Assembly: GCA_963930775.1 (NCBI GenBank)
Contig: OZ005698.1
Coordinates: forward strand, 7,570,501 to 7,634,500
Source: Cliona cf. orientalis
Lineage: Eukaryota; Porifera; Demospongiae; Clionaida; Clionaidae
DNA: 64,000 bases
Reading direction: 5' to 3'
Numbering within the stretch: the first letter of the stretch is position 1; every line of letters begins with the position of its first letter. Both the position numbers and the translations under genes were made by a program. Below the pieces are notes generated by a model, which was not told the DNA's origin, did no database searches, and saw only the letters and a program-made list of their open reading frames with translations. This document shows, piece after piece, positions 1-64,000 of the stretch.

Positions 1-689
1 TACCGTGTCAAATCCCTTCCCTAGCTGCTCTGGCTCTTTTTCATTAATTCATTAATAGTCATGTGCATGTGGTGGTTACATTGATAGGGCTGTCATTATG
101 GAGTGAGATTTTACTCTGATATATGTGAGTGTCGACAAGTCATGGCCGCATTGACTTGCCTGAAACAAGAGAGTATTATTACTTGTCTGAAATGACCATT
201 AGTAGAATATTATGTGTGTGTACCTCCACATCTACACGTTGAATGGGCTAATCAATATGGTATGGGACCAATGATGCAATGACTGCATAATAATAATAAT
301 TATTTATATATTTCTGGAAATTTCTCATTCAAAATTGGTTATGGTTCTAAATAACACCCACTACATGTACATCAAGTAACCTGGCACTAGCCTAGCCAGC
401 TGCAGTCTAATATGCGTTGCACTGTAGGCGTAGCTACACATACACCCAACCAGCGAAATTATATTTTTGTCGTATACACGTAAGATTCAAATTAATAGCT
501 TTGTCCCCTTGAGAGAGCGAGAGCCTGGGCCAGGCGCCTATCCCTCTATATCAATTCTGTGTCCTATTTTATTCACATAGCCCAAGTACTTTATATTATT
601 TCAGTAAGTTATAAAATTATGAGAATGAGTGGCTGTTGGTTTATTAAAAAGGCAATAAAAACACAAGAGGAATCTTTTGTGAATGTGGT
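1..689. other. Intergenic flank, no gene seen
   Basis: AT-rich sequence with short ATAATAATTATT runs. No conserved reading frame, RNA gene or repeat structure was recognised. The last part (about 606-689) is the downstream flank of histone H2A on the minus strand. Confidence 0.5.
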
Positions 690-705
690 GGCTTTGAGAA
701 AAGCC
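690..705 (-). promoter_or_regulatory. Histone mRNA 3' stem-loop (H2A)
   Basis: Read on the minus strand this is GGCTTTTCTCAAAGCC: a 6-bp stem (GGCTTT/AAAGCC) with a 4-nt loop. It is followed by ACCACA and a purine-rich AAAAGA stretch like a histone downstream element. This is the processing signal of replication-dependent histone mRNAs. It lies about 60 bases past the H2A stop, and the same 16 bases follow H2B at 2008-2023. Confidence 0.9.
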
Positions 706-765
706 GGTTGGTTTTTGAGGTGAAAGTTCAACTGAAGCAAGAGATGGGGGGATTGGAACAGCTGC

Positions 766-1167
766 TTAGTACTCCACACTTTGCGAACTCTTCTTGCCAG
801 AGGCTCCGTGCTTCTTGGGCAGGAGAACAGCCTGAATGTTAGGCAGAACACCTCCCTGGGCGATGGTGACTCCAGCCAGAAGCTTGTTCAATTCCTCGTC
901 GTTCCTGATGGCGAGCTGAAGATGCCTGGGGTTGATTCTCTGCTTCTTGTTGTCACGAGCGGCGTTGCCAGCCAGCTCAAGGATTTCAGCGGCTAGGTAC
1001 TCCATAACGGCAGCCAGATAGACTGGGGCGCCAGCTCCGATACGCTCGGCGTAGTTGCCCTGGCGGAGAAGACGGTGGACACGACCAACTGGGAACTGAA
1101 GTCCTGCGCGAGCAGAGCGAGTCTTGGCCTTGGCACGAGCCTTGCCTCCCTTTCCACGTCCAGACAT
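766..1167 (-). CDS. H2A: Histone H2A, replication-dependent type
   Basis: Intronless 133-residue core histone. H2A pairs with H2B in the nucleosome. The start is the ATG giving [15 protein letters not shown], which matches H2A N-termini; the upstream in-frame extension is not H2A-like. The histone fold is complete: [15 protein letters not shown], the acidic-patch region NDEELNKLL, and the docking segment [14 protein letters not shown]. It is divergent from H2B with a 417-bp shared promoter and followed by a histone stem-loop, so it is probably S-phase expressed. The oddity is the C-terminus, which ends [10 protein letters not shown]. It contains an SQ dipeptide and a terminal aromatic residue like H2A.X, but with two residues inserted compared with the usual SQ-acidic-hydrophobic end. 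Confidence 0.97.
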
Positions 1168-1584
1168 GGTGTTGAATAGTTTCTTGATTGAAGAGTTGAA
1201 GAAGAAAAGCTTGAGGATGATCCACGAACAATGATGCTTCAAGGTGGCTAGGTTCCTCTTTTAGGGCGAAGCTAGGATTGGCGGGAGGATCACTTTCGGG
1301 GGGATCGCTTGGCCAATAGCCAATCAGATCGCAATGTTTCCACCCGACCGCATCGTAAGTCACCGTGTGATCATCTCACTTCCCGCCAAAAACGTCCCGC
1401 CTACAAATTTGTCTGGCGCGCGCGGCATAATACTGCGATTCTATTGGCTAACTGAAAAGTGATCCTTCCCGAAGTGATCCTCCTCTCGTACCATAAAAAG
1501 GTAAGCGCACGACCTGAACACCATTCACTTTTTGGTCTTCAAGCAAGTTCAAGAAAAGTTCTCTCAACTTCACTCGTGATCATC
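1168..1584. promoter_or_regulatory. Divergent H2A/H2B promoter
   Basis: The 417-bp spacer between the two histone starts carries CCAAT-type boxes (GGCCAATAGCCAATCAG near 1311-1327 and ATTGGCTAAC near 1443). A TATA-like CATAAAAA lies near 1492 on the H2B side. An AGTGATCC/GGATCACT motif occurs in opposite orientations near 1287 and 1458-1480, as expected for a two-way promoter. Start sites are inferred. Confidence 0.65.
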
Positions 1585-1956
1585 ATGCCTGGCAAGGTTG
1601 CATCCAAGAAAGGCGAGAAGAAAGCCGCCGTCAAGAGCAAGCCCGCTGGAGAGGGCAAGAAGAGGAGAAAGTCCCGTAAGGAGAGCTACTCCATCTACAT
1701 CTACAAGGTCCTGAAGCAGGTGCACCCCGACACCGGTATCTCCTCCAAGGCCATGAGCATCATGAACTCCTTCGTGAGCGACATCTTTGAGCGTATCGCC
1801 ACCGAGGCTTCCCGCCTGGCTCACTACAACAAGAAGCACACCATCTCCAGCCGTGAAATCCAGACAGCTGTGAGGCTTCATCTTCCAGGAGAGCTCTCGA
1901 AGCACGCCATCTCTGAGGGAACCAAGGCTGTCACCAAGTACACCAGCAGCAAGTAA
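1585..1956 (+). CDS. H2B: Histone H2B
   Basis: Intronless 123-residue core histone. The start ATG gives [13 protein letters not shown], a normal lysine-rich H2B tail; an in-frame upstream extension is 5' UTR. The fold is complete, with [34 protein letters not shown] and the αC end [17 protein letters not shown], including the Lys of the C-terminal ubiquitination site. It is divergently transcribed from H2A and followed about 50 bases after the stop by a histone 3' stem-loop, so it is a replication-dependent, non-polyadenylated type. Confidence 0.98.
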
Positions 1957-2007
1957 ACAGCTTCACCCCTCTCGTCTCTTCTGCTGAACTTTTCACCTTT
2001 CTCAACC

Positions 2008-2023
2008 GGCTTTTCTCAAAGCC
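2008..2023 (+). promoter_or_regulatory. Histone mRNA 3' stem-loop (H2B)
   Basis: GGCTTTTCTCAAAGCC, a 6-bp stem with a TCTC loop, is followed by ACCACA and the purine-rich AAAAGA element. It is identical to the H2A stem-loop on the other strand at 690-705. Confidence 0.92.
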
Positions 2024-2281
2024 ACCACAATCACAAAAGATTCCTCCTTGACCACTAATTTTCAATCTCTACATGCACGTTAATGTAGTATTAAAAAACT
2101 TGGCATGAATCTTTAAGTATACTGCATGTCACAATGGTATGCTCAATATATACATGTACATGGCTTACAAGGTACTGAAAACAATAATAGAGATATACTG
2201 GTAATAGTATTATACATAATCTCTGCAAGTTCAACTGGAAGAACAATGTAGCTAGCCTTGACTATACATAATGTGTCCTCG

Positions 2282-5200
2282 TCAACCTTTGAGAGATGAC
2301 ATTCCAGCCTTCATAATCTCGTCGACTAGCAACAAGTTTTCAGCAATGGTGGTGCTGCAGTATTCAATTTAATAGAGTGCAAATCCACAAACATGTTCAT
2401 AGTCCATATTTTTGGTGGAAACAGTGCATGATGATAATTATTTTTTACCAACTCACCAAGAGTGCAAAAGTGTCTTCTTGACCCTATAGTTGTCCCACAC
2501 GCCTTCATCTCCTGGCAGCATAGGTTCACCTGATGACAGGTCCAAGCCAACAGGCTGGCCACTGCTAAAATACTCTTCCTATCAAAAATTATGTAAATAC
2601 GTAATTAAATTTTTAAATGTGAGGCTACTAAAACAACACAAACGTACCTGAAGCTTAACAATGGACTCCTGTGGATCAAACCCGGAATTCTGGGCCAGTA
2701 TCTTTGGAATGATCATCATAGCATCAGCGAAGGCCTACAACAAAGAACAAGATGCAACTTCTAAATAAACCCCACCATCCCAAATACAATGCAAAAACCA
2801 ATGTGTAACTCACTTTTACTCCAAACTTGGCTCTACCGTGGATACTGTTAATGAAGTCTGTAGAGGTGAGTGCAGCATGAGCCGCCACTTCAAATGCACC
2901 AGCGCCAGGGACAACACTGCAGTCCTCAATGGCATTCTTGACAGCTCTTAGACCATCTCGAACAGCATCCTTGATTTGAGTGATTGTGTGCTTGTTGGGA
3001 CCTTGAGAGTGAGTAAGAATGAGAGAGGGAAGAGCGGAGAGAGAGGGGGAGAAAGAAAGAGAGCAGGAGAGGGGAAGAGTAGCTATCGTATCATAGCAAG
3101 CAGAAGGTTATACTAATGACACATGTGCGTGTGTGTATTTGTAGGTACCTTTTATGAGGATGGTTACAGAATGAGGGTTGTCTACTTCTTCAACAAACGT
3201 GTATTTATCTTCTCCCTAAGGTATTCAAGATCCATAGTCATAATAATATTATGCACACGAAGTACATGTGCAAGCAATGTGAATCACTTCAATCAGCAAA
3301 ACTCAATGCAAGGGGAACTACAGAATATTATAATCAAGTACATGTAGCACTGACTTGCTGACATAACAGCAAAATAATGCACTACAGTGCTCACCAAAAC
3401 ATGTTCATAGACCAAACCAGCCTTGCCGAGACAATCCGGTACAAGATCGTCAAAAGAATTCATAGCCATGCCACCACAGGCAAGAGTCAACCTACACACA
3501 CAAGAAAATTTACATCAACTACGTACATACATAATAGAGCTCTCGGCACTCTCCACGCATGCACGCACCTCTCCATGTTTCTCCTTTTAGCTCGACGAAG
3601 AGCCACTATTCCTTCCCTAGCCAGCAGGTCCAAAGAGATGGGGTCAATACCCTAGCATGGAAGAAAAGAAGATAATCAGTGGGCTGCACCTATGATCCAA
3701 AAAATCAAAATTGGGTGGAAAAAGTGGGGAAAATATTGTGAAATTTGGCCAACAAAGAGAGGGGGGCATATATGTACATGTCACGTGACATTAAAAAAAA
3801 CACCACATACCTTCTGATTAATGACTACGAATCCTTTACCAGTGCCATTGCAAACCTAGTGAAAATTGAGCATCTTTTACAATGGCAGTGTATCAATATG
3901 GTTATGAAGTAGCATTACCTTCTTTTTGAGATCAATGACTTGCATAACTCTGTCATCGACGAATTTCCTCTCGGCAGCCACTAACTTCTCTCTCTCATCG
4001 GCAGACTTGTAGAAGAAACCCGAGTTCACCTCACTGCAAAAGGCACACACACACACAAGATGGGATAAACAGAGTAAGAATGAACATAATTAGCACATAT
4101 GAATGTACAATGTGTGTATTTGTGTTCAATTTGTTGGTGTGGCTAGGTGCTGCCAAAAACGGGCCGGGCGTACATAACTAACTGACCTCTTCTCGTACTC
4201 CATGGAGACATTGCAGGTGAGTATGTAAGCATCTTCTACCCTCCTCTTCATATCAGGGTGCCTGGCCCCGTGGTCCATCACGATACCGCGAATAAGCCTG
4301 CAATTATTATAGTGATTTAATTAAGAGGGTGAGTGAATCCCTGCAATTTTCCATCCCACCCTTCTCACCCCCAAAAGCAGTTTTTTTTTCTGTCATCCCT
4401 ACTTCACCCTTCAATTTTATTCAGTTGTTTTTTATACTTTATAAATAGCACATTTACTACACTTACTACATTTACTACACTTTGATGCATGCTGTGTACA
4501 TACTTTGTGTCAGTGTCTGTCCTGTGCATCATCTCCATGATCTCCACCATGTGCAGGTCAATGGGTTCACCCTCACTCTTTCGAATAGCCAGCACTGCAT
4601 CAACCACAACCTGCAAGCACGTGAGAAAATGGTCGTAATAAGGGAGAGAGAGATGGAGGGAGGGAGGGAGAGGGGAAAAAAGAGCAGAGAGAAGAGAGAG
4701 AGAAAGAGGGAGAGAGAGGGTTACCTCTGTGAGCACACTGGCCACTTGCTTGGTGACCTTGGTACACAGCGATGTCCTGGCTACGTTGATGAGTGTCTCT
4801 CGATCCATCTCTTTCTTTGACACCTTGACATTTTCCAGCACCTAACATGTACAATGCATGTAACAACACCTATATACCACCAGTATTGTGAAGCTAATAA
4901 TAATATGCAACCTATACATGATAGCTCAGGCAGGCTTAGCGTTGAGGCCTTCATAGTGTTAACACAGTACAGAACTGTCACCAGCACTCAGATATCACCA
5001 CCCCCACCCCTCACCTCACAGATTTCTGTACCTCTAATGCCTTGTCCTTGGCCTTATCGAAGCCCTCGGTGATGATGGATGGATGTAGACCTTCAGAGAT
5101 GTAGAGATCTGCCTGCTTCAGTAGCTCTCCGATGATCAACACGTTGGACGTGGTACCATCGCCAGTGATGTCATCCTGGGCAGTGGCCACTCGAGCTATC

Positions 5201-5723
5201 AGTGACGCAGTTGGATGTTGGATTTGCTAAAAAGGACAGAATACACATTGTAGCAGTTTAGCATAAGAGAATAGTACTTGTATGAGAATTTATGGAATTT
5301 AGACTTTTAGGCAAACCTAGGTGTTCAGTGAACATTAATTTTGTGAAGTGGATTAGAGTGAGTCTGACTACGGATATGAAATTATGTGTGTAATTTCAAA
5401 TTTTTGTGCAGTCAAGTACGTATATCTATAAATATATTTGTGCAGTACTCACCATCTCGTGAAGAAGCACATTTCCATCCTTAGTCAGCTTGATGTCTCC
5501 AGCACCAGACACAAGCCTATGGAGATATTAAAAACACATACCACACGTTGAAAACTCAACTTCTAAAAGCTCAATTTTTTTTTTACATTTTCATGGTTCC
5601 TTTGGGTCCCAGATTAGTCCTGAGCACATCTTGGAGCCCTCTGGCAGCTGTGATGTTGACTTGGAGAGCCTGAGCGGCCCTGGCTACCTCGGCCTTGGGG
5701 TTCAAAGACTTCACTGCTGCCAT
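2282..5723 (-). CDS. CCT6: T-complex protein 1 subunit zeta (CCT6)
   Basis: Subunit of the cytosolic CCT/TRiC chaperonin, which folds actin, tubulin and other proteins using ATP. Fifteen exons with GT-AG junctions read, from the start: 5587-5723, 5453-5516, 5032-5226, 4725-4841, 4504-4610, 4187-4297, 3919-4033, 3811-3855, 3569-3651, 3395-3491, 3149-3215, 2814-3001, 2648-2734, 2457-2578, 2282-2354. They join in frame to 535 residues, close to the 531 of human CCT6A. Landmarks are the N-terminus [30 protein letters not shown], the ATPase motif [42 protein letters not shown] and the C-terminus [13 protein letters not shown]. Simple GA-rich repeats lie in two introns. It looks intact; its 5' end is 127 bp from the malectin start, so the two may share a promoter. 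Confidence 0.96.
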
Positions 5724-5849
5724 GTTGGAGATTGGCCACGTGGTTTTAAAGGTTTTAATCTGCGCATGTGCAGGGAACCCAACGTTGGTGCGCCTTAAAT
5801 AGAAATCTACCCTACACTACCTCCCGCTGGACCATTCATCATCATCATC

Positions 5850-7219
5850 ATGATGTTCGTGTGGGATCGAGTTTTGTATCGATTACTGTATCTTTTCAGC
5901 AGCCTCTCCGTGCTGCTAATGCTCTGTCCTCTCCTCTCTGAAGCGTATGACGTCATTTACGCCGTGAACTGCGGTGGTCCAAAGCACACAGATCGATATG
6001 GAATCAAGTACTCCACCGACAGCAACAAAGTGGGAATAGCATCTGAATTCGGAAGAACCTTGACAATCTCTCGAGTCCATCCAGACGACATGATACTGTA
6101 CTAGACGGAGCGCTACCATACGACGTCATTCAGCTACGACATACCGATTGATACGGAAGGAGAGTTTATGCTGATTACAAAGTTTGCAGAAGTCTATTTC
6201 ACACACCCTGGTGGAAAGGTACGTGTGGAATAAGCAGTAGGTATATTAAATATTGGTAACTATTGTGAGTGTTTGTAGGAGTATTGATAGAGGAAGGAAG
6301 GGGGGAAGAAAAATGAGGAGTGGGGTAGGGAGAGAGAGAGGGAGGGAGAGGGAGGGGGAGAGGGAGAGAGAGGGGAGAGGGAGAGGGAGAGGGGGCGGGA
6401 GGGAGATGATCGTAAAACTGAAACAATAATAGCAGGTAGCCACAGCATTCCTGTGGCTACATACACTGTACAACCATCACTAGTTACTATGCATAGCTTT
6501 TACAATGCTTTCTATATAGTTGAACTCGCATAATAATAATGTAAATTAAGGTTTCTGCCTACACAACCTGCATACTTTCATCTGTTATGTGTACACACAA
6601 TGTTATACTACACGTGCAGATATTTGACATTGTACTGAACAAGCGTCACAAAGTGGTATCCAACCTGGACATCTTTGCAAAAGTTGGTAAGGCGATCGCT
6701 CACGATGAGATGACGCGGTTCACCATCGAGAACGGACAGCTGCTGGTGGGGGACCAGGTCAGCGATTTCGATGGAACACTCAAAGTGGAGTTCTCCAAGG
6801 TAAGGATTGATGCGGGGCATTTGGTGTGGTGGGAGTACAATGTCATTTAGATGTATCATTGAGTACCGCACATAATAAAAATTAATTATAATAATATTAT
6901 GACATTGTATAACCATGCTTAATCAATCAGCAAATTACTGTTTATGTGCAGGGTAGCGCAGATAATCCAAAGGTGAATGCCATTGTGCTCCTCAAGGGTC
7001 CTATAGCTGATGCAGGTATGTTATGAATGTTACTATAAGAACGAATCATGTACATGTATGTACAAGTAGCTGTGTACCTGTACACACATTCTGCGATGTA
7101 CCTTGTCGTGTGTGATATCTTGCTTTTGTGATTACATATGGTAGCTAGCTATTGTTATTCAGTTTGCCTCTCTCTTCCTCCCTCCCTCACTCTCTCTCAC
7201 TCCCGCCCTCCCTCTCTCC

Positions 7220-7253
<34 letters not shown>

Positions 7254-7549
7254 TCCTCCCTCCCTCTCTCCCCGCCTCTCTCTCACTTCCTCTCACCTTC
7301 TCCCTTTCCCTCCTTTCTTCTACTTCTCCAGAATTACCAGCCCTTCCTCCCATGGTAGTCCCTCAAGAACAGACTGATGACTTTGTCTCAGATTGGGCAG
7401 AGGAAACACCAAAAGAGAAAAAATTCAAAAAGACATCTGGACCAAAGAGTCAAGATCCCTATGCATCAGATGAGAGCTGGTTTATGCCCATCACCATGGC
7501 AATAGCTGTGTTCCTGCCGGTGTTATTCTGCCTGTGTAGGGTACGATAG
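5850..7549 (+). CDS. MLEC: Malectin with one in-frame stop
   Basis: Malectin is an ER membrane lectin that binds glucosylated N-glycans in glycoprotein quality control. Four exons (5850-6218, 6620-6799, 6952-7015, 7332-7549) join in frame to 276 residues plus stop. A signal peptide ends near SEAYD. The malectin fold has VIYAVNCGGPKH, TERYHTTSFSYDIP, LITKFAEVYF, IFDIVLNKRHKVV and AHDEMTRFTI. A low-complexity Lys/Glu stretch follows, then a C-terminal membrane helix (MPITMAIAVFLPVLFCLCRV). The reading frame is interrupted at 6102-6104 by TAG, where human malectin has Gln in ILYQTERY. The sequence on both sides is well conserved, so this could be a polymorphism, a base error, a recent null allele or recoding. 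A second copy of the last exon lies at 56647-56864. CT-rich and GA-rich tracts fill introns 1 and 3. Confidence 0.88.
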
Positions 7550-8064
7550 TTTGGAGACTTGATTTTAGAGTATTCAAGTTTGAATTTAGGTGATTTTTTT
7601 CAATCGCTGAATCAAGGCATACATTATTAAATTTTTTGTCACAGTAATTATTGTAGTCCCTCGATCTGTTTTGACAGAATGAGATTAATATTAAAGTAAT
7701 GAAGTTCGTGTTTGGTTGGTTGGTTGGTTGTGGGTAATCACACAAAAGCTGGTAATGGTCGTCATGTTTAATGGCCCTGTTCCGAGGTATGGTTTTTGCA
7801 TTGATTTTGAGATGGTTCACTGATCATGATAGTCCTTGCTCAAGTCTTAAAGGGATTCATGGTATATGTATAGACGTCAATCATTCAGCGCATAGTATAG
7901 CTTTGAACTGCTAGACTCCACCCGCTGACATAAAAACACACAATCACGAAAATTAATTAGGATAATAATTATTATAAAATGATAATTATTGGATGGTGTA
8001 TTACTGGGTATTTATGATTTCAAGTCTAGAAAATTATTAATTAAAACACTTATTAATTTTGTGA
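7550..8064. other. Convergent spacer, malectin 3' flank
   Basis: The 3' flank of malectin meets the 3' end of receptor R1. Bases from about 7560 to 7690 recur at 56870-56998 behind the duplicated malectin exon. A short TTGGTTGGTTGG run lies near 7713. No gene is seen. Confidence 0.5.
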
Positions 8065-10628
8065 TTATTTATTATTACTAAACTGTAGCTGATAAGCACA
8101 TGAAGCTGATCTCATGATACTGCGACACGAAGCATAAGCAACATTGTTTTCAGTGTCCATCTTTGGCTGGGGCATTGGATCAATTTCTTCATAGATCTTG
8201 TTTTCAACATCGATAATAATAATATTATCCTTGCCATGCACATGTTGCTGATTCAGAAGCTGTTTACTGAGTCTTGCTTTCGTCTTGCAAAGAACAATGA
8301 TGATGATAGCAAAAATTATGACAGTTACAGTGAAGATCAGAACAACGATGCCACCAATGGTACCAATCAATATTGGTGCAAGATCCGTTGAAAAATGATC
8401 TGCATGTATGGAATAAAATTTAATAATAATTGCAAAGACCTAAAATATTCTGAGTCTAGTATTCGGAGCATAACAAAGATTAAGCATGCATGCTCCACCA
8501 TAGATAAGGATCTGATAATATTATTATTGTATATTAAATATTTAATATACTCACTGCATTCACAACGAGGAATGCTTCCATTCCACAGTCCATTTTGTCC
8601 ACACGTTCGAATTAGTGGTCCCTGTACTGAGCTAAAACCACAGTCATAGCAATAATGCATAGCTGTTGACCCAACTTTGGTTCCACTATAGCAGACAAAT
8701 CCATTCTCCATTCCAAGTGCGTTGTGGGAAGCTCCACACACGATATCTTCTCGAACACTCTTACCGTCGCTTAACTGATCAGGGTCGCAAGCTAATTAGC
8801 AATCAAAACATTTTTATAAATTATGGCATGAAACTTACAATTATTTCTGAGTGTACCTGCAAATGTTCCATTGATAATGACTGTAGTTATTCCATCACTT
8901 GCTGTAAGTTGATAGCAATATTCTGTTCCGTATTTAGTCGATGGATGCAGACTGATGCTGACAGTATCGGATGATACTGCGATGGGATTTCCTTTGCTGC
9001 TTATTAGTGATTGCTGGCTATTGCTGCAGTGTGTTTCCTCTTTAGGTCCATACTCAATTGAACAGGATTTCGGAGTACCCAATCTTTGATTTAGGAATGT
9101 GCATTTTATAGCGTTCATGGCAATGAAATCGAAATCAATATCAACAAAATGATTGATTGCACCTATAATATTATTGCAATAAAATTAATAGGGACAGAAC
9201 GAATTAAAGAAATAAGATATTATTATTACCGATATGTATGCTATCAGAAAGCTGTCCATCGCCAAAAATATTTGTAGCGAAAGCTGATATGCTGATGTCG
9301 GATTGTGGTGAGCACGAAGATGAAGATACTTCAAATGCAGTAGTACATACTCCATCATCACAAGATGAAGCAGGTAGTGTGACTGAACCACAGGTGCTTC
9401 CAGAGGTAATATCGATGTAGTTGATGGTGTATGAGCTGTCGTCAGTGACATTGTAGAGACCCTAACGTAACAATTTGAGTACATGACACTGACAGTGTAT
9501 CTCATATTGGGGTATCCGGGGGCTGGGAGTATGATCGAATTCACCCCAGTTATTATTCCCCTCAATTAAAATAGGCTACCCTATTTTTGCACACTGTGAA
9601 ATTTGCCTATAATAGCTTGGACGTGTTTGGTAATAGCTACAAATAATTTTTACCAATAATCCGGAAGTGATAAGCTCAACGGATATTTTGGTGAGTTTCT
9701 TTGTCTCACCCGAGTATTCTGATGTGGCATTAATCCTGGGTGCATTTGGTACTAAATTTAAAGTTAAAAGCATAATAATTATTAAAAAAGTATAGGAAAT
9801 CACTTAAACAAACCTTTCATTGCAAACACAATGGGTTCACTCGGGATACCAGGGACATTACCACAGACCACAGCTTCAACAGTTAATACACAATTTTGTT
9901 CGAAGGCAATGTTGGTAGGAATAGTGCATGTAACTGAATTAGAGTCAACTGTGTTTGGACACTGGCCACAGTTAGTTGCATTGATTTTATAGTGCACAGC
10001 TTGACAGTCTGGGGAGACTGGATTCCAAGTGAATGTCAAGTGACTGCTATTGATTTTAGACAGTATGACATTGCTTGGAGGTGGGAGGGGTGCTGTAATA
10101 GAATAGTTACGATAAAAATGTGAAGTATTACAATTGTTGTGGATTGAATGTACCTGTTGTTAGCAGTATTTGTTTTCTGCCAACATGCAACATCCCATCA
10201 CTTTGTCTTGCACACTCAACATTTGCACCAATTATGCTTTGACTGACATTGACAACAAAATGTGAGGTGTAAGAATCATTCACTGCTGAAACAGCACGGC
10301 CGATTATTTGTCCACTGTCTCCACAGATACAACTAACGTTGTATCCAGGCTGATTAAATCGACTATGACGTAAGGTAATTCTATCATTAGGACAATTGTT
10401 GAAAGCTGTTCCGCTCCAAATAGTTGCTCCATCGCCAGAAACAATACACTTGAATATAGCTTCATATCCGGGGCAAATGCATGAACTCAGTGTTGTTAAT
10501 TCTCCACCTTGTGAAGGAAATAAGCAGAATTAAAATTAATAATGGCTCATACCCTGGTTTAATTGATGGTTACCTGAACCAATTATTGGAAGTACCATCA
10601 ATGCAAATATTGCAGCTAAAGTTTGCAT
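8065..10628 (-). CDS. R1: Ig/FN3/Sushi receptor with YEEI tail
   Basis: Predicted cell-surface receptor of 631 residues. Eight exons: 10574-10628, 10154-10507, 9814-10092, 9654-9751, 9230-9461, 8857-9162, 8555-8791, 8065-8399. Order: signal peptide; Ig-like domain (CICPGYEAIFKC, W-S-G, VECARQ, about 20-136); FN3-like domain with NCGQCPNT (about 137-229); second FN3-like domain (GSTCGSVTLPASSCDDGVC); a domain with CTFLNQ and YCYQLTAS that is shared with R4; a Sushi/CCP domain (CDPDQLSDG to WNGSIPRC); one membrane helix; and a tail containing IYEEIDPMP, a Src-family SH2-binding consensus, and a second tyrosine (VAYASC). A second in-frame donor for exon 6 at 8839 would add six residues. Signal peptide and Ig domain are nearly the same as in R2 next door, although the tails differ. 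It looks intact. Ligand and function are unknown. Confidence 0.85.
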
Positions 10629-11520
10629 TATTGGTATCAGTTATCAGTCAATTGAATCAAGCTGCTTGTACAGATCCAACAGTGATAATCACTCACAGAG
10701 ATAAGCTGACTCTAAAAATGATTTCAGTGACCTTCCCAGTTATATACCAAAGGTAGGCTTGTTACTGTAAACACTGTGAAATAATTAAAGCGCTACTTTG
10801 CACCAAAAGTGTAATAAACACGTCCTAAAAATGTGTTTTTCCTTTATTAGCATTGACGTTACTCTTTTGTCAAATTGCTCCACTGTATAGTACACAACTG
10901 CAGACATATTTTCAAAACTTGTGCTGCATTTACGTCAGTTTGGTGGCATATATCGTCATTGCAAAGATCACGTGTGCGGTTAGCTAGCTAAATTCAATGT
11001 CTCTATAGTATAAATCCACAGCTGAAAACTGCAAAGTTAAAGCTGTGTATAATATTATACATATTGTTATTTTATATCTTCTACAGTAGAATGCAAACTA
11101 GTAACTGACTTGCTATAATATTATCAGAAAGGTAACCAGTGCACTTGACAATGTACTGTACTACCCCTGCATTGGATATTATCAGTATCCATGCATGTAT
11201 ATCACTGCACTGAATACAGATCCTCAAATAAATATCATTAGAGGAGAGAGTATTGTGTTGATTTATGCATTAAGGACTATTTATTTTTCTCTTCCACATA
11301 TCACTTACATTTGCATATATTCACAGCATAGGTAAGACATAATATTATTATGAATACGTTATACTGAAACCAATAAAGCATTCTTCTACTAGTCTAAGAA
11401 TGATAGTAAGATACAGACAAAATTAGTGTCACAAACCTAAGGAACATCGCAGTTACTATAGGGTATAGGAAGAAGAGGTAGCTAGCTATATAAGGGGAAA
11501 TTAAAAGCCGAGAGTTTATG
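10629..11520. other. R1 upstream region, duplicated near R2
   Basis: Putative R1 promoter plus the 3' flank of R2. The stretch from about 10630 to 11400 is similar to 14335-14900 upstream of R2, including AGATCCAACAGTGATAATCA and AAACACGTCCTAAAAAT. R1 and R2 therefore arose by tandem duplication that included the promoter. No coding region was recognised. Confidence 0.6.
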
Positions 11521-14333
11521 TCAAAGTGTACTGTCACATCGATCAACTTCAATAGGTAGATTCCCTGAAATAGATATTTATGTATAATATGTTATGATAA
11601 TACATACTATTAAAGTTATCATCTAACCAGTTTTGTACACATTTAGTATATCATTTGCTAGTGAATCAAAACCGGTCTTCTTTAAAGCCTTGGCTACATC
11701 TCTCCACGTTGGTTTTGTGGGGCTGTTTCTCAACCAGTAATCAGCTAGCTCAACTAGGCTCTCTTCTGTAGGATACTTGGAGTATTTATTCAGTACATCC
11801 TTGTCCACTCCAAGGGCCAATCCAAACTGGTACCAACTGGGGGTCACTTGTGTACGTAGTTGGATGAGGAGATTGTCCAAATCAAGTTGCTTATCTGAAA
11901 ATATTATCATAACTGTGTTGAAACAATCCCTCTTTTTGTTTTGATTTGAGACTCACCAATTGTTGATAAATCATGCGCTGGTTGATTTTCAGTCTGGAGA
12001 TGTTGATGATTTAGTGTTGCATACTCCACCCTATCATCATCCGGCTTGATCCATATTTGTTTACGCTCACTAATACTTGGACCAACATCCATGTAAATCA
12101 GTTGGGACTGCTGCATGTTTGAATTTGCATTAATCTAGCTACTAATAGTGTGCCTGTTCAATGATCAACTTTGTTGAGTCCCAAGAAAATATTGTAACAG
12201 TGTATGTATACATAGTATGACATTCAATTTTACATACATGCAAAGGAACATCATTCAGATCTCTTGAGTTGCTTACACTTGATCTGCTGGATATAACTTG
12301 GTAACATTAAATTTGTCATTATTAATTTCAGAATCAACTTACTTGATGGCTAAACCTTGCTGTTTTCTATACTTATAGCGTGATAGTATTATAATAAGAA
12401 CTAAAATTGTTATCAAAATAACTGCAGCAGCAATGAGCAGTAAACAGCTAGGAAGAATAATGCTTAAGTTTATGCTTCGCTGAAAGTTTGGTTTATCATA
12501 GTATTCTACAGAGAGAATGCATGGATGCATGGCATAAGCCACTGTGATAAGGAGTAATAATTACCTGTGCTTGCAATTGTAGGATAGAGTGACCAGTCAC
12601 TATCAGTAGTCTCCATAGAAGTTGGATTGAGTTGTGATATCCAATCCTGAAAGTTTTATACAATGTCACAACATACATGATATAAATCACCGACCCTCCC
12701 AAGCATGTATTAATAATTGAAGGGCTCAGAAGCAAAGTGGGCTAACCCACAAATGTTGATTTAGCCCCCCGAATCTTGAAAACATGTTTAAAATGTGTTT
12801 CATGAGCTATAGAAAATTCAATTTTTTGAAAATTTTGGCAACTTGGTAGAGTACAATGTATGGTTTTTAGTCCATTTTTGAGCTTTTTAGACAATTCCCC
12901 ACATTTAGTTCGGGGTTAGCCCACTTTGCTTCTGAGCCCTTCAATTATTGTTACAGTATACCACTTACATTGAATATAGATAAATTTCCTGATATATTGC
13001 CACATACGACTGGCTGAATGATTATTGCACATGTCTCTGGTAAGCCTTTGGCTAACGCATTAGTATCAATATCACATAAAACAGAGTTTGTTTTTGTTGA
13101 GTTGGGACATGTTATGCCACAGCTTGTAGTGCTTGGACACTGGCCACAATTAGTTGTATTGATTTTATAAAGTACTGCTTGACAGTCCTGGGAGACTGAA
13201 TTCCAAGTAAATGTTATGTGACTGCTATTGATTTGAGATAGCGTGACATTACTTGGAGGTGGGAGGGGTTCTGTAATAAAAAATTTATGCTACTAATAAT
13301 AATTAATTGGTGCTATATTATATGAAAACTAGAGCTCTGTAGAGTGAGCACATACCCCGCGCGCTCTGTAGCCACTGTAGCGTAGTACTGCAACATTCCA
13401 TGGCATAGCTGTTTTATGACCTGACGACCCTTTCCAACACTGAGCTTGAGCATGCGCAGTCGCATCAGCATGCTAAAAGGGTGGGTGTGGTCGATAAACT
13501 ACAGGCATGTTGAACAGAAAATGCACGATTTGTAGCACTAGTAAGCCCTTTTGAGCAATTCGAAGCCCGTATAACCCAGTTTTTCACCGATATCTACCGA
13601 TTGGTTATGCTTACAGTACGCACAGATGCCTAGAACTCGAGATCTGACGATTTTCGTGCCGACAACGACGACGACGACGACGACAGACATACAAACCGAT
13701 TGCTTTACCCCTTGCGCATGCGCGCGGACGACGACGACGACAGACATACAAACCGATTGCTTTACCCCTTGCGCATGCGCGCGGACGACGACGACGATAT
13801 ATAGACATACAAACCGATTGCTTTACCCCTTGCGCATGCGCGCGGGGTAATTAATGACTATACCTGTTGTTAGTAGAATTCGTTCTGTGCCAACATGCAA
13901 CATCCCATCACTTTGTCTTGCACACTCAACATTTGCACCGATTATGCTTTGACTAACATTGACAACAAATTGTGAGGTGTAAGAATCATTCACTGCTGAA
14001 ACAGCATGACTAATGATTTGTCCGCTGTCTCCACAGGTGCCACTAATGTTGTATCCAGGCTGGTTAAAGTAACTGTGACGTAAGGTAATTCTATCATTTG
14101 GGCAATTGTTGAAAGCTGTTCCACTCCAAATAGTTGCTCCACCACCAGCGACAATACACTCAAATACAGCTTCATATCCAGGGCAAATGCATGAACTCAG
14201 TGTTGTTAATTCTCCACCTTGTGAAGGAAATAAGCTGCATTAAGTAATGGCTCATACCCTGGTTTAATTGATGGTTACCTGAACCAATTATTGGAAGTAC
14301 CATCAATGCAAATAATGCACCTAAAGTTTGCAT
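11521..14333 (-). CDS. R2: Ig/FN3 receptor with death domain
   Basis: Predicted receptor of about 501 residues. Exons: 14279-14333 (signal peptide MQTLGALFALMVLP), 13864-14217 (Ig-like), 12969-13270 (FN3-like with NCGQCPST), 12565-12646 (stalk), 12343-12541 (membrane helix LLLIAAAVILITILVLIIIL), 12238-12286, 11957-12110, 11628-11894 (death domain), 11521-11564. The death domain runs from DLDNLLIQLR through WYQFGLALGVDKDVLNKYSK and LVELADYWLR to TWRDVAKALKK. Death domains recruit adaptors for apoptosis or NF-κB-type signalling. Upstream of it are two ITIM-like sites, LIYMDV and VEYATL. The last exon (GNLPIEVDRCDSTL) uses a weak donor, GTTAGA; if unused, the protein ends at TAG 11623. Two introns hold inserted elements (12719-12942 and 13353-13851). 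Confidence 0.85.
12719..12942. mobile_element. Inverted-repeat element (MITE) in R2 intron
   Basis: Ends are inverted repeats of about 30 bp: GAAGGGCTCAGAAGCAAAGT at the left and its reverse complement ending GAGCCCTTC at the right. AATT lies on both sides. The same intron of R3 (near 16868-16880) reads straight through TAATAATTATTG with no element, so this is an insertion after R2 and R3 split. Confidence 0.8.
13353..13851. mobile_element. About 0.5-kb insertion with TACCCCGCGCGC ends
   Basis: The left end reads TACCCCGCGCGC and the right end GCGCGCGGGGTA, an exact 12-bp inverted repeat bounded by TA. The matching intron of R3 (about 17205-17259) lacks it. The internal part is GC-richer than the host intron and ends in a minisatellite (13662-13846). 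No transposase is seen; it is probably a non-autonomous DNA element. Confidence 0.55.
13662..13846 (+). repeat. Three-copy minisatellite, about 60-bp unit
   Basis: Three near-identical units, each a GAC-repeat tract followed by AGACATACAAACCGATTGCT, TTACCCCTT and GCGCATGCGCGCG. The (GAC)n length varies between units. The alternating purine-pyrimidine GCGCATGCGCGCG could form Z-DNA or hairpins. It forms the right end of the inserted element in R2 intron 2. Confidence 0.85.
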
Positions 14334-15080
14334 TATTGGTATCGGTTATTGGTCAATTGAATTAAGCTGCTTGTACAGATCCAACAGTGATAATCACTCT
14401 CAGAGATAAGTGGACTCTAAAAATGATCTCAGTGACTTTCCTTGTTTTATACAAAAGGTAGGCTTGTTGCTGTAAACACTGTGAAATATTATAAACTCAT
14501 TGAAGCACTACTTTACACCAAAAGTGTAACAAACACGTCCTAAAAATATATTTTTCCTTTATATTGACGCTGTTCTTTTTGTAATTGTTCCGTTGTATGG
14601 TACACAATTGCAGATATATTTTCAAAAGTTGCGCTGCATTTACGTCGATTTGGTGGCATACATCGTCATCGCAAAGATCACGTGTGTAGCTAAAAATCAA
14701 TTCAGAATACAGATCCTTAATCACTATAGAGGAGAGAGTATTATGTTGATATTCGTTGATAATAAGCTCCATTCTTTATTTTTCTCTTCCACATATCACT
14801 AACATTCATAGCAAAGGTAAGACCACTGCGCATGCATAATAATATTATTTATGAATACATTATACTGAAACCAACAAATCATTCTTCTACTAGAATGATA
14901 GTAAGATACTGACAGAATTATCCAAGTAATAAAATAGACAATAGAAATGAAGTATAATACTGATCATGATGGAAAATTATTAGTATGATAATCTAAATAC
15001 TACGGGACATCATAGCAGTTACTATAGGGTATAGGAAGAAGAGGTAGCTAGCTTATAAGGGGAAAAGCCGAGAGTTTATG

Positions 15081-17731
15081 TCAAAGTGTACTGTCACATC
15101 GATCGACTTCAATAGGTAGGTTCCCTGAAATATTTAGCATAATATTATTATGATAATAAATATGACATTGTACTATCATAATTATTATCTAACAAGTTTT
15201 GTACACATTTAGTATGTCATTTGCTAGTGAATCAAAACTGATCTTCTTCAAAGCCTTGGCTACATCTCTCCACGTTGGTTTTGTAGGGCTGTTTCTCAAC
15301 CAGTAATCAGCTAGCTCAACTAGGCTTTCTTCTTTAGGACACTTGGAGTATTTATTCTTATCCACTCCAAGGGCCAACCCAAACTGGTACCAATTTGGGG
15401 TCACTTGTGCACGTAGTTGGATGAGAAGATTGTCTAAATCAAGCCGCTTATCTGAAAACATCATCACAATAGCGTTGAAATGATATTAATACTCTACTGT
15501 TTTGATTTGAGACTCACCAATTGTTGATGAATTATGCACTGGTTGATTTTCAGTTTGGACATGTTGGTGATTTAGTGTTGCATATTCCACCCTATCATCA
15601 TCCGGCTTGATCCATATTTGTTTACGCTCACTAACACTCGGACCAACATCCATATAAATCACTTGGGACTGCTGCATGTTTGAATTTACATCAATATAGC
15701 TACTAATAGTGTGCCTGTTCAATGATCAACTTTGTTGAGTCCCAAGAAATTACTGTAACAGTGTACATACATAGTATGACATTCAATTTTACACACCTGC
15801 AAAGGAACATCATTCAGATCTCTTGAATTGCTTACACTTGATCTGCTGGATATAACTTGGTAACATTATTATTAATTTCAGAATCAACTTACTTGATGGC
15901 TAAACCTTGCTGTTTTCTATACTTATAGCGTGATAGTATTATAATAAGAACTAAAATTGTTATCAAAATAACTGCAGCAGCAATGAGCAGTAAACAGCTG
16001 GGAAGAATAATGCTTAAGTTTGTGCTCCGCTGAAAGTTTTGTTTATCATAGTATTCTATAGCTACAGAGAGAATGCATGGATGCATGGCATAAGCCACTG
16101 TGACAAGGAATAATAATTACCTGTGCTTGCAATTGTAGGATAGGGTGACCAGTCACTATTGGTAACCTGTGTAGAAGTTTACCGTATATGTTCTAATATA
16201 GGCGCCACCCTAATTTAGGCGCCCTTTGGGGACCTGCGCAATTTTTTCGGTTCTAATTTAAGGCGCCTTTCCGGACATCAATTATTTTTAGGCGGCGCCT
16301 ATTTAATTGGAACGTATTGCCACGTGCCGCGAATATGCCATGGCAATACCTCAGTATCGTACCGTACCGTCGATTGAGCTAGCAGTTTAGATGTCAAACT
16401 AAGCTGTCTCCTACATTTATATAGGCACTTACCGACTGCTTTGATGTCTTTCTGGAGTTAGAGACAATCGTTCTGATGGCTACGGTACCAACAGCTCGAG
16501 AATGATTCAGCGATCAGAGTGAAATTTCCAAAAAGAACTGAAACTAGAACCATATTTTTGTTGTTCTCACCACTGTGATATTCACTGCCACTAAATAGGA
16601 CTGATTAGTGATAGCGCTTGTGCTCTGGCAAAACTTTCAGAACCGTTCTAATTGCAGTTCTTAGGCGCCTCCCTAATTTAGGCGCCCTTTGACCTGCTCG
16701 TGAATTTTTCGGTTCTAATTGGAGGCGCCTTGCACGATCTGTAATTATTTTTTGGGGGCGCCTATATTAGAAAGTATACGGTAATTGTGTTGTGATATCC
16801 AATCCTGAAAATTCTATACAACATACGTGATAATCATGCATCAATTGACCCTCCCAAGCATGTATTAATAATTATTGTTATAGTATACCACTTACATTGA
16901 ATTTCCTGATACATTGCCACATACGACCGGCTGAATGATTATTGCACATGTCTCTGGTAAGCCTTTGGCAAGCCTTTGGCTAACACATTAATATCAATAT
17001 CACATGAAACAGAGTTTGTTTCTGTAGAGTTTGGACAAGTTATGCCACAGCTTGTAGTATTTGGACACAGACCACAGTTAGTTGCATTGATTTCGTAGTG
17101 CACAGCTTGACAGTCTGGGGAGACTGAATTCCAAGTGAATGTTAAGTGACTGCTATTGATCTGAGATAGCGTGACATTACTTGGAGATGAGAGGGGTTCT
17201 GTTACGTAATAAAAATTATGCTAATAATAATTAATTGATGCTATAGGGATTGGCTATACCTGTTGTTAGCAGTATTTGTTCCGTGCCAACAAGCGATGTC
17301 TCATTACTTTGTCTTGCACAGTCAACAGTTGCACCAATTAAGCTTTGGGTGATATTTATAGTGAGCTGTGAGATGTAGAAACCATTCACTGCTGAAATAG
17401 CACGACCGATTACTTGTCCACTGTCTCCACAGGTGTCACTAGTACTGTATCCAGTCTGGTTAAAGTCACTATGAAGTAAGGTAATTTTCTTATTATGGCA
17501 ATGGTTGAGAGCCGTTCCTCTCCAAACTGTTGCTCCACCGCCAGTGACAGCACATTCAAATACAACTTCATATCCGGGGCAAATGCATGAACTCAGTGTT
17601 GTTAATTCTGCATCTGTGAATCATTACAAAATAAACTTCTAATCACATCTTAATTGATTACCTGATAGGAATAGAGATACTATAAAAGCACAAACTCTAG
17701 CTACAGTAATTGTCTGCATCTTCATTGCCAT
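15081..17731 (-). pseudogene. R3: disrupted death-domain receptor
   Basis: Close paralogue of R2 with the same exon order: signal peptide (17662-17731), Ig-like (17260-17613), FN3-like (16896-17198), stalk, membrane helix (about 15894-16096), two juxtamembrane exons with the ITIM-like sites VIYMDV and VEYATL, death domain (about 15194-15451) and terminal exon (15081-15124). Two lesions are visible. In the FN3 exon an 11-bp tandem repetition (GCCTTTGGCAA/GCCTTTGGC) shifts the frame and brings an early stop, not restored by a 10-bp loss further on. The stalk exon is split by a 600-bp MITE at 16182-16781. The 5' part could still encode a secreted Ig fragment. The rest is well conserved, so inactivation is recent. 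Confidence 0.85.
16182..16781. mobile_element. 600-bp MITE inside an R3 exon
   Basis: Terminal inverted repeats of about 25 bp read CCGTATATGTTCTAATATAG at the left and the matching CTATATTAGAA...TATACGG at the right, with TA on both sides (16180-16181, 16782-16783), as in Tc1/mariner-type insertions. Subterminal GGCGCC and CTAATTTAGGCGCCC motifs occur in several copies. It lies within the R3 stalk exon; R2 has the uninterrupted exon at 12565-12646. It shares its CCGTAT tips with the elements at 27666 and 46444. Confidence 0.88.
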
Positions 17732-18281
17732 GTAATAATTGTAATATTCCAGCATACAGCGATGATCTTAGTGGTAGCTACTGATACCAGACTTAATATT
17801 GATAACATCAACAAACATGTACTTACTTTATTATATACATTTCATCGTATGTATAACAAACATGCCAGTTTCATTTTCATATTAACACATGACATTATTC
17901 AAGGCAGTATCACATGTATGTGAGCACATTAACTTTAATGTAAGAATACTAAGCTGCATGTACATACACTTAGATCTCACTCTATAATATTATGAGTTAT
18001 GTCAAGTTAAAGATGTACATGCAATTATGAAGAATGATGCATATATAGCTATAACCATAGGACCTGTATGTATATCCACCAATAATTAATTAAACATAGC
18101 TAGAGCTTAATAGATTTTTAACGTGTCGGTATAGTTATAAGTTATTCATTGATCTAGCTATGAATAGTGGAGAATGTTAAGCACGACAAATATAAAGTAA
18201 TTCATGAGCACCACCTCCTAATTCTCGATAGAGAATAGTAAGTTAGAAAGATATTAGCCTTCGAGTTGAAATCCACAGCCG
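17732..18281. promoter_or_regulatory. Divergent spacer between R3 and R4
   Basis: A 550-bp AT-rich spacer between two genes transcribed away from each other, so it must hold both promoters. No clear motif was recognised, and it does not share the conserved motif seen in the later pair promoters. Confidence 0.5.
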
Positions 18282-21200
18282 ATGATGAAGCTATTGGTAC
18301 TGATATGCTTTTTGGTGGCGCTTCATCAATGTAAGCTAAAAATTCCATAATGTAACAATAGTGCATGTACAGTACCTGGCTGTTGATGCTGCAATAATAT
18401 TACAGGTTTTTGTGCAAGCAATGAGTTGATTGCAACAGCTGATTGTGTTTGTCCTGGTCAAAATTTCACATATGAATGTTCCATTGACAATGTTAATGCA
18501 CTATTCACTGTTTGGAGAGGGACAGTCATGTCAGCGAGCTGTGAGATTACATTGTTTCACTCCGATTTTGGGATACCAGGTGCCGCTAGAGCTGTCTGTA
18601 ACAATGGAGCAGTAGTTGGCTACAATATTGGAGTGGAAAACAACTGCTACACTTCCAACCTTGATATATTAGTCAGCTCTGGACTGAACGGAAGGACTGT
18701 GGAATGCATCATGGACGATGGAGTCACAAACATGCTGATAGATACAGCTACACTTTCCATTACTACAAGTAAGACTATATTAAATTTTGGTACATGACAT
18801 TGTATATTACTATGGAAATGGTCATCGTCTCCTTCTTCTTTACATATTATGTATACACATTGTACAATCAGCACCTTTTCCACCACCCACCAATGTTGAA
18901 CTTATTTTGGCTGGGCCAGAAGAGCTGACCTTCAGCTGGTCACCACCTCAACAGAGGTGCCCATATCTTACCTTTAATGTCATCTCAAACGACTGTGGAA
19001 TGTGTCAAAACAATTCAGCCTTCAGCAATACAACTTGCAGTGATTTTACCCTTCCTAGCACATGCACACTGACAGTACAGAGTATCGTATGCGGAAATCT
19101 TGCTTCTAGCGATAGTAATCGAGTTATTGCCAGACTAAACGGTATCCTACCATAATATAACTAGCTATAGTCACTATAGATCATGACATTCTATTGTTCA
19201 CTGTTCAGTTCCTGAGGCTCCTACTATATTGGAGGTTTATCCGTACTACTCTGATGGTGACGGTAGATTGCTACGACTCACAGTAAACTTTAATACCACT
19301 GTAAGTTTAAGAGATCTTATACTCGATCGCTCAGTATAGAAATTAATATTATTAATTAATTAATTGGGTGATTTGTTCATGTCTTGGGTATAAATTTTTG
19401 TAGCAACCGTTTCAAATATCTGATGAAATCGATGGCTCTACTATTTCCTATACCATTACATACTCTGACTCAACTTCTGGTAGTATCTGTGGTTCAGCTA
19501 CCATCGCAGCTTCATCGTGCACTGATGAGATGTGTGCTCATTCCTTTAATTTTGATACTTCTACATCCCTCTGTCCACCCGCTGCTGACATTGGTGTCAC
19601 TGTTTTTGCTACCAATGTGCTTGGAAATGGATCAACTTCAGAACCAACATTTCAAAGTACCACGTTTTGAAACCTTTGCACAATCATTAAATTTGACATT
19701 ATTGTTATAACACTCTAGATGGAGTGAATAACTTTGTTGATATTAACTTCAATTCTGAGACAGCAACTATTATTTGCACATTTTTGAACCAACCAATGGA
19801 TACTACAAAGGAGTGCTCCATTAATATTACTTATGGTCCAAATTGTGGCCAACAGCTTGGCTTGTACAATAGTGAAGGAGCTGGAGATTCTGTTTCAAGC
19901 CCTGAGCTAACTTTGATTGAAGGTGTTTCTGAATATTGCTTCACAGTTACTGCCAGGAGCAATAATGTAACAGTGAGTGTGGAGGGAACTTTAAATTTGA
20001 TTGAAGTATTGAACATCATTGGTAAGACAATCACGGATTCCATAGGAAAAATTATTACCTTGTTTTATTCGACAATTTAGGTGTTGCAACTGCTGCGGCA
20101 GTTGTACCAGTGGTAATAGTGTTTGCAGTGGGGGCAATGACAACTATTCTATTTTTGTTATATTATCTGTTCAGACAATCGCTTATTGTCATAAGATTTT
20201 CGAATCCTGATAAACCAGGATCCTTAGCTCAGATGTTGAAACTATTCAAGGTGACATAACTATATTATGAAATAGAAGATGTACTATTGTACTTGTGATA
20301 CAGGACAATAGTATCAACATTATTAGCATTAACACCTACAACTGGACTGAAGCTTATATCAAGACTAAGTGGAAGTTGTGTGGCAGACGTCAAGCAAAAG
20401 AAGAGCATACCATTGTGCATATTTTCTGCACAAATGACGAAAAAAGAGAACTTTTAGCACAATCACACATTAAATTGGAGTTTATTGAAGATGACGGTTA
20501 GCCATTAACAAGCGGTTAAAAATGTAATGTTAATTTTCATAATTAATTTTTTTTAAAATGTACAGAGAGTGTGACCACAGGCAGTACAATGAGAGCTCGC
20601 ACTGTCAAAGTCTATGCTGATGATAAACCAGGAACACTATGGGAAGTTTTGAATGAGTTTGGGGTATGTTAATTACTTGCTATAATTAAATTAATAAGTA
20701 CATGCAATAATATTGGATTAGTTGTTAAAGTAATTTGCACTATTTAGACACGTGGAATCAACATTCATGGGCTAAACACTCGTTCAAGTCATGATAGTAC
20801 CCCTGGATACAAGGATAACTATGTAAGCTGCATATGTTCTAGTGGGAAGGAGAAGAAGATTGTAAAAGCTCTAGAAGTTACTGGAGCACTCAGTGTTGAA
20901 GTGGGTATGTTCAATAATAATATTTTGGCAGTAGACTGATAATATTAAAAGTTATGTTTATTTACAGAGCACAATATCAAGCCATCATCTAGGATTCTTC
21001 AGTTTTATGTTAAGGATGAACCAGGAGCACTTGCTAATGCACTAAAAGCATTTAGAGTAAGTGATTACAGCGAAAGCTCAATTTTACAGAAAGTACATCT
21101 CATTATTATCATGCTATAGAAACTCAATATCAACACTACTGGATTCAATCCCGCTTATATGAATCCGAAGCTAGCAAGTCATGGTATCCCAGGGCATGAA

Positions 21201-22236
21201 ACCTTTTATTTTGAGTGTGAATGTGGTGAAGATGAGAGAAAGACGTTATTTGAACAACTCAGAAAATCTGCAAGTGCTATTAAAATTCAGTTACACGATG
21301 ATCAGCAAGGTATCGATACAAGTATAAGTGTTGTTACAGTATAGACAGCATTCCTGCATGATGCTCAAATTTTAAATTTGTTTTGAATCAGTCATTTCAA
21401 GAAAGCGAAGAGAGCTTAAAGACTACTGTATTGTGAAGTTTTCTATACAGGATAAAGTTGGATCACTCGTTAGTGCTCTTGAAGTGTTTCAGGTGGGCCG
21501 ACCATAATTGCCTTACGATAAAATTTATTATTAATGCTTTATTGCATTAGGCACTAAATATTAACATTCTTGGAGTTAACTCATTTGGTGCCGATCCTAG
21601 TATTGAGCTCAGGCCTAAGATAAATATCAAATACAAACACGTTCAGATGGTGGTTTCCAGTAAATCAGATATCAAAGTACCAGATCTAATAAGTGAACTC
21701 CAATCTTCTGGCCACATAATTGATGTCCAATGTGACAAGTTCTCTAGTATAATAAGTCTTTTCTCAGGATGTATAAATGGTTACTCAGTAAAATGTTATT
21801 TCTACAGAATCACCAATACAAGGACTGGTCAACTATGATGTAAAATTTTTGGTAAGGGATGAAGTGGGAAGTCTTGTCAAAGCTTTATCGGTCTTCATTG
21901 TGAGTATCTACTATTGTAACTAAGAATAATATTGATAATAATGCACTGTAGGACCATGCTATAAATATCGTAAGCCTGAGTCAGGAAAATGTATCTCACG
22001 ACGTACGATACCTTCATAACCACATCAAGTTTGTGGCAACTAATCAGCAAGAAGTGGCATTGATATCCGAACTGTTTGCTACTGGTCTTGTGATGGATGT
22101 TGAAACGCTTGCATGGGATGACCATCACATTGCTAAAATGAAAGAGTCTCACACACATCGTGGTACCACACAAGGAGAGGTGGATGGGAATGCATTCAAA
22201 TGTGAGCCTCCGAGGGTTGGTAATTCTGAAGTTTAA
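18282..22236 (+). CDS. R4: Ig/FN3 receptor with five ACT domains
   Basis: Sixteen exons join in frame to 966 residues: 18282-18330, 18406-18768, 18872-19141, 19209-19300, 19404-19656, 19719-20021, 20081-20250, 20304-20496, 20566-20663, 20748-20904, 20968-21056, 21120-21309, 21392-21492, 21551-21746, 21808-21899, 21952-22236. Order: signal peptide; Ig-like (CVCPGQNFTYEC, CNNGAVVGYN, about 18-137); FN3-like (NDCGMCQNN); second FN3-like (GSICGSATIAASSC); a CTFLNQ domain as in R1; membrane helix (about 444-474). The intracellular part is five ACT-type modules, each with the ligand-loop pattern D/E-x-P/V-G-S/A/T-L then a buried INI-type strand: DKPGSLAQML, DKPGTLWEVL, DEPGALANAL, DKVGSLVSAL, DEVGSLVKAL. 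ACT domains usually bind amino acids and regulate enzymes; the GALA/GSLV pattern resembles that of phenylalanine hydroxylase. Every module is split by a phase-0 intron at the same place, with phase-1 introns between modules. It looks intact. The signalling role is unknown. Confidence 0.9.
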
Positions 22237-23143
22237 GAGAACTAACACAATAATTAAGTACACACCCTGCATGGATAGTTGTAGCTATAGAATGTGGTTG
22301 TGTTTACCTATAGAGCTTCAATGTTTGAATAGCTTATTCCTTATAATTTGTATATACACATGTGTACATGCATTGCATCTAATGTGACCCCCAGATATAG
22401 TATCTATTAATTAACACTAGTAGCTGTGTAAATGGGGTAACTAAACCATAAAGTAGCGATGGTAATAGCAACTGCTTTATATATTGGTCAAGTACAGACA
22501 TGACCAGTTTGATTTTCATTCATTGATTCCAAGAATTTATACTCAATTATATACATAATGTATGAATACTGCATTCTGGTGTTGACAACCATAATACAAA
22601 GATTCAAAATTTGAACCAGGTGTAAATGAATATTATCACTGGCCATGGTGGCCATGGTATGACGTGCACATGACAAAGATAGAAATACAACTATGATGCA
22701 AACCATAAATGTACCTATAGTGGCAATCAAGTGTATTATTACATTGTGTGCAATCAGCTTCCTCATGGCAGGCTCATAAACTATACCTTAAACCTCAGTA
22801 CAGTTACTGTATTCTACTTTCATAGGCCCAGAGAAAGGAATCATTCCCAAAAACACTTGTTTGTCAGACATTGCCGAGCTGTTTCGAACATCTACCAACA
22901 AACAACTCTGTTATGCAAAAGCCATGGGTGCCTATTTATGAAACTTGATATTCATAATACTATGGTCTCAATTTGCAAATAATATCATTCACCTTGTGTA
23001 CGTCAACACTCTCCCTAGAATTTTTTATCCAAACAATTTTAATGATGAAATTTACACTCAGAGTCTATATAGTACACTATAGTTAGGGCTTAGGAGGTAG
23101 CTATAGAGGAGTGGGGGAGACTGACTCTTCTCAGACGTTGCTT
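22237..23143. other. Spacer with conserved coding-like segment
   Basis: Lies between the converging 3' ends of R4 and R5. It recurs in part at 30760-31425 and 49651-50581. A block at about 22828-22930 reads on the plus strand as TCLSDIAELFRTSTNKQL, preceded by an acceptor-like TTTCATAG and ended by a stop. Diverged copies lie at about 31180-31270, 50290-50383 and, on the opposite strand, 63695-63800. In the last copy many changes fall at codon third positions. It could be an exon of a small gene or only a duplicated 3' flank. Confidence 0.45.
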
Positions 23144-25428
23144 CTACGTTATATTGCTTATGCCTGATGTGATTGCTGGAACCATGATATCCTCATCGAC
23201 AACAGTAGTAGGAAGCAATCCTATTGATAATGAGTATAATAATAATATTATGACTCAAAATAGCTATATATTATAATAATAGGTGGTAAATTGGTTACTA
23301 GCACATTAATATTCATGCTAGCTACTTCAATATGCACAGTGCATGCGTGGTAATGCAGGTGTATGATTAACTAATGCCTATATGTATCCACAACTTAATG
23401 ATACTTACCGGTATCGTACACTTTCAATACTTTCTCCGCCAGCTCTTGAAGGTGAATCTCATTCAACATGCGCGCAACGTCTCTCCAAGTGTTTCCTCCC
23501 TGCCTCAGCCAGTAATCCAGTACTTCAACTATGCTTTCCTCTGGGGTATAGTTTAAGCACTTGTTTAGTATATCCATTGGCACTCCAGCAGCCACACCAA
23601 ACTCATGCCACAAAGGAGTCACCTGACATCGGACTTGAATTAACAAAGTATCCAAGTTTAGATACTTATCTATTATAATACACATGTGTCTGCCATGAGA
23701 AATTGGCATTGAATATCGGTAAAACTTACCAACATCACTCTTAAATGAGTTTTGATGTTGTGTATGATTCACTTCAGCATATTCCACTCTATCTGCACTT
23801 GGTATTATGTTAGTCCTAACTCTAGTGTCGGAACCAATCTCCAGATAGGTCATCAATCCCTGTATCATGTAACAACAATAAGACAAACTTAAATTATTTA
23901 TATTATTTATGAAATTTTCACACCTCTTCATTGGACGAATGTTGAAGCAAGCTGTATTGACCTAAGTCCTGCTTTAAAAATGGTAAATTAATAGCTCTTA
24001 AAGGTCAATCATTGGATGTTTTCACTATCCATCTATGCACTATCAAGTTTACCATAATATTAATATTGCTGCCCGTAGGATCATTTGCCAGATGGTCAGA
24101 TGGAGCACGGGCTTCAGTTTCAAAGTCTAAGATACTGCACACGTAAGTGATCAGAGTATTATTACACATGTATTTGTACTATGAAACTTACGTTCGTGTT
24201 TTATGTTTTGCAATTGACTTGTATTTCATGATAGCTACCATAAAAATTATGGCTAGCAAAAGTAACAGTACTCCAGTAGATGCCACAGGAAGAGATATTG
24301 CAACTGCATGCACGAATAAAAAAATTAATATCTATTTAGGAGTATCTTAGACTAGTATTTTACATGAAATATGTACCTATACTCCTGGACCAGCCCTGTC
24401 CTTTAAGTATTTGTTTGGCTTTAAAGATGATGATTAAAATCAGATATTAATTGCAATTTTATGATAATAATAATTATTATTTACACTAACTTGTTGAATT
24501 AGGTGTAGTAGGTGTATCTGTAGTTAAGATATTATATTCAGGAGCCCTAATTAGCTCATAATAGGTCTTACCATTTACTATTAAGCGTACTGAATACTCT
24601 TCACTAGTGACTTCAGTTGTATTACCACACACAGTAACGTGAACGATCACTGTTGCATTGCACATACCAGCTAATAGATCACTCACTGTCAAGTTACATG
24701 TTACAGACGAGATCAATGAAGTTGTGGGTGGGCACATGCCACAATTTGAAGTGTTTACAGTATAAGTCAAATTTAGTGTACCACTACAGTTCAGTATGTC
24801 ATTATACTCTACGTCCCACGTAATTGTCAGTTCATTCGTCTGAAGTACAAATATAGTAAGATTTATGTTAATTGATGTAAGAAGAGCTGTATAGACCATA
24901 TTTGCATAATTATGGATAAAAATACATACCTAGTAACAATTTACCTGGTGGTATGCCAATTTGCTTGCTGCCAATAATCTGCCCACTTTTGTTAGCACAT
25001 TCAATAGTCCTACCAAACAAGCCCTCACTGATGTTAACAAGGAGCTGTGAAGTAAAGGATCCATCTGCAACTGAAACACTGCGACCGACTATCGGCCCCC
25101 TGGCTCCACACAATTCCTGAATTTCTATCCCCGAAGTAAACTGGCTATGACGCAGTGTAATTTTATCATTCTGACAGTCATCAAAGACAGTTCCTTGCCA
25201 GACTGTTGCAGCTCCACCAGTGATAGTACACTCCACTACCAGCTCACATCCACTTGAGCCAACAATTCTTAACTCGTTTTCTTGCATGATACCTCAATTA
25301 TAATAGTAATATTTATATCAGGACTGTCACAATAGTTCATTATAGAATTACTATTGTACCTTACCAGACTGAGTCTTGACGCCAGAAACTGTGAGAACCA
25401 ACAACAGCATTGTACCTAAAGGATCCAT
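23144..25428 (-). CDS. R5: Ig/FN3 receptor with death domain
   Basis: Eleven exons give about 501 residues in frame. Order: signal peptide (25365-25428, MDPLGTMLLLVLTVSGVK), Ig-like (24945-25292), FN3-like (24572-24886, NTSNCGMCPPTT), stalk exons 24491-24517 and 24377-24418, membrane helix (24192-24303, VASTGVLLLLLAIIFMVAI), three short juxtamembrane exons, death domain (about 23408-23669, DTLLIQVRCQVTPLWHEFGV to TWRDVARMLNEI) and terminal exon 23144-23220. The tail has MTYLEI (ITSM-like) and, 22 residues on, VEYAEV (ITIM-like) before the death domain. A shifted frame in the last exon ends the protein at GISNIT, without the proline-rich end of R9 and R18. It is divergent from R6 across 371 bp, and the two Ig domains differ at only a few residues. 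Confidence 0.87.
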
Positions 25429-25799
25429 GGAGTCTAAGTTGACCATTTGGCAATCAACGGTTGATTAAGAAGTTGTATGAATGCACTCTCTTGATCTAAT
25501 ATTAGAACTCTTAATATGGAAGAGAATAATAATATTTTTTTATTCAAACTTTTGGGGCTGGAAACACGAATGGCCATGGCTATGATTTTCAATTCCAAGA
25601 TTTGAGTGGCTGTTATGCCGTAATTCCCAAGTCATTACTCGTACTCTTGGATTAGCTTTATGTGTGTGCAGAACTGTAGCACTGTAGCAGTTCCCAAATT
25701 TTTGCCAAAATAATTATAAACGTTTAAACTAGCTGCATGCAGATAATTATTATGCAAAGCACACAGTGAGAGAGTTACAACTGCAACACTTTTGCTATA
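25429..25799. promoter_or_regulatory. Shared promoter of pair R5/R6
   Basis: A 371-bp spacer between head-to-head starts. A conserved block around 25548-25572 (ACTTTTGGGGCTGGAAACAC then GAATGG) recurs in the other pair promoters at about 30196, 33770, 43690, 48600 and 53044, and inverted near 61245. Probably a common regulatory element; factor unknown. Confidence 0.55.
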
Positions 25800-27485
25800 A
25801 TGCTACCTGCAGCTGTTTTTGTGCCTCTCATACTAGCATCATTGATCTTCAGATCAGGTAAATACAAACTTTAAACAGTGTAGAAATTATGTTATTTCTG
25901 TACTATAACAGGTACTGCACAAGAAAACGAGTTAAGAATTGTTGGCTCAAGTGGATGTGAGCTGGTAGTGGAGTGTACTATCACTGGTGGAGCTGCAACA
26001 GTCTGGCAAGGAACTGTCTTTGATGATGATTGTCAGAATGATAAAATTACACTGCGTCATAGCCAGTTTACTTCGGGGATAGAAATTCAGGAATTGTGTG
26101 GAGCCAGGGGGCCAATAGTTGGTCGCAGTGTTTCAGTTGTAGATGGATCCTTTACTTCACAGCTCCTTGTCAATATTAGCGAGAACTTGTTTGATAGGAC
26201 TATTGAATGTGCTAACAAAAGTGGGCAGATTATTGGCAGCAAGCAAATTAACGCACCATCAGGTAAAATTAATATGCATACATACATGCACCGTCTCTAT
26301 AAAGTACAATTATAATGTATGTTAATAATACCTTGCATAATAATATTATTATAGAAGTTTTCCCACCACCAAATATTACACTTTCTGAGATCAACAGAGA
26401 CCACCTGACTTTCACATGGGACTCCATTGCTACAAACGTATCTGGTGTGCAGTATTTTATTAGCACTTCAAACTGTGGTGTGTGCCCTAATACTACCTAT
26501 TCTACTTCTGTGAGGTGTGATTTCATCAACATTACTTCAAACCTCCACGAATGTTCCCTAACAATTCTAACCATGGTGTGTGGTAGAAATGGATCAGGTA
26601 GTGATCCATTCATTGTTACAGTAAGAGGTCAGTTGAAATTTATACACATTCTAAGACTCAGTGTGATAATTGTATCAAAAATTATACTAATAGTTCCACA
26701 CTCACCAACAGTTCAGATAGTACAAGTTACTGAAGGTTTGACTCTGATTACAACTGCTTTCAATAAAACCGTAAGGTTATCAATTTTCAGCTCCAGTCAC
26801 TAAAATTATAATTAGAATCTTGCAATGTCAGGAACTTATCTCCCTCAGTGATGGAACGACTGTATTAGCTACCGCTTTTACCATAAGCTACTCTGATTCG
26901 AGCACCGGTGAAACATGTGGTTTATCTACAATACCAGCTTCCTCGTGTGGGGAGAGAATTTGTAGTAATGTATTTGAAGTATCATCCACTTCATGTTTTA
27001 ACTTCACAAACATTGCTGTGAGTTTCTTTGCTAGCAGTAGTAGGCTAGGAAATGGACCTTCTTCTGGACAAACCTTCATCACACTTCAGCAACATAATGA
27101 CAGTGAGTCACAATGCTTACTTTGAAATTCATTACTAAGCTTATTGATTTGCTATACAGGTGTCAGAAACCAGGACTATCCTATGTGTGCATGCATGGAT
27201 TTTAGAGATATTACATATTATACATTTATCACCAGTGGAGGAGTAGCTTTTTTGATACTGATTGTAATTACAGCTGTGTTTATTTCTGTGACAGTTTTAC
27301 TTATTCGAAGTAAACGGTTGATGCAAAGGGAACTGAAAGATATTAAAGAGAGTCAGGACAACAGAAAGAAAGGCGACACTGTGTATGAAGAAATAAAACC
27401 ACTACCAGCATCAACTGTCATTGCAACAACTGAGAATACTGCCTACACGTGCATTTCAAGAATGTGTACTAATGCAAGCCTCTAA
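25800..27485 (+). CDS. R6: Ig/FN3 receptor with YEEI tail
   Basis: Six exons (25800-25857, 25912-26262, 26355-26627, 26694-26770, 26832-27102, 27160-27485) join to 451 residues. Order: signal peptide (MLPAAVFVPLILASLIFRSG); Ig-like domain (ELVVECTITGGAATVWQG to IECANKSG); FN3-like domain (TSNCGVCPNTTYS); second FN3-like domain (GETCGLSTIPASSCGERIC); membrane helix (GGVAFLILIVITAVFISVTV); 60-residue tail. The tail holds DTVYEEIKPLP and, 20 residues on, NTAYTCI. Both fit the immune switch consensus T-x-Y-x-x-V/I, and YEEI is also an optimal Src SH2 site. There is no death domain. It is the divergent partner of R5. Apparently intact. Confidence 0.9.
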
Positions 27486-27665
27486 CAGCCAATAACAATA
27501 ACTGTAAATAAATGGTATCAATTATTAATGCTCATACAAATAACATAACTTAATGCTGAAGCAGTTTTGGTTATAATAGGAGTAATAATTATTATTATGA
27601 TTACACAAACTATGATGACAGTTAGATTGACTAACTATAGTATGTGAATAATACAGTGTTGCCTA

Positions 27666-27871
27666 CCGTATAGCGGGAAACTTTCGAGGGAGAAAACTTT
27701 CACGAATTTCGCGATTTTTCAGCCATCCGCGAAAGTTTTCTCCACGAAATTCTAGGCATGTCACGCCCATTATGCAACCAGTTTTAACATTCTGCGAAAG
27801 TTTTCTCCACGAAATGCTCCTTTCTACCGATCCGCGAAAGTTTTCTCCCTCGAAAATTTCCCGCTATACGG
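27666..27871. mobile_element. 206-bp TA-flanked MITE
   Basis: Tips are CCGTATAGCGGGAAA at the left and TTTCCCGCTATACGG at the right, with TA duplicated on each side. Subterminal CGAAAGTTTTCTCC motifs repeat inside. The paralogous spacers at about 35850 and 55150 read GCCTATTTTGTA with a single TA, which is the unoccupied site. Confidence 0.9.
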
Positions 27872-28524
27872 TATTTTGTACTAATTTTAATGATTGTCGT
27901 GATCTTGCAGGTGGAAAGTAATGCAATGATGTTTTTCTCCAGATAGAATTGAAATTTTGATGACAACCTTGAATGCTAGGCAAACATCACTCGGCACAAT
28001 AACAAAGTATTCCCACAACGTTTGTGACAGCTTATGGCATAGATCATAATAATATTATTATAGGCTAATACGTAGCCTACATGATCTATGCTTATGGTCA
28101 ACTGACCCCATGCCAGTGTGCATGATATGATTTACAACAACTGCTCTACTTAAATTGTCAATCTATCACACATAATATTTCATTCGATCAATGCTGGCAA
28201 ACACCTTAAATCTATAATTTGGGCTTGCATGTATGTAGAGATGTGGCTAGGAGAAACCTTGGGAGAGACTAGTATGGATTGGGATTCATGCATGTGTGTA
28301 TAAATGATAGATAGCCTTTGACCTTGTCGATCATTTGAATGTAAACTAGCTGATGCAGATGTACATAATATAATGCCGTGGAAATCTGGTTCATGAATAT
28401 TAGCCTGTAGCTAGCTTCTCTTTCCATTGGGTATGAGATGAAGGTCTATAGACTCTAGTTCTATGCAAGTGCATATATGACATTGTGTGCACATGTGCTG
28501 TGTACTATGCCTTGTACATACAAC

Positions 28525-28562
28525 CATAGATGATATAGTACGGACGTACTATATCATCTATG
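28525..28562. repeat. Perfect 18-bp inverted repeat
   Basis: CATAGATGATATAGTACG is followed by two bases and its exact reverse complement, which could form a cruciform or RNA hairpin. The paralogous copy near 46404 is interrupted by the MITE at 46444-46662. Confidence 0.85.
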
Positions 28563-28739
28563 ATACAACTAATGAACTGGCCACAGCCGATAGCGTTACT
28601 AAGCAGCAAAGTGGATACACGTGTCAATTATGATTAACTGATATCATAAGTAACTGCAAATTGCTTGACGACCTTTTACCATTATCATTAATAAGGTCAG
28701 GGTTCAAACGGCTATGGTGGATATGGATGTCAGGGTAGA

Positions 28740-28993
28740 TGATCTAGTAATTATCATTTCTCCTGGGATAGACTTAGGGGGTAGAACACTTATATTTACT
28801 GCTGCAGGAAGAGCTGTACATTATTTTACCAATCATAAGATAATGTAAATCTATACCTCACATACCTGGTATTGATGATGACATTGTATCAATTTTATGG
28901 CTGCCAACAATATTATATCCACTTTGGTTAGCACATTCAATAATCGTACCATTATATTATAATTAATTATTGTGTTGTCACAAACAGGTACAA
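28740..28993 (-). pseudogene. Ig/FN3 receptor fragment
   Basis: Minus-strand relic holding the 5' edge of an FN3 exon, the intron, and the 3' part of an Ig exon (IECANQSG and GSHKID-type ending). It stops abruptly at TACAAGGAGCTGTG, followed by TACATGTGC. Fragments with the same breakpoint occur at 36600-36845 and 46780-47030, so one broken copy was later duplicated with the unit. Confidence 0.75.
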
Positions 28994-29212
28994 GGAGCTG
29001 TGTACATGTGCATGTATACTACATCCTGTCCGTGCCTATGGCCTAACTAATAATTTATTAACAGGCAAAGACAACTCGTTAGTTATATATTATAGCTCGC
29101 CATCCCCTGAAGGAGTTGCGAAATCTGTAATATTGAAAAGTTGGGAGGGCTTGATAAGCATAAACCAGATCTGTAGTTCAAGTGCATAGGTTAGACCGAT
29201 GATCATGATACA

Positions 29213-30063
29213 TTAGCTCATGATAATATTATAGATCTCACCATTAAGATCCACTGAATATTGTTCAGTTATTACTCTATGACACTCTATGATTTGAATC
29301 GTCACTGTTACATTACATACTGGTGTATCAACTTGCAGATTACTTTCTGTTAAATTACATGTTGCAAAGTTGGATGAAGCTATCGTTCTACACGTACCAC
29401 AATTTGAGATATTTACATATTCATAAATTTGAGTCATCAATGCGTCATTATCATACACTAAGTCCCAAGTAATTATCATTTCTCCTGGGATAGACTTAGG
29501 GGGTAGAACACTTATATTTATTGCTGCAGGAAGAGCTGTACATTATTTTTACCAATCATAAGATAATGCAAATCTATACCTCACATACCTGGTATTGATG
29601 ATGTGTCAATTTTATGGCTACCAACAATATATCCACTTTGGTTAGCACATTCAATAATCGTACCATTAATTATTGCGTTGTCATAAACAGGTACAAGGAG
29701 CTGTGAAGTAAATTAAGGATCCATCTGTAACTGAAACACTGCGAATAACTATTGGCTGCATTGTCCCACATGATGCATTGAGAAATATCCCCGAGGTATT
29801 AAACTTGCTGTGTCGTAGTGTAATCTTATCATTCTGACAGCTATCAAAGATCGTTCCTTGCCAGACCGTTGCAGCTCCACCAGTGATAGTACACTCCACT
29901 ACCAGCTTACATCCACATGAGCTGACAACTCTAAACTCATTTTCTTGTGCAATACCTCAAATTAAATAGATATCAGTAATAATAATAATATCAATAAAAT
30001 GCAACTTGCCTGATTTTATGCCAGAAACAATGAGAACTAACAAGTGTCTACCGAAGTATCCAT
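29213..30063 (-). pseudogene. R7: relic of a minus-strand receptor
   Basis: Remains of a receptor like R9: signal-peptide exon (about 30010-30063), Ig exon (about 29590-29945) and FN3 exon (29213-29510, SNCGTC and FATCNLTESNLQV). The signal exon is frame-shifted by a short loss, and the Ig exon has an extra AATT near 29715. No membrane or tail exons follow; the next sequence is the fragment at 28740-28993. It was the head-to-head partner of R8. Confidence 0.8.
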
Positions 30064-30415
30064 GATATCTAGTCGATTCCTGTGTAGATGAATGTTAGTT
30101 GATTGACAGTTGACAGTTGAAGTTGTGTGGAAGATTAGTGGTCACCAATTAAAATAAACGTTTGTCAAGTGGAAGTTGAATATTAATCTAATCTTTGGGG
30201 ATGGAAATATGAAGGATCATAACTTTGATCTCATATACGCTGCTGCTTTCAATTCCCAGGTCATCAACCATTCTGATATAGCCAGAATTCCCAAAATGTT
30301 ACCACAGCTCATAGCAAACATTTAAACTCTATGTGAATAACCAAAGCACATAATGTAGTGAGCTAGAGGAGCAGATTAATTTGCAACTATAATAAATATT
30401 TACAAGAATCTGATA

Positions 30416-30760
30416 ATGCTACCTGCAGTCATTACTGTAATTCTTTTGTTAACAGTAACAGGTTCAATCTTCAGACCAGGTAAATAAGAAGTTTATCTGT
30501 ATTAAAATGACATCATTCTGTATAGCTAGGTGAGGCATATGGAAATGAGTTCAGAGATGTCAGCTCATGTGTATGCCCTGGGTGTGAGCTGGTAGTGGAG
30601 TGTACTATCACTGGTGGAGCTGCAACAGTCTGGCAAGGAACTGTCTTTGATAGCTGTCAGCTGAATGATAAAATTACACTACGTCATAGCCTGTTTAATT
30701 TAATACAGGGATAGTGCTCGATGAATCATGTTATCATATTATCATAGCCATATATATAGA
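30416..30760 (+). pseudogene. R8: truncated plus-strand receptor
   Basis: Signal-peptide exon (MLPAVITVILLLTVTGSIFR, from 30416) and the first half of an Ig exon (CVCPGCELVVEC, TITGGAATVWQGT), which then changes near 30745 into sequence matching the region downstream of R4 (from about 22290). A recombination junction replaced the rest of the gene. Frame is also disturbed before the junction. Confidence 0.8.
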
Positions 30761-31425
30761 ATGTAGTTGTGTCTGCCTATAGAGCTTATTCCTTATAATT
30801 TGTATACATGTTGCACATGCATTGTATCTAATGTGACCCCCATGGAGATATAATATCTATTTTAACACTAGCTGTTTGGTGTAAATGGGGTAACTAAACC
30901 ATGAAGTAATAGCACCTGCTTTATATATTGGTCAAGTACAGACATGACCAGTTTGATTTTCAAACTACATTACCGACTAATTTCAACTTCATTCATTGAT
31001 TCCAAAAATTCATATTCCATTATGATACAGCCTGGTCATGCGTCAGAAATGTATGTATGAATACTGCATTCTGGTGTTGACAACCATAACAATAATTATT
31101 ATGCAGAGGTTCAAAATTTGAACCAAGCATAAGTGAATATTGTCATATAATATTGGCACGGAGGGAGTCATTCCCCCCAAAAATTTGTTTATCAGACATT
31201 GGCGAGCCGTTTCGAACATCTACTAACAAACAACTCTGTTATACAAAACCCATGGGTGCCTGTTTATGAAACTTAACATCCATGCCATGGTCTCAATTTG
31301 TAATTATCATTTACCTTGTGTACGTCAACATCTCCCTCGAAAAAAATCATTTTTTATCCTAATAATATTATCCTTAACTAAGTATTACAGTAATAAAAAA
31401 TAATGATGAAGTTTACACTCAGTGT
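30761..31425. other. Duplicated 3' spacer of R9
   Basis: Homologous to 22290-23090 and 49700-50520, including a diverged copy of the IAELFRTS-like block near 31180-31270. No intact gene is seen. Confidence 0.5.
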
Positions 31426-33654
31426 CTAGTAGGGCTTAGGAGGCAGAGGAGGAGGAGAAGGCTGACTCTGATCATGAGTCTCAGATGTTACTTCTCCTAT
31501 GCCTCCTGATGTAATTGCTGGAACCATAATGTCCTCGTCAACAACGGTAGTGGGAAGTAATCCTATTGATAATGTGTATAATAGTTATGACTCATATTAT
31601 AGATGGTTGGTTCGCTACATGTAACTAAACATGCACAGTGCATGCGTGCATGGCAATGCAGGTGTGTGATCAATGCAACTGATGCCTATAATATGTATCA
31701 GACATTTAAGGCTTACCAGTATCATAAACCTTTAATATCTTTTTTGCCAGATCTTGAAGGTGAATCTCATTCAAGACACCGGCAACATCTCTCCAAGTTT
31801 TTCCTCCCTGCCTTAGCCAGTAATCCAGCACTTCAACTATGCTTTCCTCTGGGGTATAGTTGAAGCACTTGTTTAGTGTATCCATTGGCACCCCAGCAGC
31901 TACACCAAACTCATGCCACAGGGGAGTCACTTGATACCGGACTTGAATTAACAAAGTGTCCAAATTAAGATACTTATCTATGTGGATGTGATCGATATAT
32001 TGATCAATAAAAAATGCACAGTTTCTAATTATCTTACCAATTGAAATTTGAGGTTTTGTAGACTTGCGATGATTCACTTCAGCATACTCCACTGAATCTG
32101 CACTTGGCAGTACTTCTGTCCTAACTCTCGTATTGGGACCAATCTCTAGATAGGTCATTAGTCCCTGTAAAAATTAATTATGATAAACCTAAAAGATTCT
32201 CTATTCATACTCTTTCTACGTACCTCATTATTGGATGGATACTGAAGTAAGCTGTATTGACCTAAGTACTGCTTTTTTTATAATAACATTAAAATTATGT
32301 ACTGGTTCTAATATTATTTTTTTTTATTTACCATCATGTTATCACCCTCTACATCTACATGTACAGGATTATCTGAATGATCTGAAATGCCTCCAATCCT
32401 AAGTAATGTCATAGTTAAGCACAACATTATTACTATAATAATTATCATATGATGGTGAGTGATGGGGCTATGAAACTTACATTTGTTTTTTGTGCTGTGA
32501 TTTGTATTTCACAATAGCTACCACAAAAATCATAGCTAGCACAAGTAGCATTAACAGTAATCCAATGGATGCCAAAGGAATAGCTACTAGAAAGACCTTC
32601 TGAGGCTCGTTGTATAAAAGAGGCGTACATATACTCCAGTTTCTTGTAGCCACCTGTTTAGCTTTATAGAGGAAATAATATGGCTTTAGTTACTGAGTAT
32701 GCATAACTAAGTACGTTACACTAACTTAAATTAGCTGTAGTCATCGTATCATTATGTGTGGCATAAACCAGATCTGTATAGGTTAGACCGATGATCATGA
32801 TACATTAGCTCATGATATTATAGATCTCACCATTAAGGTCCACTGAGTATTGTTCGGTAATTACACTGTTACACTCAATGATTTCAATCATCACTGTTAC
32901 ATTACATACTGGTGTATCAACTTGCAGATTACTTTCTGTTAAATTACATGTTGCAAAGTTGGATGAAGCTGTCATACACATACCACAATTTGAGGTATCA
33001 TAGACTTGAGTCACATTCTGATTCAGTGTGTCGTTCTCATACACTAAGTCCCAAGCAATTATCACTTCTCCTGGGATAGACTTAGGGGGTAGAACACTTA
33101 TATTTATTGCTGCAGGAATAGATGTATATTTTTAGCAATCATAAAGTAGGTATATAGATCTCACACACCTGGTATTGATGATGTATCAATTTTATGGCTG
33201 CCAATAATATTATATCCACTTTGGTTAGCACATTCAATGATCGTACCAATAATTGAATTGTTACAAAGAGTTACAATGAGCTGTGAAGTAAAGGATCCAT
33301 CTGCAGCTGAAATACTACGACCAACTATTGGCGGCATTGTCCCACATGATTGATTGAACACTGTCCCTGTATTAAACTGGGTATGACGTAGTGTAATTTC
33401 ATCATTCTGACAGCCATCCAAGATCGTTCCTTGCCAGATTGTTGCAACTCCACCAGTGACAGTACACTCCACTACCAGCTCACACCCACATGAGCTGACA
33501 ACTCTAAATTCATTTTCTTGTGCATTACATCAATAAAGATATCAGTAGTAATAATAATTATAATAATATTAACACCAACATAATACAACTTGCCTGATTT
33601 TATGCCAGAAACCATGAGAACTAACAATAGTATTATAGTGCCTAAAGTATCCAT
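31426..33654 (-). CDS. R9: Ig/FN3 death-domain receptor, Pro-rich end
   Basis: Ten exons join in frame to 518 residues: 33594-33654, 33169-33516, 32831-33109, 32726-32773, 32481-32661, 32332-32398, 32224-32271, 32038-32164, 31717-31977, 31426-31562. Order: signal peptide (MDTLGTIILLLVLMVSGIKS); Ig-like; FN3-like (TSNCGMC, FATCNLTES); stalk; membrane helix (LASIGLLLMLLVLAMIFVVA); MTYLEI and VEYAEV tyrosine motifs; death domain (DTLLIQVRYQVTPLWHEFGV to TWRDVAGVLNEI); and a C-terminus with PSPPPLPPKP, a likely SH3 ligand. The first intron uses a GC donor (CAG|GCAAGT). It is divergent from R10 by 341 bp. It is the best-preserved minus-strand death-domain gene of the cluster. Confidence 0.9.
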
Positions 33655-33995
33655 GAAGTCTCATTTGTAGATGAATACTAGTTGATTGACAGTTGACAGT
33701 TAAAGTTATGCAGAAGATAAGTGGTTACCAATTATAATTCTGTCATGAGGAAGTTGGATATCAATTTAAACTTTGGGAATGGAATCATGAACGATCACTT
33801 ATAACTTAAATCGCATATCAGAACTACTGCTACTTTCAATTCCCAGGTATTACATAACCCATTCTCTTGCGGATTGGAGTATGAATCAATAGAGGCAGAA
33901 TTCCCAAAATATTACCACTGCTCGTAGCAAAATTATGTGAATACGCAAAGCACACAGTGAGAGAATCAGATTGGCTTTGAATTTTACAAGATATA
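33655..33995. promoter_or_regulatory. Shared promoter of pair R9/R10
   Basis: A 341-bp divergent spacer with the conserved block AAGTTGGATATCAATTTAAA then CTTTGGGAATGGAATCATGA at about 33751-33789. Near-identical blocks lie at 43671-43708 and 48588-48626, and an inverted one near 61240-61275. Confidence 0.6.
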
Positions 33996-35681
33996 ATGCT
34001 ACCTGCAGTCATTACTGTGATTCTTGTGCTAGCAGTATCAGATTCAATCTTCAGATCAGGTGAAAAATTTTATCTGTACTAACATAATAATATGCATCAT
34101 TCTGTATAGGTGAGGCACATGGAAATGATATCAGAGATGTCAGCTCATGTGTGTGCCCTGGATGTGAGCTGGTAGTGGAGTGTACTGTCACTGGTGGAGC
34201 TGCAACAGTCTGGCAAGGAACGGTCTTTGATAGCTGTCAGAATGGTGAAATTACACTACGTCATAGCCAGTTTAATACAGGGACAGTGCTCAATCGATCA
34301 TGTAGGACAATGCCACCAATAGTTGGTCGCAGTGTTTCAGTTGCAGATGGATCCTATACTTCACAGCTCCTTGTCAACATTAGTGAGGACTTGTTTGGTA
34401 GGACTATCGAATGTGCTAATAGCAGTGGATATATTGTTGGCAGAAAGCAAATTGGCACACCATATGCATCAGGTAAAATTAATATGCGTGCATAAAATTT
34501 CTTTATGATGTAATTGCACATCTTTTGTAGATTTTTTACTGTCACCAAATATCACTCTTTCTGAGATCAACACAGACCAACTGACTTTCACATGGAACTC
34601 CATTTCTGCAAACATATTCAGTGTGGAGTATTTTGTTAATGCTTCAAACTGTGGTGTGTGCCCTAACACTACATATTCTAATTCTGTGAGGTGTAACTTC
34701 ATCAGCATTACTTCAAATCTACACGTTTGCTCTCTAACAATTCTAACTGTCGCGTGTGGAATAATTGGGTCAGGTAGTGATCCGTTCATTGTTACAATAA
34801 AAGGTCAGTTGACATAAGCTGATACTCATATACACAATACGCATTCTCGTGATTTTATCACCTTATCATCATATCAAAATTATACTAATAGTTCCACACC
34901 CACCAAGAGTTCAGATAATGCAAGTTACTGAAAGTTTGACTCTGATTATAACTGCTTTCAATAAAACCGTAAGATTGTTTTGATTATTATTTTATACCAC
35001 TAATTAATTAGAATCTTCATCAATTTTACAAAAGGAAGTTGTCTCACTTGCTAATGGAATGACTGTATTAGCTACCTCGTATACTATAAGCTACTCTGAT
35101 TCGAGCACTGGTGAAACATGTGGTTTGTCTACTATACCAGCTTCCTCGTGTGGGGAGAAAATTTGTAGCAATGTATTTGAAGTATCATCAACTTCGTGTT
35201 TTAACTTTACAAATATTGCTGTGAGTTTCTTTGCTAGCAGTAGCCTGGGAAATGGACCTGCTTCTGAACAAACCTTAATCTCACTTCAGCAGTACAATAA
35301 CAGTGAGTCACGGTATCTAAATTTGAATTTTTTATAATTGATTTGCTCCTGACAGGTGTCAAAAGGCAAGATGAGTCAGATGACCCTATATGCATGGACT
35401 TTGGAGATATTACAAATACACTGATCACTAGTGGAGTAGTGGCTTTGTTAATACTGATTCTATTTACCACTGTGTTTGTTTCTGTGACAGTTTTACTTAT
35501 TCGAAGTAAACAATTGATGCAAAGGGAACTGAAAGATATCAAAGAGAGTCAGGATAACAGAAAGAAAGGTGATACTGTGTATGAAGAAATAAAACCACTG
35601 CCAGCATCACCTGTCATTGCAACAACTGAGAATACTGCATACACGTGCATTTCAAGAGTGTGTGCTAATGCAAGCCTCTAA
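33996..35681 (+). CDS. R10: Ig/FN3 receptor with YEEI tail
   Basis: Six exons (33996-34059, 34110-34472, 34531-34803, 34892-34968, 35035-35302, 35356-35681) give 456 residues. Same plan as R6: signal peptide, Ig-like (CVCPGCELVVEC to IECANSSG), two FN3-like domains, membrane helix (VVALLILILFTTVFVSVTV), and a tail with DTVYEEIKPLP and NTAYTCI. In the Ig domain the segment NTGTVLNRSCRTMPPIVGRS matches its divergent partner R9 (NTGTVFNQSCGTMPPIVGRS) better than the Ig domains of R6 or R16. Apparently intact. Confidence 0.9.
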
Positions 35682-36599
35682 CAGCCAATAACAATAACTG
35701 TAACAGTGTTAATATTAACGCTTATACAAAAAACATAACTTAATGCTGAAGCAGTTTTAGTTTATATAAAGGAGTAATAATTATTATGATTACACAAACT
35801 ATGATGACAGTTAGATCGACTAACTATAGTATGTGAATATTACAGTGTTGCCTATTTTGTATTAAATAATGATCTTGCAGGTGGAAAGTAATGCAATGAT
35901 GTTTTTCTCCAGATAGAATTGAAATTTTGATGATAATCATGAAAGCTAGGCAAACATCACTCAGCACAATAACAAAACAAGTATTCCCATAACTTTTGTG
36001 ACAGCTTATGGCATAGATCATATAGGCTAATATGTAGTCTATATGATCTATGCTTATGGTCAACTGACCCCATGCCCAGTGTACACGTTTGTATACTAGT
36101 ATTTCATTCAATGCTGACAAACACCTTAATTTGGGCCTGCATATGGAGATATGGCTAGGAGAAACCTTGGGAGAGACTAGTCTTGATTGGGATTCATGCA
36201 TGTGTGTATAAATGATGGATAGCTTTTGACCTTGTTAATCGTTGGACGTAAACTAGCTGATGCAGATATACATATAATGCTATGGAAATCTGGTTCACGA
36301 ATGTTAGTCTATAGCTATGTAGCTTGACTCTTTCTGTTGGGTACGAGATGAGGGTCTATAGTTCAATGGGAGTGCATAAATGACATTGTGTGTGCATGTG
36401 CTGTGTGTATGTACTATGACTTGTATGTACAACTAATTAACTGGCCACAGCCGATAGCGTTACTAAGCAGCAAAGTGGATACACGTGTCAATTATGATTA
36501 ATCGATATCATAAGTAACTGCAAATTGCTTGACGACCTTTTACCGTTATCGTTAATAAGGTCAGGGTTTCAAACGGCTATGGTGGATATGGATGTCAGG
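35682..36599. other. Duplicated spacer downstream of R10
   Basis: Homologue of 27486-28739 without the MITE, giving the unoccupied site near 35850. It includes an imperfect inverted repeat GCATAGATCATATAG/CTATATGATCTATGC at about 36010-36052. No gene is seen. Confidence 0.6.
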
Positions 36600-36845
36600 G
36601 TAGATGATCTAGTAATTATCATTTCTCCTGGTAGGGGGTAGAACACTTATATTTATTGCTGTAGGAAGAGCTGTACATTATTTTTACCAATAATAAGATA
36701 ATGAAATCTATACCTCACATACCTGGTATTGATGATGTTTCAATTTTATGGCTGCTAACAATAATATATCCACTTTGGTTAGCACATTCAATAACCGTAC
36801 CATTAATTATTGTGTTGTCTCAAACAGGTACAAGGAGCTGTGTAC
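36600..36845 (-). pseudogene. Ig/FN3 receptor fragment (second copy)
   Basis: Same truncated piece as 28740-28993: FN3 5' edge, intron, Ig 3' end, stopping at CAAGGAGCTGTG then TACATGTGC. Not translatable as a receptor. Confidence 0.72.
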
Positions 36846-37249
36846 ATGTGCTTGTATACTACATCCTGTCCGTGCCTATGGCCTAACTAATAATTTATTG
36901 ACAAGCAAAGACAACTCGTTAGTTATATATCATAGCTCGCCATCCCCTGAAAGAGTTGTGAAATCTGTAATATTGAAAAGTTGGGAGCCTAGCTGATAAG
37001 GCTATCCCATGCTTGTTTTCAATTACACACGTGCGTACATTACATGTAATTTTTGGTTCTATTCTTATTATAACAATAATAATAATATTTTGCCTTTTCA
37101 GTTATTGTTAAAAACAGGAAAGGACATAGGTAAGCTGTGGCTTAGTTCCAGTGCACACACAAAAAAAAATTTACTGTCAGGAACTAAAATTAATTATATA
37201 GCATTTTGAGAGCTTATGTACGCTGGGCATCCTGTTAGCTCTAAATCAT
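36846..37249. other. Spacer before R11 tail exon
   Basis: Homologue of 47031-47386. AT-rich with ATAATAATAATA runs. No coding sequence is seen. Confidence 0.5.
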
Positions 37250-38129
37250 CTACACAACAGATACAGCCACATAAGAAAGGTTTCCCATCATTTGAATGTG
37301 AGCTCTAGCTTCAGGATCTGGCATTTTATTGACTTCCAATTCTCGGTGGGAGGAATTTGGTAATGAGGGCTCATCATAGATGTTCTCTAATGTGAATCAA
37401 ATTATGGATATTACAAATCGAGACACAAGCTAAAGATTGAATTACCTTCTTTTCTATTTAATGAGCAACATAACTCTGATTTATGCTTTCTGTGGCACCA
37501 CAATATAGTATTTAAAGCATCTTTAGATACAGTTAACACGTACTGGAAGGGCACCATAACTGCCTCGTGCTACTACTGAGCGAGTTACTGTGCAGTGAGT
37601 GAATTTTTGAGTCTTCTTCTACGCTTCCTACCTGCTCATCAGCTTGTAAACATGCCCAAACCCGAGTCTACGCGTCGCTCAACCACCACTGCACGGTGAG
37701 CGGCGGGGCCTTCCACAGCAACTGTTCGGCGATCGGCCTGATCTTCCACGGCCGCGAGTACCGCTGCTGCTGGCTCCACTTCTTCCCAGCAGCTACCTTC
37801 TTCGTCCTCTACCCCTGCCGACCCTCAGCTATCATCTGCCGGGGAGTCCTTATCGGAACTCCTGGAGCTTATCCGAACCCGAGCTGCAGGCACAGCATTT
37901 AGCCGGCCAATCCACCAACGCCACAACCGCTGACGCCACTGTGGCGCCCAACACCGCCCCTGGAAGTACGCCACTGTAATCCGGAGCCAGGCCAACAGCA
38001 AGTTGTATGCTGTATTTGTTTCTGTACATACTTATTATGTGGGTAGAGCTGGCAAGCATGCACGGCCCCGCCCTGTAACGGCCCCCCTTTTGCGCACCTC
38101 AACCCCCTCATGCACATACACATACACAC

Positions 38130-40520
38130 ACCCTATCATGCAATTTCATTGCTGCATAAATTTGTATTGGTTGTATCATTGCTGCGTGCATTTACTCCCC
38201 ATTTTGCTTTTGCTGTGTGTGTGGCTGTTCGCATTTTACCTGGCTCGGCTGATTATGACCCCAGGCAATTTCATTGCTGCATAAATGGTTGTATCATTGC
38301 TGCTTGCATTTACTCTCCATTTCGCTTTTTCTGTGTGTGTGGCTGTTCGCATTTTACCTTGCTGCATAAATTTGTATTGGTTGTATCATTGCTGCTTGCA
38401 TTTACTCCCCATTTTGCTTTTGCTGTGTGTGTGGCTGTTCGCATTTTACCTGGCTCGGCTGATTATGGCCCCAGGCAATTTCATTGCTGCATAAATGGTT
38501 GTATCATTGCTGCTTGCATTTACTCCCCATTTCGCTTTTTTTGTGTGTGTGGCTGTTCGCATTTTACCTTGCTGCATAAATTTGTATTGGTTGTATCATT
38601 GCTGCTCGCATTTACTCCCCATTTTGCTTTTGCTGTGTGTGTGGCTGTTCGCATTTTACCTGGCTTGGTTGATTACGACCCCATGCAACTTCATTGCTGC
38701 ATAGATTTGTATTGGTTGTATCATTGCTGTGTGCATTTACTCCCATCAAGTTTGCTTTTGCTGTGTGAGTGGCTGTTCACATTTTACCTGGCTTGGTTGA
38801 TTATGACCCCATGCAACTTCATTGCTGCATAGATTTGTATTGGTTGTATCATTGCTGCGTGCGTTTACTCCCCATCAAGTTTGCTTTTGCTGTGTGTGTG
38901 GCAGTTCGCATTTTACCTGGCTTGGTTGATTATGACCCCATGCAACTTCATTCCTGCATAGATTTGTATTGGTTGTATCATTGCTGCGTGCGTTTACTCC
39001 CCATCAAGTTTGCTTTTGCTGTGTGTGTGGCTGTTCGCATTTTACCTGGCTTGGTTGATTATGACCCCATGCAACTTCATTGCTACATAGATTTGTATTG
39101 GTTGTATCATTGCTGCGTGCATTTACTCCCATCAAGTTTGCTTTAAATTTGCTGTGTGTGTGGCTGTTCGCATTTTACCTGGCTTGGTTGATTATGACCC
39201 CATGCAACTTCATTGCTACATAGATTTGTATTGGTTGTATCATTGCTGCGTGCATTTACTCCCATCAAGTTTGCTTTAAATTTGCTGTGTGTGTGGCTGT
39301 TCGCATTTTACCTGGCTTGGTTGATTATGACCCCATGCAACTTCATTGCTACATAGATTTGTATTGGTTGTATCATTGCTGCGTGCATTTACTCCCATCA
39401 AGTTTGCTTTAAATTTGCTGTGTGTGTGGCTGTTCGCATTTTACCTGGCTTTGTTGATTATGACCCCATGCAATTTCATTGCTGCATAAATTTGTATTGG
39501 TTGTACCATTGCTGCGTGCGTTTACTCCCCATCAAATTTGCTTTTGCTGTGTGTGTGGCTGTTCGCATTTTACCTGGCTTGGTTGATTATGACCCCATGC
39601 AACTTCATTCCTGCATAGATTTGTATTGGTTGTATCATTGCTGCGTGCATTTACTCCCATCAAGTTTGCTTTAATTTTGCTGTGCGAGTGGCTGTTCGCA
39701 TTTTACCTGGCTTGGTTGATTATGACCCCATGCAATTGACTTCATTGCTGCATAGATTATTATTGGTTGTATCATTGCTGCGTCCATTTACTCCCATCAA
39801 GTTTGCTTTTGCTGCGTGAGTGGCTGTTCGCATTTTACCTGGCTTGGTTGATTATGACCCCATGCAACTTCATTGCTGCATAAATGGTTGTATCATTGCT
39901 GCTTGCATTTATTCCCCATTTTGCTTTTGCTGTGTGTGTGGCTGTTCGCATTTTACCTGGCTTGGTTGATTATGACCCCATTCAATTTCATTGCTGCATA
40001 AATTTGTATTGGTTGTATCATTGCTGCGTGCGTTTACTCCCCATCAAGTTTGCTTTTGCTGTGTGTGTGGCTGTTCGTATTTCACCTGGCTTGGTTGATT
40101 ATGACCCCATGCAATTTCATTGCTGCATAGATTTGTATTGGTTGTATCATTGCTGCGTGCATTTACTCCCATCAAGTTTGCTTTTGCTGTGTGAGTGGCT
40201 GTTCACATTTTACCTGGCTTGGTTGATTATGACCCCACGCAATTTCTTTGCTACATGAATTTGTATTGGTTGTATCATTGCTGCTCGCATTTACTCCCCA
40301 TTTTGCTTTTGCTGTGTGTGTGGCTGTTCGTATTTTACCTGGCTTGGTTGATTATGACCCCATACAATTTCATTGCTGCATAAATCTGTGTTGGTTGTAT
40401 GTTTGCGGCGTGCATTTACTCCCCATTTTGCTTTTTTTTTTTTTTTGTGTGTGGCTGTTCGCATTTTACGTGGCTTCATTGATTACCCCATGCAATTTCA
40501 TTGCTGCATAAACTGTATAC
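38130..40520 (+). repeat. Tandem array, about 19 units of 93-134 bp
   Basis: Repeated unit with GTGTGTGGCTGTTCGCATTT, TACCTGGCTTGGTTGATTAT, GACCCCATGCAA, TTCATTGCTGCATA and TTGTATTGGTTGTATCATTG. About 19 copies of GGCTGTTCGC-type cores are spaced mostly at about 130 bp, with shorter units at the left end. It is open over long stretches in more than one frame only because the unit lacks stops. Located inside the Ngaro-type element. I treat it as a minisatellite, not a protein gene. Confidence 0.9.
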
Positions 40521-40784
40521 ATCCGCACTTAGCATCTTCTTTCTACGCTGCATATCTACTCATATACAATTAATTTGTTGGCACTATCCCTCCCGTCCGC
40601 CAGCATATACCACACCACACCTGCTAGAGAGGATTCATGCCCTGTGGTTCAGAAGAGCACTTGTCCTTCGACAAAAGCGTGCTTTGAGCAGCATTTTGCT
40701 TGGGAGTTTTCGGGTTCATGCGATCAGGGGAGTTCACTTGCTCCCCCTCGGGCAACCCTAGCGACGGCACATTGACAGTATCTG

Positions 40785-41123
40785 ATGTGCAGGACTAACC
40801 ATCAAATGCTAAGCATCCTTCTCAGGAAAAGTAAAACGGATCCATTTGGCACTGGTACTTATCTGTACATTGGACGGACTGGCACTGTAATATGCCCTGT
40901 GTCAGCACTGTTGGCTTACCTGGCGATCCGTGCTCCGAGCCCAGGCCCACTCCTCATATTCCAGGATGGTACTCCACTTAGCAGGCAGCAACTGGTGGCT
41001 CACCTACATAGCGCATTAGCGGGAATAGGTGTTGATGTTGCTAACTACTCGGGCCACAGCTTTAGGATTGGCGCAGCTTCTATATACTGCAGCAAGCGCT
41101 GGTTTCATTTTGTTCTATTATGA
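40785..41123 (+). pseudogene. Tyrosine-recombinase domain of the element
   Basis: Fossil part of the element at 37503-42361. The C-terminal catalytic region of a Ngaro/DIRS-like tyrosine recombinase is recognised from the domain opening, the PVSALLAYLAIR helix and the box GHSFRIGAAS with the H-x-x-R arrangement. It shows the family assignment only and looks incomplete. Confidence 0.75.
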
Positions 41124-43581
41124 TACTATGTTAATACTTGATTCATATTGAGGTACTCAGTAAGTCATATTTTATTGGTTAGTACTCTTATGTCATCTGG
41201 GAGTGTAGTGTATACTACACTTTGGGGATGTCGCTGACATACACTCCCAGTTCTATGCAAGCATAGCTGTATCTATATTATTGCCTTCAGGAATGCTCAT
41301 GCAAACAGGTTCCTGTAAGCAGTACAATGTTATGTTGCTGGCTGGCAATGTGCTGAATATCAATAATATTGTGTATTGGCTGTATTGGCTGTATTAGCTG
41401 CATTGGCTGTATTGTGGCTGCATTATTATTTGCTGGGGCCGTGCGGCCCCATGGCTGTTTGGCACTAATGGGGGAGTGGCTCCTGCAGTACTACCAACCA
41501 CTCATTCCCCCTTATGGGGAAGCATTAGAGTAATACATAAGACTTAGTGCATGGGGTGGCAGCTGCTATTGTTCAACCCTGTAATGAGTGTTAAATAGTA
41601 TTTAAAGCATCTTTAGATACAGTTAACACGTACTGGAAGGGGCCACTCCCCGTGGTAGGCGGTAACAAGGTGGAGTCAGTCAAGGACTGCTGCGCATGCG
41701 TGGCACCATAACTGCCTCGTGCTACTACTGAGCGAGTTACTGTGCAGTGAGTGAATTTTTGAGTCTTCTTCCCCAGCCCACCCACCCATAATCTCATGAT
41801 TACTAGGACCTGGACGCAGGTGAGTTGACAAGAAGTATACACTAGTATTTTATTTGTTTATCTCTTCTCTGATTTATGTTTCTTATTCTCCGCCTTCGGG
41901 CGTGACAACTGCAGGGGCATTGCACTCACTCCCCCATTCCTTTTATTTATTAATTTTATTTATTTATTTATTTTTTTTCTCTTGGCCGCTCTGGGGATGT
42001 CGCTGACATACACTCCCAGTTCTATGCAAGCATAGCTGTATCTATATTATTGCCTTCAGGAATGCTCATGCAAACAGGTTCCTGTAAGCAGTACAATGTT
42101 ATGTTGCTGGCTGGCAATGTGCTGAATATCAATAATATTGTGTATTGGCTGTATTGGCTGTATTAGCTGCATTGGCTGTATTGTGGCTGCATTATTATTT
42201 GCTGGGGCCGTGCGGCCCCATGGCTGTTTGGCACTAATGGGGGAGTGGCTCCTGCAGTACTACCAACCACTCATTCCCCCTTATGGGGAAGCATTAGAGT
42301 AATACATAAGACTTAGTGCATGGGGTGGCAGCTGCTATTGTTCAACCCTGTAATGAGTGTTAATACTATAATAATTATGGTGAATGATGGGGCTATGAAA
42401 CTTACATTTGTTTTTTGTGCTGTGATTTATATTTCACAATAGCTACCACAAAAATGATAGCTAACACAAGTAGCATTAACAGTAATCCAATGGATGCCAA
42501 AGGAAGAGCTACTAGAAAGACCTTCTGAGGCTCGTTGTATAAAAGAGGTGTACCTGTACTCCAGTTTCTCGTAGCTGTCCATTCAGCTTTAAAGAGGAAA
42601 TAATTATTAATTATACAACATTAATTTATTTAATATTACTATATTATACTAACTTAAATCAGCTGTTACAGTAGTCGTCATATCATTACATGTGGCATAA
42701 ACCAGATCTGTAATTTAAGTGCATAGATGATCATGATACATTAGCTCATGATAATATTATAGATCTCACCATTGAGTATTGTTCAGTTATTACTCTATTA
42801 CACTCTATGATTTCAATCATCACTGTTACATTACATACTGGTGTATCAACTTGCAGATTACTTTCTGTTAAATTACATGTTGCAAAGTTGGATGAAGCCA
42901 TCGTTGTACACGTACCACAATTTGAGGTATTATAGACTTGAGTCACATTCTGATTCAGTGTGTCGTTCTCATACACTAAGTCCCAAGCAATTATCACTTC
43001 TCCTGGGATAGACTTAGGGGGTAGAACACTTATATTTATTGCTGCAGGAATAGATGTATATTTTTAGCAATCACAAAGTAGGTATATAGATCTCACACAC
43101 CTGGTATTGATGATGTATCAATTTTATGGCTGCCAATAATATTATATCCACTTTGGTTAGCACATTCAATAATCGTACCATTAATTGTATTGTTACAAAG
43201 AGTTACAATGAGCTGTGAAGTAAAGGATCCATCTGCAGCTGAAATACTACGACCAACTATTAGCAGCATTGTCCCACATGATCGATTGAGCGATGTCCCT
43301 GTAGTAAATTGGCTATGACGTAGTGTAATTTTACCATTCGGACAGCTATCAAAGATCGTTCCTTGCCAGACTGTTGCAACTCCACCAGTGATAGTACACT
43401 CCACTACCAACTCACACCCACATGAGCTGACAACTCCAAACTCATTTTCTTGTGCTACCTCATTAGAGATATTGGTAATAATAATTATAATAATATTAAC
43501 ACCAACATAATACAACTTGCCTGATTTTATACCAGAAACCATGAGGACTAACAATAGTATTATAGTGCCTAAAGTATCCAT

Positions 43582-43920
43582 GAAGTCTCATATGTAGAAG
43601 TTGATTGACAGTTGACAATTGAAGTTGTGCAGATGATAAGTGGTTACCAATTATAATTCTGTCATGAGGAAGTTGGAAATCAATTTAAACTTTGGGAATG
43701 GAATTATGCACGATCACTTATAGCTTAAATCATATATCAGAACTACTGCTACTTTCAATTCCCAGGTATTACATAACCCATTCTCTTGCAGATTGGAGTA
43801 TGAATCAATATAGAGGCAGAATTCCCAAAATATTATCATTGCTCATAGCAAAATTATGTGAATACGCAAAGCACACATGCAGTGAGAGAATCAGATTGGC
43901 TTTAAATTTTACAAGATATA
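43582..43920. promoter_or_regulatory. Shared promoter of pair R11/R12
   Basis: A 339-bp divergent spacer nearly colinear with 33655-33995, including AATTTAAACTTTGGGAATGG at 43682-43701. Confidence 0.55.
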
Positions 43921-45632
43921 ATGCTACCTGCAGTCATTACTGTGATTCTTGCGCTAGCAGTATCAGGTTCAATCTTCAAATCAGGTACCAAAAATTTTAT
44001 CTATAATAACATAATAATATGCATCATTCTGTATAGGTGAGGCACGTGGAAATGATTTCAGAGATATCAGCTCATGTGTGTGCCCTGGATGTGAGCTGGT
44101 AGTGGAGTGTACTATCACTGGTGGAGTTGCAACAGTCTGGCAAGGAACGGTCTTTGATAGCTGTCAGAATGATAAAATTACACTACGTCATAGCCAGTTT
44201 AGTACAGGAACAGTGCTCAATACATCATGTGGGACAATGCCACCAATAGTTGGTCGTAGTATTTCAGCTGCAGATAGATCCTTTACTTCACAGCTCCTTG
44301 TCAACATTAGTGAGTACTTGTTTGGTAGGACTATCGAATGTGCTAATAACAGTGGGCAGATTGTTGGCAGCAAACAAATTGGCACACCATCAGGTATAAA
44401 TATGTGTGCATAAAATTTCTTTATGATGTAATTGCACATCTTTTGTAGATTTTTTACTGTCACCAAATTTGAGATTAACACCGACCAACTGACTTTCACA
44501 TGGGACTCCATGTCAGAGTCTACAAACATATCTGGTGTGGAGTATTCTATTAATACTTCAAACTGTGGTGTGTGCTCTAACACTACATATTCTAATTCTG
44601 TGAGGTGCAACTTCATCAGCATTACTTCAAATCTACACGTTTGCTCTCTAACAATTCTAACTGTTGCGTGTGGAATAATTGGGTCAGGTAGTGCTCCGTT
44701 CATTGTTAAAATAAAAGGTCAGTTGACATAAGAAAGACTTCTTATAATTAGGTATCGATCGTATACATTCTCATGATTGTACTACCTTATCATCATAATA
44801 ATATAATTATTAATTATTATTATCAAAATTATACTAATAGCTCCACACCCACCGAGAGTTCAGATAGTACAAGTTACTGAGAGTTTGACTCTGATTATAA
44901 CTGCTTTCAATAAAACCGTAAGATTGTTTTGATTATTATTAAAATTTTATACCACTAATTAAATCCTCATTAATTTTACAAAAGAAACTTGTCTCACTTG
45001 CTGATGAAACTTCTGTGCCAGCTACCTCATATACAATAAGCTACTCTGATTCAAGCACTGGTGAAACATGTGGTTTATCTACAATACCAGCTTCCTCGTG
45101 CGGGGAGAGAATTTGTAGTAACGTGTTTGAAGTATCATCCATTTCATGTTTTAACTTCACAAACATTGCTGTGAGTTTCTTTGCTAGCAGTAGCCTGGGA
45201 AATGGGCCTGTTTCTGGACGAACCTTAATCTCACTTCAGCAACACAATGACAGTGAGTGGCAATGCTTACTTTGAAATTCATTACTAGTTTATTGATTTG
45301 CTACAGGTATCAGAAGCCAGGACTATCCTATGTGTGCATGCATGGATTTTAGAGATATTACATATTATTCATTTGTCACCAGTGGAGGAGTAGCTTTTGT
45401 GATACTGATTGTAATTACAGCTGTGTTTGTTTCCGTGACAATTTTACTTATTCGAAGTAAACGGTTGATGCAAAGAGAACTGAAAGATATCAAAGAGAGT
45501 CAGGATAACAGAAGGAAAGGTGACACTGTGTATGAAGAAATAAAACCACTACCAGCATCAACTGTCATTGCAACAACTGAGAATACTGCCTACACGTGCA
45601 TTTCAAGAGTGTGTGTTAATGCAAGCCTCTAA
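43921..45632 (+). pseudogene. R12: YEEI-tail receptor with frame-shift in FN3 exon
   Basis: Same six-exon plan as R10: signal peptide 43921-43984, Ig-like 44037-44393, FN3-like 44449-44717, linker, second FN3-like about 44990-45250 (GETCGLSTIPASSCGERIC), membrane helix plus tail 45307-45632 with DTVYEEIKPLP and NTAYTCI. The first FN3 exon is 269 bp against 273 in R10: it lacks 10 bp after CACCAAAT and has 6 extra bp near AGAGTC, leaving the frame broken. All other exons read well, so it is a very recent pseudogene, an allele-specific null, or a gene with a different acceptor. Its Ig domain matches partner R11 in the first half (TITGGVATVWQGT). Confidence 0.75.
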
Positions 45633-46779
45633 CAGCCAATAACAATAACTGTAACGGTGTTAATTAATGCTCATACAAATAACATAACTTAATGCTGAAG
45701 CAGTTTTGGTTTATATAAAGGAGTAATAGTTATTATGATTACACAAACGATGACGACAGTTAGATTGACTAACTATAGTATGTGAATACTACTAACAGTA
45801 TTGCCGATTTTGTATTAATTTTAATGATTATCGTGATCTTGCGGTGGAAAGTAATGCAATGATGTTTTTCTCCAGATAGAATTGAAATTTTGATGACAAT
45901 CATGAATGCTAGGCAAACATCACTCGGCATAATTACAAAACAAGTATTCCCACAACTTTTGCGACAGCTCGTAATCAACTGACCCCATGCCAGTGTGCGT
46001 GATATGATTTACAACAACTGCTCTACTTAAATTGTCAATCTATCACACATATTTCATTCAATCAATGCTGGCAAACACCTTAAATTTATAATTTGGGCCT
46101 GCATGTATGTAGAGATGTGGCTAGGAGACACCTTGGGAGAAACTAGTCTTGATTGGGATTCATGCATGTGTGTATAAAATTTAATGATAGATAGCCTTTG
46201 ACCTTGTCGATCGTTTGGATGTAAACTAGCTGATGCAGATGTACATAATATAATGCCGTGGAAATCTGGTTCATGAATATTAGCCTGTAGCTAGCTTCTC
46301 TTTCCATTGGGTATGAGATGAGGGTCTATAGACTCTAGTTTTATGCAAGTGCATACATGATATTGTGTGCACATGTGCTGTGTACTATGCCTTATACATA
46401 CAACCATAGATGATATTATAGTACGGACGTACTATATCATCTACCGTATAGCCGGAAAATTTGGCAGGGAATTAAATTTGGCGGTTTGGCGGTCTATTAA
46501 TACAACCGCCAAATTAAAATCCGCCAAAATTTCCTACTCGCATATATACGTATGGCGATCCCGTACCGAACCGCCAAATTTAAATCCGCCAATATTCTTT
46601 TAATAGCGATTTTGGGCTCAACCGCCAAATTTAATACCACGCCAATATTTCCGGCTATACGGTATGATACAATTAATTGATATCATAAGTAACTGCAAAT
46701 TGCTTGACGACCCTTTACCGTTATCATTAATAAGGTCAGGGTTCAAACGGCTATGGTGGACATGGATATCAGGGTAGAT
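45633..46779. other. Duplicated spacer downstream of R12
   Basis: Homologue of 27486-28739, here with a MITE at 46444-46662 in place of the 27666 insertion. No gene is seen. Confidence 0.6.
46444..46662. mobile_element. 219-bp TA-flanked MITE
   Basis: Tips CCGTATAGCCGGAAAATTTGG and CCAATATTTCCGGCTATACGG, with TA on both sides. Internal CCGCCAAATTTAA repeats alternate in direction. The empty site is seen at 28555-28565 (CATCTATGATAC). It landed in the palindrome present there. Same tip family as 27666-27871 and 16182-16781. Confidence 0.9.
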
Positions 46780-47030
46780 GATCTAGTAATTATCATTTCT
46801 CCTGGGATAGACTTAGGGGGTAGAACACTTATATTTATTGCTGCAGGAAGAGCTGTACATTATTTTTACCAATCATAAGATAATGTAAATCTATACCTCA
46901 CGTACCTGGTATTGATGACGTGTCAATTTTATGGCTGCCAACAATATATCCACTCTGGTTGGCACATTCAATAATCGTACCATTAATTATTGTGTTGTCA
47001 CAAACAGGTACAAGGAGCTATGTACATGTG
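46780..47030 (-). pseudogene. Ig/FN3 receptor fragment (third copy)
   Basis: Same truncated receptor piece and same breakpoint as 28740-28993 and 36600-36845, embedded in the same spacer context. Confidence 0.72.
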
Positions 47031-47386
47031 CATGCATACTACATCCTGTCCGTGCCTATGGCCTAACTAATAATTTATTGACAGGCAAAGACAACTCGTT
47101 AGTTATAATAATTATATAGCTCGCCATCCCCTGAAGGAGTTGTGAAATCTGTAACATTGAAAAGTTGGAAGGGCTTGATAAGGCTATCCCATGCTTGTTT
47201 TCAATTACACACATGTGTAAATTACATGTAATTTTTGGTTCTATTCTTATTATAACAATAATAATATTTATAAATAATAATTATACCCTTTCAGTTATTG
47301 TTAAAAACAAGAAAGTACATAGGTAAGCTGTGGCGCTTAGTTCCAGTGCATACACAAAAATTAAGTTTACTGATCAGGAACCAAAA

Positions 47387-48494
47387 TTAATTTTGAGAGC
47401 TTATGTATGCTGGGCATCCTGTTAGCTCTAAATCCTCTACAACAGATACAGCCACATAAGAAAGATTTCCCATCATTTGAATGTGAGCTCTAGCTTCAGG
47501 ATCTGGCATTTTATTGACTTCCAATTCTTGGTGGGAGGAATTTGGTAATGAGGGCTCATCATAGATGTTCTCTGCAGATATGATTCAAATTATGGATATT
47601 ACAAATCAAGATACAAGCTAATTAGTAAAGCTTGGATTACCTTCTTTTCTATTTAATGAGCAACATAACTCTGATTTATGCTTTCTGTGGCACCACAATT
47701 ACTATAATAATTATGGTGAATGATGGGGCTAAGAAACTTACATTTGTTGTTTGTGCTGTGATTTGTATTTCACAATAACAACCACAAAAATGATAGCTAG
47801 CACAAGTAGCATTAACAGTAATCCAATGGATGCCAAAGGAAGAACTACTAGAAAGACCTTCCGAAGAGGTTCATTGTATAAAGGAGATGATGTATCTGTA
47901 CTCCAATTTCTTGTAGCTATCCATTCAGCTTTAAAGAGGAAATAATTATTATACAACATTAATTTATTTAATATTTCTACATTATACTAACTTAAATCAG
48001 CTGTAGTCATCGTATCATTATGTGTGGCTTGATGATGTGTCAATTTTATGGCTACCAACAATATATCCACTTTGGTTAGCACATTCAATAATCGTACCAT
48101 TAATTATTGCGTTGTCATAAACAGGTACAAGGAGCTGTGAAGTAAAGGATCCACCTGCAACTGAAACACTGCGAACAACTATTGGCTGCATTGTCCCACA
48201 TGATGCATTGAGAAATATCCCCGAAGTAGTAAACTGGCTATGACGTAGTGTAATTTTATCATTCTGACAGCTATCAAAAACCGTTCCTTGCCAGATTGTT
48301 ACAGCTCCACCAATGATAGTACACTCCACTACCAGCTCACACCCACATGAGCTGACAACTCTAAATTCATTTTCTTGTGCTACCTCATTAGAGATATCGA
48401 TAATAATAATTATAATAGTAACATGATATAACTTGCCTGATTTTATACCAGAAACCATGAGGACTAACAATATTTTGGTGCCTAAAGTATCCAT
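47387..48494 (-). pseudogene. R13: ITIM-tail receptor lacking its FN3 exon
   Basis: Minus-strand gene with signal peptide (from 48494, MDTLGTKILLVLMVSG), Ig-like domain (about 48032-48378), membrane exon (about 47741-47934, LASIGLLLMLLVLAIIFVVV) and tail exons (about 47640-47690 and 47387-47573) reading NIYDEPSLPN and GNLSYVAVSVVEDLELTG. LSYVAV is ITIM-like. Compared with R9 and R11 the whole FN3 exon and flanking introns are missing. The Ig exon runs directly into the stalk sequence (TGTGTGGC/TTGATGATG at about 48029) out of frame, giving KIDTSSSHT then stop. It may encode a secreted Ig domain. It shows the unoccupied site of the Ngaro-type element. Confidence 0.75.
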
Positions 48495-48850
48495 GACCTC
48501 TCCTTTGTAGATGAACGTTAGTTGATTGACAGTTGATAGTTGAGTTGAAAGATGAGTGGTTATCAATTATAATTCTATCATGAGGAAGTTGGATATCAAT
48601 TTAAACTTTGGGAATGGAATCATGAACAATCACTTTTAACTTAAATTGCATATCAGAACTACTGCTGCTTTCAATTCCCAGGTATTATGTAACCCATTCT
48701 CTTGGATTGGAGTATTGGATTGGAGTATGAATCAATAGAGGCAGAATTCCCAAAATGTTACAACTGCTCGTAGCAAAATTATTAATTTTTAAACTGTATA
48801 TATGTGAATACGCAAAGCACACAGCGAGAGAATCAGATTGGCTTTGGATA

Positions 48851-49374
48851 ATGCTACATTGTGTACCTGCAGTCCACGTCATTACTGTGATCCTTGCACT
48901 AGCAGTATCAGATGCAATCTTCAGATCAGGTGAATAAAAAGTTTAACATAATGATACATAAATGCATTCTGTACAGGTGAGGCACGTGGAAATGAGTTCA
49001 GAGATATGTCTGACTCACATATCCTTGTCAACATCAGTGAGGATCTACTTGGTAGGACTATCGAATGTGCTAATAAAAGTGGACAAATTATTGGCAGCAA
49101 CTTAAGCAAATTAACACACCATCAGGTAAAATTAATATTCATACATACATGCACCCTTTCTAATTATAATATCTTGCATAATAATAATATTATTATTATA
49201 AAAGTTTTCCCATCACCAAATATTACACTTTCTGAGATCAACACAGACCAACTGACTTTCACATGGGACTCCATCTCTACGAACGTATCTGGTGTGCAGT
49301 ATTTTGTAAGTACTTCAAACTGTGGTGTGTGCCCTAACACTACATTAATTCTGTAAGGTGTGACTTCATCAATA
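48851..49374 (+). pseudogene. R14: relic of a plus-strand receptor
   Basis: Partner of R13. The signal-peptide exon has an extra 10-15 bp; the Ig exon has lost its centre (FRDM joins directly to the SHILVNISEDLLG region); the FN3 exon begins normally (about 49204) and stops after GVCPNTT near 49370, where R4-like sequence begins. Confidence 0.8.
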
Positions 49375-49650
49375 TTAGTGACAACTATTCTATTTTTGTT
49401 ATATTATTATCTATTCAGACAATCGCTTAATATTGTCATAAGATTTTCAAATCCTGATAAGCCAGGATCCTTAGCTCAGATGTTAAAAGTCATCATGTAC
49501 TAGTCTAAGATGTTGAAACGCTCCCATGGGATGACCATCACATTGCTAAAATGAAAGAGTCTTACACACATCGCAGCACCACACAAGGAGAGGTGGATGG
49601 AAACGCATTCGAACGTGAGCCTCCGAGGGTTGATAATTCTGAAGTTTAAG
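49375..49650 (+). pseudogene. Fragment of the R4 ACT-receptor gene
   Basis: Starts in the membrane-helix exon of R4 (matches from about 20135), continues through the first half of ACT1 (DKPGSLAQML), then jumps near 49505 to the last R4 exon (matches from about 22095) and ends with the R4 stop. ACT2 to ACT4 are lost. This shows that the R4-R5 block was duplicated and then trimmed. Confidence 0.85.
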
Positions 49651-50581
49651 AGAACTAATACAATTTGAAGTATACACCCTGCATTGATAGTTATTATATC
49701 ATAGCCATAGAATGTAGTTGTGTTTGCCTATAGAGCTTCAATATTTGAATAGCTTATTCCTTATAATTTGTACACATGTTGCACATGCATTGTATCTAAC
49801 GTGACCCCCAGACATAATATCCATTTTAATACTAGCTGTTTGGTGTAAATGGGGGTAACTAAACTATAATGTAGCAATGGTAATAGCATCTGCTTTATAA
49901 TTGGTCAAGTACAGGTATGATCAGTTTGATTTTCGAACTACATAATATTCATTGATTCCAAGAATTCATATACTCAATCCTGGTTGTGCGTCATAAACAC
50001 ATTGTATGAATACTAGATTCTGGTGTTGATAACCATTCAAAATTTGAACCAATAAGTGAATATTGTCATTGGCCAAGATGGCCATGGTATGACGTGCACA
50101 TGACAATTAAAGATAGAAATACAACTAATGATGCAAACCATAAATGTACCTAGTGGCAATCCAGATCATTATTATATTATCGTGTGCAATCAGCTGCCTC
50201 GAGCTCATGGCAGGCTCATGAACTATACCTTAAACCTCACTACAGTCACTGTATTCTATTTTCATGGGCCCAAAGAAAGAAATCATTCCCAAAAAACTTG
50301 TTTGTCAGACATTGCCGAGCTGCTTCGAACATCTACCAACAAGCAACTCTGTTATGCAAAAGCCATGGGTGCCTGTTTATGAAACTTGATATTCATATAT
50401 ACCATATACCATGGTCTCAATTTGCAAATATCATTCACCTTGTGTACGTCAACATTCTCTCTAAACTTTTTTATCCAAACAATTTTAATGATGAAATTTA
50501 CACTCAGAGTCTATATAGCACACTAGTTAGGGCTTAGGAGGTAGAGGAGTGGGGGAGACTGACTCTTCTCAGACGTTGCTT
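49651..50581. other. Duplicated spacer before R15
   Basis: Homologue of 22237-23143. Here one frame stays open from 50128 to 50382 and includes TCLSDIAELLRTSTNKQL. No known domain is recognised. Confidence 0.5.
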
Positions 50582-52849
50582 CTATGTTATATTGCTTATG
50601 CCTGATGTGATTGCTGGAACCATGATGTCCTCATTGACAACAGAAGTAGGAAGTAATCCTATTGACAATGAGAATAATAATAATAATATTATGACTCAAA
50701 TATATAGATGGTAAATTGGTTACTAGCACATTAATATTCATGCTAGCTACTTCAATGTGCACAGTGCATATGTGGTATACGTAATGCGGGTGTGTGATCA
50801 ACTAATGCCTATGTATCCACAACTTAATGATACTTACCGGTATCGTACACTTTCAATACTTTCTCCGCCAGCTCTTGAAGGTGAATCTCATTCAACACGC
50901 GCGCAACGTCTCTCCAAGTGTTTCCTCCCTGCCTCAGCCAGTAATCCAGCACTTCAACTATGCTTTCCTCTGGGGTATAGTTTAAGCACTTGTTTAGTAT
51001 ATCCATTGGCACTTCAGCAGCCACACCAAACTCATGCCACAAAGGAGTCACCTGACACCGGACTTGAATTAACAAAGTATCCAAGTTTAGATACTTATCT
51101 ATTATGATTCACATGTATCTACCATGAGAAATTGGCATTGAATATCGGTAAAACTTACCAACATCACTCTTAAATGAGTTTTGATGTTGTGTATGATGCA
51201 CTTCAGCATATTCCACTCTATCTGCACTTGGTATTATGTTTGTCCTAACTCTAGTGTTGGAACCAATCTCCAGATAGGTCATCACTCCCTGTATTATATA
51301 ACAACAATAAGATAATTATATTATTCATGAATTTTTCATACCTCTTCATTGGATGGATGTTGAAGCAAGCTGTATTGACCTAAATCGTGCTTTGAAAAAA
51401 TTAATGGTAAATTAATAACTCTTAAAAGTCATTGGATGTTTTCACTATCCATCTATGCACTATCAAGTTTACCATAAAATTAATATTGCTTCCCGTATAC
51501 GTAGGATCATTTGCCAGATGGTCAGCTGGAGCACGGGCTTCAGTTTCAAAGTTTAAGATACTGCACACGTACATGTAAGTGATCATGCAGAGTATTATTA
51601 CACATGTATGAAACTTACATTCGTGTTTTATGTTTTGCAATTGACTTGTATTTCATGATAACAACCATAAAAATTATGGCTAGCAAAAGTAACAGTACTC
51701 CAGTAGATGCCACAGGAAGAGATAATGCAACTGCATGCGCGAATAAAAAGTATCTTAGACTAGTATTTTACATGAAATATGTACCTATACTCCTGGACCA
51801 GCCCTGTCCTTTAAGTATTTGTTCGGCTTTAAAGATGATGATTAAAATCAGATATTAATTTTATGATAATAATAATTATTATTTACACTAACTTGTTGAA
51901 TCAGGTGTCTGAGTAAGTGGATCTGTAGTTACTGTAATTTAAGATATTATAATATTTAGGAGGCCTAATTAGCTCATAATAGGCCTTACCATTTAATATT
52001 AATATTAAGCGTACTGAATACTCTTCACTAGTGGCTTCAGTTATATTACCACACACAGTAACGTGAACGATCACTGTTACATTGCACATACCAGCTAGTA
52101 GATCACTAGCTGTCAAGTTACATGTTACAGAGGTGGATGAAGTTGCGGGTGGGCACATGCCACAATTTGAAGTGTTTACAGTATAATATAATTGAGTCAA
52201 ATTTAGTGTATCACTATACTTCAGTGTATCATTATACTCTACATCCCACGTAATTGTCAGTTCGTCCGTCATAGACTTCTGAAGTACAAATTCAGTAGGA
52301 GTTATGTTAATTGATATAAGAAGAGCTGTATAGACCATAATTGCATAAAAATGTAACAATAATTTCATGCATTTACCTGATGGTGTGCCAATTTGCTTGC
52401 TGCCAATAATCCGTCCACTTTTGTTAGCACATTCAATAGTCCTACCAAACAAGTCCTCACTAATGTTGACAAGGAGCTGTGAAGTAAAGGATCCATCTGC
52501 AACTGAAACACTGCGACCAACTACCAGTCCCCTGGCTCCACACGATTCCTGGATTATTGTCCCTGAAGTAAACCCACTATGACGCAGTGTAATTTTATTA
52601 TTCTGACAACCATCAAAGATGGTTCCTTGCCAGACTGTTGCACCTCCACCAGTGACAGTACACTCCACTACCAGTTCACATCCACTTGAACTAACAACTC
52701 TTAACTCATTTTCTTGCATGATACCTCATTTATATATATCAGGACTATCACAATAGTTCAGTATAGAATTACTATTATACCTTACCAGACTGCGTCTTGA
52801 CACCAGAAACTGTGAGAACCAACAGTAGCACTGTACTTAAGGGATCCAT
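50582..52849 (-). CDS. R15: Ig/FN3 receptor with death domain
   Basis: Paralogue of R5 with the same eleven exons and all frames kept: signal peptide about 52786-52849, Ig-like 52377-52724, FN3-like 51990-52325 (NTSNCGMCPPAT), stalk, membrane helix about 51622-51733, MTYLEI and VEYAEV tyrosine motifs, death domain about 50838-51098 (DTLLIQVRCQVTPLWHEFGV, TWRDVARVLNEI) and terminal exon 50582-50658 that ends early without the proline-rich stretch, like R5. The Ig domain (GTIIQESCGARGLVVGRS) is almost identical to that of its divergent partner R16 and clearly different from R5. Apparently intact. Confidence 0.87.
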
Positions 52850-53276
52850 GGAGTCTAAGTTGACCACTTGGCAATCAACAGTAACTGTTGATTCAGAAGT
52901 TGTATGAATACACCCTTTTGATCTAGAACTCTGGAAGAGAATTGAAGTAATAATATATAATATTATTGTTCTTGTTCAAACAGTGTATCTAATATTAGAA
53001 CTCTTACTAATATGGAAGAGGAATTAATCATCAAAAGGAATCAAACTTTTGGGACTGGAAATACGAATGGCTATGGCTATGACTTTCAATTCCAAGATTT
53101 GCGTGGCTGTCATGCAGTGATTTTAATTCCCAAGTCGTTACTCGTATTCTTGAATTATCTTTATTATTATTGTATGTGCAGACGTGACTGTAGCAGTTCC
53201 CAAATTATTGCCTAAATTATAAATGTTTAAACCAACTGCATGCAGATAATTATAAGCGAGTTACAATTTTGCTATA
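52850..53276. promoter_or_regulatory. Shared promoter of pair R15/R16
   Basis: A 427-bp divergent spacer with CAAACTTTTGGGACTGGAAA and TACGAATGG at about 53042-53070, the element shared with the other pair promoters. Confidence 0.55.
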
Positions 53277-54976
53277 ATGCTACCTGCAGTTATTTTTGTG
53301 CCTCTCATATTAGCATCATCAATCTTCAGATCAGGTGAATGCAAACTTCAAACAGCGTAGAAGTTATATAATTTCTGTACTATAACAGGCACTGCACAAG
53401 AAAATGAGTTAAGAGTTGTTAGCTCAAGTGGATGTGAACTGGTAGTGGAGTGTACTGTCACTGGTGGAGGTGCAACAGTCTGGCAAGGAACCATCTTTGA
53501 TGGTTGTCAGAATAATAAAATTACACTGCGTCATAGTGGGTTTACTTCAGGGACAATAATCCAGGAATCGTGTGGAGCCAGGGGACTGGTAGTTGGTCGC
53601 AGTGTTTCAGTTGCAGATGGATCCTTCACTTCACAGCTCCTTGTCAACATTAGTGAGGACTTGTTTGGTAGAACTATTGAATGTGCTAACAAAAGTGGAC
53701 AGATTATTGGCAGCAAGCAAATTAACGCACCATCAGGTAAAATTAATATGCATACATACATGCACCCTCTCTATAAAGTATAATTATAATGTATGTTAAC
53801 AATATCTTGCATAATAATAATATTATTATAGAAGTTTTCCCACCACCAAATATTACACTTACTGAGATCAACACAGACCACCTAACTTTCACATGGGACT
53901 CCGTTGCTACAAACGTATCTGGTGTGCAGTATTTTGTTAGTACTTCAAACTGTGGTATGTGCCCGAATACTACATATTCTACTTCTGTGAGGTGTGATTT
54001 CATCAATATTACTTCAAACCTACACAAATGTTCCCTAACAATTTTAACCATGGTGTGTGGTAGAAATGGATCAGGGAGTGATCCGTTCATTGTTACAGCA
54101 AGAGGTCAGTTGAAATTTATACACATTCTAAGACTTGTGATTTTAATCTTATATTCGTATCAAAAATTATACTAATAGTTCCACACTCACCAACAGTTCA
54201 GATAGTACAAGTTACTGAAGGTTTGACTCTGATTACAACTTCTTTCAATAAAACTGTAAGGTTATCGATTTTCAGCTATAGTCGCTAAAATTATAATAGA
54301 GTCTTGCAATATCAGGAACTTATCTTCCTCAGTGATGGAACTGCTGTATTAGCTACCTCATATACCATAAGCTACTCTGACTCAAGCACTGGTGAAACAT
54401 GTGGTTTATCTACAGTACCAGCTTCCTCATGCGGGGAGAAAATTTGTAGCAACGTGTTTGAAGTATCATCCACTTCATGTTTTAATTTCACAAATATTGC
54501 TGTGAGTTTCTTTGCTAGCAGTAGTAGCCTAGGAAATGGGCCTGCTTCTGGACGAACCTTCATCACACTTCAACAACACAATGACAGTGAGTGGCAATGC
54601 TTACTTTAAAATTCGAATTCATTACTATAAAGCTTATTGATTTGCTACAGGTGTCCTAAGCCAGGACTATCCTATGTGTGCATGCATGGATTTTAGAGAT
54701 ATTACATATTATTCATTTGTCACCAGTGGAGGAGTAGCTTTGTTGATACTGATTCTAATTACGACTGTGTTTGTTTCTGTGACAGTTTTACTTATTCGAA
54801 GTAAACGGTTGATGCAAAAGGAACTGAAAGATATCAAAGAGAGTCAGGATAATAGAAAGAAAGGTGACACTGTGTATGAAGAAATAAAACCACTACCAGC
54901 ATCACCTGTCATTGCAACAACTGAGAATACTGCATACACATGCATTTCAAGAGTGTGTGTTAATGCAAACCTCTAA
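53277..54976 (+). CDS. R16: Ig/FN3 receptor with YEEI tail
   Basis: Same six-exon plan as R6: signal peptide 53277-53334 (MLPAVIFVPLILASSIFRSG), Ig-like about 53389-53736, FN3-like about 53832-54104 (TSNCGMCPNTTYS), linker exon, second FN3-like about 54316-54586 (GETCGLSTVPASSCGEKIC), membrane helix plus tail about 54651-54976 (GGVALLILILITTVFVSVTV; DTVYEEIKPLP; NTAYTCI). Both tail tyrosines fit T-x-Y-x-x-I. It looks intact. Divergent partner of R15, with which it shares almost the whole Ig domain. Confidence 0.9.
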
Positions 54977-55924
54977 CAGCCTATAACAATAACTGTAATG
55001 GTAGCAATTATAAATGCTCATACAAATAACATAACTTAATGCTGAAGCAGTTTTGGTTATATAAAGAAGTAATAATCATTATGATTGCACAAACTATGAT
55101 GACAGTTAGATTGACTAACTATAGTATGTGAATACTACAGTGTTGCCTATTTTGTATTAAATAATGATTGTTGTGATCTTGCAGGTGGAAAGTAATGCAA
55201 TGATGTTTTTCTCCAGATAGAATTGAAATTTTGATGACAACCTTGAATGGTATAGGCAAACATCACGCGGCATAATTACAAAACAAGTATTCCCACAACT
55301 TTTGCGACAGCTTATGGCATAGATCATATAGACTACGTATTAGTCTATATGATCTATGCGTATGGTCAACTGACCCCATGCCAGAGTGCATGATATGATT
55401 TACAACAACTGCTCCACTTAAATTGTCAATCTATCAGACGTTTGTATACTAGAATTTTCATTCAATGCTGGCAAACACCTTAAATTATTTATAATTTGAG
55501 CCTGCATATGGAGATGTGGCTAGGAGAAACCTTGGGAGAAACTGGTCTTGATTGGGATTCTTGCATGTGTACATAGACGATAGATAGCTATTGGTCTTGT
55601 TGATCATTCAGATGTGCATGAACTTAGTTTAACTGATGCAGATATAATGCTGTGGACAGCTGGTTCACGAATGCTGGTCTATATCTAGCTTGACTCTTTC
55701 CGTTGATTACGTAGATGAGGAAGAGTCTATAGTTCGATGCGAGTACATACATGACATATGTGCATGTACTATGTATGACTTGTACATACAACTGGCCACA
55801 TGCACAGCCGATAGCGTTACTAAGCAACAAAGTGGATACACGTGTCAAATTATGATTAATTGATATCACAAGTAAGTGCTAATTGCTTGACGACCTTTTA
55901 CCATTATCGTTAATGAGGTCAGAG
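54977..55924. other. Duplicated spacer downstream of R16
   Basis: Homologue of 27486-28739. Contains a perfect hairpin sequence at 55317-55359. No gene is seen. Confidence 0.55.
55317..55359. repeat. Perfect hairpin, 19-bp stem
   Basis: GCATAGATCATATAGACTA, loop CGTAT, then the exact reverse complement. Imperfect versions occur in the paralogous spacers near 28035-28092 and 36010-36052, so this copy has stayed or become perfect. Confidence 0.85.
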
Positions 55925-55935
55925 TTCAAACAGCC

Positions 55936-56181
55936 GTGGTGTATAGCAGGGAATACTTCAATTCTCGTACCCGATGGAGAGCTTTTGGCTGTGCCCTAGG
56001 CGTCAGTGCTGCCGATTTGGAAGCCATCGAAATAAATCAGCGTGGAAAATGCGAAGACTACATTCTACAGGTTCTTCAATTGGCTGAGGAAGGGAAGGAG
56101 CAATGTATTGCATACAAAAACAAACTGTGCACATTACGCACTAAATTTAAAAGTTGCATTCCTATGATATGCGCATCATAA
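55936..56181 (+). pseudogene. Isolated half death domain
   Basis: An open stretch of 81 codons begins TRWRAFGCALGVSAADLEAI and EINQRGKCEDYILQVLQLAEE, which fits helices 2 to 5 of a death domain (W-x-x-x-G-x-x-L-G, then the I-E and L-x-x-L helices). It is not close to the death domains of R2 or R5. No other exon was found beside it; the frame then runs into unrelated sequence. It may be a relic or an exon of an unrecognised gene. Confidence 0.5.
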
Positions 56182-56646
56182 TATAGCAGGATTTCATATA
56201 ATCTTCCTTAAATTTCCCACTGATTTCCTTAGGCACAAAATTTAGTTGCTGTGATGCATCCCATATGCATAATTCTTCCTCTGTCTTAGTGCAACAATAG
56301 TACAAGCACATACACAACATAATAATATGACATTTTATCATGATCAATGACATCTGCTGTACTCCCTAATGAAAGGTTCATTTTTTGAAATCATTCTAAA
56401 ATTTTTATAAGTGATATCTATGAAAATGAACAGTGTCAAAATATTCCCTCCAAAAATGGCACACACACAGACTCATAGCATCAAGAACAAATTGTTATGG
56501 ATGAGGCGATACTTCACCCCTCTTCAGCTGACCCACTGGGAGGGAGTGGAAGAGGAACACAAGAGACAGCTACAAGAGAATAAAATTACATACATACCAA
56601 TGTAGAGTTATCCCTTTCTCTCTCCTCCTCTTCTCACCTTCTCCAG

Positions 56647-56864
56647 AACTACCAGCCCTTCCTCCCATGGTAGTCCCTCAAGAACAGGCTGATGATTTTG
56701 TCTCAGATTGGGCAGAGGAAATACCAAAAGAGAAAAAATTCAAAAAGACATCTGGACCAAAGAGTCAAGATCCCTATGCATCAGATGAGAGCTGGTTTAT
56801 GCCCATCACCATGGCAATAGCTGTGTTCTTGCCGGTGTTATTCTGCTCGTGTAGGGTACGATAG
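56647..56864 (+). pseudogene. Duplicate of the last malectin exon
   Basis: Same 218-bp length as malectin exon 4 (7332-7549), with the upstream CT-rich acceptor (CACCTTCTCCAG) and about 130 bp of 3' flank. It reads ELPALPPMVVPQEQADDFVS to the membrane helix MPITMAIAVFLPVLFC with a few replacements (T to A, T to I, L to S). No other malectin exon is nearby, so it is a DNA-level fragment, not a retrocopy. The open frame suggests a young duplication. Confidence 0.88.
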
Positions 56865-57384
56865 AGTTTGATTTTCAAGTTTGAATTTAGGTGATTTTTT
56901 TCAATCGCTGAATCAAGGCATACATTATTAAATTTTTGTCACAGTAATTATTGTAGTCCCTCGATCTGTTTTGACAGAATGAGATTAATATTAGTTTTGT
57001 AAAGTAATGAAGTTTACCACATCCCTAGTATGCAGCTCCATTGCATGTGGTAAAGGGTCATTATCGTAGTAGTACGGTTCTCATGACATTGATTGACGAT
57101 CTTTACCAGAAAAGCGAGCATTGAATATAGTAGTATTAATTTTTTTCCATACGTTGTATTAGATTGTACACAATGTTAAGATAATAATACTGTTACATAA
57201 TAATTATTGTCAAAATTAAACAATTCCAAACTTTGTTGATTAGATCCTATCAATATTCACCTCTGTCTGTGCCTATATCTATGGTGCCATTTCATGATTC
57301 CATACCCTTACTGCATGGGCAAACATTTGCTTGTTTTGTAGTGGGGGTTGTTTCCCCCGTGGCAACCAGTAGCTAGTTGGCTAT

Positions 57385-57690
57385 AATATTATAGTTCAAC
57401 TAGACTCTCCTCTTGAGGACACTTGGAGTGTTTATTCAATACATCCTTAGTCCCAGCACTCGGAGGGCCAGGTATATATATATAATAATAATATTATTAT
57501 TATTATATTACCAGTAGTTGATAAATCATGCACTGGTTGATTTTCATGTTGGCAATTCAGCATTGCATACTCTACCCATCATCATCTATGCTCTATAGTT
57601 TATGCCCCACTGATACTCAGATCAACATCCATGGATACATGCGTAATATATGCCAGTTTTATTTTTATGAAAACATGATGCTGTTCAAGA
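57385..57690 (-). pseudogene. Decayed death-domain receptor relic
   Basis: Minus-strand remnant resembling R2/R3: a piece of the death-domain exon (CTCCTCTTGAGGACACTTGG, near 57407) and, after an AT-rich gap, a piece of the exon carrying the YMDV/VEYATL motifs (about 57513-57640). Frames are destroyed. Confidence 0.65.
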
Positions 57691-57891
57691 TTTGTGCACA
57701 CATTAATTTTATGACACATTAGACCATAATAATAATATCTGTATTAGTATAATGTAATACATGACCACTTTCCTATATATACATGTATAGAGGATAGGCC
57801 TAGCGCAAAATGTTTGCAAACAATTTCAAATGAAAAAGTGAACTTCGCCCTATCCATACATATATTATCCTACATTTGTATACATCAAATC

Positions 57892-58222
57892 CAGTGGCGT
57901 CTCTAGGCAATTGTTTAACTGGGTGCAAATTATCAAAAGTAACTGCACAGGTGGATACATAAAGCTAGCGAAAATGTACTATAGTATGTTACATGTAGTA
58001 CTATTAATAGTATACAGGACAGGTACTATTCCATGTAGACAGTGTAGTGATATAATATGCATACATGATATGTTACATTACTGGCTGTGACAGTGCTATA
58101 GTGAAACATGCATACTGTGACAGGCTATAGGTAAACTACACAATGTCATGCATAGGATGGGTGTACAGGTGCATGGATCGGGTGCAAATGAACCCACATG
58201 CACCCCCCTGGCGACACTACTG
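57892..58222. mobile_element. 331-bp hAT-like MITE
   Basis: Left tip CAGTGGCGTCTC and right tip, read inverted, CAGTAGTGTCGC. Both sides carry the 8-bp direct repeat ATCAAATC (57884-57891 and 58223-58230). Eight-base duplications and CAGTG-type tips are the mark of hAT elements. No transposase. Confidence 0.75.
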
Positions 58223-58629
58223 ATCAAATCCATATTATCATCCTACTATTAAAGTAGTGACACACAGGGACAAGGCTGCATACGATAATAATAATAATTA
58301 TTATTAGCTATTATATTCATATGTTGTTGCCATGCTGTCGAATATACTTAGTTGTGGCTGTAGTTTAATCAGCTTGATCATAATATAATATGTAGTTGCA
58401 CCACATAGGATTATTCATGAAGCAAAGCAATGGTGTAGGATCTAGGCCGAAGGAAGGAAGGCTGGGGGGCTGAATATCCAATTGCGCGCAAAATTTTATG
58501 ACCACACCCATTTTTGGCTATTTTACGATGAAAAAATGAGTTGTAAGTCGAGTGGAATAGATTTGGCATCTATTGAGGCACATTTACTCATAATCAGGCC
58601 TGATAAAATTTAATGTTTAGAAATCTGAA

Positions 58630-58752
58630 TTAAGGAAAGTGAACCAGTTATGAAACATGTGCCAGTTATGAAACAAGAGCTAATTAGATCTAGTTTCACC
58701 TCAAAGTCAGTTTATAACTCACTGTTTCATAACTGGTTCATTTACCTTATAA
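58630..58752. mobile_element. Small fold-back element
   Basis: About 120 bp with imperfect inverted ends: AAGGAAAGTGAACCAGTTAT and GAAACA at the left, and TGTTTCATAACTGGTTCATT with TACCTT at the right. A third GCCAGTTATGAAACA lies inside. Confidence 0.6.
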
Positions 58753-59054
58753 CAATGCCACTGGGAGATGGAGTCTGATAAGCTGAGTCGAAGCCCTCCA
58801 AAGGTACCCACTAGCACTAAACACCTGATACATTGACAAACTTAAATAGAGTGCTACGTGGGATCAGTCACACACCACACAAAGTTGTGGGAATATAGCT
58901 AAATAATATTGCACTTGTTTTGTAATTTATATGCTGAGTGATGCTTTGCCTAGCATTCAAGATTGTTATCAAAATTTTATTTATCTGGAGAAAACACCGG
59001 CACATAATTTTTCCACTATCAAGATCACAGCAATCATTGGCAAGTTCAGATATT

Positions 59055-59114
59055 AACTAATTGATTTGGAGTGGCCTTATGGACTACCATAAGGCCACTC
59101 CAAATCAATTAGTT
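59055..59114. repeat. Perfect hairpin, 28-bp stem
   Basis: AACTAATTGATTTGGAGTGG and CCTTATGG, loop ACTA, then the exact reverse complement. A 60-base perfect fold-back at the edge of a GC-richer block. Could be a small-RNA precursor, a fold-back element or a replication template-switch product. Confidence 0.9.
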
Positions 59115-59301
59115 GTTTCTCATCCCCCTTGATTTCCGCCCGCATGTATTCCATCAGCACCAAAAGTGGACTGCCGAACTTATGGTTTTGACGAATATTT
59201 CCCATCAAATGTGTGATTAAACGACCATTTCCAGCCGCCCGCCCGCGCCAGTCTGCGCTCAGGGGGAATGAATTAATATTAGTAGAGATACTAGTAGTCA
59301 C
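59077..59301 (-). CDS. Unrecognised small open frame
   Basis: A 74-codon open frame in a block (about 59100-59280) with higher GC than its surroundings. It includes GNGRLITHLMGNIRQNHKFG and LVLMEYMRAEIKGDEKQ. No family was recognised and no partner exon is evident. It overlaps the hairpin at 59055-59114. It may be an exon or a leftover of a mobile element. Confidence 0.2.
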   Translation of the reverse strand: MTTSISTNINSFPLSADWRGRAAGNGRLITHLMGNIRQNHKFGSPLLVLMEYMRAEIKGDEKQLIDLEWPYGSP

Positions 59302-59426
59302 GCACTAGTCAATCCAACAGAGTTTGCATGTCTAATCTATGGTATAATCACAATTTCATACAGAATTACAGTATATCCATTCAAAATTACTTCACCACTA
59401 TGCATATTGTCATAAGCTCACTACTG

Positions 59427-61054
59427 TTAGAGGCTTGCATTAGCACACACTCTTGAAGTGCACGTGTATGCAGTGTTCTCAGTTGTTTCAAAAACAATTG
59501 ATGCTGGTACTTCTTCATACACAGTGTTGTCTTTCTCTCTGTTATCTTGACTCTCTTTCAGTTCCTTTTGTAGCAACCGTTTGCTTCGAATCAGTAAAAG
59601 TATCACACAAACAAGCATAGAAATAATTAGAACCAGTATTGATGAAGTTACTACTCCACCAGCGATAATATCTCCAAAGTTTATGCATATAAGGTAGTCC
59701 TGTCTCCTGGCACCTGTAGCAGCAAGCCAATTAATAAGCTTAGTAAAGAATTTCAAGGGATTATGACTCACTATCATTATATTGCTGAAGTCTGATTAAG
59801 GTTTGTCCAGAAGCAGGCCCATTTCCCAGGCTACTGCTAGCAAAGAAACTCACAGCAATGTTTGTAAAGTTAAAGCATGAAGTTGATGATACTTCAAACA
59901 CATCACTACAAATTCTCTCCCCGCATGAGGAAGCTGGTATTGTAGACAAACCACATGTTTCACCAGTGCTCGAATCAGAGTAGCTTATAGTATATGAGGT
60001 AGCTGATACAGTAGTTCCATCAGTAAGTGAGATTATTTCCTATGATGATGATAGATTAATCCTAATTGAATTTGAACCTTTGACCTTACATTTTTGTTGA
60101 AAGCAGCTTTAACTAAGGCAAAAGTTTCAGTAATCTGCAATATCTGAACTCTTGGTGGGTCAGGAACTATTCGAGAAAAAAACATTGTTATAGTAGTGAA
60201 GGTATTACAATAATAATTATAATGTTATGTAAACTGACCCTTTACTGTAGTGATAAATGGATCACTAGCAGTTCCAATTCTACCACATACAACAGTTTGA
60301 ATGGTTACAGAGCATTGAAGTAATTTTGAAACACCAGTATTTGTGAAGTTACACCTCACAGAGTTAGAATTCATTGTGCGTAGACACACACAGTTTGAAG
60401 TATTAACAAAATACTGCACACCAGATAGGTATGTAAAGATGGAATCCCATGTAAAAGTCAGTTGGTCTATATTGATCTCATAAAGTGTGATATTTGGTGA
60501 TGGTAAAATATCTATAAAAGATATCCATGCAATTGCATTACAGAGAAATTAATTTTTATGCACGCATACCTAACGGTGTATCAATTTGCTTGCTGCCAAT
60601 AATCTGTCCACTTTCATTAGCACATTCAATAGTCTTATCAAATAGGTCCTCACTAATGTTGACAAGGAGCTGTGAAGTGAAGGATCCATCTGCAACTGAA
60701 ATACTGCGACCAATTACTGGCCCCCTAGTTCCACATGATTCCTGGATTATTATTCCAGAAATAAACCCATTATGACGTAGTGTAATTTTTTTATTTAGGC
60801 AGCCATCAAAGATTGTTCCTTGCCAGACTGTTACTCCTCCACCAGTGATAGTACACTCTACTACCAGCTCACATCCAGGGCACACACATGAGCTGACATC
60901 TCTGAACTCAATTCCAAGTGCCTCAACTATAATTATAATAATAATTATTATTATACAGAATGACACATAAAAATTAATAAGACTATTCACCTGTTCTGAA
61001 GATTGAATTAGATACGTCTAGTATAAGAATAATAGCAGTGATTGCAGGTAGCAT
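59427..61054 (-). CDS. R17: Ig/FN3 receptor with YEEV tail
   Basis: Plan of R6 on the opposite strand: exons 60991-61054 (signal peptide MLPAITAIILILDVSNSIFR), 60570-60926 (Ig-like, CVCPGCELVVEC to IECANESG), 60239-60511 (FN3-like, shortened signature TSNCVCLRT), 60090-60167, 59772-60039 (GETCGLSTIPASSCGERIC), 59427-59713 (membrane helix SILVLIISMLVCVILLLI and tail). The tail has NTVYEEVPAS and NTAYTCT, so the second tyrosine motif has lost its final Ile. The linker exon has 78 bp against 77 in paralogues because of a run of five T, which would shift the frame; this may be a base error or a real lesion. Divergent partner of R18. Confidence 0.72.
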
Positions 61055-61388
61055 TATCTTATAAGATAGTTGCAAATCAATCTCAGGCTGGTTTTCTCAC
61101 TGTGTACGTGGCGTGAGTGGTTTTGCTTGATATTCACATGCATTAAAAATGTTTGCTATATGAGCAGTGACCCTTTGGGAATTTTCCATGGCTCTATAGA
61201 ATCATCATGCATGGCAGTAACAGTTTGTGATTTCAAAGCTATGCAGTCCCAAAGATTAAATTGATATTCAACTTTCTCCAGTGGTTATCATTCATACAGC
61301 TAGTTTTAACTGGTGTGCACTGACCACTCATCTTCCATACATCTTCAACGGTATAACTAAAAGGATTCAACTACTAGACCTCATGACC
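61055..61388. promoter_or_regulatory. Shared promoter of pair R17/R18
   Basis: A 334-bp divergent spacer. The conserved pair-promoter block is present in reverse orientation (CCCAAAGATTAAATTGATAT then TCAACTTTCTC, about 61248-61278), in keeping with the inverted order of tail types. Confidence 0.55.
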
Positions 61389-63569
61389 ATGGATACTTTA
61401 AGAACTGTAATATTATTGCTAGTGGTTCTCATGGTTTCTGATATAAAATCAGGCAAGTTATGCTTTAAAATTAATGTTAATAATAATTACTGATATCTCT
61501 TGCAATGTACAAGGAAATGAGTTAAGAGTTGTCAGTTCATGTGAATGTGAGCTGGTAGTGGAGTGTACTGTCACTGGTGGAGGTATAACAATCTGGCAAG
61601 GAACGATCTTTGATGACTGTCACAGTGGAGAAATTAGACTACGTCATAGCCAGTTTAATATTTCAGGGACAGAAATCCATGATCAATGTGGAATGAGGCA
61701 CCCAGTCATTGGTCGTAGTGTTTCAGCTGGAGATGGATCCTTTACTTCACAGCTCATTGTACCTCTATGTGAGAACATGGTTAATGGTACGACTATTGAA
61801 TGTGCAAATGAAAGTGAACTGATTGTTGGCAGCAAGCAAATTGATACATCATCAATATCAAGTGTGTGAGATCTACTATGATAAGTTTTCATTATATTAT
61901 GTATAGACTTCATGCATATTAATATGCAGATCTTCGGATTCCTGCAGCAATAAATATAAGTATTCTACCGTCTAAGTCTATCCCAGGAGAAATGACAATT
62001 ACTTGGGACTTGGTGTACGATAATGATACACTGACTCAGAATGTGACTCAAGTTTACAATATAAATACCTCAAATTGCGGGATGTGTACAATCGTAGCTT
62101 CATCTAACTTTGCAACATGTACTTTAACAGCAAGTGATCTACAAGTAGAAACGCCGGTGTGTAATGTAACAGTGATGATTCAAATTATAGGGTGTAATAG
62201 TATAATAGCTGAACAATATTCAGCAGACCTAAATGGTGAGATCTACCTTACATATAATGGATCTGACTTATAAACTGCCATATTAAATTTTACAGGTCTT
62301 AAGCTTATTTATCCTATAAGTAATAATATGATGACTACTGGAGCTGATTTAAGTTAGTATAAAATTTAATATTAAATTTTAAGCATACTATTGTACTCAT
62401 TAGTAATGCCATGCATATATAAATACTTCTCTTTAAAGCTGAAGGGGGCCCATTGGCTACAAAAAACAACAACGACCCTCTTCAAAAGGTCTTGTTTGTA
62501 TCTCTTCCTTTGGCATCAGTTGGAATACTAATAATAACTGTGGTACTAGCTGTGATTTTTGTGGTAGTTATTATGAAACGCAAATCTCAGCGCAAGAAAA
62601 TGTAAGTTTTAAAGCCTGATCACTCATAATAATGTATTCAATTTGATAATTATGTTTAGAATTATTGGAGGAGCTTCTGAATTAGATCATTCTGATAATC
62701 CAATAGATCGTGACATCATGATAGTAAATTATAACCAATGATTTTTTTACGATTAATTATAATAATAACAGGATACAGATCAATACAGCTTACTTCAGCA
62801 TCCATCTGATAAGTTAGACGAGGTATTGAAGGATTATAAATTAAATTAAGAGATAGATTTGCAAATTATTATACAGGGAGTGATGATCTATCTCGAGGTT
62901 GGTCCAGATACAAGAGTTGGGACAGCAATAATACCTAGTGCAGATAGGGTGGAGTATGCTGAAGTGAAAACAAAACCTCAAACTTCAATAATTATTGGTA
63001 TACAATTAGATACACATCAATAATTATTTTTGTTGATTGATATTATTGTGCTACTAGATAAATATCTAAACTTGGATACTCTGTTAATTCAAGTCCGGTG
63101 TCAGGTGACTCCCCTGTGGTATGAATTTGGTGTGGCTGCTGGAGTGCCAATGGATACACTAAACAAATGCTTCAACTGCACCCCAGAGGAAAGCATAGTT
63201 GAAGTGCTGGATTACTGGCTGAGGCAGGGAGGGAAAACTTGGAGAGATGTTGCCTGTGTATTGAATGAGATCCACCTTCAAGAGTTGTCCAAAAAAATAT
63301 TAAAGGTTTATGATACCGGTAAGTATCATAGGATACATTATGAAAAACTATGCATCAATTATTGATTATTACACCTGCATTGCTGCGCATACCATGCATG
63401 CTATTATAAATAGTGAGGCAATAGTACATATGTGAATATTTTAATAGTCGTCCACTTAATATTAGGAACACTTCCTACTACTGTTGTTGATAAGGACATT
63501 ATGGCTCCAGAAGTAACATCTGAGAAGAGTCAGTCTCCCCCTCCTCCTCCTCTGCCACCTAAACCTTAA
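61389..63569 (+). CDS. R18: Ig/FN3 death-domain receptor, Pro-rich end
   Basis: Ten exons join in frame to 512 residues: 61389-61452, 61514-61861, 61930-62235, 62296-62352, 62439-62601, 62660-62723, 62772-62822, 62877-62997, 63058-63318, 63466-63569. Order: signal peptide (MDTLRTVILLLVVLMVSDIK); Ig-like (CECELVVECTVTGGGITIWQ to IECANESE); FN3-like (NTSNCGMCTIVA); stalk; membrane helix (VGILIITVVLAVIFVVVIM); MIYLEV and VEYAEV tyrosine motifs 22 residues apart; death domain (DTLLIQVRCQVTPLWYEFGV to TWRDVACVLNEI); and C-terminus SQSPPPPPLPPKP, a likely SH3 or WW ligand. The first intron has a GC donor. It is the only death-domain member of the cluster on the plus strand. Apparently intact. Confidence 0.9.
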
Positions 63570-64000
63570 AAGGTGTAAACTTCAGACTTTAACATTAATT
63601 GTAATAATCTAGCTAGAAAGAAGTGACTTTTCTAGGAAGGAGAGTGTTTACGGACACAAGGTGAACATACAGACATTAAGTTTTATAAACATACACCCAT
63701 AATAAAGCAACTGTTGTTCTGTGATTAATAGATGTTCGAAACAGCTCAGCAATCTCTGGTAAACAGTTTCTTTTGGGAAGGCCTTCTCTCTCCCCATCAA
63801 TATATACATCATTACATAACTGCCATGGTAGCACAAAACAAGTGTGATACTGCATTGCGTGCTAGAAAATAGAGTGGATTAAGGTGAGAGGTGTAGGCAG
63901 TCTTGAGTTAGCCCTGGAAATGAAAAGAAAGAGAGAAAGAATGAATTTTTTTTGCACGACGCCTGCTTCATGCGTGCCTGATTATTTCCACAGACGTGTG
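63570..64000. other. Downstream flank of R18
   Basis: Contains, on the minus strand at about 63695-63800, a diverged copy of the CLPEIAELFRTS-type block found behind R5, R9 and R15, in the same position relative to the death-domain gene. Otherwise nothing was recognised. Confidence 0.4.

Follow-up and report, generated by a model that had tools for sequence, protein, structure and literature searches.

The 64-kb window, meaning the whole stretch of DNA that was analysed, holds seven head-to-head receptor units within its 23–64 kb portion, each pairing a D-class with a Y-class gene or relic (Table 1). All seven divergent units of the original prediction are present, and the distance of 334–427 bp that it gave between starts is exact for the ATGs of the four of seven pairs in which both members are intact (P1, P3, P6, and P7); the P4 spacer measures 339 bp. 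Calling the divergent pairing obligate was too strong, however: among nine D-class and nine Y-class genes or relics, a count that leaves out stray pieces near 28.8, 36.7, 46.9, and 57.4 kb, eight of each class are divergent, and R2 and R1 stand in tandem on the minus strand. An eighth divergent pair, R3/R4, had been missed; it is older and lies at 15–22 kb. Partner fates match, D and Y being both intact in four units and both broken or doubtful in three.

Table 1. Receptor genes, relics, and associated features, by position in the window (DD, death domain)
Unit	Feature	Positions	Strand	Description
	R1	8068..10511	-	Y-class; sushi domain, KIYEEI tail; tandem with R2
	R2	11626..14221	-	D-class: Ig, FN3-like, VEYATL, DD; no divergent partner
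R3/R4	R3	15192..17731	-	Older D-class: Ig, FN3-like, VEYATL, DD; several ATGs (17719-17755) are candidates for the start; divergent from R4
R3/R4	R4	18282..22236	+	Older Y-class ectodomain, TM, then ACT-like repeats
P1	D1 (R5)	23395..25428	-	7 exons, 423 aa; open end to end, six GT-AG introns
P1	D1 exons	25428-25365; 25292-24945 (Ig); 24886-24572 (FN3-like); 24303-24192 (TM); 23951-23924 (28-nt); 23859-23730 (two Tyr motifs); 23669-23395 (DD)	-	
P1	D1/Y1 spacer	25429..25799	.	371 bp between ATGs, putative bidirectional promoter
P1	Y1 (R6)	25800..27485	+	6 exons, 451 aa; Ig exon 25912-26262; tail TVYEEI...TAYTCI; open, five GT-AG introns
P2	D2 (R7) relic	29228..30043	-	Ig exon frameshifted, FN3-like exon remains
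P2	Y2 (R8) relic	30416..30731	+	Only signal exon and 5' part of Ig exon
P3	D3 (R9)	31706..33654	-	Death-domain receptor, 431 aa, open model; GC-AG first intron; DD exon 31977-31706
P3	D3/Y3 spacer	33655..33995	.	341 bp
P3	Y3 (R10)	33996..35681	+	456 aa, open model; tail TVYEEI...TAYTCI
P4	D4 (R11) tail exons beyond insert	37253..37489	-	44-nt exon 37489-37446; tail exon from 37386, ENIYDEP...LSYVAVSVV, ending at an earlier stop than D5
P4	Insert in D4 TM-tail intron	37505..42363	.	4.86 kb; satellite array and two 375-bp direct repeats
P4	D4 (R11) 5' part	42405..43581	-	Signal, Ig, FN3-like, and TM exons; no DD
P4	Y4 (R12)	43921..45632	+	Open (456 aa) only via weak alternative donor at 44404; 10-nt deletion near FN1 exon start
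P5	D5 (R13) relic	47390..48494	-	Lost FN3-like exon and Ig donor
P5	D5 remaining exons	47928-47742 (TM); 47684-47641 (44-nt); from 47571 (tail)	-	Tail ends LSYVAV...SSQN
P5	Y5 (R14) relic	48863..49385	+	Ig internally deleted, FN1 broken
P6	D6 (R15)	50824..52849	-	Death-domain receptor, 430 aa, open model; Ig exon 52724-52377
P6	D6/Y6 spacer	52850..53276	.	427 bp
P6	Y6 (R16)	53277..54976	+	450 aa; Ig exon 53389-53736, 96.5% identity to D6 Ig exon
P7	Y7 (R17)	59427..61054	-	441 aa; tail TVYEEV...TAYTCT; entire unit inverted
P7	Y7/D7 spacer	61055..61388	.	334 bp, inverted unit
P7	D7 (R18)	61389..63365	+	Death-domain receptor, 441 aa, open model; GC-AG first intron

The spliced D-arm models (423–441 aa) comprise a signal peptide, an Ig-like and an FN3-like domain, a TM segment, two tyrosine motifs, and a death domain, and the Y-arm models (441–456 aa) a signal peptide, an Ig domain, two FN3-like domains, a TM segment, and a YEEI/V...TAYTC tail; eight genes of the two arms are open across 5–6 introns. 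The two tail types that had been proposed are there, in that a death domain ends all four complete D models (D1, D3, D6, and D7) and a Y tail all four of their partners (Y1, Y3, Y6, and Y7), but the motifs given for the Y tail, YEEI and T-x-Y-x-x-I, are both matched only by Y1, Y3, and Y6, as Y7 reads YEEV and TAYTCT. What had gone unnoticed is that two tyrosine motifs, M-T/I-Y-L-E-I/V and V-E-Y-A-E-V, precede the death domain in all four death-domain genes, and that VEYAEV or VEYATL occurs in six of the nine D-class genes or relics. Because the death arm has tyrosine motifs too, a scheme of death on one arm and survival on the other is too simple. An ITAM has two YxxI/L motifs spaced by 6–12 residues; the corresponding distance in the Y arm is 16 residues in Y1, Y3, Y4, and Y6 and 13 in Y7, where the second motif is without I/L, and the tyrosines of the D arm are 22 residues apart. 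As neither tail has ITAM spacing, no activating arm can be named. Candidate ITIMs, by match to the consensus I/V/L/S-x-Y-x-x-I/L/V, are VEYAEV (D1, D3, D6, and D7), VEYATL (R2 and R3), and LSYVAV (D4 and D5).

The ITIM-like tail ascribed to R11 and R13 (D4 and D5) is borne out: in both genes GT-AG splices lead from the TM exon to a 44-nt exon and on to a tail exon (ENIYDEP...LSYVAV), although both genes are damaged elsewhere. In D4, a 10-nt deletion at the end of the FN3-like exon shifts the frame, by our reading of two sequences, and the 4.86-kb insert is absent from the matching D5 junction. A search of the D2 relic for a TM or tail match found none.

Structural modeling agrees with the earlier death-domain call. 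The AF2 model (pLDDT 86.8) has five helices of at least four residues, the first one long, where the death fold has six. Of the 39 PDB matches listed for it, those ranked 1 to 26 have death-domain titles, with Fas/FADD and DR3 at the head; TM scores reach 0.77 and every Foldseek E-value is 0.26 or worse. Pfam Death scores fall below the cut-off of 22.6 bits in D1 (15.2), D3 (17.5), and R2 (17.5). In the Ig domain, C24, W34, and C101, candidates for the B- and F-strand cysteines and the tryptophan of an Ig beta sandwich, are invariant in 15/15 sequences, the AF2 model (pLDDT 76.2) has nine strands, and 38 of the best 50 of 1708 Foldseek rows name an antibody part, MHC, or Ig receptor in their titles, at a best E-value of 0.0089 and TM scores of about 0.5 or less. 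Pfam gave no Ig or FN3 match in D1, D3, Y1, and Y7 (four of nine models scanned), and the FN3-like profile matches are weak (titin and cytokine receptors, E 0.56–2.9, with iron-sulphur proteins ranking above them at 0.07). The Y1 ectodomain had no match among PDB chains, and a scan of viral and prokaryote genome collections for relatives confirmed none.

Blocks of 1–4 kb are common to the units at about 72–90% identity, so the units are copies of a single ancestral pair and do not reflect seven independent events. P1 and P6 are duplicates, as are P3 and P4, and the five pairs P1, P3, P4, P6, and P7 therefore represent three lineages. The short spacers are candidate bidirectional promoters, a class defined by divergent transcription start sites within 1 kb of each other. 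Spacers of different unit lineages are 43–56% alike; that of P1 has 88% identity to that of P6 and 44–56% to those of P3, P4, and P7.

Absent from the original prediction is the finding that the Ig exon is homogenised between pair partners, above all in its first two thirds. D and Y Ig exons are 93.9% identical in D1/Y1, 96.5% in D6/Y6, 84.1% in P3, 83.9% in P4, and 79.6% in P7, and across these five pairs mean D-Y identity is 87.6% within pairs versus 81.4% for the other D-Y combinations. The true pairing alone of 120 reaches this within-pair mean, as does 1 of 24 for the four intact pairs. The same test on the FN exon of the four intact pairs, a control, shows no pair signal (48.7 versus 49.0, 18 of 24); the signal exon, also a control, ranks high as well (2 of 24), and the last part of the Ig exon gives 3 of 24. 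Among the 237 ungapped columns within Ig columns 1–270, 12 distinguish the two arms of a unit lineage from the rest, 5 single out one pair, 69 vary otherwise, and none separates all D from all Y; after column 270, no site supports unit, pair, or type.

The extent of homogenisation differs between units. It clearly covers the whole exon in P1 and P6, the pairs tested for its edges, where ungapped identity drops to 28–42% over the 60 nt beyond its boundaries. In P3 and P4 it is limited to the 5' two thirds and is not pair-specific, D3 being nearer to Y4 (85.3%) than to Y3 (84.1%). The P7 signal is weak, as the D7-Y7 value lies close to those of D7 with other Y exons (78.7–79.3%) and within the range of Y7 with other D exons (77.5–84.9%); this pair has five privately shared nucleotides, and the others 0, 1, 0, and 0. 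Support values in the trees are modest, and for the end part of the exon Y1 falls with Y6 (63) and not with D1. These patterns suggest that gene conversion keeps the Ig exons similar, clearly so in P1/P6 and partially elsewhere.

Constraint is distributed unevenly along the genes. Between unit lineages, dN/dS is 0.10 (0.05–0.19) for the death domain, 0.37 for the first FN exon in either arm, and 0.68 (0.46–1.04) and 0.54 (0.35–0.87) for the Ig domain of the D and Y arms, respectively; the Y TM and tail exon, at 0.56 (0.35–0.94), is no more constrained than Ig. We infer a role in recognition, of self/non-self or of microbes, because the Ig domain evolves fast and the death domain is strongly constrained.

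We propose, at a probability we judge evenly balanced, that the two type I membrane receptors of each unit share a single recognition specificity, differ in intracellular output, and are kept matched by gene conversion. The basis in sequence is the closely spaced divergent starts, the homogenised N-terminal Ig-like exon common to both arms, and the unlike membrane-proximal FN3-like domains and tails. The D tail joins its tyrosine motifs to a death domain, except in two units where it has YDEP and the ITIM-like LSYVAV; the Y tail has two tyrosine motifs without a death domain. The likeness to activating/inhibitory paired receptors drawn in the original prediction is strengthened, as their hallmark, a converted similar ectodomain with differing tails, is seen in the Ig exon. 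Both arms would be co-expressed from the short spacer, with the Ig domain as the probable ligand binder, and conversion between the inverted Ig exons could hold both arms to the same ligand as the ligand or the binding face changes. On ligand binding, Src-type kinases might phosphorylate the tails; the D arm would build a death-domain complex resembling that of Fas/FADD, under the control of the tyrosine motifs it carries, and the Y arm would dock SH2 proteins that counteract or tune it.

The homogenised Ig exon also lends itself to other readings. Close inverted repeats convert easily, and homogenisation might be a neutral by-product of having two homologous exons in inverted orientation, about 0.6 kb from each other, in receptors that function independently, which we consider unlikely. 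That similarity stops at the exon edge in P1 and P6 suits this account, and the available text on Siglec-11/16 invokes proximity as well (PMC5701461); the divergent layout of the old R3/R4 and all seven P units, together with the tendency of partners to decay together, speaks against it without being decisive. Since the FN exons have diverged too far for ready conversion, they are a control for the pairing test and not an argument against neutrality. The homogenisation data would also fit if D and Y cooperated, with the shared Ig domain as a homophilic or dimerising face, in a cis heteromer or in trans binding, and conversion keeping the faces compatible. There are precedents in the accessible portions of two reports: Botryllus FF/FcoR are neighbouring co-expressed pairs for which heterodimerisation is suggested (PMC12065747), and most plant NLR pairs have a head-to-head layout, with members that work jointly (PMC9528088). 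The unlike membrane-proximal architecture, with one versus two FN3-like domains, argues against cooperation, which we regard as rather doubtful.

A further alternative, which we take seriously while favoring it less than an even chance, is that the receptors sense microbes and take part in an arms race: pathogens would exploit one arm, the other would act as the counter-receptor to them, and allorecognition would not be involved; this is the explanation given for CEACAM (PMC5112662) and Siglec (PMC5701461) pairs in the available parts of those reports. It shares the paired-receptor core of our preferred reading, and the ligand alone differs. It seems highly improbable that the array has no present function and is simply a tandem family in decay: of the seven units, three are broken or doubtful, and D4 carries a mobile insert, but the upper limit on death-domain dN/dS and the eight genes with open frames weigh against it.

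Extending our preferred reading of one specificity with two outputs, we venture a broader proposal that we ourselves think unlikely to hold. The locus may serve recognition outside the vertebrates: exon-limited conversion would lock a death-domain receptor bearing ITIM-type tyrosines to a divergent partner with the same Ig head, so that one ligand per unit would be read as death or restraint, and D arms could take on an ITIM tail in place of the death domain. Should the host be a sponge, the locus would be a candidate for histocompatibility, and paired receptors would have originated there independently. The graft transcriptome of one sponge, Amphimedon queenslandica, in which cell-adhesion and apoptosis genes were not significantly enriched according to the available text (PMC5450542), is no help to an allorecognition proposal.

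Fas and other death receptors resemble the D arm as single-pass receptors with a C-terminal death domain. The Fas ectodomain consists of cysteine-rich TNFR repeats, and the ectodomain here is Ig/FN3-like. Tyrosine phosphorylation under the control of Src kinases and SHP-1 switches Fas output from death to survival, and the switch tyrosines, as described in the excerpted source, lie inside the death domain (PMC4778973), unlike the two motifs that precede it here. Plant NLR pairs such as RRS1/RPS4 are likewise divergent immune-receptor pairs, and those placed head to head have shared promoter sequences, according to the accessible text (PMC9528088); they differ in being intracellular, with a sensor-helper logic and unrelated domains.

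Among invertebrate loci, Botryllus fuhc is a histocompatibility locus whose FF/FcoR genes are likewise neighbouring co-expressed receptor pairs, with ITIM or hemITAM tails on FcoR and variation in gene content; they have Sushi and C2 domains, and the portion of the report at hand names no death domain and reports no homogenisation of partner ectodomains (PMC12065747). The Hydractinia Alr genes, compared by description, are clustered IgSF receptors of an allorecognition complex with ITIM/ITAM-type motifs, and divergent pairs of death-domain and tyrosine arms are not described in the available text (PMC11999971, PMC12065747).

Vertebrates provide two further comparisons. In the CEACAM pairs of Xenopus and mammals, ligand-binding domains are matched by gene conversion, tails are of ITIM/ITSM type, and the cluster decays after loss of one member; neither a death domain nor a divergent layout is mentioned in the accessible part of the source (PMC5112662). 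Siglec-11/16, again compared by description from a partial text, are head-to-head Ig-superfamily genes with opposite signalling whose ligand-binding exon is homogenised by repeated gene conversion, but they lie about 9 kb apart with a conversion region of about 2 kb (PMC5701461), whereas here a few hundred base pairs separate the ATGs and similarity stays within one exon. Also unlike Siglec-11/16, one arm here bears a death domain, and there are seven units. Converted-head paired receptors are already known in vertebrates; the same signature combined with death-domain tails in a tightly divergent arrangement would show that the paired design arose, or existed, outside vertebrate immunity. The question of non-self rejection in early animals would then come down to about eight intact genes with defined partners and tails and a putative binding exon open to typing in different individuals.

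Window self-comparison, combined with a search with domain peptides, identifies nine genes or relics of the D class (receptors typically ending in a death domain) and nine of the Y class (partners with a YEEI/V...TAYTC tyrosine tail), with stray pieces near 28.8, 36.7, 46.9 and 57.4 kb excluded. Fourteen of these form seven divergent units, P1-P7, whose arms we number by unit; the seventh is flipped as a whole and keeps the divergent layout, and the family genes R2 and R1 lie in tandem. Comparison of the predicted models shows that both arms carry a common head and differing tails, with a conserved death domain and matched Ig exons. The four intact pairs have ATG-to-ATG distances of 371, 341, 427 and 334 bp, which bears out the start-to-start spacing of the original prediction. 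In the one haplotype analysed, spacers are 88% alike in the duplicate units P1/P6 and 95% in P3/P4. Between lineages they are 43-56% alike, so a conserved promoter element is not demonstrated; a strongly conserved shared promoter was rejected, the Ig exon being better conserved than the spacers.

All exon-intron models were predicted from sequence alone. D genes have seven predicted exons, encoding a signal peptide, an Ig-like domain, an FN3-like domain (a descriptive label resting on a pattern and very weak matches), a transmembrane segment (TM), a 28- or 34-nt exon, a two-tyrosine-motif exon and the death domain; open models comprise D1 (423 aa), D3 (431), D6 (430) and D7 (441). Splicing of the TM exon directly to the VEYAEV exon is excluded by a phase clash, which the conserved 28-/34-nt exon between them resolves. 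D3 and D7 have a GC-AG first intron; every other intron in the four genes is GT-AG. Six exons are predicted for the Y genes, with open models for Y1 (451 aa), Y3 (456), Y6 (450) and Y7 (441), and for Y4 (456) only if a weak alternative donor is used. A hydropathy scan finds one strong TM in each of these nine models, and an N-terminal hydrophobic stretch that is clear in most and weak in D1 and D6 (best 19-residue means 1.27 and 1.39).

The predicted D tail carries M-T/I-Y-L-E-I/V and V-E-Y-A-E-V, 22 residues apart in all four models, with the death domain after them; related motifs (Y-M-D-V, VEYATL) are retained ahead of the death domains of R2 and R3. The Y tail combines TVYEEI/V with TAYTCI/T, spaced 20 residues in Y1, Y3, Y4 and Y6 and 17 in Y7; its reading as an ITAM was rejected. 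For D4 and D5, the domain-peptide search of the window found no death-domain exon. Their TM exon is followed, in compatible splice phases, by one exon of 44 nt and another encoding the tail ENIYDEP...LSYVAV. No VEYAEV exon was found in either gene, but scanning past the insert recovered this distinct tail exon, so that a reading without an ITIM-like tail was rejected and the tail originally predicted for both genes was confirmed. In D4, 10 nt are deleted at the donor of the FN3-like exon, and the TM-tail intron contains the 4.86-kb insert; D5 no longer has an FN3-like exon. The motif names ITIM, ITSM, ITAM, YEEI and YDEP are used here in the sense of their standard consensus.

From six input sequences, AF2 gives a confident helical model of the death-domain exon (pLDDT 86.8, pTM 0.78), and the top 26 of the 39 PDB matches listed are death domains by title, among them Fas/FADD, DR3, RIPK1, TNFR1, ankyrins and Pelle/Tube, with TM-scores up to 0.77 and Foldseek E-values of 0.26 or worse throughout. 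The Pfam scan covered D1, D3, Y1 and Y7 among the nine models, and the Death score falls under the cut-off in the D-class models scanned. The Ig exon model (15 input sequences) has nine strands at pLDDT 76.2, with the other four models at 60-66; among the 50 matches listed (best E 0.0089), 38 carry titles that name an antibody part, MHC or an Ig receptor, and C24, W34 and C101 are invariant, consistent with an Ig domain. PDB sequence searches returned no relative (the sole row in one search was unrelated, E 0.87), and 27 and 33 pattern matches in viral and prokaryote contigs yielded none confirmed.

The Ig exon is homogenised between partners, most clearly in P1 and P6. With the relics D2, Y2, D5 and Y5 omitted, mean D-Y Ig identity is 87.6 within pairs vs 81.4 for other combinations (P1, P3, P4, P6, P7), and the true pairing alone among 120 possible attains the observed value. 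For the four intact pairs, the whole exon gives 88.5 vs 81.7 (rank 1/24), columns 1-270 give 91.4 vs 82.5 (1/24) and the remainder 81.5 vs 80.0 (3/24); the FN exon control gives 48.7 vs 49.0 (18/24) and the signal exon control 46.0 vs 43.8 (2/24). Twelve of the 237 ungapped columns in 1-270 mark the unit lineage in both arms, five mark one pair, no column splits every D from every Y, and the 69 other variable columns follow none of these patterns; among the 96 ungapped columns of the remainder, none is a lineage, pair or D-vs-Y site and 50 vary otherwise. Pair-private nucleotides number 7 in P1, 2 in P6, 5 in P7 and 0 in P3 and P4 (mismatched partners, 0-1). Because D1-Y1 (93.9) exceeds D1-Y6 (88.4) and D6-Y6 (96.5) exceeds D6-Y1 (88.7), matching continued after the P1/P6 duplication; P3/P4 give no consistent sign of this, both D3 and D4 being nearer to Y4 than to Y3. 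In the two units tested, P1 and P6, partners share 28-42% identity over 60 nt outside the Ig exon. Trees, built with R4 omitted, agree with homogenisation at modest support: the first 270 columns join D6+Y6 (63), D1+Y1 (78) and D3+D4+D5+Y3+Y4 (95), the last part of the exon separates D3+D4+D5 (95) from Y3+Y4 (90) and joins Y1+Y6 (63), and the whole exon gives D6+Y6 at 53 and D3-D5 at 95.

With a dN/dS of 0.10 (0.05-0.19), the death domain experiences strong purifying selection. The dN/dS values given here are means between unit lineages with codon-bootstrap limits, averaging five D-D or five Y-Y comparisons and omitting D4 and Y4 as well as the pairs that fall within a lineage, D1-D6 and Y1-Y6. 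In D, the tyrosine exons stand at 0.38 (0.19-0.73), FN at 0.37 (0.21-0.59) and Ig at 0.68 (0.46-1.04); in Y, FN1 stands at 0.37 (0.23-0.59), FN2 at 0.27 (0.15-0.45), TM+tail at 0.56 (0.35-0.94) and Ig at 0.54 (0.35-0.87). Constraint on the Y TM+tail exon does not clearly exceed that on Ig, and any case for a sharp Y signal is weaker for it. Positive selection on Ig is not shown by the D3-D4/Y3-Y4 comparison (omega 1.25, limits 0.62-3.1); residue types per Ig column average 2.28 outside strands vs 1.59 within them (ten copies). Decay of partners in pairs is suggestive only, with a Fisher value of 0.029 if Y4 is counted as broken and 0.14 otherwise for units that are non-independent.

Further features of the window
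Position	Strand	Feature
5799-6101		Malectin-like ORF, 20.6 bits vs cut-off 23
7298-7706		0.4-kb copy downstream of malectin-like ORF, 90.5% identical to 56608-57014
8068-10511	-	R1, Y-class; sushi domain barely over cut-off (20.9 vs 20.7 bits); KIYEEI tail
13670-13845		57-bp tandem repeat, three copies, 95% match, directly adjoining R2 Ig exon
17719-17755	-	Candidate ATGs of R3, in an eighth, older divergent pair with R4
18282	+	Candidate ATG of R4
20026-22236	+	R4: open frame of TM runs on into an ACT domain, with about five ACT-like repeats after (predicted); Pfam ACT, first 29.1 bits vs cut-off 27, next three 23, 13.9 and 20.3 (under cut-off), fifth no match
37505-42363		4.86-kb insert in D4; two 375-bp direct repeats, 99.7% identical
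38.1-40.5 kb		Satellite in insert, ~129-bp units
40776-41123		Insert ORF, presumably resembling a tyrosine recombinase; no Pfam match
49357-49490	+	Fragment directly past relic Y5: LFRQSLNIVIRFSNPDKPGSLAQMLK
55891-56178	+	ORF resembling a death domain, not part of the receptor family; Pfam match weak (13.1 bits vs 27)
56608-57014		Second 0.4-kb copy
57392-57633		R2-type death-domain fragment and adjoining R2/R3-like DNA; relic between units six and seven

The two 0.4-kb copies suggest a duplication of the flank around the receptor array. Since the fragment past relic Y5 matches the R4 TM-ACT exon, R4-type sequence was probably copied along in block duplications. It would be highly unusual for a membrane receptor to bear a cytoplasmic array of ACT domains.

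An allorecognition role is a proposal of the original prediction. By inference, both arms of a unit would be co-expressed, engage a common ligand and give opposing outputs. A rival reading, no less testable, has the D and Y heads binding each other. In the available part of a sponge graft transcriptome report, adhesion or apoptosis genes were not significantly enriched (PMC5450542). In Fas, itself a receptor with a death domain, tyrosine phosphorylation can convert the death output into survival (PMC4778973); by analogy, the two tyrosines that precede the death domain in the D arm may act on their own chain.

Among the listed papers, judged by title and abstract opening and mostly outside the subscription literature, no publication on such a locus appeared, which does not establish novelty. 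As far as the accessible parts of the sources go, Siglec-11/16 are closely like the D/Y pairs in their genetics (PMC5701461), Xenopus CEACAM genes resemble them in conversion and paired decay (PMC5112662), and Botryllus FF/FcoR are likewise paired invertebrate receptors (PMC12065747).
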